Of a stretch of 64,000 nucleotides of DNA, positions 1 to 64,000 are shown one piece after another. This DNA is from Mesorhizobium sp. (GTDB taxonomy: Bacteria; Pseudomonadota; Alphaproteobacteria; Rhizobiales; Rhizobiaceae). Within the stretch, counting starts at the first letter, position 1. The number at the start of each line of letters is the position of its first letter. The notes under the pieces were generated by a model that saw only the letters and a list, made by a program, of their open reading frames with translations, had not been told where the DNA came from and made no database searches. Position numbers and translations under genes: made by a program. The stretch is from assembly GCA_004963905.1 (NCBI GenBank), contig SUGL01000016.1, forward strand, positions 78,908-142,907. Reading direction: 5' to 3'.

Positions 1-2
1 CG

Positions 3-1193
3 CCCGTCTTCGAGCGGCTGGTGCGCGAGGCCTATGCGACATTCCGCCACGAGGCGGTCTGCCCGCTGGTGCAGACCGGCACCAACACCTTCATCCTCGA
101 ACTCTTCCACGGCCCGACGCTCGCCTTCAAGGATGTGGCGATGCAGCTGCTCGCGCGGCTGATGGACCATGTGCTTGCCGAACGGGGCCAGCGCGCGACC
201 ATCGTCGGCGCCACCTCGGGCGATACCGGCGGTGCCGCGATCGACGCTTTCGCCGGCCGCGACCGCACCGACATCTTCATCCTTTTCCCGCACGGCAAGG
301 TCTCGCCGGTGCAGCAGCGGCAGATGACGACCTCCAGGGCCGCCAATGTCCATGCGCTGTCGATCGAAGGCAATTTCGACGATTGCCAGGGCCTGGTGAA
401 GGACATGTTCAACGACCACGGCTTCCGCGACAGGGTGTCGCTGTCGGGCGTCAATTCGATCAATTGGGCCCGCATCATGGCCCAGATCGTCTATTATTTC
501 TCGTCGGCGCTGTCGCTCGGCGCGCCCGACCGACCAGCGTCCTTCACCGTGCCGACCGGCAATTTCGGTGATATTTTCGCAGGCTACGCCGCCAAGCGCA
601 TGGGGCTGCCGGTCGAGCGGCTGATCATAGCCACCAACGACAACGACATTCTGGCGCGCACATTATCGAGCGGCGAATACCGCACCATGGGCGTGTTCGC
701 CACCACTTCGCCGTCGATGGACATCCAGGTGTCGTCGAACTTCGAGCGCCTGCTGTTCGAAGCCGTAGACCGCGATGCCGCGACGGTCAGGCGCTACATG
801 AACGGGCTGAAGCAATCCGGCGCATTCACCATCGAAGCGGACGAACTGGCGCGCATCCGCGCCGAGTTCGACGCCGGCCGCGCCAGCGTCGAGGAGGTCG
901 CCGCGACCATCCGCAAGATGCTTGAGCGGAGCAGCTATCTGCTCGATCCGCACACGGCCGCCGCGGCGCACGTGGCGGCGGCCCACGCCTCGGGCGCCGT
1001 GCCGATGGTGGTGCTCGGCACCGCGCATCCGGCGAAGTTCCCGGCGGCGGTCGAGGCAGCCAGCGGCGTTACCCCGGCGCTCCCCTCGTGGCTGGGTGAC
1101 TTGATGACAGCCGAGGAAAAGTACACCATACTTCCATCCGAGCTGAAAATGGTGGAAGATTACGTGAGCCGCCACACGCGGGCGGCCCGTTAG
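3..1193 (+). CDS. thrC: Threonine synthase, 5' end outside the window
   Basis: PLP enzyme converting O-phosphohomoserine to threonine, the last step of threonine synthesis. The window opens inside the gene: the frame is open from base 3, 396 residues are visible, and roughly 70 N-terminal residues should lie upstream (from usual family length). The PLP-lysine segment GPTLAFKDVAMQ is present (lysine codon 129-131), as are GATSGDTGGAAI, which binds the cofactor phosphate, and the NSINWARIMAQ block. The GTG at 21 is internal and not the start. The M16 peptidase gene follows 14 bases after the stop, so the two are probably co-transcribed. The partner kinase gene thrB lies about 10 kb away. Confidence 0.96.
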   Translation, partial: PVFERLVREAYATFRHEAVCPLVQTGTNTFILELFHGPTLAFKDVAMQLLARLMDHVLAERGQRATIVGATSGDTGGAAIDAFAGRDRTDIFILFPHGKVSPVQQRQMTTSRAANVHALSIEGNFDDCQGLVKDMFNDHGFRDRVSLSGVNSINWARIMAQIVYYFSSALSLGAPDRPASFTVPTGNFGDIFAGYAAKRMGLPVERLIIATNDNDILARTLSSGEYRTMGVFATTSPSMDIQVSSNFERLLFEAVDRDAATVRRYMNGLKQSGAFTIEADELARIRAEFDAGRASVEEVAATIRKMLERSSYLLDPHTAAAAHVAAAHASGAVPMVVLGTAHPAKFPAAVEAASGVTPALPSWLGDLMTAEEKYTILPSELKMVEDYVSRHTRAAR

Positions 1194-1207
1194 GGAGTAG
1201 TTGCCAT

Positions 1208-2500
1208 ATGGGTGTTGAGGTAAGCCGTCTGTCGAACGGCCTGACGGTCGCCACCGAAACCCTTCCAAGCCTCGAATCCGTTGCCCTTGGCGCCTGGGTG
1301 AAGTCGGGCGCCCGCAATGAACGCGATGAAGAGCATGGCATGGCCCATCTGCTCGAGCACATGGCGTTCAAGGGAACCAAGCGGCGCAGCGCCTTCCAGA
1401 TCGCCTCGGAAATCGAGAATGTCGGCGGCGAGATCAATGCCGCCACCAGCGTCGAGACGACGTCCTACTATGCCAGGGTGCTCTCCGACGATGTGCCGCT
1501 GGCGGTCGATATCCTGGCCGACATCCTGCAGGAGTCTGAATTCGACCCCGAGGAGCTGGAGCGCGAGCAGCATGTGATCCTGCAGGAGATCGGCGCCGCG
1601 CACGACACGCCCGACGACATCGTCTTCGACCGCTTCACCGAAACGGCCTTCCGCCATCAGACCATCGGCCGTTCGATCCTCGGCACGCCGGAGACGGTCA
1701 AGTCCTTCACCTCCAAACAGCTGCACGACTTCATCGAACGGCAGTATGGTGCCGAGCGCATGGTGATCGTGGCCGCCGGCGACATCAAGCACGACAATTT
1801 CGTGCGCGAGGTGGAAAAACAGCTCGGCGGCTTCCGCGCCAAGGCTACCAGCAACATCCCGCAATATGCGCAATATGTCGGCGGCGACTTCCGCGAAGAC
1901 CGCGACCTGATGGACGCGCAGATCGTGCTCGGCTTCGAGGGCCGCGCCTACCACGTGCGCGACTTCTACGCCTCGCAGGTGCTGTCGATGATCCTGGGCG
2001 GCGGCATGTCGTCGAGGCTGTTCCAGGAAGTGCGCGAGAAGCGCGGCCTGTGCTATTCGGTCTATGCCTTCCATTGGGGCTTCTCAGACACCGGTATTTT
2101 CGGCGTGCACGCCGCGACCGGGCAGAGCGACATCGCCAAGCTGGTGCCGGTCATCATCGACGAGCTGCAGAAAGCCGGTGAGAGCATCCAGCAGGATGAG
2201 CTCGACCGCGCACGCGCGCAATATCGCGCCGGCCTCATCATGTCGGCGGAAAGCCCGGCAAGCCGCGCCTCGCAGATCGCCAGGCAGTTGCTCCTGTTCG
2301 GCCGACCGATCGCCAAGGAGGAGCTGATGGAGCGGCTGGCGGCGCTGACCGTCGAGCGGCTGACCGACCTCTCCTCGCGACTGTTCTCGACCAAGCCGAC
2401 GCTGACGGCGGTCGGCCCCGTGGGCACGCTGGCGCCCTACGAGGCGATCCTCGAATCGCTTGCAGGCCCACAGACGACGGCCCGCAGGCTCGCCGTCTAA
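1208..2500 (+). CDS. M16 family zinc peptidase (mitochondrial processing peptidase-like)
   Basis: Zinc metallopeptidase of the pitrilysin/MPP family, 430 residues, the usual size for the single-subunit bacterial form. The inverted zinc motif HLLEH is at residues 47-51, followed by MAFKGTKRR. The third ligand is expected in the ELEREQHVILQEI segment near residue 120. The glycine-rich GGGMSSRLFQEVREKRGLCYSV stretch typical of the family is present. There is no signal peptide, so it is probably cytoplasmic. The ATG at 1208 follows GGGAG at 1194-1198. The physiological substrate of bacterial homologues is not well defined; the position behind thrC is common in rhizobia. Confidence 0.93.
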   Translation: MGVEVSRLSNGLTVATETLPSLESVALGAWVKSGARNERDEEHGMAHLLEHMAFKGTKRRSAFQIASEIENVGGEINAATSVETTSYYARVLSDDVPLAVDILADILQESEFDPEELEREQHVILQEIGAAHDTPDDIVFDRFTETAFRHQTIGRSILGTPETVKSFTSKQLHDFIERQYGAERMVIVAAGDIKHDNFVREVEKQLGGFRAKATSNIPQYAQYVGGDFREDRDLMDAQIVLGFEGRAYHVRDFYASQVLSMILGGGMSSRLFQEVREKRGLCYSVYAFHWGFSDTGIFGVHAATGQSDIAKLVPVIIDELQKAGESIQQDELDRARAQYRAGLIMSAESPASRASQIARQLLLFGRPIAKEELMERLAALTVERLTDLSSRLFSTKPTLTAVGPVGTLAPYEAILESLAGPQTTARRLAV

Positions 2501-2507
2501 CCCTAAG

Positions 2508-2551
2508 CAGGTTTCGCAAAAGTGTCCTACGGTTTTGCGATCAGAACCTGC
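2508..2551 (-). repeat. Palindromic element with AAAACCG-N5-CACTTTT heart
   Basis: Imperfect palindrome just after the peptidase stop. Outer arms GCAGGTT (2508-2514) and AACCTGC (2545-2551) enclose TCGCAAAA (2514-2521) and TTTTGCGA (2533-2540). Read on the minus strand, the heart is AAAA-CCG-TAGGA-CAC-TTTT, the same design as at 7.98, 8.6, 13.0, 28.7, 31.2, 61.9 and 63.8 kb, although the outer stem here is different. Confidence 0.7.
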
Positions 2552-2566
2552 GAGAAACCAGGGAAT

Positions 2567-2608
2567 CTAAGCAGATATTCGTGGGGCATCCCACGAATAT
2601 CTGCTTAG
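2567..2608. repeat. Perfect 19-bp inverted repeat with a 4-base loop
   Basis: CTAAGCAGATATTCGTGGG at 2567-2585 is repeated as its exact reverse complement at 2590-2608 with GCAT between. The hairpin ends 10 bases before the GTG start of the acetyltransferase gene. No T-run follows, so it is not a standard intrinsic terminator. It could be a mobile palindromic repeat or an RNA structure acting on translation of the next gene. Confidence 0.8.
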
Positions 2609-2618
2609 TTCCAGAGCC

Positions 2619-3215
2619 GTGTTCGCGCTCCCTTTCTTTCGCCGCGACCTGCCGGCACTGAAGGGCGAAAAGGTCACGCTGCGCGTGCCGCTGACCAACG
2701 ACTACCGCGAGTGGTCGACGCTGCGCGGCGAAAGCCGCGCCTTCCTGGAGCCATGGGAGCCGCGCTGGCAGCCGGACGAGCTCGACCGCACCGCCTGGCG
2801 GCTGCGCATCAGCCGCTACCGCGAGGACTATGCGCAAGGCACGGCCATCGCCTTCTTCATCTTCGAGAAGTCGAGCGGCAAGCTCGCCGGCGGCATCACG
2901 CTCGGCAACATCCGCCACGGCGTCGCCCAAAGCGGCCATATCGGCTACTGGATCGGCGAGCGCTTCGGCGGCCGCGGGCTGATGACCGACGCGGTCAAGC
3001 TGGTGTCGCGTTTTGCCTTTGATACGCTGAGGTTGCACCGGATCGAGGCTGCCTGTATTCCCGACAACGCCCGGTCGATCCGCGTGCTTGAAAAAGCCGG
3101 ATTCCGGCGCGAAGGACTTCTGCGATCCTATCTCAGGATCAATGGCATCTGGCAGGATCACTACCTCTACGCCCGGATAGCGGACGATCCGCCGGGCGAT
3201 GGAACGAAGGGCTGA
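2619..3215 (+). CDS. GNAT-family N-acetyltransferase, RimJ-like
   Basis: Acetyl-CoA-dependent acetyltransferase of 198 residues in the RimJ/RimL group, which acetylate protein N-termini such as ribosomal proteins. GYWIGERFGGRGLMTDAVKL (about residues 109-128) carries the acetyl-CoA loop, and LHRIEAACIPDNARSIRVLEKAGFRREG is the typical C-terminal block. The start is GTG at 2619. No strong ribosome site is visible, because the 2567-2608 hairpin occupies the leader. The gene ends 3 bases before the GTG of the GGDEF/EAL gene, so the two are likely translationally coupled. The true substrate cannot be read from sequence. Confidence 0.85.
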   Translation: MFALPFFRRDLPALKGEKVTLRVPLTNDYREWSTLRGESRAFLEPWEPRWQPDELDRTAWRLRISRYREDYAQGTAIAFFIFEKSSGKLAGGITLGNIRHGVAQSGHIGYWIGERFGGRGLMTDAVKLVSRFAFDTLRLHRIEAACIPDNARSIRVLEKAGFRREGLLRSYLRINGIWQDHYLYARIADDPPGDGTKG

Positions 3216-3218
3216 TAT

Positions 3219-6107
3219 GTGACGAATTTTCCGCGAATCGCGTCGCTGTTCGCCCTCATCCTGGCGATCTTCGTCGCGCTCTCGGCAGCCGCGCCCGCGC
3301 TCGCCGTCGAGCCGATCAAGATCGCCCGCGACGACAAGGCGCTCGACCTTTCGGGCGCCGTCGAGATCTACCGGAACCAGGGCGAGAATTTCCAGGTTTC
3401 GACCGCGCCCGGCCCCGACGGCATCGTGCGGCGCATCGAGGTCGAGGCCAAGGACGCGCGCTCGACCGGCGACTGGGCGGTGTTCGCGCTCGCCAATACC
3501 ACCGACCAGCAGCTCGACCGGCTGATCGTCGCGCCGCATTTCCGACTGGTGAATTCCGGCATCTTCTGGCCGGACCTCGGCTCGACCCGCATCGCCGCGA
3601 TCACGCCCAGCGAAGGCTTTGCGCTCGACCGCCAGACGAGCCCCGATGCGGACGTCTTCCGAGTAACGCTGAACCCCGGCACCGTGGTCACGTTCGTGGC
3701 CGAGCTCGCCTCGCCGAAGCTGCCCCAGGTCTATCTGTGGGAACCTGAATCCTACAAGGACTCGGTCAATTCCTACACGCTGTTCCGCGGCATCGTCATC
3801 GGCATCGCCGGGCTTCTGGCGCTGTTCCTGACCATCCTGTTCGTGGTCAAGGGGACCTCGATGTTCCCGGCCACGGCCGCTCTCGCCTGGGCGGTGCTCG
3901 CCTATATCTGCGTCGATTTCGGCTTCCTCAACAAGGTCATCGAGATCTCGCCCGGCAACGAGCAGATGTGGCGGGCGGGCACGGAAGTGGCTCTGGCCGC
4001 GACCTTCGTGGTGTTCCTGTTCGCCTATCTCAACCTCAACCGATGGCATGGCCATTTCAGCTATGGCGCGCTGGTCTGGATCCTCGGGCTGCTCTTGATT
4101 GCCGGTGTGGCCATCGTCGATCCGGCGGTCGCCGCGGGCATCGCCCGCATCTCGTTCGCCGCCACCGCGCTCACCGGTCTCGGCCTCATCATCTTCCTCG
4201 GCATTCGCGGTTATGACCGCGCGATCATGCTGGTGCCGAGCTGGGTGATGGTGCTGTTGTGGCTATGCGGATCGTGGATGGCGATCACCGGAATGCTCGA
4301 CAACGACATCGCCCAGCCGGCGTTGGGCGGCGGCCTGATCCTGATCATCCTCCTGATCGGCTTCACCGTCATGCAGCACGCCTTTGCCGGCGGCGCGCTG
4401 CATCAGGGCCTGTTCTCCGACCTCGAGCGCCAGGCGCTTGCGGTCGCCGGATCGGGCGACATCGTGTGGGACTGGGACGTGCTGCGCGACCGCGTCGTGA
4501 CCAAGCCCGACATCAGCATGCAACTCGGCCTTGCTCCGAACAGCCTGTCGGGTGCCGCCCGCAACTGGCTGCCGGTGCTGCATGCCGACGACCGCGACAC
4601 TTTCCGCACGACGCTCGACGTGGTGCTGGAGCACCGCCGCGGCCGGGTGGCGCAGAATTTCCGCCTGCGCGGCGCCGACGGCCATTATCACTGGTTCTCG
4701 CTGCGCGCCCGTCCCGTGATCGGATCGGACGGCGAGGTGATCCGCTGCGTCGGCACCATGGTCGACGTGACCGAGCAGAAGAAGTCCGAGGAAAGGCTGC
4801 TGCACGACGCCGTGCACGACAACCTCACCGGCCTGCCCAACCGCGAGCTGTTCATGAACCGGCTGGAGGCGATCATCTCGATCGCCCGCACCGAGGACAA
4901 GGTGCGGCCGACCGTGTTCGTCATCGACATCGACCGCTTCAAGCAGGTCAATGATGGTCTCGGCATCTCCGCCGGCGACACCATTCTGCTCACTATCGCG
5001 CGCCGGCTGCACAGACTGCTGAAGCCAAAGGATTCGCTGTCGCGCTTTGGCGGCGACCAGTTCGCGCTGATGCTGCTCTCCGAGCAGGATCCGGCCCGCA
5101 TCGCCGCCATGGCCGATGCCATCAAACACGCGATCAACAACCCGATCACCTTCGCCAAGCGCGAGATCGTGCTCACCGCCTCGATCGGCCTGATCACCTG
5201 GACGACGGCGCAGACCTCGTCCGAGGACATGGTCAAGGACGCCGAGCTTGCCATGCACCAGGCCAAGCGTTTCGGCGGCGACAGGATCGAGCCGTTCCGG
5301 CCGGCCTTCCGCACCGTCGGCACCGACCGGCTGCAGTTCGAATCCGACCTTCGCCGCGCCATCGAGCGGCGCGAGTTCACGCTCGCCTATCAGCCGATCG
5401 TGCGGCTGGAGGACGGCAGCGTCGCCGGCTTCGAGGCCCTGCTGCGCTGGGACCATCCGCGGCGCGGCATGATCCCGCCGGGGGATTTCATTCCGGTGGC
5501 CGAAAATTGCGGGCTGATCGTGCAGCTCGGCCTGTTTGCCATGCAGCAGGCGGCCGAGGATCTGGCGACCTGGCAGAAGCAGATTGGCGACGCGCCGCTG
5601 TCGGTATCGGTCAACCTCTCCAGCCGCCAACTCATCCGCCGCGACCTGGTCAGCGATGTCCGCTCGGTCATCGCGCGAGCCAACCTGAAGCCGCGCTGCT
5701 TCCGGCTGGAGCTCACCGAATCGCTGGTGATGGACAATCCCGAGCAGACCGCGCATGTGCTGACCAAGCTCAAGCAGCTCGGCATCGGGCTGTCGCTCGA
5801 CGATTTCGGCACCGGCTATTCCTCGCTCTCCTATCTGACACGCTTTCCGTTCGACACGATCAAGATCGACAAGAGCTTCGTCGACGACGCCACGCCGAAG
5901 CGGGCGGTGCTGCTCAAATCCATGGTCAACATGGCGCATGAGCTCGGCTTGTCGGTCGTCGCCGAAGGCATCTCCGACGAAAGCGACGCGCTGGAGCTGC
6001 GCCAGATGGGCTGCGAATATGTCCAGAGCTTCATGTTCGGCGCGCCGATGCCCGGCGACCAGGTGCTGAAGACGCTGAGGGAGCAGTATCCGCTGACGCA
6101 GGCTTAG
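3219..6107 (+). CDS. Membrane-anchored PAS-GGDEF-EAL c-di-GMP protein, probably a phosphodiesterase
   Basis: Cyclic-di-GMP turnover protein of 962 residues. Residues 1-30 form a signal peptide, followed by a periplasmic sensor region to about 185, several membrane helices at about 186-400, a PAS domain (about 410-520), GGDEF (about 530-695) and EAL (about 700-955). The GGDEF signature is GGDQF at 611-615, with Q in place of the fourth-position acidic residue, so cyclase activity is doubtful. The EAL half looks intact: EALLR at 739-743, ELTES, DDFGTG at 861-866, IKIDKSF, AEGI. It is best read as a phosphodiesterase whose GGDEF may sense GTP. The start is GTG at 3219; the ATG at 3217 is followed immediately by a stop. 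Confidence 0.93.
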   Translation: MTNFPRIASLFALILAIFVALSAAAPALAVEPIKIARDDKALDLSGAVEIYRNQGENFQVSTAPGPDGIVRRIEVEAKDARSTGDWAVFALANTTDQQLDRLIVAPHFRLVNSGIFWPDLGSTRIAAITPSEGFALDRQTSPDADVFRVTLNPGTVVTFVAELASPKLPQVYLWEPESYKDSVNSYTLFRGIVIGIAGLLALFLTILFVVKGTSMFPATAALAWAVLAYICVDFGFLNKVIEISPGNEQMWRAGTEVALAATFVVFLFAYLNLNRWHGHFSYGALVWILGLLLIAGVAIVDPAVAAGIARISFAATALTGLGLIIFLGIRGYDRAIMLVPSWVMVLLWLCGSWMAITGMLDNDIAQPALGGGLILIILLIGFTVMQHAFAGGALHQGLFSDLERQALAVAGSGDIVWDWDVLRDRVVTKPDISMQLGLAPNSLSGAARNWLPVLHADDRDTFRTTLDVVLEHRRGRVAQNFRLRGADGHYHWFSLRARPVIGSDGEVIRCVGTMVDVTEQKKSEERLLHDAVHDNLTGLPNRELFMNRLEAIISIARTEDKVRPTVFVIDIDRFKQVNDGLGISAGDTILLTIARRLHRLLKPKDSLSRFGGDQFALMLLSEQDPARIAAMADAIKHAINNPITFAKREIVLTASIGLITWTTAQTSSEDMVKDAELAMHQAKRFGGDRIEPFRPAFRTVGTDRLQFESDLRRAIERREFTLAYQPIVRLEDGSVAGFEALLRWDHPRRGMIPPGDFIPVAENCGLIVQLGLFAMQQAAEDLATWQKQIGDAPLSVSVNLSSRQLIRRDLVSDVRSVIARANLKPRCFRLELTESLVMDNPEQTAHVLTKLKQLGIGLSLDDFGTGYSSLSYLTRFPFDTIKIDKSFVDDATPKRAVLLKSMVNMAHELGLSVVAEGISDESDALELRQMGCEYVQSFMFGAPMPGDQVLKTLREQYPLTQA

Positions 6108-6155
6108 ATTGGCCTAGCACGGTAGCGCTGGCGGTTGGCGAAGGCCGCCCAACCT

Positions 6156-6339
6156 CGTCATCCTAGGGCGAAGCAGGAGCGCAGCTCCGTCGCGGAGACC
6201 CTAGGATCCATGCCGTTACCTCGCGCGAAGAATGCAACGGAGCCGAATTCTGCAACTGTTGCAACGCCTTAGCGTCACGGCATGGATCCTAGGGTCTACG
6301 CGCGTCGCTTCGCTCCTTGCTCCGCCCTAGGATGACGAC
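6156..6339. repeat. ~185-bp double palindromic element, copy 1, filling the 6108-6411 gap
   Basis: The gap between the convergent GGDEF/EAL and yqgE genes holds no gene, only this element. Outer arms CGTCATCCTAGGGCG (6156-6170) and its complement (6323-6337) enclose inner 19-bp arms at 6198-6216 and 6277-6295 (ACCCTAGGATCCATGCCGT and exact complement). The right part contains CGCGTCGCTTCGCTCCTTGC, also present in the copies at 37981-38206 and 48235-48420. Lying between convergent genes, it could also end transcription from both sides. Confidence 0.85.
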
Positions 6340-6411
6340 CGTAATGGTCGACCCGGCCAATCTCGAACGTTGCAATGATCCAATGCAAGGGTCCCGGCCG
6401 ACGAGGCAGGC

Positions 6412-7020
6412 TTAAGCATGCCCAGCGGCGGCGCTGAGATGGGCGAGATCGATGCCGATCGAGGCCAGGATGCGGTCGTATTTGCGCTCGATGTCGGCGT
6501 CGAACAGAAGCTCGGTCGTCGCCGGGCAGGTCAGCCAGCCATTCTCGGCGATCTCGCTTTCGAGCTGGCCGGCGCCCCAGCCGGAATAGCCGAGCGCCAT
6601 CAGCGCATGGCGGGGTCCGCGGCCGGTCGAGATGGCGCGCAGAATGTCGACAGTGGCGGTCAGGCAGATGTCGTCGGAGACGTTGAGCGAGGATTCCACG
6701 CGATAGTCGCCGGAATGCAGCACGAAGCCGCGGCTGCGGTCGACCGGCCCGCCGTTGCGCACGACGAAGTCGCGGGCATGCGCCGGCAGGCGGATCGCCT
6801 CCTGCTCGTTCATGATGCCGAGCTGCACTAGGAGATCCGGGAACAGCATCTGCTGCGTCTGGTTGATGATCAGGCCCATCGCGCCCTCGTCGCTGTGAGC
6901 GCAGATGTAGATGACCGAGCGTGTGAAACGGTCGTCCTTCATGCCCGGCATGGCAATCAGGAACTGATCGTCGAGAAAGCCACGCCCGGCCGCTTTCTTT
7001 TTGTGGCGCAACAAGTCCAT
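6412..7020 (-). CDS. yqgE: YqgE/AlgH family protein (UPF0301)
   Basis: Protein of 202 residues in the YqgE/AlgH (DUF179) family. The fold is known but the biochemical function is not settled; AlgH was linked to alginate regulation in Pseudomonas. Hallmarks are [14 protein letters not shown] near the N-terminus, [19 protein letters not shown], the [15 protein letters not shown] block and [23 protein letters not shown] chose the ATG at 7018-7020, which gives the usual length. The frame stays open upstream to 7113, but that part does not look like the family and would run into the promoter region of the divergent gene at 7148. Confidence 0.9.
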
Positions 7021-7147
7021 GAGGCTGAGCGTAACCCGTTTCCGCGGCGCCGAAAAGATGCTGAGGCTGCCGGATGTCACGCAAATATGATACCGGCGGG
7101 AACATGAAATCATTGCGCGGCCAAGAACGGGCGATCAAATCACCGCC

Positions 7148-7954
7148 ATGCGATACCTGAACATTATGGCGCTCGGCGCCGTCATCGGCCTTGGAGCCGG
7201 CCTGCCGGCCGAGGCTTCGTCCTCGGCCTGGTACAACAGCGAAGGCGGCAAGGTGCGGCTGGTGACCAGCGGCAAGCCAGACGAGGCCGGCAAAATCCAT
7301 GGCGTGCTCGACATTGCGCTGAAGCCCGGCTGGAAAACCTATTGGCGCGACCCGGGCGATTCCGGCGTGCCGCCGCAACTCGACGTCTCGGCCAGCACCA
7401 ACATCGCCGATGCGCGGCTGTCGTTTCCGCCGCCGCGGCGCCACGATGACGGCTACGGCAAATGGGCGGGCTATGACCGCCCGGTGTCGCTGCCGGTGAC
7501 GTTCACGCTGTCGTCGCCGGACCAGCCGGCGACCATCGATGCCAACGTCTTCCTCGGCATATGCGAGACGATCTGCATTCCGGTGCAGACGCGGCTCAGC
7601 GTCGATCCCGCTTCCGATCCGGACAATGCTACCGACGCGGCGCTGGTCAAGACGGCGCTTGCGACGCTCCCCTCACCGGCGCGGCCCGATTTCGGCATCC
7701 ACGTGCTGGCCGGCGATCACGAGACCCTCGTCGTCGAGGCGCAGTCGCCAGGCGATCCGGGTTCCGTCGATTTCTTCATCGCCGGCGATCGCGACTACAT
7801 GTTCGGCGCACCGCTGCGCGGCGAGCGGAACGGCAAGCTGGTGTTCACGGTGCCGATCCTCGACCGGCCGTCGGCGACGCCCACGGACGGCGGGCTCTAC
7901 TACACGCTGACCAGCGCCGATGGTTCGGTCGACGGATTGCTGCCCTTCCCTTGA
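7148..7954 (+). CDS. Secreted DsbD N-terminal-domain protein
   Basis: Exported protein of 268 residues with an N-terminal signal peptide (about 1-23, cleavage after PAEA). It matches the thiol:disulfide interchange DsbD N-terminal (DsbC/DsbD-alpha-like) family: GWKTYWRDPGDSGVPPQL, the FPPPRRHDDGYGKWAGYDRPVSLPV region and the cysteine pair CETIC. The membrane and thioredoxin parts of full DsbD are absent, so this is a stand-alone periplasmic domain, probably passing electrons or binding a partner thiol protein; that role is inferred. It is divergent from yqgE and ends 134 bases before the peroxiredoxin gene. Confidence 0.85.
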   Translation: MRYLNIMALGAVIGLGAGLPAEASSSAWYNSEGGKVRLVTSGKPDEAGKIHGVLDIALKPGWKTYWRDPGDSGVPPQLDVSASTNIADARLSFPPPRRHDDGYGKWAGYDRPVSLPVTFTLSSPDQPATIDANVFLGICETICIPVQTRLSVDPASDPDNATDAALVKTALATLPSPARPDFGIHVLAGDHETLVVEAQSPGDPGSVDFFIAGDRDYMFGAPLRGERNGKLVFTVPILDRPSATPTDGGLYYTLTSADGSVDGLLPFP

Positions 7955-7975
7955 TCCAGCGGTCTCCTTGAGCCC

Positions 7976-8019
7976 GCAATTCCGGACGGAAAACCGCCGC
8001 ACACTTTCCTGGAATGCTC
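7976..8019 (+). repeat. Palindromic element (GCAATTCC arms), degenerate copy
   Basis: GCAATTCCGGACGG, then AAAACCGCCGCACACTTTC, then CTGGAATGCTC. It is the same family as 13026-13071, 31223-31270 and 61861-61908. This copy has lost one T of the closing TTTT and one T of the right arm, so it looks decayed. Confidence 0.75.
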
Positions 8020-8088
8020 TGAACGGTTGCGGGAAGCCGCCCGGTCCGATACGCACAGATCCTTCACACTCTCCCAAGCGAGGAAATC

Positions 8089-8571
8089 ATGACCATTTCG
8101 GTTGGCGAAAAACTGCCCGAGGCGACGTTCAAGGTGATGACCGATGACGGCGCCAAGTCCATGACCGGCGCCGAGATCTTCGCCGGCAAGAAGGTGGTGC
8201 TGTTCGGGGTTCCCGGCGCCTTCACGCCGACCTGCAGCAACAACCATCTGCCGGGCTATCTCGAGAACCACGACGCCATACTGGCGCGCGGCGTCGATAC
8301 CATCGCGGTCGTCTCGGTCAACGATGTCCATGTCATGGGCGCTTGGGCGCGCTTCACCGGCGGCGAAGGCAAGATCCTGTATCTCGCCGATGGCAGCGGC
8401 GACTTCGCCAAGTCGGTCGGCCTCGACAACGATCTCTCCGCAAACGGCATGGGACTGCGCTCGAAGCGCTTTTCTATGATCGTCGACGACGGCAAGGTCG
8501 TGGCGCTCAATGTCGAAACCAAGCCGGGTGTCGACGAGAGCGGCGCGGCGAAAATCCTCGAGCAGCTCTAG
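8089..8571 (+). CDS. Peroxiredoxin, Prx5 type
   Basis: Thiol peroxidase of 160 residues reducing hydrogen peroxide and organic hydroperoxides, likely cytoplasmic. The catalytic segment VPGAFTPTCSNNHLPGY places the peroxidatic cysteine at residue 49, and the distal part ARFTGGEGKILYLADGSGDF is typical of the Prx5/AhpE-like branch. No second (resolving) cysteine is seen, so it is probably a 1-Cys enzyme recycled by glutathione/glutaredoxin or another thiol. The ATG at 8089 follows GAGGAAATC. The stop codon TAG is part of the repeat element that starts at 8570. Confidence 0.93.
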   Translation: MTISVGEKLPEATFKVMTDDGAKSMTGAEIFAGKKVVLFGVPGAFTPTCSNNHLPGYLENHDAILARGVDTIAVVSVNDVHVMGAWARFTGGEGKILYLADGSGDFAKSVGLDNDLSANGMGLRSKRFSMIVDDGKVVALNVETKPGVDESGAAKILEQL

Positions 8572-8690
8572 ATCAGGATGACGTCTCGTTGACCCGCCAT
8601 CCTGATCTAACTCTTTGTTGGAGCATGATCTTGTCCGAAACCCGGTTCCCACTTTTTGCGTGCGCTGACCTCCGGTTCGGGATCATGCTC
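8570..8690 (+). repeat. Two-hairpin mosaic palindromic element (GAGCATGATC arms)
   Basis: First hairpin: GATCAGGATG with its complement CATCCTGATC (about 8573-8608). Second hairpin: GAGCATGATC at 8621-8630 and GATCATGCTC at 8681-8690, enclosing GAAACCCGGTTCCCACTTTTT. The layout resembles the two-palindrome RIME-type intergenic elements known from rhizobia. It covers the whole space from the peroxiredoxin stop to 2 bases before the next start codon. Confidence 0.8.
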
Positions 8691-8692
8691 TG

Positions 8693-9169
8693 ATGCTCGA
8701 CATCGTCTGGCGCGCCGTCGCGATTGGCATCGGCGCCACGGTCTTCATGGACGTCTGGGCGATCGTGCTCAACAAGGCTTTCGGCCTGCCCAGGCCGAAT
8801 TGGGGCCTGGTCGGCCGCTGGGTGCGGCACCTGCCGGAGAAGGTGTTCCACGACGACATCGGCAAGGCCGCGCCCTATGCGCACGAAAAGGCGCTGGGCT
8901 GGGCCTTCCACTACCTCGTCGGCATCCTTTACGGCGTGATCCTGGTCGTGCTCGCCGGAGCAGGCTGGCTGGCGGCGCCGACCTTTCTGCCGGCCTTCAT
9001 CCTCGGCATCGTGACCGTCGGCGCCGGCTGGTTCCTGCTGGCGCCCGGCATGGGCGCCGGCTGGGCGGCGTCCAAACTGCCCAACCCGATGCTGGTCCGC
9101 GCGCTCAACCTCGTGTCGCACACGGTGTTCGCTCTCGGCCTGTTCTCCACGGCGCTGCTGATCCGATAG
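8693..9169 (+). CDS. DUF2938 integral membrane protein
   Basis: Protein of 158 residues matching the DUF2938 family: ATVFMDVWAIVLNKAFGLPRPNWGLVGRW at the N-terminus and a GWAFHYLVGILYGVILVVLAG block. About four hydrophobic helices span the protein, with an early one carrying the conserved MD pair. Function of the family is unknown. The ATG at 8693 lies 2 bases after a palindromic element, so any ribosome site must be inside that element and none is obvious. The gene is convergent with the parDE pair. Confidence 0.85.
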   Translation: MLDIVWRAVAIGIGATVFMDVWAIVLNKAFGLPRPNWGLVGRWVRHLPEKVFHDDIGKAAPYAHEKALGWAFHYLVGILYGVILVVLAGAGWLAAPTFLPAFILGIVTVGAGWFLLAPGMGAGWAASKLPNPMLVRALNLVSHTVFALGLFSTALLIR

Positions 9170-9173
9170 ACCG

Positions 9174-9486
9174 TTAGAACAGACGGCTCAAATCCCTGCG
9201 ACCGTCCACAACGCGAACGATCTCGACCTGCTCAACGAGACCATCGTCGGTGTCTGGTATCGTTTCGTAAAGCAACAAAAACGGTGCTGCCACCAGCATT
9301 CGCGTCGAAGGCCGAATGTCAGGTCGTCTTATGCCCATGCGTGGTTGGTCGGCCAATTCCATGGCCCGCGCTTCTATCCAGTCATAATAGCGATCGGCGG
9401 CCCTCAGGTTTTCCCCCTCCTATAGTCACATAGATGTCGATGAGGTCGGCTCTAGCCGCCGCCGACCAGACTACCCTAACGGCCAT
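9174..9486 (-). pseudogene. parE: ParE/RelE-family toxin, broken by a +1 frameshift
   Basis: The ATG at 9484-9486 overlaps the antitoxin stop by 11 bases, as in intact parDE pairs. The first frame gives VVWSAAARADLIDIYVTI and then fails. The other frame continues AADRYYDWIEARAMELADQP and on to RRPDIRPSTRMLV and EIVRVVDGRRDLSRLF, ending at 9174. The switch falls at a run of five C on the plus strand (9413-9417). The total span, 313 bases, is exactly one base more than 104 codons. Removing one base restores a normal 103-residue ParE, a toxin that usually acts on gyrase or mRNA. The change may be real inactivation or a sequencing error. Confidence 0.85.
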
Positions 9487-9757
9487 TCGGGGCGGCTTCC
9501 TTCAGCTTCCGCCGAGCTTCCTTTCGCAAGGCATCGAAGTCCAAAGGCTCTGGCTTCCCGCTTGCCTTGCCTTCATCCCAGAGCCTCTGGAGCCTGCGCA
9601 CGTCCTCTTGACGCAATTCACGCTTGGCCAACCAGTCCCGCATGGCTTCGCGCACAATCTCGCTCGTGGTTGCGTATTCGCCCGTTTCCACGGCCTCGCG
9701 CATAATGGCCGCCTGTTGGGTCGTCACGGCCACACTTATCTTTTCCACGTTTGCCAT
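9476..9757 (-). CDS. parD: ParD-type ribbon-helix-helix antitoxin
   Basis: Antitoxin of 93 residues. [20 protein letters not shown] begins the ribbon-helix-helix DNA-binding part, followed by [19 protein letters not shown] and a charged C-terminal toxin-binding tail. The ATG at 9755-9757 is preceded on the minus strand by AAGGACG. The frame is open far upstream, but that part reads through the neighbouring phosphatase in another frame and is not coding. It should bind its partner toxin and repress its own promoter. The downstream toxin gene is frameshifted, so this antitoxin may now be free of a functional partner. Confidence 0.92.
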
Positions 9758-9779
9758 CGAGTGTCGTCCTTGCTCTATG

Positions 9780-9793
9780 GTAGTAAATAGTAC
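9780..9793. promoter_or_regulatory. Candidate parD operator
   Basis: GTAGTAAATAGTAC is an AT-rich near-palindrome (GTA.TA..TA.TAC) 23 bases upstream of the parD start in an otherwise GC-rich gap. Ribbon-helix-helix antitoxins usually bind short palindromes in this position. The assignment is inferred from position and symmetry only. Confidence 0.4.
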
Positions 9794-9860
9794 TCCCGCT
9801 GGCATCTTGCTGCAACGCGCGCTCACATTGCGCTGATGATCGGCCGAATTCAGCGGACAA

Positions 9861-10454
9861 TCAGATTCCGTGATGCGGTGCCGGCCCGTCGATCGGCCGC
9901 CATCCGTGGATGATCCGTCGTGCGCCGGCATCGTAAGCGAAATAATTGCCGCCGCCTGCCGGCTGATCCGCTTCGCGGCTGATCTTGCGTCCGCTGAGAT
10001 GAAGCAGCAAGAGCGTTCCCACGCCTCCATGGCCGACGAAAGCGATGTCATCGCCTCGGCTGGTTCCGAGCGCCAGTTCGACTTCGCCCACGATACGACT
10101 TTGGGCATCGACAGCTCGCTCCCATCCGCGAACGCTGACGTGCGGATTGGCGAAGAACCGGTCCGCGACCGCTTCGAATTCGGGCGGCGGCAGGAAGCCG
10201 GTTGCCGACCGGTCATTCTCATGCATGCGTTGCCTGACCTCGATCGCAAGACGGAGATGCTTTGCCAGGATTTCGGCTGTTTCGATCGCCTTGCGTTCGC
10301 CCGACGACACGATGCGCCGGATCGACCCGACCCAGGGCTGATCGAGCATCGCAAAGGCTCTCGCTCTGCCGGTGTCGGAAAGCCCCCACTCCGGCACAGG
10401 AATGCTGGCGTCGATCTGAACCTGGGGATGCGTGATGTAGTAGGCGATCGGCAC
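9861..10454 (-). CDS. Histidine phosphatase superfamily protein with altered RHG motif
   Basis: Protein of 197 residues with the phosphoglycerate mutase-like fold: [15 protein letters not shown] (second arginine segment) and [15 protein letters not shown] (second histidine). The N-terminal motif, normally RHG, reads YYITHPQV, so the usual first arginine is a threonine while the histidine that would be phosphorylated (residue 9) is kept. Activity may be changed or weak. The substrate is unknown. It lies 33 bases downstream of the rnhA stop, in the same direction. Confidence 0.8.
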
Positions 10455-10487
10455 GACAAAGACTCCCCGGTCAGAGAGCTGCGGAGA

Positions 10488-11018
10488 TCAATAGCTCTGG
10501 GTCGAGCGCCGCGCCTTCACGGCCGACGGCTGCTTTGCACGCGCAACCGGCTGCGAAGCAGCAACAGGCTTGATCGGCCCTTTCTTGAACGGCGCCATGC
10601 CTCGCCTCGCCAGCTCGTCGGCGCGTTCGTTCTCCGGGTGGCCGGCATGGCCCTTCACCCAGTGCCAGATGACCTTGTGACGCCTGTTGGCCTCGTCGAG
10701 CGCCTGCCAGAGCTCACCGTTCTTGACCGGCTTCTTGTCGCCCGTCTTCCAGCCGTTCTTCTTCCAGCCATGGATCCATTTGGAAATGCCGTCCATGACG
10801 TATTTGCTGTCGGTGTAGAGATCGACCGTGCAAGGTTCCTTCAGCGCATTGAGCGCGGTGATGGCGGCAAGCAGCTCCATACGGTTGTTGGTGGTCTCGG
10901 CCTCGCCGCCCGACAGCTCCTTTGTCGCACCATTATAGCGCAGCACGGCGCCCCAGCCGCCGGGCCCGGGATTGCCGGAGCAGGCGCCGTCGGTGAAGAT
11001 CTCGACTTGCTTGCTCAT
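10488..11018 (-). CDS. rnhA: Ribonuclease HI
   Basis: Endonuclease cutting the RNA strand of RNA-DNA hybrids, acting in replication and R-loop removal. It has 176 residues. The catalytic acids are visible: D10 in [19 protein letters not shown]48 in [12 protein letters not shown]70 in LYTDSKYV, and the last one in [10 protein letters not shown]. The lysine/alanine-rich tail after residue 150 is an extension beyond the usual bacterial enzyme length of about 150. The start codon overlaps the thrB stop by 4 bases (11015-11018), so it is co-translated with thrB. Confidence 0.97.
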
Positions 11019-11977
11019 GTCAGTCCGTATTCTGAGGGGGATTTGATCGCGCGGTGGAAACGCATGCGGCGGATATATTCGGTCGGATCGCGCTTCATCA
11101 CCAGCCCGCCGTCAGGAATGGTCAGCCAGTCGTAGAGCCTGGTCAGCATGAAACGCAGCGCCGAGCCGCGCGCCAGGATGGGCAGCGCCGCCTTCTCGTC
11201 TGCCTGCAGCGGCCGTACCGACTGGTAGCCGGCAAGCAGCGCGGCGCCCTTGGTGAGGTTGAAGGAAAAGTCCTTCTCGAAGCACCAGGCGTTGAGGCAG
11301 GTGGCGACATCATAGGCGTAGAGGTCGTCACAAGCGAAATAGAAGTCGATCAGGCCGGACAGTTTCTCGCCGAGGAAGAAGACATTGTCCGGGAAGAGAT
11401 CGGCATGGATGATGCCTTGCGGCAGGCCGGCCGGCCAGTTGCGCTCGAAATCGAGGAAGTCGGCGTCGACCTCGGCCGCCAGCCCCGGCTCGACCTCGTC
11501 GGCGCGGTCGCGCGAGGCGGCCCAGAGCTTGCGCCAGCCGTCTATGGCAAGCGCGTTCGGCCGCTTCATCGGAAAATCCTGGCCGGCGAGATGGAGCGCG
11601 GCCAGCGCCTTGCCGACCTCGCCGCAATGCGCAGCCGTCGGGCGCCTGAGCGAGAGGCCCTCGAGGAAGGTGATGATGACGGCAGGGCGGCCGGCAAGCG
11701 TGCCGATGACGGTGCCGTCATGGGCGGTGACCGGAAGCGGGCAGGAAATGCCCTTTCGCGCCAGATGGCCCATCAGGCCGAGGAAAAAGGGCAGGTCGTC
11801 CTTGTCGACGCGCTTCTCGTAGAGCGTCAGGATATAGGAACCCGTAGAAGCGTGGACCAGGAAGTTCGAATTCTCGGTGCCCTCGGCGATGCCCTTGTAG
11901 GACAGAAGCTCACCCACCGGATAGGCTTTCAGGAAAGTGGTGAGCTCGCCTTCGGTGACGTCGGTGTAGACGGCCAT
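11015..11977 (-). CDS. thrB: Homoserine kinase, aminoglycoside-phosphotransferase-fold type
   Basis: ATP-dependent kinase making O-phosphohomoserine, the substrate of ThrC. It has 320 residues and is of the ThrB type with a choline-kinase/APH fold found in many alphaproteobacteria, not the GHMP-kinase type of E. coli. Key segments are [13 protein letters not shown] (ATP loop), the brenner-like [17 protein letters not shown] catalytic stretch and [13 protein letters not shown] with the metal-binding aspartate. The ATG directly follows the ispH stop with no gap, and it overlaps rnhA by 4 bases; the three genes form one operon. Confidence 0.96.
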
Positions 11978-12982
11978 TCACGCGGCTCCGTTGACGAAGG
12001 CCATGTCGGCCGCCGTCAGTTCGACATCGCGCAACACCCGCATCACCGGAAAATCCTCCGTTTCCGTGGCCGTGATGGCCAGATCGATCGTGACGTCGAA
12101 GCGCTGCCGGAAGGCGTCGATGATCTCGTCGACGATGATTTCCGGCGCCGAAGCGCCGGCCGATAGGCCGAGGGTCGAAATCTGGCCGATCTCATCCCAC
12201 GGAATTTCGGCAGCCCGCTGCACGAGAAGCGACATCGCGGCACCCGCGCGTTCCGCCACTTCGACAAGGCGCCGCGAGTTGGACGAGTTCGGCGCGCCGA
12301 CGACGAGGAAGAGATCGGCGCCTGCCGCCGTTTCCTTCACCGCCTCCTGACGGTTGGTGGTGGCATAGCAGATCGATTCGGCAGCGGGCGCGTGAAGCTT
12401 GGGGAAGCGCTCCTGGAGCGCGCGGATGATGCCGGCGGTGTCCTCCACCGACAGCGTCGTCTGGGTGACGAAGCCAAGCGCCGCCGGGTCGGCCGGCACG
12501 AAGGTCGCTGCGTCCGCCTCGGTCTCGATCAGGGTCACGGCGCCCTCCGGCAACTGGCCCATCGTGCCGATCACTTCCGGGTGGCCGGCATGGCCGATCA
12601 AAAGCACGTGGCGGCCGAGCCGCTGGTGACGCATCGCCTGCTTGTGCACTTTCGAAACCAGCGGACAGGTGGCGTCGAGATAGAAGAGATTGCGCGCCTC
12701 GGCGTCGGCGGGCACCGATTTCGGCACGCCATGCGCGGAAAAGACGACCGGCGACTTCCGATGCTCGGGCGGGATCTCGGAGAGCTCCTCGATGAACACC
12801 GCACCCAGGCTCTGCAGCCCCTCGACGACGTAGCGGTTGTGCACGATCTCGTGGCGGACATAAACCGGCGCGCCGTATTTCTTCAGCGCCAGCACGACGA
12901 TCTGGATGGCACGGTCGACGCCGGCGCAAAAGCCGCGCGGCTGGCAGAGCCTGATCGTCAGCGGTGGCTTTTTCTCAATCAT
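11978..12982 (-). CDS. ispH: 4-hydroxy-3-methylbut-2-enyl diphosphate reductase
   Basis: Iron-sulfur enzyme producing IPP and DMAPP in the last step of the MEP isoprenoid pathway; dxs, the first step, is also in this window. It has 334 residues from the ATG at 12980-12982. Conserved cluster cysteines sit in [26 protein letters not shown] and [11 protein letters not shown]. The frame is open 24 codons further upstream, but that part lies in the palindromic repeat at 13026-13071, so it is not taken as coding. It heads the ispH-thrB-rnhA operon. Confidence 0.96.
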
Positions 12983-13025
12983 CGAAACGGGCCGGTTCAG
13001 TCGGAAAGCTATCTGTTTGTTTTGA

Positions 13026-13071
13026 CGCAATTCCGGACGGAAAACCGCCCACACTTTTCCTGGAATTGCTC
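13026..13071 (+). repeat. Palindromic element (GCAATTCC arms)
   Basis: CGCAATTCCGGACGG, then AAAA-CCG-CCCA-CAC-TTTT, then CCTGGAATTGCTC. It lies between the surf1 stop and the ispH start and may shape the surf1-ispH transcript. Confidence 0.85.
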
Positions 13072-13118
13072 AAGGCGAAATGAGACGTGCACCGCTGCCC
13101 TGTCAAGAGTGGCGGCGT

Positions 13119-13874
13119 TCACCCCTCCTTCGCCGGGCGGCGGAGCCTGAGGATCAGCACGGCGGCAAGGGCGGCCGCCAGGCCGTACCAGGTGACGGCA
13201 TATTGCAGATGGTTGTTCGGCAGATCGATGATGGTGACGCCACCGACCGGCAGGCCGCCGGGATTCGGCGTCTTGTCGGCATCAATGAAGAACGGCACCA
13301 GCACGGCGCCCGCCGGAAGGCCGGCGCTCGAGGCCATGACGTCGCGGTCCTTCCAGTAGAAGATGTTCTTGGCGATATCATTGTCGGGCAGCATCATCGA
13401 AGGCTTCCCCGGCAGCGGATTGCGGGCAAGCCCGGTCACCGTCACCTTGCCGGCGACCTCGCCCTGCTGGCGCTTGGCCGGATCCTTGAGGTCGTAGGGG
13501 ACGAAGCCGCGATTGACGAGCACGAAGCGGCCGTCCTCGAGCTGCAGCGGCGTGTAGACGTTGAAGCCGGTATCGCCTTCCCAGGTGGAGAAGAAATGCC
13601 GCTCGCCATGGTGCAGGAAGGTGCCGGTCACCGTCACAGGCGTGTAGTCGACATCGTGAGAGGCGGCAAACTCTCTCTCGACCTCCGCCAGCGGCAGAGG
13701 TGCCGCATGGGTGCGCCTGTCGATGGTCTCGAGCAGCCCTTCCTTCCAGTGCAGGCGCTGGATCTGCCAGGTGCCGAGACCGAGGAGAATGGCGAAAAGG
13801 ACGAGGACGAGCCCAAGCAGCAATGCGTTGCGCGGCCGCGAACGGCCGGCAGGCGAACCGGTCGCGTCGCTCAT
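13119..13874 (-). CDS. SURF1 family cytochrome oxidase biogenesis protein
   Basis: Inner-membrane assembly factor for aa3 oxidase, acting in heme a insertion in bacterial homologues. It has 251 residues, with one helix at about 18-38 and another near the C-terminus (YAVTWYGLAAALAAVLILRL). Family blocks are GTWQIQRLHWKEGLL, DYTPVTVTGTFLH, RFVLVNRGFVP and NNHLQYAVTWYGLA. I chose the ATG at 13872-13874, which overlaps the DUF983 stop by 4 bases; longer frames read through that gene. It is the last gene of the oxidase run. Confidence 0.93.
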   Translation of the reverse strand: MSDATGSPAGRSRPRNALLLGLVLVLFAILLGLGTWQIQRLHWKEGLLETIDRRTHAAPLPLAEVEREFAASHDVDYTPVTVTGTFLHHGERHFFSTWEGDTGFNVYTPLQLEDGRFVLVNRGFVPYDLKDPAKRQQGEVAGKVTVTGLARNPLPGKPSMMLPDNDIAKNIFYWKDRDVMASSAGLPAGAVLVPFFIDADKTPNPGGLPVGGVTIIDLPNNHLQYAVTWYGLAAALAAVLILRLRRPAKEG

Positions 13875-14257
13875 TGGCCGCTGTCCAGCCTGCCTTCCGC
13901 GGCCTTCTTCGAATATTGCAGGGTGATCAGCACGCCCTTGATGAGGCGCAGCGCCATCAGGCACAGCGCCAGCGCCAGCGGTATCCACAATATGAAATGC
14001 AGCCAGAGCGGCGGGCTCAGCGTCACTTCCATCCACAGCGCCAAGCCGACGACGATGAAGCCGATGATCAGGATGACGAAGACAGCCGGCCCGTCGCCGG
14101 CATCGGCGAAGGAATAGTCGAGGCCGCAATTGTGGCAACGCTTGCCGACGGTGAGGAAGCCGGAGAACAGCTTGCCCTCGCCGCAGCGCGGGCAGCGGCC
14201 GTGCAGGCCTGCCGAAACCGGGTCGATGGGAGGCCAGATAGCCTTGTCTTCGCTCAT
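13871..14257 (-). CDS. DUF983 zinc-ribbon membrane protein
   Basis: Small protein of 128 residues found in oxidase gene runs of alphaproteobacteria. An N-terminal zinc-ribbon (GRCPRCGEGKLF and RCHNCGLDY, residues about 21-46) is followed by two membrane helices (VFVILIIGFIVVGLALWMEV and FILWIPLALALCLMALRLI). The exact role is unknown; the context points to oxidase assembly. It overlaps surf1 by 4 bases and starts 84 bases after ctaE. Confidence 0.9.
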   Translation of the reverse strand: MSEDKAIWPPIDPVSAGLHGRCPRCGEGKLFSGFLTVGKRCHNCGLDYSFADAGDGPAVFVILIIGFIVVGLALWMEVTLSPPLWLHFILWIPLALALCLMALRLIKGVLITLQYSKKAAEGRLDSGQ

Positions 14258-14341
14258 GTCCGCACCCTAGACCCTTTCGCTCAAAAAGATAAGGCGGCCA
14301 CGTCGCCGCAGCCGCCCTTTGGGTTTCCGAAAGCCGTTGAT

Positions 14342-15223
14342 TTAGTGGGCTTCGATCATCGCGCCGCTCGAGGCCCAGACATAGATGCAGCTGAACAGGA
14401 ACAGCCAGACCACGTCGACGAAGTGCCAGTACCAGGCGGCCGCCTCGAAGCCGAAATGCTGCTTCGGGGTGAAGTCGCCGCGTATCGCGCGCACCAGGCA
14501 GACGAGCAGGAAGATGGTGCCGATGATGACGTGGAAACCGTGGAAGCCGGTCGCCATGAAGAAGGTGGCGCCGTAGATCGAATCCTTGAACGCGAAGGGC
14601 GCATGCATGTACTCGTAGGCCTGCACCATCGTGAACAGCATGCCGAGGCCGACGGTCAGCACCAGGCCGTTTATCAGGCCCTTGCGGTCGCCATGCAGCA
14701 GCGCGTGGTGCGCCCAGGTCACGGTCGTGCCCGACGTGAGCAGGATGATGGTGTTGTAGAGCGGCAGATGGAAGGGATCGAGAACCTCCAGGCCTTTCGG
14801 CGGCCATACGCCGCCGGTGAAGGTGGCGCGGGCATATTGCGCGGCCTCGCCCGGGAACAGGCTGGCGTCGAAGAAGGCCCAGAACCAGGCGACGAAGAAC
14901 ATCACCTCGGAGGCGATGAACATGATCATGCCGTAGCGCAGGTGCAGCGACACGACGCGCGTGTGGTAGCCCTCATGCGCCTCCTTGATGGTGTCCGACC
15001 ACCAGGCGAACATCGTGTAGAGCACGATGATGAGGCCGATGAAGAACAGCCACGGATTGGCGATGTTGTGGCCGAAGACCGGGAAGGTGTCCGCCCTGAG
15101 ATACCGCATCAGGCAGACGCCGCCGACGGCGGTCACCAGCGCGCCGATCGAGCCCAGGAAAGGCCAGGGGCTCGGATTGACGAGATGGTAGTCGTGGTTC
15201 GGTTTTGCGTGCGCGTCTGCCAT
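14342..15223 (-). CDS. ctaE: Cytochrome c oxidase subunit III
   Basis: Integral membrane subunit of the aa3-type oxidase, 293 residues with seven helices. Recognisable blocks are [14 protein letters not shown]-like [16 protein letters not shown] at the N-terminus, [15 protein letters not shown], and the C-terminal [25 protein letters not shown]. It lies 1 base downstream of ctaG in the same direction, so the two are tightly coupled. Subunit III stabilises proton uptake by subunit I. Confidence 0.97.
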
Positions 15224-15224
15224 A

Positions 15225-15854
15225 TCAACCCCCGAGGCTTGCTTCGGAATCTGGAACTTTGTTGCTGCTGCCAGCGGCCGGCGCGGACGACGCGACCGGC
15301 TGTTTCTTTTCGACCGGGAACATCGTGTAGGACAAGGTGATGGTCTTCAAGTCCTTCAGTTCCGGCACGTTGACGATGTCTGGATCGACATAGAACACGA
15401 CCGGCATGTCCAGCGTCTCGCCGGGCTTCAGCGTCGTGTCGGTGAAGCAGAAGCACTCCACCTTGTTGAAATAGGCGCCGGCCATTTCCGGCTGCACGTT
15501 GAAGGAGGCGCGGCCGGTGATCGGGCGGTTGAATTTGTTGGTCGCGCTGTAATGCGCCTGCGTGGTCTCGCCGATCTTGATCGTCACCGAGCGAGCGACG
15601 GGCTCGAACTGCCACGGAATGCCGTTGGTGTTGGCATCGAAGCGGATGGTGATGTCGCGGTCGAGCACGCGGCCGGCATATTGCTTCTCGGCGCGCTGCG
15701 TCGTGCCGCCATAGCCGGTGGCCTGGCAGAACATCTTGTAAAGCGGCACCGCCGCGTAAGCCATGCCGACCATGCCGGTGAAGAAGGCCAGGCAGACCGC
15801 CACGACGACGCGGTTGCTGTTCTTCCTGACGGGCTTGGTGATCTCGCCGCTCAT
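15225..15854 (-). CDS. ctaG: Cytochrome c oxidase assembly protein CtaG (Cox11 family)
   Basis: Copper chaperone that supplies copper to the CuB site of subunit I. It has 209 residues. A short cytoplasmic N-terminus is followed by one helix (residues about 15-37, [22 protein letters not shown]) and a periplasmic immunoglobulin-like domain. The copper motif ECFCFTD is present, as is [11 protein letters not shown] after the helix. It lies between coxF and ctaE. Confidence 0.96.
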
Positions 15855-15861
15855 CGCTGCC

Positions 15862-16044
15862 TCACATCAAGTTCGTGGGCGTGAGGCCAGAAGCATTGTG
15901 GCCGAACTTCACGATGGTCGCGACGTAGAAGATGACGACGAGCGCGGCCAGCGCCACGCCGATGGCGACGGAGCGGTTGCGCCGCGCCTTCCGCTGGCGC
16001 TCTGTCAAGGTCACCAGTTCGAGGTTCTTGTCGGCCACGATCAT
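15862..16044 (-). CDS. CoxF-like small membrane protein
   Basis: Protein of 60 residues with a charged N-terminus ([13 protein letters not shown]) and one membrane helix ([18 protein letters not shown]). Short single-helix proteins are regularly found at this place, between ctaB and ctaG, and are named CoxF or CtaF. The start overlaps the ctaB stop by 4 bases (16041-16044). It likely helps oxidase assembly; the mechanism is unknown. Confidence 0.85.
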
Positions 16045-16985
16045 GCTCCCCCCGTCATGAGCGCGCGCCCGACCACGCTGTCGACGAGATAGGCGGCGAA
16101 GACAGCGAAAAGATAGAGCAGCGAATAGCCGAACAGCGCCTTGGCCGGCTTCATCGCGCGGTCGGTGTCGCTCATGCCCAGCACCTTCCAGGCATACCAG
16201 ACGAAGCCCGCGCCCAGCACGGCAGAGACGGCGCCATAGGCAGCGGTGGTGTAGCCGAGGCCCCAGGGCAGCACACCGACCGGCGCGAGGATCAGCGCAT
16301 AGGCAAATATCTGGCGGCGCGTGGATGCAGGTCCGGCCACGTTCGGCATCATCGGGATGCCGGCGCGGGCGTAATCATCGGACTTGAACAGCGCCAGCGC
16401 CCAGAAATGCGGCGGCGTCCAGAGGAAGATGATGAGGAACAGGATCAGACTTTCGAGGCTGACCGATCCGGTCACCGCCGCCCAGCCGATCACCGGCGGG
16501 ATGGCGCCAGCGGCGCCACCGATGACGATATTCTGCGGCGTCCAGCGCTTCAGCCACATCGTGTAGACGACGGCGTAGAAGAAGATGGTGAAGGCAAGAA
16601 GCGCCGCAGACAGCCAGTTGACCAGCACGCCAAGCGTCATCACCGACAGAACGGAGAGCACCAGGCCGAAGCTCAGCGCCTCGCCGGGCGTGACGCGGCC
16701 CGCCGGCACCGGACGGCCGGCGGTCCTGGTCATCACCGCGTCGATGTCGGCGTCGTACCACATGTTGAGCGCGCCCGAGGCGCCCGCACCGATGGCGATC
16801 GCCAGGATGGCGATCACCGCCAGCAGCGGATTGATGGCCACTGGCGCCGCGACCATGCCGACAAAGGCCGTGAAGACGACCAGCGACATGACGCGCGGCT
16901 TCAGGAGGGCGAAGAAATCGCCCGCGGTTGCTTCCGACATGCGAAAGCCCGCTTCCTCCATCAATTTGTGGTCGGCAAGAGCCAT
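16041..16985 (-). CDS. ctaB: Protoheme IX farnesyltransferase (heme O synthase)
   Basis: UbiA-superfamily membrane enzyme attaching a farnesyl group to heme b to make heme O, the precursor of heme A in the aa3 oxidase. It has 314 residues and about nine helices. The prenyl-diphosphate binding motif [19 protein letters not shown] is clear, and the second loop [19 protein letters not shown] is present. It lies 73 bases after ctaD and overlaps coxF by 4 bases. Confidence 0.96.
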
Positions 16986-17058
16986 GCGTACTTAAAGTCC
17001 ATCATTCCGTTGGCCAAGACCGCCGGCTCACCGGCGGCCTCGCATTTGGGGCAGCCGC

Positions 17059-18723
<1,665 letters not shown>

Positions 18724-18746
18724 CTAAATCTTGCTAACCCGCGGCG

Positions 18747-19631
18747 TCAGTTGCCAGCGGCCGCTACCTTGTTGGTACCATCGATCTCGGCCATCAGCGC
18801 CTTGTTGGCGGCCGGCACGTCGGTCTTGGCCGTCTCCAGCCAGGTCTTGAACTGCGCGTCGGAGACGACGCGAACCGCGATCGGCATGAAGGCGTGATCC
18901 TTGCCGCAAAGCTGCGAGCACTGGCCGTAATAGAGGCCTTCCTTCTCCGCCTTGAACCAGGTCTCGTTGGTGCGGCCGGGCACGGCGTCCATCTTGATGC
19001 CGAAGGAAGGCACGGCGAAGGAGTGGATGACGTCGGTGGCCGTGATCAGCACGCGAGTCATGGTGTTGACCGGCACCACCAGCTCGTTGTCGACGGCGAG
19101 CAGGCGCGGATAGAGGTTGCGGTCCTCCTTGCCGGCCTTGGCGCGGTCAGCATCCTCAAGCACGGCCGAGTTGAAGGAGAAACTCTTGTCGATCTGGTAC
19201 TCGTAGTCCCAGTTCCACTGGTTGCCGGTCGCCTTGACGGTGAGCTTGGCCTCTTCCGGCGGCGTGTATTGCGCGGTGAGCAGTTGGAAGGAGGGAATTG
19301 CGATGAGCAGCAGCACGACGACCGGCCCGACCGTCCAGATCACCTCGATCAGCGTGTTGTGGCTGGTCCTCGATGGCACCGGGTTGGCGCTCGCGCGGAA
19401 CCGCAGGATGCAATAGGCGAGCAGGACCAGCACCAGAAAGGTGATCACCACGATGAAGGCGAAGGTGTAGTTCCCGAACCATTCGATCTGGCGCATCATG
19501 TCGGTCGCGGGCGCCTGGAAACTGGCCTCCCATGGCTTTGGCTGATCCGCATAGGCGGATGCGCTGGAGAGGAGCGCGCCCGCGGCCGCAGCACCTGCCA
19601 GAAGTCTGGCGCTTGCCATGAATTTTCTCAT
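18747..19631 (-). CDS. ctaC: Cytochrome c oxidase subunit II
   Basis: Subunit carrying the binuclear CuA centre that receives electrons from cytochrome c. It has 294 residues from the ATG at 19629-19631, which follows a GAGAGGG ribosome site. There is a signal peptide of about 28 residues (cleavage near SAYA/DQP), two membrane helices and a periplasmic cupredoxin domain. CuA ligands are visible in VIHSFAVPSFG and YYGQCSQLCGKDHAFMP. The frame is open 69 codons further upstream, but that part lacks family character. It is the first gene of the oxidase operon. Confidence 0.97.
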   Translation of the reverse strand: MRKFMASARLLAGAAAAGALLSSASAYADQPKPWEASFQAPATDMMRQIEWFGNYTFAFIVVITFLVLVLLAYCILRFRASANPVPSRTSHNTLIEVIWTVGPVVVLLLIAIPSFQLLTAQYTPPEEAKLTVKATGNQWNWDYEYQIDKSFSFNSAVLEDADRAKAGKEDRNLYPRLLAVDNELVVPVNTMTRVLITATDVIHSFAVPSFGIKMDAVPGRTNETWFKAEKEGLYYGQCSQLCGKDHAFMPIAVRVVSDAQFKTWLETAKTDVPAANKALMAEIDGTNKVAAAGN

Positions 19632-19959
19632 CGCCCTCTCGTCTCCCACTTCCTGCGATCGGATCGCACCAATAACGAACGACACCGGGATCGGGAATCC
19701 CGGTCTGTCCCTAAGGTGGTTCAAACCATACTCTATTTCCCTCCGCAAGGAAGGAGCGGACGAAACCGTGCGGCATTTTTGCGCGCAACCCAAAGGGCAT
19801 CCCCAGTCATCGCCGCGCCGTGCGCAGGACGGTCGCAATTCGGGCGAATTTGCTCTGGAAAAGCGCGTAATTGCCGGTATCTGGGCGGGCCGGCGACGGT
19901 CTCGTCCTTTACTTGGCCTTGGCGCAGCTTAAAGTGCCGTGATTCGCAATGGAGCCGTC
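19632..19959. other. Divergent promoter region of ctaC and the IalB gene
   Basis: About 330 bases without a gene between two divergent genes, so both promoters must lie here. The only clear structure is CCGGGATCGGGAATCCCGG, a short inverted repeat near 19686-19704. No repeat element of the families seen elsewhere is present. I could not assign -35/-10 boxes with confidence. Confidence 0.5.
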
Positions 19960-20502
19960 ATGACTTCCTGGCTTTCGAGACCCTTGGCGAAGGTCGTCTT
20001 CCTTGCCGCTCTGCTTGGCGCCAGCCTGACCAGCGCGGCGAGCGCGGCCCCACCTCAGACCGCCGCGCCGCCCAGCGGCACGGTCAAGTCGACGCATGGC
20101 GCGTGGTCGATCATCTGCGACACACCCGCCGGCGCGACCTCCGAGCAATGCGTGATGATGCAGAACGTCGTCGCCGAGGACCGCCCGGAGATGGGGCTTT
20201 CGGTCGTGGTGCTGCGCACCGCCGACAACAAGGCCGAGATCCTGCGGGTGCTGGCGCCGCTCGGCGTGCTCTTGCCCAACGGGCTTGGCCTCAACGTCGA
20301 CGGCAAGGACATCGGCCGCGCCTATTTCGTGCGCTGCTTCCAGGACGGCTGTTATGCGGAAGTGATCCTCGAGAAGCCGCTGCTCGACACGCTGAAGAAC
20401 GGCACGTCGGCCACCTTCATCGTCTTCCAGACGCCGGAGGAAGGCATCGGCATTCCCGTCGACCTCAAGGGATTCGCGGAAGGCTTCGCGGCGCTCCCCT
20501 GA
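19960..20502 (+). CDS. Invasion-associated locus B (IalB) family protein
   Basis: Secreted protein of 180 residues with a signal peptide (to about residue 29, SAASAA). It matches the IalB family first described in Bartonella: THGAWSIICDTPAG, the conserved QCVMMQNV segment, and RCFQDGCYAEVILEK with paired cysteines probably forming disulfides in the periplasm. In free-living rhizobia the role is unknown. I chose the ATG at 19960 because GGAG lies 6 bases upstream; a GTG at 19939 in the same frame is possible. Confidence 0.88.
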   Translation: MTSWLSRPLAKVVFLAALLGASLTSAASAAPPQTAAPPSGTVKSTHGAWSIICDTPAGATSEQCVMMQNVVAEDRPEMGLSVVVLRTADNKAEILRVLAPLGVLLPNGLGLNVDGKDIGRAYFVRCFQDGCYAEVILEKPLLDTLKNGTSATFIVFQTPEEGIGIPVDLKGFAEGFAALP

Positions 20503-20641
20503 CCCGAGTCTGACTCGAGGGGGGCAGCAGGGCCGTCCTTTGTCCGCGGCGATGACAATCCAGTGTGAACGCCGCCGATTGTCTTGACCTGTCTTCGCCC
20601 CTACATCGGGGAAAGACGAAACCGCCAGCGGACGCCCTGCC

Positions 20642-22054
20642 ATGAACAGCCTGATCGGCCAATTCGACATTTCCGACGATCGTGTCAAAGAGATCGTCGC
20701 CGACACCATCAAGGGCGCCGACGACGGCGAGCTGTTCCTCGAATACAACGAAAACGAAGCGCTGATGTTCGACAATGGCCGGCTGAAGACGGCCAATTTC
20801 AACACCGATCAGGGTTTCGGCTTGCGCGCCGTCGCCGGCGAGGCCAGCGGCTATGCGCATTCGAACGACCTTTCGGAAGCCTCGCTGCTGCGCGCCGCCG
20901 ACGCCGTCTCGGCGGTCAAGGGCGGCTATTCGGGCCAGCTCGCCGCGGCGCCCGCACGCACCAATCGCCACCTCTATGGCGACGAGAACCCGATCCCCTC
21001 GCCCAGCTTCGAGGCGAAGGCGAAGCTGTTGCAGGAGATCGACGCCTGGCTGCGTGCCGCCGACCCGCGCGTGCGCCAGGTGACGGCCTCGCTCGCGGCC
21101 TCCTGGCAGCATGTCGAGATCGTGCGCGCCGACGGTCAGGTGGTGCGCGACATCCGCCCACTGGTCAGGGTCAACGTCTCCGTGGTGGTCGGCGATGGCG
21201 ACCGCCAGGAGAGCGGCTCCTACGGCATGGGCGGCCGCAAGAGCTTTGGCGAATTCCTCACCGAGGAGAGCTGGAAGCATGCCGCGCGCGAGGCGCTGAG
21301 ACAGGCGCTGGTCAATCTCGAAGCCGTTCCGGCGCCGGCGGGCACCTTCGACATCGTGCTGTCCAGCGGATGGCCGGGCGTGATGCTGCACGAGGCGGTC
21401 GGCCATGGCCTGGAAGGCGACTTCAACCGCAAGAAGACATCGGCCTTCGCCGGCCTTATGGGTAGCCAAGTCGCGGCAAAGGGCGTCACCGTGGTCGATG
21501 ACGGCACGGTTGCCGAGCGACGCGGCTCGCTCACCGTCGACGACGAAGGCACGCCTTCGGCGCGCAACGTCTTGATCGAGGACGGCAAGCTGGTCGGTTA
21601 TATGCAGGACCGCCAGAATGCGCGCCTGATGGGGATGAAGGCGACCGGCAACGGCCGGCGCGAGGGCTACGCGCACCAGCCGATGCCGCGCATGACCAAC
21701 ACCTACATGACCGCGGGCGACATGAACCCGGAGGAGATCATCGCCTCGGTAAAGAAGGGCATCTATGCCGTCTCCTTCGGCGGCGGCCAGGTCGACATCA
21801 CCTCGGGAAAATTCGTGTTCGGCTGCACCGAGGCCTACATGATCGAGGACGGCAAGGTGACGCAGCCGATCAAGGGCGCGATGCTGATCGGCAACGGGCC
21901 TGACGCCATGCACCGCGTGACCATGGTCGGCAACGACATGAAGCTCGACAACGGCATCGGCATGTGCGGCAAGGCCGGACAAGGCGTGCCCGTCGGCGTC
22001 GGCCAACCACATCTGAGGATGAACCAGATGACGGTCGGCGGCACCAGGGTTTGA
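20642..22054 (+). CDS. tldD: Metalloprotease TldD
   Basis: Zinc metallopeptidase of 470 residues. TldD with TldE degrades unfolded peptides and helps mature peptides such as microcin B17 and CcdA. The catalytic HEAVGHGLEGD (HExxxH) motif is near residues 248-258. The N-terminal LFLEYNENEALMFDNGRLK and the C-terminal CTEAYMIEDGKVTQPIKGAMLIGNG blocks are typical. No tldE/pmbA gene is adjacent in this window; the partner must be elsewhere. The ATG at 20642 follows the gap after the IalB gene. Confidence 0.96.
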   Translation: MNSLIGQFDISDDRVKEIVADTIKGADDGELFLEYNENEALMFDNGRLKTANFNTDQGFGLRAVAGEASGYAHSNDLSEASLLRAADAVSAVKGGYSGQLAAAPARTNRHLYGDENPIPSPSFEAKAKLLQEIDAWLRAADPRVRQVTASLAASWQHVEIVRADGQVVRDIRPLVRVNVSVVVGDGDRQESGSYGMGGRKSFGEFLTEESWKHAAREALRQALVNLEAVPAPAGTFDIVLSSGWPGVMLHEAVGHGLEGDFNRKKTSAFAGLMGSQVAAKGVTVVDDGTVAERRGSLTVDDEGTPSARNVLIEDGKLVGYMQDRQNARLMGMKATGNGRREGYAHQPMPRMTNTYMTAGDMNPEEIIASVKKGIYAVSFGGGQVDITSGKFVFGCTEAYMIEDGKVTQPIKGAMLIGNGPDAMHRVTMVGNDMKLDNGIGMCGKAGQGVPVGVGQPHLRMNQMTVGGTRV

Positions 22055-22086
22055 GGCCGAGCGCCGTTCCGGTAATATTAAACCCA

Positions 22087-22362
22087 ATGACCGGCTCCGA
22101 AAAACTCACAACGATCGTCTCGAGCAACGGCCGGGTGACCCTGCCCAGCGCGATCCGAAAACGGCGGGAGTGGGGTGCCGGCACACGCCTCCAGGTCAAA
22201 GACACGCCAGAGGGCGTTCTTCTGAAACCGGCGCGGGCCTTTGCCCCAACGAGGCCGGAGGACGTGTTTGGCCTCCTGTCGCATGATGGCATGCCAAGAA
22301 CGCTGCAAGATATGGACGCAGGCGTCCTTGCCGAAGCGCAGCGGCGTCATACTCGCGATTGA
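22087..22362 (+). CDS. AbrB/MazE (VapB-like) antitoxin, orphan
   Basis: Protein of 91 residues. The N-terminal swapped-hairpin domain (TTIVSSNGRVTLPSAIRKRREWGAG, about residues 8-32) is the SpoVT-AbrB fold. The C-terminal tail (LAEAQRRHTRD) matches the toxin-binding tail of VapB antitoxins that pair with PIN-domain VapC. The ATG at 22087 lies 32 bases after tldD. No complete toxin follows: only a 5' stub is left, overlapping the stop in the usual way. Confidence 0.85.
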   Translation: MTGSEKLTTIVSSNGRVTLPSAIRKRREWGAGTRLQVKDTPEGVLLKPARAFAPTRPEDVFGLLSHDGMPRTLQDMDAGVLAEAQRRHTRD

Positions 22363-22384
22363 TGGCAATTCGCAAAACACGTAA
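22349..22384 (+). pseudogene. Remnant of a VapC (PIN-domain) toxin 5' end
   Basis: Overlapping the antitoxin stop in a different frame, the sequence reads ATA-LAIDGNSQNT-stop. Intact pairs typically begin M-L-A-I-D-T-N with the same overlap, so the start ATG is now ATA, the second acidic-site neighbourhood is changed (DGN for DTN), and a stop follows after 11 codons. The rest of the PIN domain is missing. Confidence 0.55.
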
Positions 22385-22428
22385 CGGCCCCGCCGGACGC
22401 AAACACGATCGTGTTAGCAAATTATTAA

Positions 22429-23166
22429 TTGTTCAATTGCCTTGGCCGGCGTTTCCGCATTAACTCGTCGCCAGTCTTCTCGTTGCGGTGGTGTCTGGCA
22501 TTGTTGCGTTCCCCTGGCGTCCTGACCTCTTCTTTCCTGCTTGGCCTTGTTTCGTTGATCAGCGCGACGTCGCTGTGTGTCGATCCGGCGGTGGCGCAGT
22601 CGACATTGTTCAAGCGGCCGTCGACGCAGCCCTCCGCGGATGGAGTTCGCTCCGCCTCGGTTGGAGGGCGCACCAGCGTTCCCTATGGCTGGCTCGACTT
22701 CTGCGGCCGTCGGCCGAAAGAGTGCAAGGTGGCGGCTTTGCCGGCAACGAGCGTCAAGCTGACCGCGCAGAAACTGCGCACCCTCAAGCGGATAAACCAA
22801 AAGGCGAACCGCGCCATCAAGCCCGTCAGCAACTACGATCACTGGGGCACGAAGATGGACCACTGGGACTATCCGGTGGACGGCAAGGGCGACTGCAAGA
22901 TCTACGCGCTCTACAAGCGCAAGCTCCTCATGGAAGCGGGATTTCCCCGCCAGGCGCTGCTGATGACCGTCGTACGCGACCTGAACAATGAAGGCCACAC
23001 CATCCTGACGGTGAAGACCGACAAGGGCGATCTCGTCCTCGACAATCTGGTCGACGAAGTCCGGCCCTGGAACGCGACCGGCTACTATTTCCTCAAACGC
23101 CAGTCGCAGCAGAACCCGAACGTCTGGGTATCGATCAACCAGCGCGGCGGCACACCGAAAACCTGA
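22429..23166 (+). CDS. Transglutaminase-like cysteine peptidase (BTLCP family)
   Basis: Exported protein of up to 245 residues in the bacterial transglutaminase-like cysteine proteinase family (DUF920). The catalytic triad is readable: cysteine in VDGKGDCKIYALYK, histidine in NNEGHTILTV and aspartate in LVLDNLVDEV. A signal peptide-like segment (SSFLLGLVSLISATSLCVDPAVAQ) precedes it. The start is uncertain: TTG at 22429 has no good ribosome site, and a start nearer 22500 would give a normal signal peptide. In some bacteria the family member LapG cleaves an adhesin; no adhesin gene is nearby here. Confidence 0.85.
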   Translation: MFNCLGRRFRINSSPVFSLRWCLALLRSPGVLTSSFLLGLVSLISATSLCVDPAVAQSTLFKRPSTQPSADGVRSASVGGRTSVPYGWLDFCGRRPKECKVAALPATSVKLTAQKLRTLKRINQKANRAIKPVSNYDHWGTKMDHWDYPVDGKGDCKIYALYKRKLLMEAGFPRQALLMTVVRDLNNEGHTILTVKTDKGDLVLDNLVDEVRPWNATGYYFLKRQSQQNPNVWVSINQRGGTPKT

Positions 23167-23244
23167 CGGATGCTGCCGGGGCCGTAGGCTGAGCGGCCCG
23201 CGTAAACCAGCACTGAACCAGCCTTCACGGACCTACACAGATTT

Positions 23245-23269
23245 CATGGGCCGGAAAATCCGGCCCATG
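23245..23269. terminator. Bidirectional hairpin between convergent genes
   Basis: CATGGGCCGGA (23245-23255) pairs perfectly with TCCGGCCCATG (23259-23269) around an AAA loop. It sits 79 bases after the BTLCP stop and 18 bases from the end of the convergent caspase-like gene. No long T-run follows, so termination is probable but not certain. Confidence 0.65.
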
Positions 23270-23286
23270 AATAGCTGCGCGACGGC

Positions 23287-26004
23287 CTACTGCTGGCAAG
23301 CCGGCTCGCCCGGCTGTCCGCAAGCCTGCTTCTTCTTGAACTGCTGCGGCGGCTGCTCCTGCGGGACACGCCGCTCTTGCATCTGCGGCTGCGGGAGACG
23401 CCGCTCTTGCATCTGCGGTCTCGGCTCAGCGCGGAATTCCGGCTTCGGCTCCGATCTCTGCGGCCGGAGCACCTGCTCGTTCGGCCTTTCCTGCCTGAAC
23501 TGGCGCTGCGCGTTCTCGTTCGGCCTGTTGACCCTGAAGTTGCGCTGCACGTTGACCTCCGGGCCGGCGGAACCTTCTTCGTTATTCTGCAACCGGCGGA
23601 ATTTCCTGCTCCTGTCGTTCCCGCCGGCCGAGCCCTGATTCTCGTCGGAGAACACGGTCGGATTGTTCCTCCTGAGCCGCTTCTGCATGCTCGGCCCGTT
23701 GTCGGCCGGCTCACCGTTGACGGTCGGCAGTCTGCGGAACTTCCTGCCCCTGTCGTTCCCGCTGGCCGAGCCCTGAGTCTGGTCGGAGAACACGTCCGGA
23801 TTGTTCTTCCTGAGCCGCTTCTGCATGCTCGGCCGGTTGTCGGCCGGCGCGCCGTTGACGGTCGGCAGCTTGCGGAATTTCCTGCCCTTGTCGTTTCCCG
23901 AACCCTGATCGCTCGGTTCGACAATAGCCTGGCCGGTCGACAAATCCCTGCGCGACAGCCTCTTCGGCTTGCCGGACGGCACGTTCGGATTGTTTTTCCC
24001 AAACCTCTCCTTGGTGCTCTGGCCGTTGTCGGTCGGCGCGCCGTTGACGGTCGGCAGCTTGCGCAATTTCTTGCCCTTCTGCTGACCGGTGCCCTGCTCT
24101 CCGGTCACCGCGGCACCGGCATTTCCCGTCGCCTCCTGGTTGCCGCCCACAATGCCTTGCTTGCCGAGCTGCTTCCTGGACCTGTTGCCCGGCAAATTCT
24201 GTTCGTTGAGCGCCGGCTTGCCGTTGACGAGCGGCAGCTTTTTGCCGTCGGCTCCGGGCAAGGCGTGGTCGCGCGACAGCTTGCCGGTCGCGGACTGGGT
24301 CTCCGGCTGCACGGTCGCGGCGCCAGGCTGCTGACCCTGGATAACACGCTGGCCGGGCTTCGGTGGCAAGCCCCCCTGTTGCCTGGACTGGGCCTGACCG
24401 GATATGGCCGCCCGCTTCTTCAGCAGCGGCGGCAGCGCAACCTTGGCCGCCAGCGCATCCGCGCGGGCGCCAACGGCGCCTCCGACCGTCTTCTGGCCTG
24501 TGGTGACGCCAGCCTGAGCATTGCCGCTCGGCTGCGCGGCCTGATTGATCGTCTCGTTTCTGATCGTCGTGTTGATGTTGTTGATGACGGTCGTGTTGTG
24601 GATGTTGTTGAAGATGATGTCGTTCGGCGGCGGCACGATGTGGCGCGGCGGGTTGACGAATACGGGTATCGGCACGAACACCGGCGTCGGCAGGACGTAG
24701 ACGTCAACCGGCGGTGGCGGCGGCTCAAGCACGACGAAATCCGGCGGCGGCGGCGGCAGGAAGATCACCGTGATCGGCGGCGGCGGCTCGAAATCGAAAT
24801 CGGGGTCGTCGAAATAGAGCACCGGCCGTTCGATATAGATGATTTCCTCCTCCGGCGGCGGCGGCACGTCATAGACGATGACGGTGAAGCTCGCCGGCGG
24901 CTCCAACTCGGCATCGAAATGCTCCAGGCGGCGGCGCGCGTCCCAGGCATGCGGGCCGTGCGGATAGCGCTCCAGATAGGACCAGTAGGCTTCAGGCGTG
25001 TCCGTCATCCAGGTCTCACGCCAGGTGATCGCCTCGCGCCGGGCCGCGAGGATGGCGCGCACACGCTTGGCCATCGGATCGTGCGGATAGACGTCGAGGA
25101 AATCCTCGTAGCCGCGCATCGTGTCGCGCTCGAGGGCGGCAACATAGGCGTCATGCGCGCTGAAGTCGCGAATCGGCCTGGTGCGCATCGCGCGGGTCTC
25201 CGCGGCCGAAACCTTGGGCGGGGGAGCTTCCGCGCTGCGTTCGAAGAAAACGAAAGGCGCGGTGATCTTCGAAGCGCTCCATGGCAATTCCCCGCCATGC
25301 GTGACTTCGCTGACACGCAGCCGCGTGCGGTCGAACACGTCCTGCAGCGACAGGCCGCCTTCGCGCATCATCTCGGCCAGCGCCTGGGCGTAGGCTCCGT
25401 AGGGGCCTTTGCCCTCCGGCGCGACGGTTCCGGGAGCGGCGTTGAAGGCAATCAGCATGTTCGGATCGGGATCGACCAATGCAAGGCCACCGGCCAGCGG
25501 CTGTTTCGACTGCGGAAACGGATTTGGCCGCGCCGCGTCGAGCACGACGATATTGACCTTTGTCGGCAGCCCGGACAGCGACCTGGTGACGTCGGAGATC
25601 CGCATCGCCTGAAGCGGGACATCGGCCGGATTGGCGATCTGGGCATCGACCGGAAGAAAGTAATTCTCGCCCTCGAACTGCACGCCATGCCCGGCGAGAT
25701 AGATGAAAACGACGGCGTCAGGACCGGCGGCCGATACCTTGCCCATGAAATCGCGGAACGCGCCGCGCAGCGAGTCCTGGTCCACGTCACGCGCGCCGAC
25801 CACATCGAACCCGGCGGCCTGCAATGTCTGTGCGATCAGGCCGGCGTCATTGGCGGCCGTTGCGAGTTCGCCGGTCTTGTAGGAGCCATTGCCGATGACG
25901 AAGGCCAGACGCTTTTCGCCTTGCGCCAATGCCCCGGTTGCGGCGCTGACCGCGAAAAAGATGAGAATGACGACGAGGCCGAGGAATTTCTGAAGCGTCT
26001 GCAT
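23287..26004 (-). CDS. Secreted caspase-fold (C14) protein lacking the catalytic cysteine, with repeat tail
   Basis: Protein of 905 residues with a signal peptide (1-28, ALAQ). Residues about 30-250 form a caspase-like p20 domain: KRLAFVIGNGSYKTG and the histidine segment IYLAGHGVQF (H106). Where active family members read DAC, this one reads LDAARPNPF, with alanine at 158, so it should not be proteolytic. Then follow a helical region (270-350), very proline-rich stretches (370-460, runs of PPPP separated by acidic or V/I residues), an N/I/T-rich part (NNIHNTTVINNINTTIRN) and a low-complexity K/R/G/Q-rich tail with tandem repeats. The ATG at 26004 follows AAGGAT. Function is unknown; a cell-envelope scaffold is possible. 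Confidence 0.85.
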   Translation of the reverse strand: MQTLQKFLGLVVILIFFAVSAATGALAQGEKRLAFVIGNGSYKTGELATAANDAGLIAQTLQAAGFDVVGARDVDQDSLRGAFRDFMGKVSAAGPDAVVFIYLAGHGVQFEGENYFLPVDAQIANPADVPLQAMRISDVTRSLSGLPTKVNIVVLDAARPNPFPQSKQPLAGGLALVDPDPNMLIAFNAAPGTVAPEGKGPYGAYAQALAEMMREGGLSLQDVFDRTRLRVSEVTHGGELPWSASKITAPFVFFERSAEAPPPKVSAAETRAMRTRPIRDFSAHDAYVAALERDTMRGYEDFLDVYPHDPMAKRVRAILAARREAITWRETWMTDTPEAYWSYLERYPHGPHAWDARRRLEHFDAELEPPASFTVIVYDVPPPPEEEIIYIERPVLYFDDPDFDFEPPPPITVIFLPPPPPDFVVLEPPPPPVDVYVLPTPVFVPIPVFVNPPRHIVPPPNDIIFNNIHNTTVINNINTTIRNETINQAAQPSGNAQAGVTTGQKTVGGAVGARADALAAKVALPPLLKKRAAISGQAQSRQQGGLPPKPGQRVIQGQQPGAATVQPETQSATGKLSRDHALPGADGKKLPLVNGKPALNEQNLPGNRSRKQLGKQGIVGGNQEATGNAGAAVTGEQGTGQQKGKKLRKLPTVNGAPTDNGQSTKERFGKNNPNVPSGKPKRLSRRDLSTGQAIVEPSDQGSGNDKGRKFRKLPTVNGAPADNRPSMQKRLRKNNPDVFSDQTQGSASGNDRGRKFRRLPTVNGEPADNGPSMQKRLRRNNPTVFSDENQGSAGGNDRSRKFRRLQNNEEGSAGPEVNVQRNFRVNRPNENAQRQFRQERPNEQVLRPQRSEPKPEFRAEPRPQMQERRLPQPQMQERRVPQEQPPQQFKKKQACGQPGEPACQQ
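23650..24240 (-). repeat. In-gene repeats of the caspase-like protein tail
   Basis: The LPTVNG-(A/E)P-x-DN motif recurs at about residues 650, 713 and 759, with a weaker LPLVNGKPALN at about 591. The last two units are 46 residues (138 bases) apart and share RxLPTVNGxPADNxPSMQKR, (R/K)NNPxVFSD and GNDR.RKF. The pattern points to expansion by duplication within the gene. Confidence 0.75.
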
Positions 26005-26174
26005 GGCAATCCGCTATCCTTATCCGGCATCCCTCCGCAACATTAACGCCGGAGAGGCAGGAATGTTTCCCTAACAGCGCGAAATTAAGAGCCGGCATAA
26101 AGGCGGCTTTAGGGCGCAATTTCGTCGGAAGAACAGAGGCTTCACAAAATTTCTTGCGAACCAGCGGTTGCGGA

Positions 26175-27416
26175 TTACCGCCGCCGCATCGGCTTCTCCA
26201 GCAGCGCGACCGCCTCGACATGCGGCGACCACAGGAACTGGTCGATCGGTGTCACGCTCTTCAGCTGATAGCCGCCGTCGAGGAGGATACGCAGGTCCCG
26301 TGCCAGCGTCACCGGATTGCAGGACACGGCCGCGACGAGCGGCACGTCCGAGCGGGCGATCTGCTTCGACTGGTCCTCGGCACCGGCGCGCGGCGGATCG
26401 AAGACGAGGCCGTCAAAGCCGTTCAGTTCCTTGAAGGTCAGAGGCCGGCGGAAGAGGTCGCGACGCTCGCTTATCACCCGCTTCAGGCCGCCGGCGAAAC
26501 GAAAGGCGCGGTCGAGCGCCGCAAGGGCCGGCGCATCTCCCTCGACGGCATGAACCTCCGACTTCGCCGCAAGCCTGAGCGCGAAGCTGCCGCAGCCTGC
26601 AAAAAGGTCGGCGACTTTCTTGGCGCGCGCCAGATGCCGCCCGACCAGATCAGCCATCGTCTGCTCGGCGGCCTCCGTCGCCTGCAGGAAGGCACCGGGC
26701 GGCACTGCGATGGCGACCGACCCGAACTGCACCACCGGCTTTTTCGGCTCGACGATCACCTCGCCGTCGATGGAAAGCCTCGCCAGGCCCTCGGCCATCA
26801 CGAAATTCGAGGCGATGCGGCGCTGGTTTTCGCCGAGCTTGCCCGCATCCTGGACGGCAACATCGAGGCCGGACGCCGTGACGGTGACCGTCATGTGGAA
26901 GGGTTTCGGCGTGGCGCAAACCAGATCGGCCAGCCTGCGCAGGCGGTCGAGCGCATCAACGATCGCCGGCAGCGAGATCGGGCATTCCTCGATCGGGATG
27001 ATCTCGGAGGAGAGTGCGCGCACGAAGCCGAGCAGCATGCCGGCCTCGGTACGCCTTGCGCTGAAGACGACGCGGCGGCGGGTTTGCGGCGCGCAAGGCA
27101 CCAGCGCATCGATCCCGCCGGCGATGCCCTTGGCCTTCAGTGCCTGCACGACCCGCTCGCGCTTCCACTGTCGATAGGCCTCGGCCTCGAAATGCTGCAG
27201 CGCGCAGCCGCCGCATTCGGTGAAATGGCGGCAGGGCGGATCGACCCGGAGCGGCGAGGCTTCCAGCACCGAGATCAGCGTCGCGCGGTCCTTCTGGCGC
27301 GCGGCGGTGACCGTCTCGCCCGGCAGCGTGAACGGGATGAAAACCTCGCCGCCATCGGCGCTGGCGACGCCGTCGCCTTGTGAACCGAGCCTTGAGATGG
27401 TGAAGCGCGCGCTCAT
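26175..27416 (-). CDS. TrmA/RlmD-family RNA (uracil-5-)-methyltransferase
   Basis: SAM-dependent enzyme of 413 residues that methylates uracil C5 in rRNA or tRNA; most like the iron-sulfur-containing RlmD/RumA type. An N-terminal TRAM-like domain is followed by the cluster motif CRHFTECGGC with a later cysteine in IEECPIS. The SAM site is VADLFAGCGSFALRL, and the catalytic region contains LVFDPPRAGAEDQ and AVSCNPVTLARDL. The ATG at 27414-27416 overlaps the tlyA stop by 4 bases; a longer frame upstream runs inside tlyA. Which base it modifies cannot be told from sequence. Confidence 0.9.
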   Translation of the reverse strand: MSARFTISRLGSQGDGVASADGGEVFIPFTLPGETVTAARQKDRATLISVLEASPLRVDPPCRHFTECGGCALQHFEAEAYRQWKRERVVQALKAKGIAGGIDALVPCAPQTRRRVVFSARRTEAGMLLGFVRALSSEIIPIEECPISLPAIVDALDRLRRLADLVCATPKPFHMTVTVTASGLDVAVQDAGKLGENQRRIASNFVMAEGLARLSIDGEVIVEPKKPVVQFGSVAIAVPPGAFLQATEAAEQTMADLVGRHLARAKKVADLFAGCGSFALRLAAKSEVHAVEGDAPALAALDRAFRFAGGLKRVISERRDLFRRPLTFKELNGFDGLVFDPPRAGAEDQSKQIARSDVPLVAAVSCNPVTLARDLRILLDGGYQLKSVTPIDQFLWSPHVEAVALLEKPMRRR

Positions 27417-28186
27417 CGCGGTGCCGCGTCCTTGACGGCGCCGAGCAGGAACTCGCGATTGCCGTCGCCGCCTTCGATCGGCGACGGGTGCAGCCCGAGG
27501 GCACGCCAGCCCGGCACGGCGGCAAGCCAGTCGCGCAATTCGGTGGCGACGCGCTCGGCATCGCCTGGATCCTTGAGCAGTCCGCCCTTGCCGATCGCTT
27601 CGCGGCCGGCTTCGAATTGCGGCTTGACGAGAAGCAGCGCCCTGGCGCCCTCGCCGGCCAGCGCAAGCGCCGGCGGCAGCGCCAGTTTCAGCGAAATGAA
27701 GCTGACGTCGCAAACGAGGAAATCCGGAACGCGGCCGCCGAGATCGGTGGCGGTCAGGTCACGAGCGTTGAGACCCTCGATCACCGTCACGCGCGGGTCG
27801 CCGGCAATGTCCGGATGGATCTGGCCGTGGCCAACATCGATCGCCGTGACATGGGCGGCGCCACGTTCGAGCAGCACCTGGGTGAAACCGCCGGTCGAGG
27901 CGCCGATGTCGAGCGCCTCGCTTCGCGAAGGATCGAGGCCGAAACGGTCGAGGCCGGAAATAAGCTTCAGCGCCGCGCGCGACACATAGGCCTGTGCGGG
28001 ATCGTCGATGGCGATCGGGCAGTCCGACGCAACGGACTGACCAGGCTTGCGGGCAACGCTGCCGTCAACGGTCACCGTGCCGCGCTCGATCGCATCGCGG
28101 GCGCGCGAACGGCTGGCGAACAGGCCGCGCGCGACGAGCAAGTCGTCGAGCCTTAGGCGCGCTCTGGCTGGCACAGGAGAACTCAT
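27413..28186 (-). CDS. tlyA: TlyA family rRNA 2'-O-methyltransferase
   Basis: RNA methyltransferase of 257 residues. In Mycobacterium TlyA methylates 16S C1409 and 23S C1920; members are also annotated as hemolysins. An N-terminal S4 RNA-binding domain (RLDDLLVARGLFASRSRARDAIERGTV) is followed by a Rossmann-fold FtsJ-like domain with ALDIGASTGGFTQVLLERGA as SAM motif I and LLVKPQFEAG downstream. It overlaps the RlmD-like gene by 4 bases, so the two RNA methyltransferases form an operon. In many rhizobia it follows dxs and xseB; here those are on the far side of a small gene cluster. Confidence 0.94.
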   Translation of the reverse strand: MSSPVPARARLRLDDLLVARGLFASRSRARDAIERGTVTVDGSVARKPGQSVASDCPIAIDDPAQAYVSRAALKLISGLDRFGLDPSRSEALDIGASTGGFTQVLLERGAAHVTAIDVGHGQIHPDIAGDPRVTVIEGLNARDLTATDLGGRVPDFLVCDVSFISLKLALPPALALAGEGARALLLVKPQFEAGREAIGKGGLLKDPGDAERVATELRDWLAAVPGWRALGLHPSPIEGGDGNREFLLGAVKDAAPR

Positions 28187-28300
28187 CGGCCTTCATTGGC
28201 GAAAGCCGAACGCGAAGGCAATGGCAGCGTGTTGAATATGGCGTCGAGCGCGGCAGAATGCGGATACCGAAAGTTCGCTCACCCAGCCGAGGAGGAGGCC

Positions 28301-28696
28301 ATGCTGAAGGGAACCTGCCATTGCGGCGCCGCCCACTGGACCCTGGAAGGCGATCCAGGATCGATCACGGCCTGCAACTGCACGCTCTGCCGCCGCTACG
28401 GCACGCTCTGGGCCTACGACTATCTCGACGAGCGTATCCGCATCGCGGGACCAATGCGTTCGTACACACGGGCCGAAGTGGCCGAGCCGGCGCTCGAGAT
28501 CCTGTTCTGCCCGACATGCGCCTGCGTGCTCGCCTGGCGCGGTCTGCGCTCAAGCGGCCGCATACGGATCGCCGTCAATGTCCGGCTGGCGCCGCCGGAG
28601 GCCGTCGCCGACCTGCCGATCGACCATTTCGACGGTCTCGACACATTCGACGACCTGCCGCGCGACGGCCGCTGCGTGCGCGATCTCTGGTTCTGA
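28301..28696 (+). CDS. GFA-family zinc protein
   Basis: Protein of 131 residues of the glutathione-dependent formaldehyde-activating (GFA/CENP-V) fold: GTCHCGAAHW, ACNCTLCRRYGTLWAY and LFCPTCACVLAW supply the conserved zinc-binding cysteines. Most members have unknown substrates. The ATG at 28301 is preceded by GAGGAGG, a strong ribosome site, so I preferred it to the in-frame start at 28196, whose extra 35 residues look unrelated. Confidence 0.9.
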   Translation: MLKGTCHCGAAHWTLEGDPGSITACNCTLCRRYGTLWAYDYLDERIRIAGPMRSYTRAEVAEPALEILFCPTCACVLAWRGLRSSGRIRIAVNVRLAPPEAVADLPIDHFDGLDTFDDLPRDGRCVRDLWF

Positions 28697-28704
28697 TTCT
28701 TGTT

Positions 28705-28816
28705 TGATGCATGTCGTTGCCCCAAAACCGCGGGACACTTTTGGGCGACATGCATCATTTGTTTGATGCATGTCGTTGTCCCAAAACCGCGGGACACTTT
28801 TGGGCGACATGCATCA
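28705..28816. repeat. Two tandem copies of a 53-bp palindromic element (TGATGCATGTCG arms)
   Basis: Copies at 28705-28757 and 28764-28816 (period 59) begin TGATGCATGTCGTTG and end CGACATGCATCA; the heart is AAAA-CCG-CGGGA-CAC-TTTT in both. They differ by one base (CCCC versus TCCC). The pair fills the space between convergent genes: the second copy ends exactly on the stop codon of the small secreted protein gene. It probably also acts as a transcript end. Confidence 0.9.
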
Positions 28817-29077
28817 GAAGACCGGGCGCTCGACGGCCGGCATCAGGCCGTCATTGTTGGAGGCCTGCGCGCGCGGCTCGGCCGGAACCGGTTCGCCTCC
28901 CGACGGCACCACCATCTGAGGAACCTGCTTGTAGGAGAAGCCGCCGCGGATGCTGCCCATCTTGCTGGCGACGATGTCCATCACCGCCTTTTCGAGGTTG
29001 CGGTCGTAACGCGTTTCGGCTGCCACCGGCGCGGCCAAGGCCGTCACAAGGGCCATGCCGCTCAGGAACGATTTCAT
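28814..29077 (-). CDS. Small secreted protein, unknown family
   Basis: Protein of 87 residues with a signal peptide (MKSFLSGMALVTALAAPVAA, cleavage near residue 20). The mature part is RNLEKAVMDIVASKMGSIRGGFSY, then a proline/alanine-rich tail. I do not recognise a domain. The coding frame is credible because of the signal peptide and the codon pattern. The last codon and stop overlap the end of the palindromic repeat, so the repeat may have replaced or set its C-terminus (VERPVF). Confidence 0.7.
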   Translation of the reverse strand: MKSFLSGMALVTALAAPVAAETRYDRNLEKAVMDIVASKMGSIRGGFSYKQVPQMVVPSGGEPVPAEPRAQASNNDGLMPAVERPVF

Positions 29078-29227
29078 TGTTCTTATCCCCTGCCCAGGAC
29101 CAAGGTCTTAGCAGGGCGCCGTTGAAAATCGGCCAAAAGACAAGGTAACCGAACCGCCAAACGAAAGCGTTAACAAATACTTACAGCCGGAAGCCGGCAA
29201 AGGGATTCAGCACGTTGAGATTTCGAT

Positions 29228-31141
29228 TCAGGCGCGCTGCGCCTGCACGCCGTGGCCGAGCGCGGCAAAGACCGTGCGCACGATGCCAGCCGCATCGAGG
29301 CCCGCGTCGGCATACATCTTCTCGGGCTTGGCATGATCGATGAATTCGTCCGGCAGCACCAGCGGGCGCACCTTGAGTCCGTTTTCCAGCAGCCCTTCAT
29401 GGGCGAGGAAATGCAGCACCTGGCTGGCAAAGCCGCCGACCGCGCCCTCTTCCACAGTCACCAGAACCTCATGCGAGCGGGCAAGGCGGCGGATGAGGTC
29501 CTCGTCCAGCGGCTTGGCGAAGCGGGCGTCGGCAACGGTAGTGGAAAGACCTGCCGCGCCGAGCTCCTCCGCGGCCAGCAGGCAATCCTGCAGCCGGGTG
29601 CCGAAGGACAGAAGCGCCACCTTGGTGCCTTCCTTCAGGATACGGCCCTTGCCGATCTCGAGCACCGAGCCGCGCTCCGGCATGTCGACGCCAACACCAT
29701 TGCCGCGCGGATAGCGGAAGGCGATCGGGCCGCCATCGTAATCGGCCGCGGTGCGCACCATGTGGCGAAGTTCCGCCTCGTCAGCAGCTGCCATGACGAC
29801 GAAGCCGGGCAGCGAGGCCAGGAAGGTCGTGTCGAAAGCGCCGCAATGGGTGGCGCCGTCGGCACCGACGAAGCCGGCCCGGTCGATCGGGAAGCGCACC
29901 GGCAGCTTCTGGATCGCCACGTCATGCACGACCTGGTCGTAGGCGCGCTGCAGGAAGGTCGAATAGATGGCGGCGAACGGCTTGTAGCCTTCGGTGGCGA
30001 GGCCGGCAGCGAAGGTCACCGCGTGCTGCTCGGCAATGCCGACATCGAAGGTCCTGGTCGGGAACACCTCGCCGAACAGGTCGAGGCCAGTGCCGCTCGG
30101 CATCGCGGCGGTGATCGCCACGATGCGGTCGTCCTCGCGCGCCTCCTGGATCAGGCTCTCGGCGAAGACCTTGGTGTAGCTCGGCGCATTGGCCGGCGCC
30201 TTGGCCTGTGCGCCGGTGATGACGTCGAACTTGTTGACGCCGTGATATTTGTCGGCCGCCGCTTCCGCCGGCGCGTAGCCCTTGCCCTTCTGGGTCACGA
30301 CATGGATCAGCACCGGGCCGTCGGCATTGTCGCGAACGTTCTTCAGCACCGGGATCAGGTGCTCGAGATTGTGCCCGTCGATCGGGCCGATGTGATAGAA
30401 GCCCATCTCCTCGAACAGCGTGCCGCCGGTGACGTAACCGCGCGCATGCTCGACCGCGCGCGTGATGGCGCGGTCGGCGCGCTTGCCAAGGTAGGACGAC
30501 AGCTTCTTGCCGAAATCGCGCAAGCCCAGATAGGCCTTGCCGGATGCGAGCCTGGCCAGATAGGCGCTCATGGCACCGGTCGGCGGGGCGATCGACATGT
30601 CGTTGTCGTTGAGGATGACGATCAGGCGGGCGTCGAGCGCGCCTGCATTGTTCATCGCCTCATAGGCCATGCCGGCGGACATGGCGCCGTCACCGATGAC
30701 GGCGATGACGTTGTTGCGGCCGCCAGCGAGCTCGCGTCCCATGGCCATGCCGAGGCCGGCGGAAATCGAGGTCGAGGAGTGGGCGGCGCCGAACGGGTCG
30801 TATTCGCTCTCTGCCCGCCGGGTGAAACCGGAGAGACCACCCTCCTGGCGGAGCGTGCGGATGCGGTCGCGGCGGCCGGTCAGGATCTTGTGCGGATAGG
30901 CCTGGTGGCCGACATCCCAGATCAGCCGGTCTTCCGGCGTGTTGAAGACATAATGCAGCGCAACCGTCAGCTCGACGACGCCGAGGCCGGCGCCGAGATG
31001 GCCGCCGGTGTGCGACACGGCGTCGATCAGCTCGGCGCGCAGTTCCGTCGCCAGCTGCGGCAGCTCGCTCTCCTCAAGCGCCCGCAAATCCGCGGGGATG
31101 CGGACCTTGTCGAGGAGCGGCGTATCGGGCTTCGGGTTCAC
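29228..31141 (-). CDS. dxs: 1-deoxy-D-xylulose-5-phosphate synthase
   Basis: Thiamine-diphosphate enzyme joining pyruvate and glyceraldehyde-3-phosphate, the first and often rate-limiting step of the MEP pathway. It has 637 residues, the normal length. The TPP motif [19 protein letters not shown] and the transketolase-like segments ([35 protein letters not shown]) are clear. The start is GTG at 31139-31141. The product feeds the isoprenoids used for heme O (ctaB) and quinone (ubiA). A palindromic element lies just upstream at 31177-31270. Confidence 0.97.
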
Positions 31142-31176
31142 TCTGGTGCGGCCTGCTGAAATCTTAACGTTGCATC

Positions 31177-31270
31177 AGAGCGGTTAACCGTTTCACCGCA
31201 CCGCTCTGTCTTTTCTGTTTCACGCAATTCCGGACGGAAAACCGCTTCACACTTTTCCCGGAATTGCTCC
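31177..31270 (+). repeat. Two-hairpin mosaic palindromic element
   Basis: First hairpin AGAGCGGTTAACCG ... CCGCTCT (31177-31207), then at 31223-31270 CGCAATTCCGGACGG, AAAA-CCG-CTTCA-CAC-TTTT and CCCGGAATTGCTCC. The same two-part layout occurs at 61807-61908. It lies in the 231-base gap between the pirin stop and the dxs start. Confidence 0.85.
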
Positions 31271-31372
31271 AACCTTGACAATATGCGCCTTGATCATGCG
31301 CGAAATATGCCGCCGGCGAGCGAATGTAAATGCGTGTCAGTGACGCGGTTGGCGCAGGATGTCCATCCAGCT

Positions 31373-32293
31373 CTAACCTTCCGGCAGCGGAATGAATTCT
31401 TCCTCATCACCAGGAACGATATCGAAGCGGCCTGTCTTCCATTCTGCCTTGGCCTGTTCGATGCGTTCCTTCGAGGACGAAACGAAGTTCCACCATATAT
31501 AACGCTTGGAGCCCAGCGACGCTCCGCCGAACAGCATGAAATGCGCGCCGCGCTCCGACGAAACGACGATCTCCTCGCCCGGTTTGAACACCAGAAGCCG
31601 CTCGGCCGGGAAGCGGTCGCCGGCAATCGAAACCTCGCCCTCCAGCGTGTAGATGGCGCGCTCCTCGGCATCGGCCGGGATCTTCACGCTGGCGCCCGCC
31701 GCGAGCCTGAGATCGGCATAGAGCGTTTCCGAGGCGGTGGCGACCGGCGAGCGCAGGCCGGAAAATTCACCGATGACGACGCGGCCGCTGACGCCTTCGG
31801 CGTCGATCTCGGGCAGGCGGATCACCGACGTGTTCGCGAACACCGGGGCGATTTCTTCCTGGCCGTCCGGCAGCGCAAGCCAGGTCTGCAGGCCGGAGAT
31901 CGACATCGGCGCGCCGCGCAGCTCCTCCGGCGTGCGTTCCGAATGGACGATGCCGCGGCCGGCGGTCATCAGGTTCACGTCGCCGGGCGCGATCACCATT
32001 TCGGTGCCGAGCGAATCGCGATGCCTGATCTTGCCGTCGAACAGATAAGTGACGGTGGAGAGCCCGATATGCGGATGCGGACGCACGTCGATCGCGTGGC
32101 CGGCGCGCAGGATGGCCGGACCCATGCGGTCGAAGAAGATGAACGGTCCGACCAGCCTGCGTTTCGCGCTCGGCAAGGCGCGGCGAACCTCGAAGCCGCC
32201 AATGTCCTTGGCGTTGGGGATGACCATCAATTCGATCTGGTCGCAGGCGAAGGCATCGCCGGCCTCAGGATCGTTACCCGGGAAGAAGCTCAT
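31373..32293 (-). CDS. Pirin family protein
   Basis: Double-cupin protein of 306 residues. The pirin signature VRPHPHIGLSTVTYLFDGKIRHRDSLG carries metal-binding histidines, and GRGIVHSERTP is present downstream. Related proteins act as quercetin 2,3-dioxygenases or redox-linked regulators; the true role here is unknown. The start is ATG at 32291-32293, 9 bases after the DUF2277 stop, so the two are probably co-transcribed. Confidence 0.94.
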   Translation of the reverse strand: MSFFPGNDPEAGDAFACDQIELMVIPNAKDIGGFEVRRALPSAKRRLVGPFIFFDRMGPAILRAGHAIDVRPHPHIGLSTVTYLFDGKIRHRDSLGTEMVIAPGDVNLMTAGRGIVHSERTPEELRGAPMSISGLQTWLALPDGQEEIAPVFANTSVIRLPEIDAEGVSGRVVIGEFSGLRSPVATASETLYADLRLAAGASVKIPADAEERAIYTLEGEVSIAGDRFPAERLLVFKPGEEIVVSSERGAHFMLFGGASLGSKRYIWWNFVSSSKERIEQAKAEWKTGRFDIVPGDEEEFIPLPEG

Positions 32294-32302
32294 GTCACGG
32301 CC

Positions 32303-32569
32303 TCAGGCGAAGCGGAGCGCGGATCTGGCTTTCGCCTTGGCGGCCTCTTCCTCGCGATTGCGCGGATGCTGGGTGGTTTCGAGGCTGTCGAGCAGCTCGC
32401 GCGCGGCGGCCGCGATCGCCTCGACGGCGTGGTGGAAGGCATGCTCGTTGCGCTTGGACGGCTTGGTCGAGCCACTCAGCTTGCGCACGAACTGCAAGGC
32501 CGCGTCATGGACCTCGTCGTCGGTCGCCGGCGGATCGAAATTGAACAGGGTCTTGATGTTTCGGCACAT
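32303..32569 (-). CDS. DUF2277 family protein
   Basis: Small cytoplasmic protein of 88 residues starting MCRNIKTLFNFDPPATDDEV, the signature of DUF2277. The middle carries FVRKLSGSTKPSKRNEHAF. It is mostly helical and of unknown function. The ATG has an AAGGAG ribosome site. It lies between pirin and xseB in one direction. Confidence 0.93.
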   Translation of the reverse strand: MCRNIKTLFNFDPPATDDEVHDAALQFVRKLSGSTKPSKRNEHAFHHAVEAIAAAARELLDSLETTQHPRNREEEAAKAKARSALRFA

Positions 32570-32613
32570 GCTTGGACTCCTTGCCTGTTTCTCTCTCCCC
32601 CGCCGCTTCCGTT

Positions 32614-32865
32614 CTATTCGGCGTCGAGCGGCTCCGTTCCTACCGGCTTGCCGTCGCGCGACAGCCTGATCTTCTCGACCTTGTCCTCGGCGGCCTTGAG
32701 CAGCCGGTCGCAGTGGGCCTTCAGCGCCTCGCCGCGCTCGTAGATCTTGATCGACTGGTCGAGCGGGACATCGCCGCGCTCCAGATCATCGACGATCTTC
32801 TCCAGCGCGTCGAGCGCCTGTTCGAAGCTCATCGCCTTGACGTCTTCGTTAGCTTCATCAGCCAT
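32614..32865 (-). CDS. xseB: Exodeoxyribonuclease VII small subunit
   Basis: Small subunit of exonuclease VII, which degrades single-stranded DNA from both ends; the large subunit XseA is not in this window. It has 83 residues, with [41 protein letters not shown] forming the family's two-helix core. It starts 3 bases after the deacetylase-like gene ends, in the same direction. Confidence 0.95.
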
Positions 32866-32868
32866 AAT

Positions 32869-33795
32869 TCATCCCTTCATCAGCCGCCCGACATGGGCGG
32901 CGACCGAAAATGCCAGTCCTTGCAGATCGTAGCCGCCCTCCAGCAGGCTGACGAGCCGGTTGCCGCTGTAGCGCCCGGCGCGATCCATCAGCTGGCCGGT
33001 CGCCCAGTCGAAATCATCCTCGGTCAGGTTGATCTCGGCCAGCGGATCGCGATGGTGCGCATCGAACCCGGCGGAAATGATGATCAGGTCCGGCTTGAAT
33101 GCATCGATCGACGGCAGCACGCGCGACAGGAAGGCGTCGCGGAACGTGTCGCTGCCGGTGCTCGGCGCAAGCGGCGCGTTGACGATGTTGCCGGCGCCGG
33201 TTTCGCTTTTGGCACCGCTGCCAGGATAAAGCGGCATCTGGTGCGTCGAGCAATAGAGCACCGACGGATCGTCCCAGAAAATGTCCTGCGTGCCGTTGCC
33301 GTGATGGACGTCCCAGTCGACGATGGCGACGCGCTCGGCCTGATGCTTCTTCTGCGCATGACGAGCGGCGATCGCCGCGGTGTTGAACAGGCAAAAACCC
33401 ATCGCAGTGGTCTTTTCGGCGTGATGGCCGGGCGGGCGCGCGGCAACGAAGACATTGGCGGCGCGGCCCTCGAAGACATCGTCTATCGCCGCATTGGCGG
33501 CGCCGATCGCCGTCACCGCGGCCTGCCAGCTCTTCGGACTGGCGCTGGTGTCGGCGTCGATCGAGACGATACCGCTCGCGGGGATGGCCGCGCGGATGCG
33601 GGCAACAAAATCCTCCGGATGCGCATAGAGGATGGTCGCCTCGTCGCCTTCCGGCGCCTTGACACGGTCGAGGGCCGAAAAAGCCTCGTCGTCCAGCACG
33701 CGTTCGATGGCGCGCAAACGGTCCGGCCGCTCGGGATGGCCGGGCGGCGTGAGGTGTTCCAGAAATACCGGATGGGTGTAGAGACGGGTAGCCAT
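32869..33795 (-). CDS. Histone deacetylase-like (acetoin-utilisation family) protein
   Basis: Zinc-dependent deacylase fold, 308 residues. The active-site segments are ARPPGHHAEKTTAMGFCLFN (paired histidines), DWDVHHGNGTQDIFWDD (zinc aspartate and histidine) and ISAGFDAHHRDPLAEINLT (second zinc aspartate). Bacterial members act on acetylated polyamines or proteins; the substrate is unknown here. The ATG at 33793-33795 gives the usual length. A longer frame reaches 34155 but covers the cobalamin riboswitch on the other strand and is not coding. It is followed by xseB. Confidence 0.93.
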   Translation of the reverse strand: MATRLYTHPVFLEHLTPPGHPERPDRLRAIERVLDDEAFSALDRVKAPEGDEATILYAHPEDFVARIRAAIPASGIVSIDADTSASPKSWQAAVTAIGAANAAIDDVFEGRAANVFVAARPPGHHAEKTTAMGFCLFNTAAIAARHAQKKHQAERVAIVDWDVHHGNGTQDIFWDDPSVLYCSTHQMPLYPGSGAKSETGAGNIVNAPLAPSTGSDTFRDAFLSRVLPSIDAFKPDLIIISAGFDAHHRDPLAEINLTEDDFDWATGQLMDRAGRYSGNRLVSLLEGGYDLQGLAFSVAAHVGRLMKG

Positions 33796-33910
33796 GGCCC
33801 CTAATCTAGGCACCTGTCGCCCGGATAGCCATGTTCCGGCGCCGAATGATTGGGGAAAATCGCGCCGTGCCGTGTCGCTGGCGGCATTGGCGCGGCTTCG
33901 GCTTCGCGAT

Positions 33911-34075
33911 AAGGTCCCATCGCTGCCTGGTGCCCGCGGACGCGGGAGAATCGGGAACACGGTTGAACTCCGTGGCGTGCCCAACGCTGTGAGGGGGACC
34001 GCGCCGGCAAAAGCCACTGTCCTAGACGGGAAGGCGCCGGATGCGGGTCGATCCCGAGCCAGAAGACCGGCCCGG
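33911..34075 (+). promoter_or_regulatory. Cobalamin (B12) riboswitch upstream of bluB
   Basis: The leader contains GGTCCC near the 5' end, CGGGAATCGGGAACACGGTT-like core pairing blocks, GCCACTG at 34012-34018, and the B12 box GAGCCAGAAGACCGGCC at 34056-34072. These are the conserved parts of the cobalamin riboswitch. It lies in the 337-base gap between the divergent deacetylase-like gene and bluB, ending about 60 bases before the bluB start. It is expected to lower bluB expression when B12 is plentiful. Confidence 0.9.
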
Positions 34076-34132
34076 CAGACATGGTCGTCCGCATGGTCAG
34101 GCGGAAGACTGCTTATCGCAAGGGGACAAGCG

Positions 34133-35035
34133 ATGCAGGCACGAACGGCCGCCACAAGCGGCGACGACTTTGACCAATTGGCGCGCGACGCCGTCTACCG
34201 GGCGATGTTCACAAGACGGGACGTGCGCAGCCATTTCGTTGCGGACGATCTCGATGATGGCGTGCTTGCGCGGCTGCTGACGGCCGCCCATCACGCGCCA
34301 TCGGTCGGCTACATGCAGCCGTGGAACTTCATCGTCATCCGCGATGCCGCAAGGCGAAGACAAGTGCGCGACCTGTTTCTGGCCGCGCGCGAGCAGGAGC
34401 TGCCGGCGATCGAGGCGGAACGGCAGGCCCTCTACCGCAAGCTGAAACTTGAAGGCATTTGCGAAAGCGCGCTCAACCTCTGCATCACCTGCGACCGGCA
34501 GCGCTCGAAGAACTCGCCGCTCGGGCGCTGGCACAATCCGGAGATGGACCTCTACAGCACCGTCTGCGCGGTGCAGAATTTCTGGCTGGCGGCGCGGGCC
34601 GAGGGGGTCGGCGTCGGCTGGGTGAGCATCATCGAAACCGAGGCGCTGAAGCGGCTGTTGTCGATCCCCGAGCATGTCACGCCGATCGCCTATCTCTGCG
34701 TCGGCCGCGTCTCGGAATTCGCGCCGAGGCCCGATCTCGAAGCGCATGGCTGGGGCAAGCGCCTGCCGCTGCCCGAGCTGGTGATGAGCGAGACTTTTTG
34801 CGGTGCCGGGGAGGCACCGCTCAAGTCGGCGATCGCCGCCTTGGAGAACGGCCGAAGCCGTGATCAGTCTGCCGTCGTGGAGGCTGCCGATCAAGCAGCC
34901 TTGGGCGAATCCCAGCGCGAGCCGCCGAAGGAGCCGAGCGCCTTGTCGCGAAGCTCCCTGAATTTCGACGAGGCCTCGGCCAGCCGCCGATCCCAGTCGG
35001 GATTCGGAACCTGGCCCTCGATGGTGTCGAAATAG
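34133..35035 (+). CDS. bluB: 5,6-dimethylbenzimidazole synthase, with C-terminal extension
   Basis: Nitroreductase-fold enzyme that breaks down FMNH2 with oxygen to form DMB, the lower ligand of vitamin B12. Family segments are FTRRDVRSHF, HHAPSVGYMQPWNFIVI, RWHNPEMDLYSTVCAVQNFWLAARAEGVGVGWVSI and the C-terminal LEAHGWGKRLPLPELV. The ATG at 34133 follows AAGGGGA. The frame gives 300 residues although the family is usually near 225. The last 48 codons lie antisense to the 3' end of the next gene, so the natural stop appears lost. It is controlled by the riboswitch upstream. Confidence 0.93.
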   Translation: MQARTAATSGDDFDQLARDAVYRAMFTRRDVRSHFVADDLDDGVLARLLTAAHHAPSVGYMQPWNFIVIRDAARRRQVRDLFLAAREQELPAIEAERQALYRKLKLEGICESALNLCITCDRQRSKNSPLGRWHNPEMDLYSTVCAVQNFWLAARAEGVGVGWVSIIETEALKRLLSIPEHVTPIAYLCVGRVSEFAPRPDLEAHGWGKRLPLPELVMSETFCGAGEAPLKSAIAALENGRSRDQSAVVEAADQAALGESQREPPKEPSALSRSSLNFDEASASRRSQSGFGTWPSMVSK

Positions 35036-35871
35036 ACCTGCATCAGCGAAGCGATGGCGAAGGGTTCGATGAAGGCAGCCTTGAAAGCCCAGGCGAAGAC
35101 GATGGCGAGCACGAAGGCCCAGCCGGCAAGCTGCCCCGGCATCACCCAGAGGATGGCGGCTGCCGGGGCAAGCATCAGCAGGAAGATGACGAAGGACACA
35201 CCCCACATGATCACCGCCAGCCAGACGGCGTTCTTGACCATATGCTTGCCGTTCTGCGCGTAAAGCACGACGCCTTGCCTGGCGGTCTCGAACGGCGAGT
35301 TCGAATTGATGCGGATGTTGTAGCCGAGGATGATCTCGTCGACATAGGTCAGCGACAGGCGGATGACCGTGTTGATGAAGCTGACGATGCCGCTCAAGCC
35401 GGGAATGGGCAGGAACGCGGCGATACCGCCGATCAGGCCGGTGATGGCGCGGATGGCGCCTTTGACCAGCTGGTCGACGACGAAAAGGATGTTGGCCTCG
35501 GCGAAACGCTGGGTCACCACTTCCTTCGCATAGGCGATCTGGCCCTGGCCGTCGGGAACGTCGTGGCCGTCAATGAGGTGAACCATGACGGCGATGTGGC
35601 CGGCCTTGAGGACATAGAGGATGTATTCGCGGATCCAGTAGACGGCGATCGAGACGACGCCGAAGCCGACGACACCGCCCCATAAGGCAAACGACATCGG
35701 TCCGTCCGGGTCGGTGGAGATGTGGCCGACGCCGTAGCCGACGCTGGCGCCGGTGCCGGTCGCCACGATGTAGGCCACCGTGATGCCGAAATAGACGATC
35801 ATGCGAAAGACGATGAACGGCCATGTCCGCATCATGATGGACACCGACCGGCCGATACTGAAGTCCCACAT
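34891..35871 (-). CDS. Multi-pass membrane protein, unknown function
   Basis: Protein of 326 residues with about six hydrophobic helices: FIVFRMIVYFGITVAYIVA, MSFALWGGVVGFGVVSIAVYW, GGIAAFLPIPGLSGIVSFI, VWLAVIMWGVSFVIFLLML, AAAILWVMPGQ and AFVLAIVFAWAFKAAF. The region LTYVDEIILGYNIRIN is polar. The C-terminus is hydrophilic (VPNPDWDRRLAEASSKFRE). I recognise no named family. Its 3' end overlaps the extended bluB frame by 145 bases on the opposite strand. The ATG start lies at 35869-35871. Confidence 0.8.
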   Translation of the reverse strand: MWDFSIGRSVSIMMRTWPFIVFRMIVYFGITVAYIVATGTGASVGYGVGHISTDPDGPMSFALWGGVVGFGVVSIAVYWIREYILYVLKAGHIAVMVHLIDGHDVPDGQGQIAYAKEVVTQRFAEANILFVVDQLVKGAIRAITGLIGGIAAFLPIPGLSGIVSFINTVIRLSLTYVDEIILGYNIRINSNSPFETARQGVVLYAQNGKHMVKNAVWLAVIMWGVSFVIFLLMLAPAAAILWVMPGQLAGWAFVLAIVFAWAFKAAFIEPFAIASLMQVYFDTIEGQVPNPDWDRRLAEASSKFRELRDKALGSFGGSRWDSPKAA

Positions 35872-36001
35872 GGCCCCGACTCTCCCGCCTCAGAGAATGG
35901 CCGGAGAGGATGCGCTCACGCCTGCGATTGTCAATTGCGGCGCCGCCGTGACGGCCTCAAACCGGTGCACAAACCGGCGATATCGTTACCCGATCGTGCG
36001 G

Positions 36002-36595
36002 TCAGGGCTTTTTGCGTAAGCCTTCGAGCAGTTGCTTGAATGCCGCTATCGCCTTCTTCGACGTCGCTTCGGGGTCCCCGGAATTGGCGATGCGCTGCGC
36101 GGCCTGGCTGCTGGCGCCGTTGATGAGCCGCGCCGCGGTTTCGGGGTCGAGGTCGGGAACGACCACCCCCTCTTCCTGCAGCGCGGTCAGGTGATCGGTT
36201 ATTGAAGCCGTGCAGGCGTTGGCGTTCGGCCATTGCGCCGGATCGCCGAGCACCGCCGGGCCGTCGCGGAACATGATGCGCTGGATTTCCGGCTCCAGCG
36301 CCATCTCGATATAGGTGGTGCATTCGTCGACGAAATGCTGCCAGCGGGTCGGCGCCCGCGAGGCCACTTCGTTCACCCGTGCGGCCATCTCGCCGTCGAT
36401 CTCGGCGATCACCGCCTGCAAGAGCCCCTTCTTGTCGCCGAAGTGATGGTAGAGCGCGCCGCGCGTCAGGCCCGCCGAAGCGGTGAAATCGTCCATCGAC
36501 GCCTCGGCATAGCCGATCGTGCCGAAGGCGTGGCGCGCGGCCGCGATCAGCTTGGCGCGTGTCTCGGCGATCATCTCCTTGCGCGGTCTGTGCAT
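36002..36595 (-). CDS. TetR/AcrR family repressor
   Basis: DNA-binding repressor of 197 residues. The N-terminal helix-turn-helix (TRAKLIAAARHAFGTIGYAEASMDDFTASAGLTRGALYHHFGDKKGLL, about residues 13-60) is typical, and the C-terminal ligand-binding part is unassigned. It is divergent from an MFS exporter-like gene, with palindromic sites in the shared region, so it most likely controls both genes in response to a transported compound. Confidence 0.93.
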   Translation of the reverse strand: MHRPRKEMIAETRAKLIAAARHAFGTIGYAEASMDDFTASAGLTRGALYHHFGDKKGLLQAVIAEIDGEMAARVNEVASRAPTRWQHFVDECTTYIEMALEPEIQRIMFRDGPAVLGDPAQWPNANACTASITDHLTALQEEGVVVPDLDPETAARLINGASSQAAQRIANSGDPEATSKKAIAAFKQLLEGLRKKP

Positions 36596-36613
36596 GGCTT
36601 CTGGCCCTATTCA

Positions 36614-36680
36614 CATACGCCCCATATGCCAATTGACATACGCGGCGTATGAATTATCTGACAGTCATACGCCGCGTATG
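36614..36680. promoter_or_regulatory. Palindromic operators between the TetR and MFS genes
   Basis: Sites CATACGCGGCGTATG (36637-36651) and CATACGCCGCGTATG (36666-36680) are exact reverse complements of each other, each with 7-bp arms. A weaker relative, CATACGCCCCATATG, is at 36614-36628. They lie between the TetR start (36595) and the MFS start (36717), where the repressor would block both promoters. Confidence 0.85.
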
Positions 36681-36716
36681 TAATTGCGGTATCCTACATT
36701 GTCGAGGAGCAGGACC

Positions 36717-37937
36717 ATGCGAAATCCCTATTCGGAAATCTTTCGGCCGCCTGGCACGAAGGGCTTCGCCGCGGCCGCCTTCATCGCGCGGCTGCCGATC
36801 GCCATGGCGCCGATCGGCATCGTGGCGATGCTGTCGCAGACGCATGGCGAATACTGGCTCGCCGGCGCCGTCTCGGCGACCTACGCGCTGGTCAACGCTT
36901 TCCTGTCGCCGCAGGTGTCGCGGCTTGTGGACCGATACGGCCAGACCGCGATAGCCCTGCCGACGACGCTCGTTTCGGTGCTTTCCTTCGCTGCCCTGAT
37001 CATCGCGGCCAACCAGCACTGGCCGGCATGGACCTTGTTCGTCTCGGCGCTGCTTGCCGCCGCCATGCCGAGCATCCCGGCGCTGGTTAGAGCGCGCTGG
37101 ACCGAGATTTTTCGCGATCGCCCCGAACTCAACACCGCCTTCGCCTTCGAATCGGCGGCTGACGAGCTGGTCTATGTCGCCGGCGCCTCGCTGTCGGTCG
37201 GCTTGAGCGCAGCGCTGTTTCCCGAGGCCGGCATGCTGGTGAGCACGCTGCTGCTTGCCTTCGGCTCGGCGGCGTTCCTGCTGCAGCGTTCGACAGAGCC
37301 ATCCGTGCGTCCGGCGGAACATGGGGCGGCCGGTTCGGCGATCCGGTTGCGGCCGGTTCAGATCATCACCTTCGCCCTGATCTTCGTCGGCGCGACCTTC
37401 GCGACCACCGAGGTCACCACGGTGGCGATCACGAAAGCGCTCGGCCAGCCAGAAGCGGCTAGCCTCGTCATCGGCGTCTACGCGCTGGGGTCCTTCGTGC
37501 TCGGCATCATGGTCGGCGCGCTCAGCCTGAAGGCGCCTCTGCGGCGGCAACTGGCGATCTCGGTCGCAGTCATAGCGCTCAGCACGCTGCCGCTGCTCTT
37601 CGCCGGCACGGTGCCGACGCTGGCGCTGGCCGTCTTCGTCAGCGGCGTCGCGATCTCGCCGACCTTCATCACCGCCTTTGGCCTGATCGAGCGCCACGTG
37701 CCGGCGGCGATGCTGACGGAAGGCGTCACCTGGGTGACGACCGGGATCGGCATCGGCATGGCGCTGGGCTCGTTCGCCGCCGGCTGGATGGTCGACACTT
37801 TTGGGCCGCAGGACGGCTTCTGGGTATCCGTCGCGGCAGGCGCGATCGCTCTGGCAACGGTGCTCGCCGGTCAATGCCGGCTGGCGACGGACGAGTGCGA
37901 TGTGGACAAGGGCGAAGCGGTGGCGTTGGCGGAATGA
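36717..37937 (+). CDS. MFS transporter
   Basis: Major facilitator superfamily protein of 406 residues with twelve predicted helices in two halves. The loop VSRLVDRYGQTAIALPTTLV after the second helix corresponds to the family motif A region. The ATG at 36717 follows GAGGAGCAGGACC. A longer in-frame start at 36684 has no ribosome site. It is divergent from the TetR gene and shares operators, so it probably exports a drug-like or toxic compound sensed by the repressor; substrate unknown. Confidence 0.92.
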   Translation: MRNPYSEIFRPPGTKGFAAAAFIARLPIAMAPIGIVAMLSQTHGEYWLAGAVSATYALVNAFLSPQVSRLVDRYGQTAIALPTTLVSVLSFAALIIAANQHWPAWTLFVSALLAAAMPSIPALVRARWTEIFRDRPELNTAFAFESAADELVYVAGASLSVGLSAALFPEAGMLVSTLLLAFGSAAFLLQRSTEPSVRPAEHGAAGSAIRLRPVQIITFALIFVGATFATTEVTTVAITKALGQPEAASLVIGVYALGSFVLGIMVGALSLKAPLRRQLAISVAVIALSTLPLLFAGTVPTLALAVFVSGVAISPTFITAFGLIERHVPAAMLTEGVTWVTTGIGIGMALGSFAAGWMVDTFGPQDGFWVSVAAGAIALATVLAGQCRLATDECDVDKGEAVALAE

Positions 37938-37980
37938 TGGTATTCGGCCGTCCGATCCATCATCGCAGACGTTGGCAGTT

Positions 37981-38206
37981 AGCCGGAACTTACGCGACGT
38001 CGTCATCCACGGGCGGAGCGACGCGAAGCGGAGCGCAGACCCGAGGATCCATTCCGTGACCTTGATCGTAGAACGCTACGGAGCAGAATTCTGCACCGTC
38101 GCAACGCTTCGAAGTCACGGAATGGATCCTCGGGTCTACGCGCGTCGCTTCGCTCCTTGCTCCGCCCGTGGATGACGACGTCGCGGAGGGTTCCGGCCAA
38201 TCGCGT
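37981..38206. repeat. Double palindromic element, copy 2, filling the 37938-38247 gap
   Basis: The outermost parts CCGGAACTTACGCGACG and CGTCGCGGAGGGTTCCGG pair with a small bulge. Next inward are CGTCATCCACGGGCGGAGC and GCTCCGCCCGTGGATGACG (one-base variation), and an inner arm CCCGAGGATCCATTCCGTGA pairs exactly with its complement near 38113-38133. It holds the shared segment CGCGTCGCTTCGCTCCTTGC. It lies between the convergent MFS and ribB genes and is the only thing in that gap. Confidence 0.85.
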
Positions 38207-38247
38207 AAGTGTCCGATTTGCTTGGAGGAACTTCCGTCCCTCGCCAG

Positions 38248-39348
38248 CTACAGAATCTCGGTCCTGGCGATGTGGATGCCAAACCCTTCGAGGCCGACAT
38301 AGTGGCGCTCGCGCGAGGCGATCAGATTGATCGAGGAGATGCCGAGATCCCTGAGAATCTGGGCGCCAAGCCCGATCTCGCGCCACTCGCTCTCGCGCCG
38401 GCGCGCTTCCTCATGGTCCTCGCGGTCGCCGCTCATCGGGCGCTTGCGCTCCTGGTGGGCGACGCCGACCGAGCCCTCGCGCAGATAGACGATGACGCCG
38501 CGCTTGCGCTCGCCCATCGCCTTCATGATGCGGTCAAGGCGGTGGCTGGTGCCGAAGACGTCGGTCACGACGTCCTCCGAATGCAGTCGCACCGGCACCT
38601 CCTCGCCGTCGCGGATGTCGCCGAAGACGATGGCGACGTGATGCATGGAATCCCAGGGCAGCGTGTAGGTGAAGACCTGCGCCTTGCCGCCGGGCGTGTC
38701 GATGTCGGAGCAGGCGACGCGCTCGACCAGCGTTTCCTTGCGCTGGCGGTAGGCGATGAGGTCGGCGACCGAAACCTGCTTCAGGCCATGCTGTTCCGCG
38801 AAGGCCTGAACCTCGGGGCCGCGCTTGACCGTGCCGTCGTCGTTGACCAGTTCGGAAATGACGCCGACCGGCGGCAGGCCGGCGAGCTTGCAGAGGTCGA
38901 CCGCGGCCTCGGTATGGCCTGAACGCATCAGGACACCGCCTTCGCGCGCGATCAGCGGGAAGATGTGGCCGGGACGCACGAAGTCGGAGGCGCCGACATT
39001 ACCGTTGGCGAGGTTGCGCACGGTGAGCGTTCGGTCATCGGCGGAAATGCCGGTCGTGGTGCCGTGCTTGAAGTCGACGCTGACGGTGAAGGCGGTGGTG
39101 TGGGCGGAATCATTGTCGGCCACCATCGGCGCAAGATTCAAACGCCGTGCCTCTTCGCGCGGCATCGGCGTGCAGACGATGCCGGAGGTGTTGCGGACGA
39201 TGAAGGCCATTTTCTCCGGCGTGCAGTGCACCGCGGCGACGATCAGGTCGCCCTCGTTCTCGCGCCCGTCATCGTCCATGACGACGACGATCTCGCCGCG
39301 CTCGAAAGCACGGATCGCTTCGACGATCTTCTTCTGGTCGTATGGCAT
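38248..39348 (-). CDS. ribB: 3,4-dihydroxy-2-butanone-4-phosphate synthase with inactive GTP cyclohydrolase II-like domain (RibBX type)
   Basis: Flavin pathway enzyme making the four-carbon unit of riboflavin from ribulose-5-phosphate. It has 366 residues. The N-terminal DHBP synthase half is intact: DDDGRENEGDLI (25-36) and MRSGHTEAAVDL (141-152). The C-terminal half resembles GTP cyclohydrolase II, but the zinc cysteines expected after HSE are missing: the segment reads HSEDVVTDVFGTSHRLDR (about 257-273). Thus only the RibB step is likely catalysed, as described for RibBX proteins of rhizobia. A 7-bp tandem repeat lies 25 bases upstream of the start. Confidence 0.93.
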   Translation of the reverse strand: MPYDQKKIVEAIRAFERGEIVVVMDDDGRENEGDLIVAAVHCTPEKMAFIVRNTSGIVCTPMPREEARRLNLAPMVADNDSAHTTAFTVSVDFKHGTTTGISADDRTLTVRNLANGNVGASDFVRPGHIFPLIAREGGVLMRSGHTEAAVDLCKLAGLPPVGVISELVNDDGTVKRGPEVQAFAEQHGLKQVSVADLIAYRQRKETLVERVACSDIDTPGGKAQVFTYTLPWDSMHHVAIVFGDIRDGEEVPVRLHSEDVVTDVFGTSHRLDRIMKAMGERKRGVIVYLREGSVGVAHQERKRPMSGDREDHEEARRRESEWREIGLGAQILRDLGISSINLIASRERHYVGLEGFGIHIARTEIL

Positions 39349-39373
39349 GGGCGCTCGCTTCGCTCGCAGGAAT

Positions 39374-39446
<73 letters not shown>

Positions 39447-39469
<23 letters not shown>

Positions 39470-40562
39470 TTCCCGTCTGTCCTCTGTGCCGCAGATAATG
39501 ATCCGCGATCGCGCAGGCAACCATGGCCTCGCCGATCGGCACGGCGCGGATGCCGACGCACGGATCGTGGCGGCCCTTGGTCATCACCTCGACGTCCTTG
39601 CCGTCCTTGTCGATGGACTTGCGCGGCGTGAGAATCGATGAGGTCGGCTTGACGGCGAAGCGGGCGACGATCGCCTGGCCGGTCGAGATGCCGCCAAGGA
39701 TGCCCCCGGCATGGTTGGACAAAAACACCGGCTTGCCGTCATTGCCGATCCGCATCTCGTCGGCGTTCTGCTCGCCGGTGATGCGGGCGGCCTCGAAGCC
39801 GTTGCCGATCTCGACGCCCTTGACGGCGTTGATCGACATCAGGCCCGAGGCGATGTCCTGGTCGAGCTTGGCGTAGATCGGCGCGCCTAGGCCCGCCGGC
39901 ACGCCCTCGGCGACGATTTCGATCACCGCGCCGACCGAGGAGCCCGCTTTGCGGATGCCGTCGAGATAGGCGGCGAAGACCGGGACCGAGGCCGGATCGG
40001 GGGTGAAGAACGGGTTTTCGGGATCACTGACGAAATTCCAGTTCCAGTTGGCGCGGTCTATTCGTTTTTCGCCCATCGAGACCAGCGCGCCGCGCACCAC
40101 CATGCCGGGCACCACCCTGCGCGCCAGCGCGCCGGCCGCCACGCGCGCCGCCGTCTCGCGCGCCGAGGAACGGCCGCCGCCGCGATGGTCGCGCAGGCCG
40201 TATTTGACCTCATAGGTGTAGTCGGCATGGCCCGGCCGGTACTGGCGGGCGATCTCGCCATAATCCTTGGAGCGCTGGTCGACATTCTCGATCAGCATCG
40301 ACACCGGCGTGCCGGTGGTGATCATCGTCTCGCCGTCCTCATCGAGGATGAAGCCTGAGAGGATCTTCACCTCGTCCGGCTCGCGGCGCTGGGTGACGAA
40401 ACGCGACTGCCCGGGGCGGCGGCGGTCGAGGTCGGCCTGGATGTCCTCGCGCTTGAAGCGGATGCCGGGCGGGCAGCCGTCCACAACGCAGCCGAGCGCG
40501 GCGCCATGGCTTTCACCCCAAGTAGTGACGCGGAACAGATGGCCGAATGTGTTGTGCGACAT
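39447..40562 (-). CDS. aroC: Chorismate synthase
   Basis: FMN-dependent enzyme forming chorismate, the branch point to aromatic amino acids, folate and ubiquinone. It has 371 residues from the ATG at 40560-40562; the frame is open 15 codons further but without family character. Clear signatures are [40 protein letters not shown] and [16 protein letters not shown], and [18 protein letters not shown] near the end. The last residues (AVGSRD) are encoded inside the heptanucleotide repeat, so the C-terminus is set by it. Confidence 0.97.
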
Positions 40563-40776
40563 GGAAAAACGCCCTGCCCGGCGGCGGAGCCCGGTTCGCC
40601 GGTTCAAGGCTGCCTTCTATTGGCGTTTTCCACAGCGGTCAAACGGTGATCGGATGCATCAATCTGTGATCTGGCCGATTTAGTTTTGACACATTCGGTT
40701 GGTTTCTGCTCTCTTCCATCCGCCGTTGAGGATCCGCCGTTGCTCATGCCGGCGCAATGACCAAAAGAGGACGACG

Positions 40777-41037
40777 ATGCGTACCCTGATTGGCGCCGTT
40801 GGCGCCATGCTCATGATTTCCACCGCCGCATTCGCCGGCCAGACCGAGGGCCTGATCAAGAAAGTCGACAAGGACACGCTGACGCTGACGCTCGACGACG
40901 GAAAGTCCTACAAGCTCAACGCCGAGACCGACCTCGACGCATTGAAGCCCGGCATGGACATCGTCATCGCCTACGACGTGACCAATGGCGAGAATGTCGT
41001 GACAGATATGCAGTTGCCGGACAGCGATCAGAATTAG
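40777..41037 (+). CDS. DUF1344 small secreted protein
   Basis: Protein of 86 residues with a signal peptide (MRTLIGAVGAMLMISTAAFA) and a short domain GLIKKVDKDTLTLTLDDGKSYKL followed by PGMDIVIAYDV, the DUF1344 pattern common in rhizobia. A small beta-barrel periplasmic protein is likely; function unknown. The ATG at 40777 follows GAGGACGACG. The frame is open upstream to 40699 but without a ribosome site or family match. Confidence 0.9.
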   Translation: MRTLIGAVGAMLMISTAAFAGQTEGLIKKVDKDTLTLTLDDGKSYKLNAETDLDALKPGMDIVIAYDVTNGENVVTDMQLPDSDQN

Positions 41038-41065
41038 ATTCAGGTGAGGCCGGCCTGACCTGAAT
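41038..41065. terminator. Palindromic terminator-like hairpin between convergent genes
   Basis: ATTCAGGT (41038-41045) and ACCTGAAT (41058-41065) enclose AGGCCGGCCT, which is itself palindromic. Only one G-G mismatch breaks the 28-bp symmetry. It follows directly after the DUF1344 stop and precedes the end of the opposite-strand phosphatase gene. Confidence 0.7.
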
Positions 41066-41080
41066 TTGGCAGGCCGCCGC

Positions 41081-41668
41081 CTACAACCACTCCAGGCTCC
41101 GGCCCTCCAGCCGGAGCAGGCGATCCTGCGGGATCTCCAGGCTGGCCGCCTCCTTCTTGGACACGCCTTCGACAAAGCGGAACAGACAGCGCATCACCCC
41201 GCCATGGGTGACGCAGACCGTCTGCCGCGCAAGCGCGTCGAACCACGGCTTCACCCGTTCAAGCAGCATCTCGTAGCTTTCCGCGCCCTCGCCTGGCGGT
41301 TGGTAATCCCATTTGGCGGCGCGGCGGCCATGCGTCGAGCCAGGATGCCGGGCTTCGAGTTCGGCGAAGGTAAAGCCCTGCCAGTCGCCGAAACTCAATT
41401 CCACCAGACGCGGGTCCGTCCGGTAAGCGAGCGGGTCGAGCCCCATTGCCGCCCGCATCAGTTCCATCGTTTCGCATGTGCGCCGCATCGGACTGGCGAC
41501 AAAGTCGAAATCCTCGCCCTTGCCGATCATCGCGGCCAGGCGCCGGCCGTTGCCGGTCGCCTGCCGGCGGCCAAGCTCATTGATGTCGGTGTCGGCCTGG
41601 CCCTGCAGACGACGCTGGGTATTCCACTCGGTCTGGCCATGGCGCGCGAGATAGACGAGCGGATACAT
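41081..41668 (-). CDS. Histidine phosphatase family protein
   Basis: Phosphoglycerate mutase-like phosphatase of 195 residues. The intact RHG motif is in LVYLARHGQTEWNTQRRLQGQ, followed by FVASPMRRTCETMEL, ELSFGDWQGFTFAELEARHPG (acid residue) and VCVTHGGVMRCLFRF (second histidine). All catalytic residues expected of the active family are present. The substrate is unknown. It is convergent with the DUF1344 gene and lies downstream of fabI in the same direction. Confidence 0.92.
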   Translation of the reverse strand: MYPLVYLARHGQTEWNTQRRLQGQADTDINELGRRQATGNGRRLAAMIGKGEDFDFVASPMRRTCETMELMRAAMGLDPLAYRTDPRLVELSFGDWQGFTFAELEARHPGSTHGRRAAKWDYQPPGEGAESYEMLLERVKPWFDALARQTVCVTHGGVMRCLFRFVEGVSKKEAASLEIPQDRLLRLEGRSLEWL

Positions 41669-41724
41669 CAGGTCTTCCGGAGGTCGGGCCAGGGCCTGGG
41701 ACTAAGGGTAGGCTGGGAAGCGGG

Positions 41725-42543
41725 TTAGTCCTTGACGGTCGAGATATCCGGCGCGTCGACCGCCTTCATGCCGACGACGTGGTAGCCCGAATCGACGTGA
41801 TGGACCTCGCCGGTCACGCCTCGCGACAGGTCCGACAGGAAATAGACGCCGGAATCGCCGACCTCTTCCTGCGTCACCGTCTGCTTCAGCGGCGCGTTGT
41901 ACTCGTTCCATTTGAGGATGTAGCGGAAGTCGCCGATGCCGGAAGCGGCGAGCGTCTTGATCGGGCCGGCCGAGATCGCGTTGACGCGGATCTTCTTGGC
42001 GCCGAGGTCGACGGCGAGATAACGCACGCTGGCCTCGAGAGCCGCCTTGGCGACGCCCATGACGTTGTAATGCGGCATCACCTTCTCGGCGCCGTAATAG
42101 GTCAAAGTCAGCAGCGAGCCACCTTCCGCCATCAGCGGCTCGGCGCGCTTGGCGATGGTGGTGAAGGAGAATACCGAAATGTCCATGGTGCGCAGGAAAT
42201 TGTCGCGCGTCGTCTCGACATAGCGGCCGGTGAGCTCGTCCTTGTCCGAGAAGGCGATCGCATGGACGAGGAAGTCGAGCTTGCCCCAGTGCTTGGCAAT
42301 ATCGGCAAAGACCGCGTCCAGGCTTTCCGAGTCGGTCACGTCGCAATGACCGGCGACATGCGCGTTGAGTTCCGCCGCCAGCGGCTCGACGCGCTTCTTG
42401 AACGCCTCGCCCTGATAGGTCAGCGCGATCTCGGCGCCGTGGTCGACGCAAGCCTTGGCGATTCCGAAAGCGATCGACCGATTGTTCGCGACGCCCAGAA
42501 TAAGGCCTCGCTTACCGGCCATCAGGCCCTGTCCACCCGCCAT
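41725..42543 (-). CDS. fabI: Enoyl-[acyl-carrier-protein] reductase (NADH)
   Basis: Short-chain dehydrogenase completing each elongation round of fatty-acid synthesis. It has 272 residues from the ATG at 42541-42543; the frame is open 19 codons upstream but without family character. The nucleotide site LILGVANNRSIAFGIAKAC and the catalytic pattern YNVMGVAKAALEASVRYLA (Y-x6-K) are clear. TLTYYGAEKVMPHYN is the FabI-specific tyrosine region. It lies between a DnaJ-like gene and the phosphatase in the same direction. Confidence 0.95.
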   Translation of the reverse strand: MAGGQGLMAGKRGLILGVANNRSIAFGIAKACVDHGAEIALTYQGEAFKKRVEPLAAELNAHVAGHCDVTDSESLDAVFADIAKHWGKLDFLVHAIAFSDKDELTGRYVETTRDNFLRTMDISVFSFTTIAKRAEPLMAEGGSLLTLTYYGAEKVMPHYNVMGVAKAALEASVRYLAVDLGAKKIRVNAISAGPIKTLAASGIGDFRYILKWNEYNAPLKQTVTQEEVGDSGVYFLSDLSRGVTGEVHHVDSGYHVVGMKAVDAPDISTVKD

Positions 42544-42651
42544 GTGCACGTTCTCCGCAAGAGATGTCAGCTTTTGTGGAGCCCTATCGCACAGGCACAC
42601 AGCCCCTTCAAGCGTCGAAAACGGACTGGCTCGAGGAGAAAACCGCCTCGA

Positions 42652-43578
42652 TCAGCCTTTTCGGTTGCGCATCAGGGCTTCTAGATCGGCATCTCCGCCC
42701 TCCGGCAGCATCAGCCGGACATGGGCATAAAGGTCGCCGTGGCCACCGGCTTTTTCCGGCAAACCCCTGCCCTTCAGGCGCAATACCTTGTCCGAGCTCG
42801 ACCATGCCGGAACGTTGACAGCGAGCTTGCCGGTCGGCGTCTCGACCGCCACCTTGGCGCCGAGCACCGCGTCGGCCAGGTCGACGGGCAGGTCGACATG
42901 CAGGTCGCGGCCCTCGATGCGATAGCGCGGATGGCGGCGGATGTGGATCTTGACCAGCGCGTCGCCCGGCTGCCCGGGCCCCTGCTCGCCCTGGCCCTTG
43001 AGGCGGATGGTCTGGCCTTCCTCGACATAGGCCGGCAGCTTGACCGCCATCTTGCGGCCATCGGGGAACATCGCCGTCACCTTCTCGGCGGTGGCGGCCT
43101 CCTCGACGGTGATGTCCAGCGTGACGTTCAGGTCGGGCGCCTGGACCGGCTGGCGACGGTCGCCTCGGCCACCGCGCGCGCCCGAAAAGGCATCGCCGAA
43201 GATCTGGCTGAAGATGTCGCTGTTGCCGTCGAACGGATCGCCGCCCGGACGGCCGGTGCGGAATTCGAAATGCGCGCCGCCGGGACCCTGCTGGCGGCGG
43301 AAGCCGGCAAACGGGTCGCCACCGCCGGCCGCGCCTTCGAAGCCCTGGAACCTCGGCTTGCCGTCGGCGTCGATCTCGCCGCGATCGTATGCGGCGCGCG
43401 TCTTCTCGTCGCCGACGATCTCGTAGGCCTGGTTGGCGGCGGCAAAACGCTCCTTCGCCTTCGGATCATTCGGATTCTGGTCCGGATGATGCTGCTTGGC
43501 GAGCTTGCGGTACGCCGATTTTATTTCCTTGGCCGATGCGTTCCTGGCAACGCCCAGCACCTCATAGGGGTCGCGCAT
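42652..43578 (-). CDS. DnaJ-like co-chaperone without zinc finger (CbpA type)
   Basis: J-domain protein of 308 residues. Residues 3-68 form the J domain with the HPD motif ([22 protein letters not shown]). A glycine/phenylalanine-rich linker ([22 protein letters not shown]) follows, then the DnaJ C-terminal peptide-binding domains ([19 protein letters not shown] and [31 protein letters not shown]). The central cysteine repeats of DnaJ itself are missing, so it is the type II or CbpA form. It would stimulate the ATPase of DnaK. It lies upstream of fabI in the same direction. Confidence 0.92.
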
Positions 43579-43697
43579 GCTTCCTGCCTGTAAGAGAAGA
43601 TGAATCCACGGTGCCCCCTATATGCGCTCGGATAGGAAGAAATTCCAGTGGCGCAAGGGGGATCGGCTGGCGAAAATCAGAGCACCCCCGAACCAGA

Positions 43698-44162
43698 TCA
43701 GAGCGCCTTGAACTCCTGCATGCGCCAGCCGCCGGCGCCGGCCATGCAGAGCTCGCCCTTGTACAGGGCGACGCCGTCGAAACTCTCCCGCGTGGCGGTG
43801 AAGCGGCGGCAGTTGAGGCCGCCATCCTTGAGCTCCACCAGTTCGGTGATCGCGCCGCGCGAACCGGTGCCGGCATTGGCCCATGGCACGGCTTGGCCGC
43901 CGAGCTCCTGGATGTCGGCGGAGGAGACCGCATTGCCGATCGTGGTCTGGTCCGAATCGTTGTCGCTGGTTGCCGGCTGGGCAGGCGCGGAAGGGGCGCT
44001 GGAGGTGATGATCGAGCGATCGACCTCGGCCTTCTCCAAGCTGAAGCCGCCGGCGCCACAGGCAGTGAGTGGAAGCGCCAATATCAGCAGCGCAGCCTTG
44101 GCACTGGCCGAAGCAATAACGCTCCATTGCCCGCTGTCAAAAGCTTGCGCGATACGCGACAA
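43698..44162 (-). CDS. RT0821/Lpp0805-like surface lipoprotein
   Basis: Lipoprotein of about 154 residues. The signal [15 protein letters not shown] contains a lipobox ending at cysteine. The mature part [10 protein letters not shown]-like [14 protein letters not shown] is followed by the conserved core [67 protein letters not shown] chose TTG at 44160-44162 because GGGAGGAG lies 8 bases upstream; a longer frame to 44375 would overlap pdxH. It is divergent from pdxH. Confidence 0.78.
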
Positions 44163-44202
44163 TCGGCGAACTCCTCCCGCAACGTTAAAAATTTGGAAAA
44201 CT

Positions 44203-44820
44203 ATGAACGAAACCGAGTTAACAAGCAGTGACTTCACCGATGCGGCGGAGCCGTTCCGGCTTTTTGCCGCATGGCTGGAAGACGCCACCAAAAGCGAGAT
44301 CAACGATCCCAACGGCGTTGCGCTGGCAACCGTCGATGCCGACGGCATGCCGGATGTGCGGATGGTGCTGCTCAAGGGGTTCGACGAAAAGGGATTTGTC
44401 TTCTACACGAATTTCGAGAGCGCCAAGGGCCGCGAGATTCTCGGCAACATGAAGGCGGCGATGTGCTTCCACTGGAAATCGCTGCGCCGCCAGGTGCGCG
44501 TGCGCGGGCCGGTGGAGATCGTCAGCGACGCCGAGGCCGACGCCTATTATGCGACGCGGCCGCGCGGCAGCCGCATCGGCGCCTGGGCCTCCAAACAGTC
44601 GCGGCCGCTGGAAAGCCGCTTCGCGCTGGAGAAGGCCGTGGCCGAATACACGGCGCGCTACGCGATCGGCGACATCCCCAGGCCGAAATACTGGTCCGGC
44701 TTCCGCATCCTGCCGCAGACGATCGAGTTCTGGCACGACCGTCCGTTCCGGCTGCATGACCGCGTCGTCTTTTCGCGCAACGCCCAGGGCGGCTGGGACA
44801 AGACCAGGCTTTATCCCTGA
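44203..44820 (+). CDS. pdxH: Pyridoxamine/pyridoxine 5'-phosphate oxidase
   Basis: FMN-dependent oxidase forming pyridoxal 5'-phosphate in B6 metabolism and salvage. It has 205 residues from the ATG at 44203. Typical segments are [76 protein letters not shown] and the C-terminal [15 protein letters not shown] ending RLYP. A longer open frame upstream of 44203 runs through the lipoprotein gene on the other strand and is not coding. LysE follows 51 bases later. Confidence 0.95.
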
Positions 44821-44871
44821 GCTTGTGAGAATGGCGCTCGAAGCTGCCGTGATCGCAGAAAGGAGAGACGC

Positions 44872-45504
44872 ATGAGCCTGTTCCTGGCCTTTCTCGGTGT
44901 CTCGTTCATCGTGCTTGCCACGCCTGGACCCGACACCGCCATCACCATTCGCAACACGCTGCTTGGCGGGCGCATGGCGGGCGTGTTCACCGCGCTCGGC
45001 ATCTCCAGCGGCCAGACGATCTGGGCGCTGGCAACCAGCGCCGGCATCGTCGCGCTGCTCGTGGCATCGGAGCCGCTGTTTCTTGCCGTCAAATATGCGG
45101 GTGCGGCCTATCTCGTCTATCTCGGCTTCAAGGCGCTGCAGGAAGCGCTGCGGCCGCCCCATCGGCACGACATGGCGGCCGCCACCAGGCCGGCGCGGCG
45201 GCTGACGGCGGCAAGCGCCTATCGCCAAGGGCTGATCAGCGACCTCGGCAATCCGAAGATGGCGGTGTTCTTCGCGAGCCTGCTGCCGCAGTTCGTGCCG
45301 CCGGGCGGAGAAAGTTTCTCGGCGCTGCTCGGCCTCGGCGCGGTCTTCGCCGTCATGACCTTCACCTGGCTCGCGCTCTACGCGACCGTGGTCGCCAAAG
45401 CAGGGGATTTCCTGCGCCGCCCGTCGATCCGCCGCGCCATCGAGGGCGTGACCGGGATGGTGCTGATCGGCCTCGGCATCCGCATCGCGACCGAGCATCG
45501 GTGA
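44872..45504 (+). CDS. LysE family amino-acid exporter
   Basis: Inner-membrane exporter of 210 residues with six helices. The family signature PGPDTAITIRNTLLGGRMAGVFTALGI is at the N-terminus, and the conserved GLISDLGNPKMAVFFASLLPQF follows the third helix. The substrate (lysine, threonine, homoserine or another amino acid) cannot be told. The ATG has AGGAGAG upstream. It is convergent with the enoyl-CoA hydratase gene. Confidence 0.92.
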   Translation: MSLFLAFLGVSFIVLATPGPDTAITIRNTLLGGRMAGVFTALGISSGQTIWALATSAGIVALLVASEPLFLAVKYAGAAYLVYLGFKALQEALRPPHRHDMAAATRPARRLTAASAYRQGLISDLGNPKMAVFFASLLPQFVPPGGESFSALLGLGAVFAVMTFTWLALYATVVAKAGDFLRRPSIRRAIEGVTGMVLIGLGIRIATEHR

Positions 45505-45552
45505 GCGGATTTCTACCCTGCCGGCGTTTCGACCCGCCCGGCCCAGCGCGAA

Positions 45553-46302
45553 CTACTTCTTCCTGGTCATGAAAGCCGTCAGCGCGGCGCGCGCCTCGTC
45601 GGACTTCAGCCGCTCGCGGAAATGCTCGCTTTCCACCTTGATGCGGGCGACGAGTTCCTCGCGGGAGCCGCGCATAAGGTCGCGGGCGATCTTCAACGCC
45701 TGCGGCGGCTTGGCGGCGATGTCGTTGGCGGCCGCCAGCACGGCGCTTTCCAGCGCATCTTCCGCGACCACCTCATAGATCAGGCCGGCGGCCTTGGCGC
45801 GCTCGGCCGAAAAACCTTCGCCGAGACCGAGCAGCGCGAAGGCGCCCTGCCGGCCGAGGATCTGAGGCGCGAGCAGGCTGGAACCCGCCTCCGGCACCAG
45901 GCCAAGATCGACGAAGGGCGTGCGGAAGAGCGTGCGCGGCGTGGCGAAGGTCAGGTCGCAATGCAAATTGAGCGTCGTGCCGATGCCGACGGCGATGCCG
46001 TCGACGCCCGACACCATCGGCTTTTCCGTCTTGGCCAGCGCCATCAGGAAATCCCACACCTCGTTGCCGCCCTCCCCGCCCGTGGCGATCACCAGGAAGT
46101 CGGCAAGATCGTTGCCGGAGGAAAAGGCGCCGGGCACGCCGAGGAAGACGTGCACGCGAACCGCCGGATCGGCGTCGCCCTCGAGCAGGGCAGCCGACAT
46201 TTTTGCGTACATGGCGCGCGTCAGCGCGTTCTTCTTGTCCGGCCGGTTCATGCGGATGATCTGCACGGCGCCCCGGCGCTCGATGAGGATATGGTCGGTC
46301 AC
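45553..46302 (-). CDS. Enoyl-CoA hydratase/isomerase family protein
   Basis: Crotonase-fold enzyme of 249 residues in fatty-acid or related CoA-thioester breakdown. GAFSSGNDLADFL corresponds to the oxyanion-hole segment, and KPMVSGVDGIAVGIGTTLNLHCDLTFA to the second. I chose GTG at 46300-46302 because AAAGGA is 6 bases upstream. An ATG at 46332 in the same frame would overlap the stop of the acyl-CoA dehydrogenase gene by 4 bases and is also possible. The pair of genes suggests a small beta-oxidation operon. Confidence 0.9.
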   Translation of the reverse strand: MTDHILIERRGAVQIIRMNRPDKKNALTRAMYAKMSAALLEGDADPAVRVHVFLGVPGAFSSGNDLADFLVIATGGEGGNEVWDFLMALAKTEKPMVSGVDGIAVGIGTTLNLHCDLTFATPRTLFRTPFVDLGLVPEAGSSLLAPQILGRQGAFALLGLGEGFSAERAKAAGLIYEVVAEDALESAVLAAANDIAAKPPQALKIARDLMRGSREELVARIKVESEHFRERLKSDEARAALTAFMTRKK

Positions 46303-46328
46303 GGTCGGTCCTTTGAATGTAGGAACGC

Positions 46329-48098
46329 TCAAGCGGAGATCAGCGCCTGGCCGGCTGCGGCGAGGCTCTCGGCGCCGTCGACGACGCGCTCCTTGAGCGC
46401 GCGCGTTTCGCCGAGCAGGTTTTCGGCGAAGAAACGGCAGAGTGCGATGCGGCTACGGTCGGCCAGCCCACCTTGCGCCAGATAGGCGCCGCCGGCGGCG
46501 AGCGAGATCAGGCGCAGATAGGGCGTGGCGCCGGCCATCGCGGCATCGGCCTTGCCGTCGGCAATCAGTTTTTGCAGGAAGCGCGTCGCCTCGTCGAGAT
46601 CGGCAAGCGCGCGGTCGAGATTGTCGGCGGTGCGGCCGAAGCCCGCAATGTTGGACGTGCGCACGCCATCGGCCACCGCCTTCAGCTCGCCGATGTAGCG
46701 ATGCACATGCTCGCCGCCGCCGAGCGGCAGTTTCCGCGAGACGAGGTCGATCGCCTGGATGCCGTTGGTGCCTTCGTAGATCGGCGCGATGCGGGCGTCG
46801 CGATAAAGCGCTGCCGCGCCCGTCTCCTCGATGAAGCCCATGCCGCCATGCACCTGCAGCCCAAGCGAAGCGACCTCGACACCGACATCGGTCGAAAAGG
46901 CCTTTGCCAATGGCGTCAAAAGATTGGCGCGGTCGCGCCAGTTGGCGGCGGCCTCGCCTTCGCTGACGCGCGCGCGGTCGATGGCGTGCGCGCAGGAATA
47001 GCTGATGGAGCGCGCGATCTGGGTCAGCGCCCGCATGGTCAAGAGATTGCGCTGCACGTCCGGGTGATGGACGATCGGGGCCATGCCGGATCCGGAATAG
47101 TCCGACGCCCTGCCTTGGCGGCGCTCATTGGCATAGGCGATTGCTTTCTGCGTCGCGGTCTCGGCAACGGCCACGCCCTGCATGCCGACGGCCAGGCGGG
47201 CATTGTTCATCATCGTGAACATGCAGGCGAGACCCTTGTTCTCCTCGCCGATCAGCCAGCCGATCGCGCCTGGTGTCGCGCCCTGAAAACCGTCGCCATA
47301 GATCATGGTGCAGGTCGGCGAGGCATGGATGCCGAGCTTGTGCTCGAGGCCGGAACAGAAGACGTCGTTGCGGGCGCCGAGCGAGCCGTCGTCACCGACC
47401 AGGAATTTCGGCACCAGGAACAGCGAGATGCCGCGCGTGCCGGCCGGCGCGTCGGGCAGCCGCGCCAGCACCATATGCACGATGTTGTCGGTGAAATCGT
47501 GCTCGCCATAGGTGATGAAAATCTTTTGGCCGAAAATGCGGTAGGTACCGTCGCCGGCAGGCTCGGCACGCGTGCGCAGCGCCGCGAGATCGGAACCCGC
47601 CTGCGGCTCTGTCAGGTTCATCGTGCCCGTCCACTCGCCGGAGACGAGCTTGGCGAGATACTTCGCCTTGAGAGCCTCTGACGCGTGCTTGTCGAGCGCC
47701 TCGACCGCGCCCATGGTCAGCGTCGGGCCGATGCCGAAGGCCATGGCGGCCGAATTCCACATTTCGAGCGCGGCTACGGCCAGCATGGTGGGCAGGCCCT
47801 GGCCGCCGAATTCCTCCGGCCCCGACAGCGCGTTCCAGCCGCCGTCGATCCAACGCCGGTAAAGCTCCTTCCAACCGGGCGGCGTGGCGACCGCGGCGTC
47901 CTTGAGCACCGCGCCGTGCTCGTCGCCGATCTTGTAGAGCGGCGCGACTTCCTCGCCGGCGAAACGGCCGGCCTCGGCCAGGATCGCGTCGACCAGATCC
48001 TCGCCGAGATCGCCGAAGGTGCCGGCATCCAGCGCAGGCTTCAGCCCGGCCACATGCTTCAGCGTGAAGGCGATGTCCTCGACCGGCGCGCGATACAT
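46329..48098 (-). CDS. Acyl-CoA dehydrogenase, long (DmdC-like) type
   Basis: FAD enzyme of 589 residues introducing a trans-2,3 double bond into acyl-CoA. The N-terminal PVEDIAFTLKHVAGL is typical of the long form with an extra C-terminal domain, related to 3-methylmercaptopropionyl-CoA dehydrogenase. GTMNLTEPQAGSDLAALRT is the FAD/substrate segment and VASLGLQVHGGMGFIEETGAAALYRDARIAPIYEGTNGIQAIDLVSRK the catalytic region. The substrate is not known. It heads the operon with the hydratase gene. Confidence 0.95.
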   Translation of the reverse strand: MYRAPVEDIAFTLKHVAGLKPALDAGTFGDLGEDLVDAILAEAGRFAGEEVAPLYKIGDEHGAVLKDAAVATPPGWKELYRRWIDGGWNALSGPEEFGGQGLPTMLAVAALEMWNSAAMAFGIGPTLTMGAVEALDKHASEALKAKYLAKLVSGEWTGTMNLTEPQAGSDLAALRTRAEPAGDGTYRIFGQKIFITYGEHDFTDNIVHMVLARLPDAPAGTRGISLFLVPKFLVGDDGSLGARNDVFCSGLEHKLGIHASPTCTMIYGDGFQGATPGAIGWLIGEENKGLACMFTMMNNARLAVGMQGVAVAETATQKAIAYANERRQGRASDYSGSGMAPIVHHPDVQRNLLTMRALTQIARSISYSCAHAIDRARVSEGEAAANWRDRANLLTPLAKAFSTDVGVEVASLGLQVHGGMGFIEETGAAALYRDARIAPIYEGTNGIQAIDLVSRKLPLGGGEHVHRYIGELKAVADGVRTSNIAGFGRTADNLDRALADLDEATRFLQKLIADGKADAAMAGATPYLRLISLAAGGAYLAQGGLADRSRIALCRFFAENLLGETRALKERVVDGAESLAAAGQALISA

Positions 48099-48234
48099 AT
48101 CTGCTGCTCCTCCTCCGTTCCGGCCGGTCGATCGTACGACTCCAGCCGCAGCTAAACCATCCGTCTTTGGGTTGGCAGCTGTCTCCTTTTTACGTAAACG
48201 TCAAACTTTGTCACGCGGATTTTGCAAGCGTAGA

Positions 48235-48420
48235 CTTCGTCATCCACGGGCGGAGCGGGAGCGCAGCGGACGCGTAGACCCGAGGATCCATTCCGTGACC
48301 TCGCGCGAGGGGGCTCGGCGGAGCAGAATTCCGAGCCACGGAAGCGCCTCAACGTCACGGAATGGATTCTATGGTCTGCGCGCGTCGCTTCGCTCCTTGC
48401 TCCGCCATAGAATGACGAAA
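48235..48420. repeat. Double palindromic element, copy 3, in the 48099-48534 gap
   Basis: Begins TCGTCATCCACGGGCGGAGC, has the inner arm CCCGAGGATCCATTCCGTGA near 48280 with complement TCACGGAATGGAT near 48355, and the shared CGCGTCGCTTCGCTCCTTGC. The right end (CCATAGAATGACGA) no longer matches the left (TCGTCATCCACGG) well, so this copy is decayed. The rest of the gap, which separates the acyl-CoA dehydrogenase gene from the divergent small genes, shows no other structure. Confidence 0.85.
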
Positions 48421-48534
48421 TCGCGAAGGCCATGGCCAACTTTCTAAGCTGCAATACCGCTCAAAATTTCTACGAAGAATTACATCCGGCTGGTATGATC
48501 CGCCGATTGCAGACCAGAGCGAACCGGAACTCCC

Positions 48535-48771
48535 ATGCTTGCCAGACCTGACGCCTATCGCTGCATCGAATGCGGCCTCCCCTACCGGGCCACGGGCTTC
48601 TGGTATCATGAGGGCAAGATGGAGCATGGACCGGCCTACTGGACGGATCGCGGCATATTGTGCTCGCCGCAATGCTCGCTGGCGCATCACAAGAAGCGCA
48701 CCGCCGAAGGCACTCTGCCGCGGGAGCCGGCGCCCGATCCGTTCGAAGTGCATTCGCTGTTCCGGCGATGA
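48535..48771 (+). CDS. Small cysteine-pair (zinc-ribbon-like) protein
   Basis: Protein of 78 residues with CIEC near the N-terminus and CSPQC in the middle, a likely zinc-binding pair, plus HEGKMEHGPAYW between them. No named family recognised. The ATG at 48535 has no strong ribosome site. It is followed 10 bases later by a fragmentary antitoxin gene in the same direction. Confidence 0.65.
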   Translation: MLARPDAYRCIECGLPYRATGFWYHEGKMEHGPAYWTDRGILCSPQCSLAHHKKRTAEGTLPREPAPDPFEVHSLFRR

Positions 48772-48781
48772 GGTTGCCACA

Positions 48782-48976
48782 ATGCCAAGCCAACGGACTC
48801 CCCGACGCGCGGCCCTCGAAATGGCGCAGCAAATCAGTGCTGAGACCGCCAGGATCCAGCTGTCAGCCGCAGATCAACTTGCTTTGATCGAGGCGATCGT
48901 GAACCCGCCGGAGCCGAATGAAGCGCTGCGCAAAGCGTTCGATGCCTACAAAAGACTGGTCATTGAATCGCGATAG
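48782..48976 (+). pseudogene. Truncated DUF1778-type antitoxin fragment
   Basis: Frame of 64 residues whose second half (RIQLSAADQLALIEAIVNPPEPNEALRKAFDAYK) matches the C-terminal part of DUF1778 (TacA-like) antitoxins. The N-terminal ribbon-helix-helix DNA-binding part is not present: MPSQRTPRRAALEMAQQ is unrelated. The partner GNAT toxin, normally directly downstream, is absent. It is best seen as a remnant of a toxin-antitoxin module, though a shortened protein may still be made. Confidence 0.65.
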
Positions 48977-49073
48977 CCGTCGAGGGCTCCCGGCGCTAAC
49001 GCTCTTCGGCCCTGAAGCACTTCCTTAACCATAGCGGTTCAGGATCATCCCCTGGTCAGTGGGGACACCCTGA

Positions 49074-50234
49074 TTGAAAAAGCCGGCGCGCCCTCTTCGC
49101 CGCCTGGCGCTTCTCGCGGCTGCGATGGTGCTGGGCACGGCGGCAAAGGCCTCGGATTTCTCCGAGCCCTGGAAGAATGCCGACCGCGCGCTGGTCATCG
49201 ACGCCTACGAATACAATTCCATCGACTGGGCCGAGCTTGCCACCGACAAGCGCATCGTCGGCTTCATCAACAAGGCCTCCGACGGGCTGCCGCCGCCCTA
49301 TTTCTGCTTCGGTGGCGAGACCGACGTCAAACTCTGCAAAGCGTTGTGGAAACGCTACGCCGTGACGCGCGAGCTCTTCCAGACGCGCAGGGTGGTGGCC
49401 AAGGCACTCGGCCTGAAATGGGGCGCCTATCACCTCGCCCGCCCCGGCAATCCGGTCGAGCAGGCCAACAATTTCGTCGATTTCGCCGAGCCGGCGCCTG
49501 ACGAGCTGATTGCCCTCGACATCGAAGGCATCGATCCGACGCAATGGATGTCGCTGGAGGACGCGGAAGAATTCGTGCGCCAGGTGCATCGACGCCTCGG
49601 CCGCTTCCCGGTGCTCTACTCGAACGGCAAGACCGCCCAGTATATCGCCGACAACCGTTATACCTACCGGCTGCTGTCCAGGCTGCCGCTCTGGTACGCG
49701 CGCTACAAGCCGGACATCGACGTGCATTTCCCGATGGGCTACTGGCAGGGGTACGCGCTGTGGCAGTTCTCGGCGAAGGCCAATTGCGGCCGCTTCCGCT
49801 GCCCCTATCGCGTGCCGGGCACGCCGAACGACATCGACGTCAACGTCGCGCCGATGAAAGCCGATGAATTGCGCCAGCAATGGGCCTTCGGCGGGCTCAT
49901 CGACGTGCCGCCCGATTACCTCGCCTCGATCCCGGTGCCGATCCCGCGCGAAGCGGGCCTCGCCGGCAAGGTCACCATCACCTACGCCGATGTGGCGACG
50001 CCGCCGACCTTCGAGGAACTGGTGGCGGTGCTTGGCGCGTGCTGGGAGAAGTTCCGCGACGGGTTCCGCATGCCGGTGGTGAAGACCGTGCCGCAGCGCC
50101 CGAGCTTCGGCATCGTCCAATATGTCGCCTGGAAGCGGGCCGGACGGCGCACGCCCGAACAGCTCGACGCCGCCTTCGCCGCGGCCGACCCGGTCAACAC
50201 GGCTTCGACGGCGCTCGACCACCGCAGGCAGTAG
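49074..50234 (+). CDS. Glycoside hydrolase family 25-like secreted protein
   Basis: Exported protein of 386 residues with a signal peptide (RRLALLAAAMVLGTAAKA). The fold resembles GH25 muramidases: VIDAYEYNSIDW at the first strand, KWGAYHLARPGNPVEQANNFVD, ELIALDIEGIDPTQWM (DxE active-site pair), LYSNGKTAQYIADN and PYRVPGTPNDIDVN near the end. A muramidase role on peptidoglycan is plausible; the C-terminal 100 residues are unassigned. The start is TTG at 49074 preceded by GGGGA; no in-frame ATG would keep the signal peptide. It is convergent with the AraC gene. Confidence 0.85.
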   Translation: MKKPARPLRRLALLAAAMVLGTAAKASDFSEPWKNADRALVIDAYEYNSIDWAELATDKRIVGFINKASDGLPPPYFCFGGETDVKLCKALWKRYAVTRELFQTRRVVAKALGLKWGAYHLARPGNPVEQANNFVDFAEPAPDELIALDIEGIDPTQWMSLEDAEEFVRQVHRRLGRFPVLYSNGKTAQYIADNRYTYRLLSRLPLWYARYKPDIDVHFPMGYWQGYALWQFSAKANCGRFRCPYRVPGTPNDIDVNVAPMKADELRQQWAFGGLIDVPPDYLASIPVPIPREAGLAGKVTITYADVATPPTFEELVAVLGACWEKFRDGFRMPVVKTVPQRPSFGIVQYVAWKRAGRRTPEQLDAAFAAADPVNTASTALDHRRQ

Positions 50235-50246
50235 CCAAGGGCAGCG

Positions 50247-51122
50247 TCAGCGATGGTTGCCAAGGCTGGCATACATGCCGGTGGTGCGAAACTGCGTCGG
50301 CGTGATGCCGTAGCAACGGCGAAAGACCTTGGAGAAGTAGTTCGCGTCCTCGAAACCGCACAGCACGGCGACCTCCTTGACCGGCAGGAAATCCGCCTTG
50401 GTCAGAAGCTTCGCCGCGCGCTGCAGCCGCTGCTGCAGGACGAACTCGGCCGGCGGCAATCCTTCGCTCTCGGCGAAGCAGCGCGAGAAATGGGCGCGGC
50501 TGAGGCCGCTGATCTCGACCAACTCCGCCACTGGCAGCGGCTTGTCGAGATTGGCGTTGATGTGATCGATCACCGGCTGCATGGCGCTCTGCTTCTCGGC
50601 GAAGGCGTGCGAGCCGAAGACATCGTCGTAGAGCGCCATCGCCGCCTCATAAGCGATCGCCGACGCGGCGCCCGGCGAGGCGGCACCCTTGATGAGGCGC
50701 AGGCTGCAATCGGCAAGGTGATCGACGGTCGCCGGCTGCAGCCGGAACACCGGGCCTGAGACGCTAAGAATCGACTTGTGGATGCGCAGCGCCTCCTCGC
50801 CGTTCATCGATATCCAGAAATATTCCCAGCGGTCTCCTTTGGCCAACCAGTAGCGATGGTTGTGCGGCACCAGAACCAGCAGCGTGTCATTCGCCTGCAG
50901 GCGGTAATTGCGGCTCTCGTAGCGCAACTGACCGGTGCCGCTGATCGTATGCTGGAGAACCGTGAACGGCGTCTGGCCGCGCTTTCGCCCGTCCCAGTCG
51001 TAGGTCTCGTCCTCGCGCACCTCGTAGCCGGTGCTGGTCGGCATGGCATGCAGGCGCTGGCGGCCGCGCGGCAGCGAGATCGTGCGCATCAGCTTTCCAT
51101 TGGCGATCAGGTCTTGCAGCAC
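50247..51122 (-). CDS. agpT: AraC-family regulator of the alpha-galactoside-like locus
   Basis: Transcriptional activator of 291 residues. An N-terminal cupin-like sugar-sensing half (VLQHTISGTGQLRYESRNYRLQANDTLLVLVPHNHRYWL) is followed by the two helix-turn-helix motifs of AraC proteins (VAELVEISGLSRAHFSRCFAESEGLPPAEFVLQQRLQRAAKLL and EVAVLCGFEDANYFSKVFRRCYGITP). It is divergent from a GH4 gene and importer genes, the arrangement known for the S. meliloti agp/mel locus, where AgpT activates alpha-galactoside genes. The start is GTG at 51120-51122 with GAGGG upstream; ATG at 51089 is an alternative. Confidence 0.75.
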   Translation of the reverse strand: MLQDLIANGKLMRTISLPRGRQRLHAMPTSTGYEVREDETYDWDGRKRGQTPFTVLQHTISGTGQLRYESRNYRLQANDTLLVLVPHNHRYWLAKGDRWEYFWISMNGEEALRIHKSILSVSGPVFRLQPATVDHLADCSLRLIKGAASPGAASAIAYEAAMALYDDVFGSHAFAEKQSAMQPVIDHINANLDKPLPVAELVEISGLSRAHFSRCFAESEGLPPAEFVLQQRLQRAAKLLTKADFLPVKEVAVLCGFEDANYFSKVFRRCYGITPTQFRTTGMYASLGNHR

Positions 51123-51338
51123 AAAATTACCCTCGAAAGCATAATCCTTCTCTGGCCGCGCCAGCGAATAAGCGCATAATCCGGCTCACTCAAGAACGGG
51201 AAGACCCGCGGTCGAGGAGCGGGCGGGAGGAGAAAGAGCCGGATTTCCGGCTCGAATGGCAAGCGCGCCTGCCGGCGTGCGGCCATATCCTCCCTTGCTG
51301 CTCCTTGCCTAACATTCGATTGGATCGAGGTGAAGGTG
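51123..51338. promoter_or_regulatory. Divergent regulatory region of the agp-like locus
   Basis: The gap between the AraC start and the first GH4 gene holds a direct repeat GCATAATCC at 51139-51147 and 51174-51182 (start-to-start 35 bases), and an 18-bp palindrome GAGCCGGATTTCCGGCTC at 51236-51253. The half CCGGCTC also occurs at 51181-51187. The repeats are candidate AraC sites; the palindrome may bind a second regulator. Confidence 0.55.
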
Positions 51339-52805
51339 ATGAGTTTCAAAATCGCTATTATCGGCGCCGGCAGTGTCGGATTCACCAAGAAGCTGTTCAC
51401 CGACATTTTGTGCGTGCCCGAATTCAAGGACATCGAATTCGCGCTGACCGACATCAGCGAGCACAATCTCGGGATGATCAAGGCGATCCTCGACAGGATC
51501 GTGGAAGCGAACAATCTGCCGACCAAGGTGACGGCGACGACCGACCGCCGCAAGGCGCTGGAAGGTGCGCGCTACATCATCAGCTGCGTGCGCGTCGGCG
51601 GCCTCGAGGCCTATGCCGACGACATCCGCATTCCGCTGAAATATGGCATCGACCAGTGCGTCGGCGACACGATCTGCGCCGGCGGCATCCTCTATGGCCA
51701 GCGCAACATCCCGGTGATCCTCGATTTCTGCAAGGACATCCGCGAGGTCGCCGACACCGGTGCCAAGTTCCTCAACTACGCCAATCCGATGGCGATGAAC
51801 ACCTGGGCCGCGATCGAATACGGCAAGGTCGACACGGTCGGTCTCTGCCATGGCGTGCAGCACGGCGCCGAGCAGATCGCCGAGGTCCTCGGCGCGAAAT
51901 CGCCCGGGGAGCTCGACTATGTCTGTTCGGGCATCAACCACCAGACCTGGTTCATCGAACTCAGGCTGAACGGCCGGCCGATCGGCAAGGACGAGCTGGT
52001 CGCCGCCTTCGAGGCGCATCCGGTCTATTCGAAACAGGAAAAGCTGCGCATCGACGTGTTGAAGCGCTTCGGCGTCTATTCGACCGAAAGCAACGGGCAT
52101 CTGTCGGAATATCTGCCCTGGTACCGCAAGCGTCCCGACGAGATCACGCGCTGGATCGACATGTCGGACTGGATCCACGGCGAGACCGGCGGGTATCTGC
52201 GCTACTCGACCGAGACCCGCAACTGGTTCGAGACGGAATATCCACAGTTCCTTGAAGCGGCGTCGAAGCCGATCGATCCGGCGAAGCGCTCCAACGAGCA
52301 CGCCAGCCACATTCTGGAGGCGCTGGAGACCAACCGCGTCTATCGCGGCCATTTCAACGTCAAGAACAACGGCGTGATCACCAACCTGCCGCAGGACGCC
52401 ATTATCGAGTCACCCGGTTTCGTCGATCGCTTCGGCATCAACATGGCCGCCGGTATCACGCTGCCCGAAGCCTGCGCCGCCACCTGCATGGCTTCGATCA
52501 ACGTCCAGCGCATGTCGGTGCATGCGGCGATCGCCGGCGACATCGACCTACTGAAGCTCGCGGTGCTGCACGACCCGCTGGTCGGCGCGGTGTCGACGCC
52601 GGAGGAGGTCTGGCAGATGGTCGACGAGATGGTCGTCGCCGAAGCTGCCTGGCTGCCGCAATACGCGCATGCCGTTCCGGCGGCGAAGGAGCGGCTTGCG
52701 AAATCGAAGGTCAAGACCCGCGAATGGGCGGGCGCGGCGCGGCGCAACGTGCGCTCGATCGAGGAACTGCGCGCCGAAAAGGCGGCGCTGAAGCAGGCCG
52801 GCTGA
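51339..52805 (+). CDS. Family 4 glycosidase (alpha-galactosidase-like), first copy
   Basis: NAD- and Mn-dependent GH4 glycosidase of 488 residues, a family that cleaves by an oxidation-elimination mechanism; related members are MelA alpha-galactosidases. The NAD fold is IIGAGSVGFTKKLFTDIL, and metal/substrate segments are NYANPMAMNTWAAIEYG, GLCHGVQHGAEQI and GINHQTWFIEL. The ATG at 51339 follows GAGGTGAAG; a GTG 9 bases upstream is in frame. It is the first gene of an operon with importer genes, so it probably hydrolyses the imported alpha-galactoside in the cytoplasm. Confidence 0.9.
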   Translation: MSFKIAIIGAGSVGFTKKLFTDILCVPEFKDIEFALTDISEHNLGMIKAILDRIVEANNLPTKVTATTDRRKALEGARYIISCVRVGGLEAYADDIRIPLKYGIDQCVGDTICAGGILYGQRNIPVILDFCKDIREVADTGAKFLNYANPMAMNTWAAIEYGKVDTVGLCHGVQHGAEQIAEVLGAKSPGELDYVCSGINHQTWFIELRLNGRPIGKDELVAAFEAHPVYSKQEKLRIDVLKRFGVYSTESNGHLSEYLPWYRKRPDEITRWIDMSDWIHGETGGYLRYSTETRNWFETEYPQFLEAASKPIDPAKRSNEHASHILEALETNRVYRGHFNVKNNGVITNLPQDAIIESPGFVDRFGINMAAGITLPEACAATCMASINVQRMSVHAAIAGDIDLLKLAVLHDPLVGAVSTPEEVWQMVDEMVVAEAAWLPQYAHAVPAAKERLAKSKVKTREWAGAARRNVRSIEELRAEKAALKQAG

Positions 52806-52909
52806 AACTCGGCGCGAGGCCGGACGCGCAGGAGGCACGTCAGACCGCATCAGCCGTCCCGAAACAAGAGGCGGGCAGCAACAGACGTCCAAACAACTGG
52901 GAGGAGACA

Positions 52910-54994
52910 ATGAGGACCTTACGCAGAATTGGCATTGCCGCCGGACTGACGCTCGGCGTTTCGGTTCTGGCACTCAATGCTTTCGCATCCGAGCCGACGA
53001 TCCCGCCGGAGCCGGCGACGTTCCCGGCCGAGGGCAAGATCCACTATGTGGCGCGCGACTCCATCCTGGAGTTCAAGGCGCTGCCCGAATATCACGAGCC
53101 GGACTGGGTGACGGAGAAGTACGTCAAGACCGGCAAGCTGCCGCCGGTCAAGGACAGGCTGCCCAAGGAGCCGCTGGTCTTCAAGACCGCCAACATGCCG
53201 GACGGCATCGGCGTCTATGGCGACACGATGCGGCATGTCATCGGCGGCAGGCCGGAAGGCTGGAACTACGGCGCCGGCCAGACGCAAGGCTGGGGCGGCA
53301 TCGACATCGGCCTCTCCGAATGCCTGACGCGCACGGCGCCGCTGTTCCAGGTCGAAGCGAAGGACACCGAGCCGCTGCCGAACCTCGCCAGGAGCTGGGA
53401 GTGGTCGAAGGACGGCCACAAGCTCACCATGCATCTGATCGAGGGCGCAAAATGGTCGGACGGGGTGCCCTTCAACGCCGACGACGTCATGTTCTACTGG
53501 GACGACGAGGTCGTCGACCCGAACGTTTCGCCGTTGAACGGCGCGACGCCGGAAACCTTCGGCGTTGGCACGACGCTCAAGAAGATCGACGACTACACCG
53601 TCGAATGGACCTTCAAGGAAGCGTTCCCGAAGCAGTATCTCTATGCGATGGCCTACGGCACCTTCTGCCCAGGTCCCGCGCACATATTGAAGCCGCAGCA
53701 TCCGAAATATTCGAAGAACACCTACGACCAGTTCAAGAACGCCTTCCCGCCGGAGTTCATGAACATGCCGGTGATGGGCGCCTGGGTGCCGGTCGAATAC
53801 CGGCCGGACGACATCATCGTCATGCGGCGCAATCCCTACTATTGGAAAGTCGACGAGAAGGGTAACCAGCTGCCCTATCTCAACGAGCTGCAGTATAAGC
53901 TCTCGACCTGGGCCGACCGCGACGTACAGGCGGTGGCAGGCTCCGGCGACTTCTCCAACCTCGAGCAGCCGGAAAACTTCGTCGCCTCGCTGAAGCGCGC
54001 CGCCGAGAAGAACGCGCCGGCCAGGCTTGCCTTCGGTCCGCGCCTCATCGGCTACAATCTGCGCTTCAACTTCTCCGCCAATGGCTGGGGCAATCCGGAC
54101 GAGCGCGGCCAGGCGCTGCGCGAGCTCAACCGCAACGAGGATTTCCGCAAGGCCGTCACCATGGCGCTCAACCGCAAGGCGCTGGGCGACTCGCTGGTCA
54201 AGGGGCCGTTCACCGCCATCTATCCGGGCGGTTTCTCCTCGGGCACCAGCTTCTATGACCGCAAGTCGACCGTCTACTATCCGTTCGACCTCGAAGGCGC
54301 CAAGGCCGAGCTCGCCAAGGCGGGCCTCAAGGATACCGACGGCGACGGCTTCGTGAACTTCCCGGCCGGCACTGCCGGCGGCAAGAATGTCGAGATCGTG
54401 ATGCTGGTCAACAACGACTACACCACCGACAAGAGCCTAGCCGAAGGCGTCGTCGCGCAGATGGAGAAGCTTGGACTGAGGATCGTGCTCAACGGGGTCA
54501 ACGGCACGCAGCGCGATGCTGCCGAATATTCCGGCCGCTTCGACTGGCTGATCCGGCGCAACGACACCGAGCTCACGTCCGTGGTGCAGAACACCGAGCA
54601 GCTTGCCCCTGTCGGTCCGAAGACCAGCTGGAACCACCGCGCGCCGGAAAGCGGCGAGGTCGACCTGATGCCCTTCGAGAAGGACCTTGTCGACATCGTC
54701 AACAAATTCGTCTCGACGCAGGACAACGACCAGCGCGCCAGCCTGATGAAAGACTTCCAGAAGATCTCGACCGAGCATGTCTACAATGTCGGCCTGACCG
54801 AATATCCGGGCGCGTTGATCATCAACAAGCGCTTCTCGAACATTCCGCAGGGAACGCCGATCTTCATGTTCAACTGGGCCGAGGATTCGATCGTGCGCGA
54901 ACGCGTCTTCGTCGCGGCCGACAAGCAGGCCAAGTATGAACTCTTCCCCCAGGAACTTCCCGGCAAGCCTGGAGAGAAGGGGCCGATGGATTAA
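52910..54994 (+). CDS. agpA: ABC transporter periplasmic binding protein, peptide-type family (AgpA-like)
   Basis: Binding protein of 694 residues of the SBP family 5 (oligopeptide type). A signal peptide covers residues 1-25 (FASEP). Family segments are LARSWEWSKDGHKLTMHLIEGAKWSDGVPFNADDVMFYWDD and RDVQAVAGSGDF. In S. meliloti AgpA, a peptide-type binding protein, takes up melibiose and raffinose; the flanking GH4 genes suggest the same here. The ATG at 52910 follows GAGGAG. It lies 104 bases after the first GH4 gene, and a hairpin follows before the permease gene. Confidence 0.88.
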   Translation: MRTLRRIGIAAGLTLGVSVLALNAFASEPTIPPEPATFPAEGKIHYVARDSILEFKALPEYHEPDWVTEKYVKTGKLPPVKDRLPKEPLVFKTANMPDGIGVYGDTMRHVIGGRPEGWNYGAGQTQGWGGIDIGLSECLTRTAPLFQVEAKDTEPLPNLARSWEWSKDGHKLTMHLIEGAKWSDGVPFNADDVMFYWDDEVVDPNVSPLNGATPETFGVGTTLKKIDDYTVEWTFKEAFPKQYLYAMAYGTFCPGPAHILKPQHPKYSKNTYDQFKNAFPPEFMNMPVMGAWVPVEYRPDDIIVMRRNPYYWKVDEKGNQLPYLNELQYKLSTWADRDVQAVAGSGDFSNLEQPENFVASLKRAAEKNAPARLAFGPRLIGYNLRFNFSANGWGNPDERGQALRELNRNEDFRKAVTMALNRKALGDSLVKGPFTAIYPGGFSSGTSFYDRKSTVYYPFDLEGAKAELAKAGLKDTDGDGFVNFPAGTAGGKNVEIVMLVNNDYTTDKSLAEGVVAQMEKLGLRIVLNGVNGTQRDAAEYSGRFDWLIRRNDTELTSVVQNTEQLAPVGPKTSWNHRAPESGEVDLMPFEKDLVDIVNKFVSTQDNDQRASLMKDFQKISTEHVYNVGLTEYPGALIINKRFSNIPQGTPIFMFNWAEDSIVRERVFVAADKQAKYELFPQELPGKPGEKGPMD

Positions 54995-55017
54995 GCTTTA
55001 CCTCCCTGACGAAGACA

Positions 55018-55045
55018 GTCCGGCCGCGTCGCGGCGCGGCCGGAC
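55018..55045 (+). terminator. GC-rich hairpin between binding protein and permease genes
   Basis: GTCCGGCCGCG (55018-55028) pairs exactly with CGCGGCCGGAC (55035-55045) around a 6-base loop. It lies 24 bases after the agpA stop. No T-run follows (ACAAACAG), so it more likely slows 3' decay of the agpA message or partly ends transcription, giving more binding protein than permease. Confidence 0.6.
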
Positions 55046-55108
55046 AAACAGAATCTCCGAACGCACCCCGAGGGAGCGACCGGCCCAGAAGAAGGAAGCG
55101 GACCGTCC

Positions 55109-56116
55109 ATGCTGCGATTCCTGCTCACGCGCATAGCGTCGGCGATTCCCGTGCTCGCCATTTTGAGCCTGGTCACCTTCGCCATCATCCAGGCGCCGCC
55201 TGGCGACTATGCCGACTACATCAAATCGCAGCTCATCAACCAGGGCGGCGCTTCCTATGCCGAGGCCGACGCGCAGGCACAGGCCTACCGGAAGGAACAC
55301 GGTCTCGATAAACCGCTGCCCGTCCAGTATCTCAACTGGATCGGCGGCATCGTCACCCGCGGCGATTTCGGCTACAGCCTCTATTACAACAAGCCGGTCG
55401 CCGATGTGGTGGGCGAGCGACTGCCGCGCACGCTGCTCTTGGCGCTGGTCTGCCACCTGCTCGCCTCGGTGCTCGGCATCAGCTTCGGCATATGGGCGGC
55501 GACCCGGCAGTATTCCTGGATCGACTCGACGCTCTCGGCCATCTCCTTCCTCGGCATGACGGTGCCGCGCTTCCTGATGGCGCTGATCATCGTCTATCTG
55601 CTGGTCTTCCAGTTCAACGTGTCGGAGATCGGCTCGTTCTTCTCGCCGCAATATGGCGGCGCGCCATGGTCGTGGGCGAAGTTCGTCGACCTCGTCAAAC
55701 ATGTCTGGCCGGTTGTGGCGATCGCGACCTTCGGCGGGCTCGCCTACAACATGCGCGTCATGCGCGGCAATCTGCTCGACACGCTCAACGCGCAATATGT
55801 CGAGACGGCGAAGGCCAAGGGCCTGACTGGCGGCGCCGTCGTCATGCGCCACGCGGTGCCCAATGCGCTGCATCCTCTGGTCATGTATCAGGGGGTGGTG
55901 CTGCCCTACATGCTGACCGGCGAGATCGAGACGGCGATCATCTTCGCGCTGCCCACCGTCGGGCCGGCGATCGTCGGCTCTATGGCGGTGGGCGACGTCT
56001 ATGTGACGGCGACCTTCATGATGGTGCTGTCGGCGACGCTGATCGTCGGCAACATCATCGCCGACATGCTGCTTGCGCTGCTCGACCCGCGCGTGCGCCA
56101 GTTCGGGGAGCACTGA
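55109..56116 (+). CDS. agpB: ABC transporter permease (AgpB-like)
   Basis: Inner-membrane permease of 335 residues of the BPD_transp_1 / DppB type. It has six helices with the family loop between the first and second helices (about residues 30-90) and the EAA-like cytoplasmic loop MRGNLLDTLNAQYVETAKAKGLTGGAVVMRHAVPNA. GAAGGAAG is upstream of the ATG. The agpC start is 1 base after its stop. It partners with AgpC to form the channel. Confidence 0.9.
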   Translation: MLRFLLTRIASAIPVLAILSLVTFAIIQAPPGDYADYIKSQLINQGGASYAEADAQAQAYRKEHGLDKPLPVQYLNWIGGIVTRGDFGYSLYYNKPVADVVGERLPRTLLLALVCHLLASVLGISFGIWAATRQYSWIDSTLSAISFLGMTVPRFLMALIIVYLLVFQFNVSEIGSFFSPQYGGAPWSWAKFVDLVKHVWPVVAIATFGGLAYNMRVMRGNLLDTLNAQYVETAKAKGLTGGAVVMRHAVPNALHPLVMYQGVVLPYMLTGEIETAIIFALPTVGPAIVGSMAVGDVYVTATFMMVLSATLIVGNIIADMLLALLDPRVRQFGEH

Positions 56117-56117
56117 C

Positions 56118-57266
56118 ATGCTGGCGCGCGACCCTTCACCCCCACCACCGCCGGCCGAAGGCGCCGTCAGCCAGCCCGCGCATGGCCCCGCGCATGGCAA
56201 CGAGAGCTACATCGCGCTGGTCTGGCGCCGGCTGAGGCGCTCCTGGACCGGCATGGCCGGACTTTGCCTGGTCGTGCTCCTGCTGCTGATGGCGGTCTTC
56301 GCCGAATTCCTGGCTCCTTTGGACCCGAAGGCCACCGATATCGCCTTCGCGCCGCCGCAGGTGGCGAGCTTCCACGACAAGGACGGCAATTTCGTCGCGC
56401 GGCCGAGAATCTATGCGCTGGCCGAGTCGGCCGATCTCGACCCGGTCACCTTCCAGCCGATCGTCGGGCCTGACTACGACCATCCGCGACTGCTCGGCTT
56501 CTTCGTCGAAGGCGCGCCCTACAAGCTCCTCGGCCTCATCCCGGCGAACCGGCACTTCTTCGGCTCGATGGACGGCCAGCCGGTGCATTTCCTCGGCACC
56601 GACAAGTTCGGTCGCGATGTGCTGTCGCGCGCCATCCACGGTTCACGCGTCTCGCTGATGATCGCGCTCACCGTCGTCTTCATCGTTACCGTCATCGGCA
56701 CCACCGTCGGCATGGTCTCCGGCTATTTCGGCGGCCGGTTCGACGTCTGGATGCAGCGCTTCGTCGAACTGGTGCTCGCCTTTCCGCAGCTGCCGCTCTA
56801 TCTCGCGCTGACCACGCTGATCCCGGTCACCGCGCCGACCAATGTCTTCCTCGCCTTCGTCATCGTCGTGATGTCGGCGCTGGGTTGGGCGCAGATGTCG
56901 CGCGAGGTGCGCGGCAAGACGCTGGCGCTGGCGCGCATCGACTATGTGCGCGCCGCCATGGCGGTCGGCGCCACCGACCGGCGCATCATCATGCAGCACA
57001 TCTTTCCCAATGTGATGAGCCATGTGATCGTCGCCGTGACGCTGGCGATCCCGACGGTGGTGCTTCTGGAATCCTTCCTCGGCTTCCTCGGTTTCGCGGT
57101 GAAGCCGCCGCTGATCTCCTGGGGTCTGATGCTGCAGGACACCGCGGCCTATTCGGTCATCGGCACCTATCCCTGGATCCTGTCGCCGGTCGGCTTCGTG
57201 CTGATCACCGTCTTTGCCTTCAACGCGCTGGGCGACGGCCTGCGCGATGCCGTCGATCCCTATTGA
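56118..57266 (+). CDS. agpC: ABC transporter permease (AgpC-like)
   Basis: Second permease, 382 residues, of the DppC type. A proline-rich N-terminus (PSPPPPPAEG) precedes the first helix (MAGLCLVVLLLLMAVFAEFL). The EAA-like loop VRGKTLALARIDYVRAAMAVGATDRRIIMQHIFPNVMSHV is present, and the last helices carry GFAVKPPLISWGLMLQD. The long segment between helix 1 and 2 (residues about 55-165) is larger than in DppC. The ATG at 56118 lies 1 base after agpB; the frame is open upstream but inside agpB. Confidence 0.9.
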   Translation: MLARDPSPPPPPAEGAVSQPAHGPAHGNESYIALVWRRLRRSWTGMAGLCLVVLLLLMAVFAEFLAPLDPKATDIAFAPPQVASFHDKDGNFVARPRIYALAESADLDPVTFQPIVGPDYDHPRLLGFFVEGAPYKLLGLIPANRHFFGSMDGQPVHFLGTDKFGRDVLSRAIHGSRVSLMIALTVVFIVTVIGTTVGMVSGYFGGRFDVWMQRFVELVLAFPQLPLYLALTTLIPVTAPTNVFLAFVIVVMSALGWAQMSREVRGKTLALARIDYVRAAMAVGATDRRIIMQHIFPNVMSHVIVAVTLAIPTVVLLESFLGFLGFAVKPPLISWGLMLQDTAAYSVIGTYPWILSPVGFVLITVFAFNALGDGLRDAVDPY

Positions 57267-57275
57267 GGTGCAGAG

Positions 57276-58946
<1,671 letters not shown>

Positions 58947-58966
58947 CCATATGCCGGAGGTTCATA

Positions 58967-60337
58967 GTGGCTAGAAATCCCAAGATCACCTTCGTCGGCG
59001 CCGGCTCGACGGTGTTCATGAAGAACATCGTCGGCGACGTGCTGCAGCGGCCGGCGCTTTCGGGCGCGACGATCGCGCTGATGGACATCAACCCGCAGCG
59101 CCTGGAAGAGAGCGCCGTCGTCGTCAACAAGCTGATCGCCACGCTCGGCGTGAAGGCGAAGGCCGTGACCTATTCCGACCAGCGCAAGGCGCTCTCCGGC
59201 GCCGACTTCGTGGTCGTCGCCTTCCAGATCGGCGGCTACGAGCCCTGCACCGTCACCGATTTCGAGGTGCCGAAGAAATACGGCCTGCGCCAGACGATCG
59301 CCGACACGCTCGGCGTCGGTGGCGTCATGCGCGGATTGAGGACCGTGCCGCATCTATGGAAGATCTGCGAGGACATGCTGGCGGTCTGCCCTGATGCGAT
59401 CATGCTGCAATATGTCAACCCGATGGCGATCAACACCTGGGCGATTGCCGAGAAATACCCAACGATCAAGCAGGTCGGCCTCTGCCATTCGGTGCAGGGC
59501 ACGGCGATGGAACTGGCGCACGACCTCGACCTCCCCTACGAGGAGATCCGCTACCGCGCGGCCGGCATCAACCACATGGCCTTCTATCTCAAGTTCGAGC
59601 ATCGCCAGCCGGACGGCTCCTATCGCGACCTCTATCCCGACCTGGTGCGGGCCTATCGCGAAGGCCGCGCGCCGAAGCCGGGCTGGAACCCGCGTTGCCC
59701 GAACAAGGTGCGCTACGAGATGCTGACCCGGCTCGGCTATTTCGTCACCGAAAGCTCGGAGCATTTCGCCGAGTACACGCCCTATTTCATCAAGGACGGC
59801 CGCCCCGACCTGATCGAGAAATACGGCATTCCGCTCGACGAATATCCGAAGCGCTGCATCGAGCAGATCGAGCGCTGGAAGGGCCAGGCGGAGGCCTATC
59901 GTTCGGCCGACCGGATCGAGGTCGAGCAATCGAAGGAATATGCCTCAGAGATCATGAATTCGGTGTGGACCGGGGAGCCGTCGGTGATCTACGGCAATGT
60001 CCGCAACAATGGCTGCATCACCTCGCTGCCTTTCGACTGCGCTGCCGAGGTGCCGTGCCTTGTCGATGCTTCCGGCATCCAGCCGACCTATATAGGCGAG
60101 CTGCCGCCGCAGCTGACGGCGCTGATCCGCACCAACATCAATGTGCAGGAGCTGACCGTGCGGGCGCTGATGACGGAAGACCGCGAGCACATCTACCATG
60201 CAGCGATGATGGATCCGCACACCGCGGCCGAGCTCGACCTCGACCAGATCTGGTCACTGGTCGACGATCTGATCGCCGCTCATGGCGACTGGCTGCCGGC
60301 TTGGGCGCGCGGCAGCCGCAAAACGCGAGCCGCCTGA
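58967..60337 (+). CDS. Family 4 glycosidase (alpha-galactosidase-like), second copy
   Basis: GH4 enzyme of 456 residues, only distantly similar to the first copy at 51339. NAD fold: TFVGAGSTVFMKNIVGDVL; metal/substrate segments: QYVNPMAINTWAIAEKYP, GLCHSVQGTAMELAHDL and GINHMAFYLKFEHR. The start is GTG at 58967 with CCGGAGG upstream. A longer open frame upstream lies within agpD and is not coding. Two different GH4 enzymes in one locus suggest two related substrates (for example different linkages). A hairpin at 60344-60371 follows. Confidence 0.9.
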   Translation: MARNPKITFVGAGSTVFMKNIVGDVLQRPALSGATIALMDINPQRLEESAVVVNKLIATLGVKAKAVTYSDQRKALSGADFVVVAFQIGGYEPCTVTDFEVPKKYGLRQTIADTLGVGGVMRGLRTVPHLWKICEDMLAVCPDAIMLQYVNPMAINTWAIAEKYPTIKQVGLCHSVQGTAMELAHDLDLPYEEIRYRAAGINHMAFYLKFEHRQPDGSYRDLYPDLVRAYREGRAPKPGWNPRCPNKVRYEMLTRLGYFVTESSEHFAEYTPYFIKDGRPDLIEKYGIPLDEYPKRCIEQIERWKGQAEAYRSADRIEVEQSKEYASEIMNSVWTGEPSVIYGNVRNNGCITSLPFDCAAEVPCLVDASGIQPTYIGELPPQLTALIRTNINVQELTVRALMTEDREHIYHAAMMDPHTAAELDLDQIWSLVDDLIAAHGDWLPAWARGSRKTRAA

Positions 60338-60343
60338 TCTCAA

Positions 60344-60371
60344 AAGGCTGGCGGAGTCAGGCGCCAGCCTT
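60344..60371. terminator. Hairpin between convergent GH4 and purD genes
   Basis: AAGGCTGGCG (60344-60353) and CGCCAGCCTT (60362-60371) pair perfectly around GAGTCAGG. It lies 6 bases after the GH4 stop and overlaps the last codons and stop of purD on the minus strand. Likely a bidirectional terminator. Confidence 0.7.
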
Positions 60372-61637
60372 CTCGCGCTCGACGGCGCGCCAGCCGATGT
60401 CGTGGCGGTAAAAGCCCTGCGGCCAGTCAATTTGGTCGATCGCCGCATAGGCCTTGGCCTGCGCCTCGCCGACGGTCTTGCCGAGCGCCGTGACGTTGAG
60501 CACGCGGCCGCCATTAGCGACGAGCGCGCCGCCATTGATGGCGGTGCCGGCATGGAAGATCTCGGCGCCGTCGCCCGCGGCCTCGTCGAGACCGCGGATG
60601 ACCGAGCCCTTTTCCGGCGTGCCGGGATAGCCCCTCGCCGCCATCACCACGGTCAGCGCCGCCTCGTCGCTCCAGCGCACCGACATATGCGCGAGCTGGC
60701 CGTCGACGGCGGCGTTGAGCAGGACGAGCAGGTCGTCCTTCAGGCGCATCATCAGCACCTGGCATTCGGGATCGCCGAAGCGGGTGTTGTATTCGATCAG
60801 CTTTGGCCCGCTGTCCGTGATCATCAGGCCGGCGAACAGGATGCCGGCGAAGGGCGAGCCGAGATTGGCCATGCCGCGCATGGTCGGCTCAATGATCTCG
60901 CGCATGGTGCGTTCGGTCATTTCGGGCGTCATCACCGGGGCCGGCGAATAGGCGCCCATGCCGCCGGTGTTCGGGCCGGTATCGCCGTCGCCGACGCGCT
61001 TGTGGTCCTGCGCGGTGCCGAAGGGCAGCGCGGTGGCGCCGTCGCAGAGGCAGAAGAAGCTCGCTTCCTCGCCGGTCAGATATTCCTCGACGACGACCTC
61101 GGTACCTGCGACGCCGAAAGCGCCCTCGAAACAGGCCTCGAGCGCGGCCAGCGCCTCCTCCTGCGTCATGGCGATGGTGACGCCCTTGCCGGCGGCAAGC
61201 CCGTCGGCCTTGATGACGATCGGCGCGCCGGTCTTTTCGACATAGGCCTTGGCCGAGGCGAGGTCGCTGAAGCGGCCATAGGCTGCCGTCGGGATGTTGA
61301 ACTTCGCGCAAAGATCCTTGGTGAAGCCCTTCGAGCCTTCGAGCCGCGCCGCGGCCTTGGACGGACCGAAGACGCGGATCCCCCAGGCGCGCAGGTCGTC
61401 GGCGATGCCGGCGACCAATGGCGCTTCCGGGCCGACGACGACGAGATCGATCTTTTTCTCCTGGCAGAAGGCGGCGACGGCGGAATGGTCCGAAATGTCG
61501 AGCTTGACCAAATCGGCAACACGGCCGATGCCGGGATTGCCAGGCGAGGCAAAGAGCCTGGTGAGCAGCGGCGAGGCGGCGATCTTCCAGGCAAGCGCAT
61601 GTTCGCGGCCGCCCGAACCGAGAAGAAGAACGTTCAT
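60357..61637 (-). CDS. purD: Phosphoribosylamine-glycine ligase
   Basis: ATP-grasp enzyme making GAR, the second step of purine synthesis. It has 426 residues from the ATG at 61635-61637 (AGAGG upstream); GTG at 61643 is an alternative. Signatures are [55 protein letters not shown] and the ATP-grasp segment [21 protein letters not shown]. All functional segments are present. It is convergent with the second GH4 gene. Confidence 0.97.
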
Positions 61638-61806
61638 GGCCACCTCTTGCTGATCGTCTCCAGAAATCCGCTATTGATCCAAGGGCGACGGGTCAAGGCG
61701 TCTTGGCGTTTTGGCGGCAATTGCACACTAGAACAATAGCGCGCCGGCTATCCTCGGATCAGCGATGACCCCACTGCCTCACGATGTTTTCACCGGCTGG
61801 CCGGAT

Positions 61807-61908
61807 AGAGCGGTTCACCGTTTCACGGAAACGGCGAACCATTCTATCTCTTTGTTTTCACGCAATTCCGGACGGAAAACCGCTTCACACTTTTCCTGGA
61901 ATTGCTCC
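61807..61908 (+). repeat. Two-hairpin mosaic palindromic element in the 61638-61953 gap
   Basis: First hairpin AGAGCGGTTCACCGTTTCAC ... GAAACGGCGAACCATTCT (about 61807-61844), then CGCAATTCCGGACGG, AAAA-CCG-CTTCA-CAC-TTTT and CCTGGAATTGCTCC at 61861-61908. It is the best-kept copy of its family. The rest of the 316-base gap between the divergent purD and ubiA genes shows no other feature and must hold both promoters. Confidence 0.88.
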
Positions 61909-61953
61909 AGGCTGCCGCTTGACGCCGCCCATCGGTGCTGCCACTCCAGCGGG

Positions 61954-62937
61954 ATGGAAACCATTCAGTCGAAAGCCGCCCAGGGCCGCGTCGCGGACGC
62001 GCCGAGCGGCCATTGGGTGTACCGGGTACTGCCGCGCTGGCTGTGGCCTTATGCGCAGCTTGCGCGCTGGGACCGGCCGATCGGCTGGCAACTGCTTTTG
62101 TGGCCCTGCTGGTGGTCGGCAGCCCTTGCGGCCAGTGCCTATCCGCGCCCGACGGACCCGCTGCTAACGCTTTTGCCGGCGCCCTGGTACCTGTTGCTGT
62201 TCTTCGTCGGCGCCGTGGCGATGCGCGGCGCCGGCTGCACCTATAACGACGTTGTCGACGAGGACATCGACAACCAGGTCGAGCGCACGCGCTCGCGGCC
62301 GCTGCCGGCCGGCAAGGTGACAAGGCGCCAGGCCTGGGCATTCCTCATCATCCAGGCGTTGGTCGGGCTTGCGGTGCTGCTTCAATTCAACAGCTTCGCC
62401 ATTCCGCTCGGCATCGCCTCGCTGGCCATCGTCGCGGTCTATCCGTTCATGAAGCGCATCACCAACTGGCCGCAATTCGTGCTGGGGCTCGCCTTCTCCT
62501 GGGGCGCGCTGATGGGCTGGGCGGTCGAGTTCGGCGACCTCGATGGCCCCGCCATCATGCTCTATATCGGCTCGATCCTGTGGGTGATCGGCTACGACAC
62601 GATCTACGCGCATCAGGACAAGGAAGACGACGCCATCGTCGGCGTGCGCTCGACGGCGCGGCTATTCGGCGACAATACCAAGATGTGGCTGGTGGGGCTC
62701 TACGGCGGCACCCTCGTCTGCTTCGCCATCGCCTTTGCTTCGGCGCAGGTGCCGATGCCGGCGCTGGCCGGGCTGATAGCGGCCGGCGCGCATATGGCGC
62801 GCCAGATCATCCGGCTCGACATCAACGATCCGGATCAGTGCCTGAAGCTGTTCAAGTCGAACAACCAGGTCGGCTGGCTGATCTTTCTGGGGCTGATAGG
62901 CGGCGCGCTGTGGGTGGCGCTGAAGCCGCTGGTGTAG
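61954..62937 (+). CDS. ubiA: 4-hydroxybenzoate polyprenyltransferase
   Basis: Membrane enzyme attaching the polyprenyl tail to 4-hydroxybenzoate in ubiquinone synthesis. It has 327 residues and about eight helices. Diphosphate-binding motifs YNDVVDEDIDNQVERTRSRP and YDTIYAHQDKEDDAIVGVRS are both intact. The ATG at 61954 follows the repeat element; 63 upstream in-frame codons run through that element and are not taken as coding. It uses isoprenoids from the MEP pathway and hydroxybenzoate derived from chorismate (aroC). Confidence 0.95.
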   Translation: METIQSKAAQGRVADAPSGHWVYRVLPRWLWPYAQLARWDRPIGWQLLLWPCWWSAALAASAYPRPTDPLLTLLPAPWYLLLFFVGAVAMRGAGCTYNDVVDEDIDNQVERTRSRPLPAGKVTRRQAWAFLIIQALVGLAVLLQFNSFAIPLGIASLAIVAVYPFMKRITNWPQFVLGLAFSWGALMGWAVEFGDLDGPAIMLYIGSILWVIGYDTIYAHQDKEDDAIVGVRSTARLFGDNTKMWLVGLYGGTLVCFAIAFASAQVPMPALAGLIAAGAHMARQIIRLDINDPDQCLKLFKSNNQVGWLIFLGLIGGALWVALKPLV

Positions 62938-62944
62938 CGGGGCG

Positions 62945-63092
62945 CCCCCTTCTCCCCTTGTGGGAGAAGGTGGATCGGCGCGCAGCGCCGAGACGGATGA
63001 GGGGTGTTCCAGCGGAGTGAGCGTTGGCTTTCCCTGGAACACCCCTCATCCGTCGCCTTCGGCGACACCTTCTCCCACAAGGGGAGAAGGGG
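62945..63092. repeat. ~148-bp double palindrome between convergent ubiA and rlmE
   Basis: Perfect 27-bp outer arms at 62946-62972 (CCCCTTCTCCCCTTGTGGGA...) and 63066-63092, and perfect 20-bp inner arms at 62992-63011 (GACGGATGAGGGGTGTTCCA) and 63035-63054. The middle is short. The element ends 3 bases before the rlmE stop codon. It is probably another class of rhizobial intergenic palindrome and may act as a terminator for both genes. Confidence 0.9.
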
Positions 63093-63095
63093 GAA

Positions 63096-63791
63096 CTACC
63101 CCTTGAACTCCTTGGCCAGCAGATAAAGCTCCACCGATTCATCGCGCGAAGCCGGCGGCTTGACGTGGTGGACCGAGCGGAAATTCTGCTTCAGCCGCGA
63201 CAACAGCTCGTTCTCCGCACCGCCCTGAAAGGTCTTGGCGAGGAAATGCCCGCCGGGCTTCAAAACCTGGAGCGCGAAATCGGCCGCCACTTCGCATAGA
63301 TGCATGGTGCGCAGATGGTCGGTGCGGCGGTGTCCGGTGGTGGGAGCCGCCATGTCCGACAGCACGACATCGGGCTGGCCGCCCAGCGCCTCGGACAGCT
63401 TTTGCGGCGCTTCCGGATCGAGGAAATCCATCTGCAGGATGACGGCGCCCGGCACCGCATCCATCTCCAGATAATCGATGCCGACGACATGCGGATTTTC
63501 CGCCGTCGACTTCGTCCGCGCCGCCGCCACCTGGCACCAGCCGCCGGGAGCGGCGCCCAAATCGATCACCTTCATGCCGGGCTTCAGAAGATGATGCTTG
63601 TCATCGATCTCGGTCAGCTTGTAGGCGGCGCGGGAGCGATAGCCATCGGCCTTGGAGCGCTGCACATAGGGATCGTTCATGTGGCGCTCGAGCCAGCGGC
63701 GCGAGGACTCCTTCAGGCCGCTCTTCTTCTTGATCCTCGTCTTCAGCACGCGCATGCCGGCCGAGCCCGGCTTTTCAGGTTTCTTTGTCAT
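63096..63791 (-). CDS. rlmE: 23S rRNA (uridine-2'-O)-methyltransferase
   Basis: FtsJ/RrmJ enzyme methylating U2552 of 23S rRNA, a late step in 50S assembly. It has 231 residues. A lysine-rich N-terminus ([16 protein letters not shown]) precedes [13 protein letters not shown] with the first catalytic lysine, the SAM site [37 protein letters not shown] with the aspartate, and [12 protein letters not shown] with the second lysine. The K-D-K-E tetrad is complete. The gene normally lies next to ppx; the neighbour is beyond the window. Confidence 0.95.
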
Positions 63792-63808
63792 TGCCTGATT
63801 TCTTGCCC

Positions 63809-63850
63809 GAGCATGATCTTATGCGAAAACCGATCGCCACTTTTCGCTGG
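63809..63850 (+). repeat. Partial palindromic element (GAGCATGATC arm)
   Basis: GAGCATGATC at 63809-63818 and the heart AAAA-CCG-ATCGC-CAC-TTTT are kept, closed by CGAAAA/TTTTCG, but the right-hand GATCATGCTC is missing. The rest of 63792-64000 shows no gene: short frames there have no ribosome site or domain. The last 50 bases (GGAGGGAG at the edge) look like the start of yet another palindromic repeat. Confidence 0.6.
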
Positions 63851-64000
63851 CCCGGTCCTGAAATTCAGGATCAGGATTCCCGGTCCGCTTTTTCTCGCTC
63901 GCTTCGTCGCGCCGATTTTGCGGCGGCTTCGCGTTTCACCGAGGGCTTCCCCCGCTCCGTCGCCGCTCCGCGGCGCCACCTCTCCCCCCTCCGGAGGGAG

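Follow-up and report, generated by a model that had tools for sequence, protein, structure and literature searches.

The window, by which we mean the whole 64-kb stretch of Mesorhizobium DNA analysed here, carries a series of small hairpins that share one loop. A scan with AAAACCG-N5-CACTTTT, with up to two mismatches allowed, returned nine matches against 0.13 expected in shuffled sequence. Eight of them (2518 on the minus strand, 7990, 8638, 28724, 28783, 31238, 61876 and 63826) are sites listed in a preliminary description of this DNA, which had claimed nine hairpins with a common loop; the match at 19762, with two mismatches, lies outside that list, and the ninth listed site has an N4 loop with its core at 13041. 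The nine hairpins are real: all nine sites were recovered, and the whole genome holds 185 exact copies of the pattern and none of its reverse. The particulars given for three of them were also correct, namely the T lost in the hairpin at 7976 (CACTTTC in the core at 7990), the AAAC in that at 8621 (AAACCCG at 8638) and the N4 loop of the 13026 site. The features are as follows:

2503..2566, minus strand: hairpin unit with stem GCAGGTT/AACCTGC, loop CCGTAGGACAC and 3' tag GCTTAG, 61.4 bits; second half of the two-palindrome element 2503-2608
2567..2608, no strand: inverted repeat whose 19-bp arms match perfectly and enclose 4 nt (CTAAGCAGATATTCGTGGG..CCCACGAATATCTGCTTAG); it forms the first half of the same element
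7976..8017, plus strand: hairpin unit of the GCAATTCC family, slightly degraded, one T lost, 31.8 bits
8621..8690, plus strand: hairpin unit of the GAGCATGATC family, inner and outer 3' arms separated by about 20 additional nt, 40.1 bits
13027..13069, plus strand: hairpin unit of the GCAATTCC family, N4 loop, 68.8 bits
28705..28757, plus strand: hairpin unit of the TGATGCATGTCG family, first of a tandem pair
28764..28816, plus strand: hairpin unit of the TGATGCATGTCG family, second of the tandem pair, 70.4 bits
31224..31267, plus strand: hairpin unit of the GCAATTCC family, 73.2 bits
61862..61905, plus strand: hairpin unit of the GCAATTCC family, 79 bits
63809..63847, plus strand: hairpin unit of the GAGCATGATC family, inner stem and loop intact, 36 bits

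The unit at 28705..28757 has no separate entry in the model search and overlaps the leader of its neighbour. At the cores 8638 and 63826 the 3' outer arm is shifted by about 20 nt or degraded. A CGCTGACGCGGTCCTTCGGTTCGG-like extra stretch of about 20 nt lies between the 3' arms in the window (8621-8690 and 63809-63880) and in two other loci (L049 near 10876, L063 near 10351), and could pair alternatively with CCGAAAACC on the 5' side. At the gathering threshold, no Rfam family matched the hairpins of the window; a cobalamin riboswitch (RF00174) was found at 33911-34089 on the plus strand with 107.5 bits.

The anatomy of the unit was derived from an alignment of 106 copies picked by the core alone (AAAACCG..CACTTTT or GAAACCG..CACTTTC). 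Read 5' to 3', the unit in its common form opens with a GCTYTA-type tag and a leader rich in T (CTTTGTTTT-like). Next comes an outer stem of 8 bp that begins with GCA, followed, on the 5' side only, by a bulge of 3-4 nt between the outer and inner stems. The inner stem of 7 bp (3 + 4 pairs) ends in AAAA/TTTT and closes the loop CCG-N4/5-CAC, after which come the 3' arms and a second tag. Of the shared AAAA-CCG-N5-CAC-TTTT loop design proposed previously, the CCG-N4/5-CAC loop stands, but AAAA/TTTT is part of the stem: the outermost pair of this block is A-U in 89 of the 106 copies and G-C in 17, the latter stemming from the GAAACCG..CACTTTC pattern that was deliberately included. The kept bases, AAAASYG-N5-CRSTTTT, are nearly symmetric and form an imperfect inverted repeat. 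Both the T-rich leader and the terminal tag recur among copies, the most frequent 3' tags being GCTCTA (18 of 106), GCTTTA (13), GCATTA (8) and GCTCCA (7). A 5' tag was detected in 52 of the 106 copies. Of the 25 copies in which both tags belong to type GCTCTA, GCTTTA or GCATTA, 22 have the same fourth letter in the two (9 C-C, 13 T-T; Fisher p = 0.0002), these cases being non-independent because copies of the same family inherit their tags by descent. In solo units, the leader end and the hairpin end are not inverted repeats of each other; terminal inverted repeats of the form CTAGAGC..GCTCTAG are present in some two-palindrome elements and absent in solo units.

The outer stems of these copies fall into several families (GCAATTCC, GCATGTCG, GCATGTCT, GCATGATC, GCATGATG, GCAGGTT and others). 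Described as unrelated before, the stems are in fact forms of a single stem that differ by compensatory changes and keep three almost invariant foot pairs (G-C, C-G and A-U at pairs 1-3 in 100, 101 and 99 of the 106 copies, respectively), and so are variants of one element with a near-fixed GCA foot and a recurrent leader and tag. Across the 106 copies, 94.5% of 1541 cells were paired, compared to 78.1% after shuffling, and 237 cells differed from the commonest pair on both sides, where shuffling gave 84 and the slid controls 5-95; none of 500 shuffles attained any of the five covariation measures. When right arms were swapped among copies, full inner pairing dropped from 52/106 to 75/530 and outer runs of at least 7 from 84/106 to 30%. 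Of the 11 base pairs that lie outside the motif, 10 showed two-sided changes. At the third inner pair, where the commonest family has a mismatch, 51 of the 106 copies are unpaired. The claim that the loop is kept while the stems vary therefore holds far beyond chance, by both the covariation and the arm-swap tests, and a kept loop and bulge together with compensated stems mean that selection acts on the folded strand.

In the whole Mesorhizobium genome (7,056,689 bases in 450 contigs), AAAACCG-N4/5-CACTTTT occurs exactly 104 + 81 = 185 times and the reversed pattern is absent from all 7.06 Mb. The genus is supported by the ChvI protein of this genome, which shows 100% identity over 233 residues with that of several named Mesorhizobium species. 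The genome scan with stem clustering that had been suggested as a check thus revealed an excess of the pattern and more than one stem family. A whole-genome model search gave at least 154 matches, from 150 of 1948 candidates scored. In 80 named ChvI loci, model R1 produced 57 matches (E of at most 0.1, with scores down to about 22 bits), which were strong in Mesorhizobium, Pseudaminobacter, Rhizobium, Ectorhizobium, Brucella tritici (67.3 bits in locus L122) and Methylocystis sp. H62, and weaker in Ochrobactrum, Aureimonas and Neorhizobium, among others. The Methylocystis sp. H62 copy (L165:16928-17008, 61.9 bits) belongs to an organism outside the Rhizobiaceae group. Within the order, RAAACCG-N5-CACTTTY was found in 159 of 297 genomes and 79 of 122 genera, where counts of 1-3 can be chance and some genomes show non-zero control matches; at least 10 copies were present in 65 of the 297 genomes, 8 of these 65 being Mesorhizobium. 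Each of the 119 Mesorhizobium genomes matched at least once, and three genomes had just three matches. Among plasmids, 513 records matched one unit (E 0.001), mostly from Rhizobium (304) and Sinorhizobium (144).

Mobility was assessed with 252 copies, selected with one mismatch allowed and possibly including a few chance matches, of which 155 came from the genome of the window (G000), 50 from the genomes G002 and G092 and 47 from the named loci. A site was called empty when the flanks were joined within 40 bp. Among the loci compared, an empty orthologous site was found for 46 of the 252 copies (7 in G000, 6 in G002 and G092, 33 in the named loci). Among the 26 filled/empty pairs listed, the net difference was 57-63 bp in 9 and 109-113 bp in 6 (L099, L135, L147 twice, L157 and L158); the others comprised 10 of 78-126 bp and one artefact. 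The 15 pairs of 57-63 or 109-113 bp represent, by eye, nine loci, with TA at the empty junction in five:

Mesorhizobium gap after chvI, filled in L102 and L099, empty in L103: TA
Filled in L100, L102 and L104, empty in L101: TA
Rhizobium gap after chvI, filled in L135 and L147, empty in L157: TA
Filled in L147 and L158, empty in L135: TA
Filled in L157 and L158 near 7.9 kb, empty in L135 (96-99 bp forms included): TA
L099, L098 and L095 compared with L102, empty site CGAG: without TA
L098:13911: without TA
L126: without TA
L157:785: without TA

A unit of about 60 bp, made up of leader, hairpin and a tag usually ending in YTA, is thus present in some genomes and missing at the orthologous place in others. 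At the TA loci, the filled sites mostly have TA at each end; in L135 and L147 the element starts in the chvI stop codon, which is TAA in the empty site and TAG, from the CTAG end of the element, in the filled one. These junctions fit a 2-bp TA duplication and an insertion beside TA without duplication alike, and the target rule is loose, since four of the nine loci lack TA and 4 of the 16 stop codons at the commonest position in the tag are TCA. The larger inserts have a counterpart in the window, where the arrangement at 2503-2608 is one that recurs in L034 and in G092 (L207). The whole two-palindrome element of L207 (102 bp net) is missing from the orthologous G000 site in L014. The two-palindrome elements of Rhizobium have a different first palindrome, whose tip contains GAATC (GANTC) in L147 and L135.

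The position of the copies relative to genes was analysed for the best 150 of 169 model matches, in a 1.78 Mb sample of the 7.06 Mb genome in which most stretches beyond C111, C222 and the window were selected for holding a copy, with gene calls from a codon-bias script. Only 2 of the 150 copies lay inside predicted genes, although 82% of the sample is coding, and 5 more lay at stretch ends. The remaining 143 were distributed as 100 in tandem, 38 in convergent and 5 in divergent gaps; since divergent gaps account for 77,252 of 298,760 intergenic bases (26%), the copies avoid the spaces between divergent genes. In the tandem gaps, 43 copies ran with the genes and 57 against them, so the copies do not favour the strand of the transcript. 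For 61 of the 106 aligned copies an opposing gene ends within 400 bp on the 3' side, and 20 of these 61 stops sit 11-13 nt past the end of the core, within the terminal tag, with none closer; the 16 located at exactly 12 nt comprise 12 YTA and 4 TCA (TGA). Among 45 ends of co-oriented genes on the 5' side, 3 fall in the leader or tag. A separate cluster of 7 of these 45, in the G000 sample, lies 65-69 nt upstream of the core, which suggests a further module boundary.

In most of the complete genomes examined, the copies tend to share one orientation along the chromosome, which was unexpected and appears new, and all stem families run in the same sense. On the G000 contigs, forward:reverse counts were 28:5 (C111), 13:1 (C77), 0:6 (C133), 6:0 (C166) and 13:6 (C222), C11 (3:2) and C288 (2:4) being less one-sided. 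The summed contig majorities amounted to 128 of 150 copies, compared to 97 by chance and a maximum of 110 in 5000 trials; when copies within 5 kb were thinned, they amounted to 89 of 107 compared to 72. Genes in the larger G000 samples are divided about half per strand. Copies agreed in orientation with those of other families on the same contig at ratios of 34:6 (AATT), 16:0 (TCG), 10:0 (ATC/ATG), 13:2 (GAAA) and 5:2 (other), 18 of the 106 copies having no other family on their contig. Among single-contig Mesorhizobium genomes, 17 of 18 were one-sided, with 60-85% of copies on one strand (for example 182:33 in G002, 24:118 in G004 and 155:35 in G092, down to 56:37 in G033, the weakest); G005 was even (64:59). 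Counts in genomes split into many contigs were often closer to parity, which is what contigs in random orientation should give; G041 (47:115) is among the exceptions. The 17 polar genomes are non-independent by shared ancestry; the signal within one genome is that of more than 100 separate copies. Two of six megaplasmids looked polar (Sinorhizobium chiapasense 13:3, S. mexicanum 4:11), the other four giving 9:10, 7:8, 3:3 and 1:3.

KOPS sequences mark replication arms, and we mapped the arms of G002 and G092, in 20 stretches each, by the KOPS-like octamer GGGNAGGG. In G002 its forward:reverse counts were 26:4 within 1.34-4.36 Mb and 2:17 beyond this interval; in G092 they were 24:3 within 1.63-4.23 Mb and 0:21 beyond it. 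The elements hold their sign on both arms, with 39:8 and 74:11 in G002 (AAAACCGCT and GAAA subsets) and 32:12 and 46:10 in G092 (AAAACCGCT subset). Polarity by replication arm, considered for the one-sided G000 contigs, was therefore rejected, as in both mapped genomes the octamer switches sign twice about half a genome apart and the elements do not; the arms rest on this one octamer, others picked from G002 having shown no clear switch in G092. Equal polarity on both arms is also unlike what is expected from use of the lagging-strand template. Transcription was likewise rejected as the source of the polarity by the 43 and 57 copies lying with and against tandem genes, and local GC skew as a predictor of orientation per contig by 74 agreements and 76 disagreements. 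A further caveat to the arm mapping is that GC skew is positive on one arm and about zero, rather than negative, on the other. The strand carrying the elements has a small G excess of +0.0069 (95% 0.0025-0.011; arm term 0.0054) that is independent of arm and gene strand in 20 stretches each of G002 and G092. Because the two genomes are relatives and could have regions in common, this counts as one hint rather than two that the chromosome may carry a whole-strand component of GC skew. In G002, 7 of the 9 listed copies at 4.42-4.62 Mb of C1 are reversed, near the sign change of the octamer, probably through an inversion near the terminus.

What could produce such a set of repeats? We give an even chance to the sites being one superfamily of non-autonomous mobile hairpins, of the RIME/Bru-RS/CIR-like kind, in which folded single-stranded DNA is recognised by one putative factor. 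This factor would recognise the folded strand mainly via the loop and the bulge and would place the unit at a site often containing TA; under such recognition the stem sequence would be free to drift and the loop sequence would not. Recognition by one factor across the families is what we infer, and the kept loop would be the bait of choice for the missing factor. The acting substrate would be single-stranded DNA rather than RNA: the orientation of transcripts is ignored, making RNA less likely as the substrate, and polarity along the chromosome calls for a strand-specific step. A more particular version, which we regard as unlikely, is that the polarity is absolute rather than arm-specific because copies enter, or persist on, one strand that is single-stranded chromosome-wide, for example the strand sent in conjugative transfer from one origin, with one loop-binding single-strand factor for all families; the small G excess lies on this same strand. 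This is speculation, strand-specific chromosome transfer being the only process we can name that would mark one strand all round the circle. If the polarity stands, it is unexplained by bidirectional replication, and would be the fossil record of a strand-specific process, possibly the transfer of chromosomes between cells.

TA at both ends also fits an ordinary TA-targeting transposase acting on double-stranded DNA. The IS427 and IS630 groups are examples of TA-duplicating DDE transposases, and the hairpins could be MITE-like palindromes moved in double-stranded form by such an enzyme, the shared loop being merely inherited. The TA in the empty site at five of nine loci, mostly with one TA per end of the filled site, and the opposing stop codons located in the terminal tag are in line with this. 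So is the analogy with IS711 of Brucella, an element that duplicates TA at YTAR and has been found inside Bru-RS1 (PMC3163539). We nevertheless think it rather unlikely, given that four of the nine empty sites lack TA, that the leader and hairpin ends of solo units are not mutually inverted, and that a kept loop with changing arms is unexpected; moreover, movement as double-stranded DNA into a symmetric target should leave copies randomly oriented, and the polarity is strong. The near symmetry of the kept bases would also suit a double-stranded binding site for a dimeric protein, with AAAASYG-N5-CRSTTTT read as an imperfect inverted repeat, yet changes on both sides of 10 of the 11 pairs outside the motif would be needless in a duplex site and make this highly improbable.

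An RNA element, in which an RNA-binding protein or a nuclease acts on the hairpin once it is transcribed, binding or cutting it at the 3' end of the mRNA, would account for the avoidance of divergent gaps and for covariation around a conserved loop, and REP-type repeats are known to be transcribed in S. meliloti (PMC2873474). It is an improbable explanation here, as tandem genes show no preferred transcript strand, the polarity follows the chromosome though the larger samples have their genes split about evenly between the strands, and the window sites matched no Rfam family at the gathering threshold; the earlier suggestion of recognition as RNA is weakened in the same way by the missing orientation to transcription. 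That suggestion had been made beside another, a transposase-like enzyme, with a search for a REP-associated tyrosine transposase gene proposed as a check. The asymmetric bulge, the terminal tag and the one-strand polarity would suit a REP/RAYT-type system, in which the hairpins were moved by a Y1 (HUH) transposase since lost from the strain, and sporadic Y1 proteins do occur in the genus, including in G002 of the same species. The search for it failed: Y1_Tnp (PF01797) has no match in the genome of the window and none in 96 of the 118 Mesorhizobium genomes searched, being present in 22, and RAYT was rejected as the present agent on these grounds. A lost RAYT is very improbable as well, since the repeat matched in 119 of 119 genomes of the genus and the tag is mostly YTA, not GTAG or CGTC. 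We therefore keep to mobile hairpins recognised as folded single strands as the working interpretation.

The hairpins resemble several known repeats. The RIME (Rhizobium-specific intergenic mosaic element) was reportedly described by Osteras et al. in 1995 in the chvI two-component locus, and is said to be a mosaic of two palindromes of about 108 bp. The present copies are RIME-like in being intergenic (2 of 150 in predicted genes) and in that two Rhizobium genomes (L135, L147) have a two-palindrome element immediately behind chvI. In their make-up they are divided: 6 of the 26 listed pairs are inserts of 109-113 bp and the arrangement at 2503-2608 of the window has two palindromes, and 9 of the 26 are single units of 57-63 bp. 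In 8 of the 80 ChvI loci, a set without S. meliloti, an R1 match starts no more than about 70 bp from where the chvI match ends; of these 8, the L158 match is weak (E 0.053). The RPE/RIME resemblance noted in the preliminary description was right as to the RIME type, by anatomy and by the element after chvI. Unlike RIME, many of the present copies are single units, and the likeness is one of anatomy and position rather than of comparison with the 1995 consensus.

With REP elements, whose RAYT transposases go with GTAG/CGTC tags (PMC3733652), the hairpins have in common that they are small, tagged, imperfect, intergenic and of high copy number; in contrast to REP/RAYT, they have no Y1 transposase in their own genome, a different tag and a longer loop. 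No description of the shared loop or the strand polarity was recognised in the literature found on RIME, orientation bias, Bru-RS and CIR, a body of work with subscription papers mostly outside its scope; the available parts of PMC2873474, PMC3733652, PMC2267715, PMC3233446, PMC2245857, PMC5498481, PMC2229807, PMC10800456, PMC3163539 and PMC10969869 mention neither. That one loop and one fold span the stem families is new as far as this literature goes.

As outlined in PMC2229807 after Chen and Shapiro (2003), CIR is about 110 bp long and has two arms, a linker and GANTC at one tip; as far as that outline goes, the elements of L147 and L135, with two arms and GAATC in the tip of the first palindrome, are CIR-like, and the solo units differ by the absence of a second arm. 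Bru-RS1 and Bru-RS2, of 103 and 106 bp, are intergenic palindromic repeats of the related genus Brucella that are predicted to share one structure and carry a YTAR site (PMC10800456, PMC3163539, PMC2267715). The likeness to them is by this description and by the R1 matches in the Brucella tritici and Ochrobactrum loci, not by the Bru-RS sequence. Compared in this way, by description, RIME, CIR and Bru-RS probably all denote members of the same superfamily, so that apparently separate repeat families would be joined as a single structural superfamily with a kept loop.
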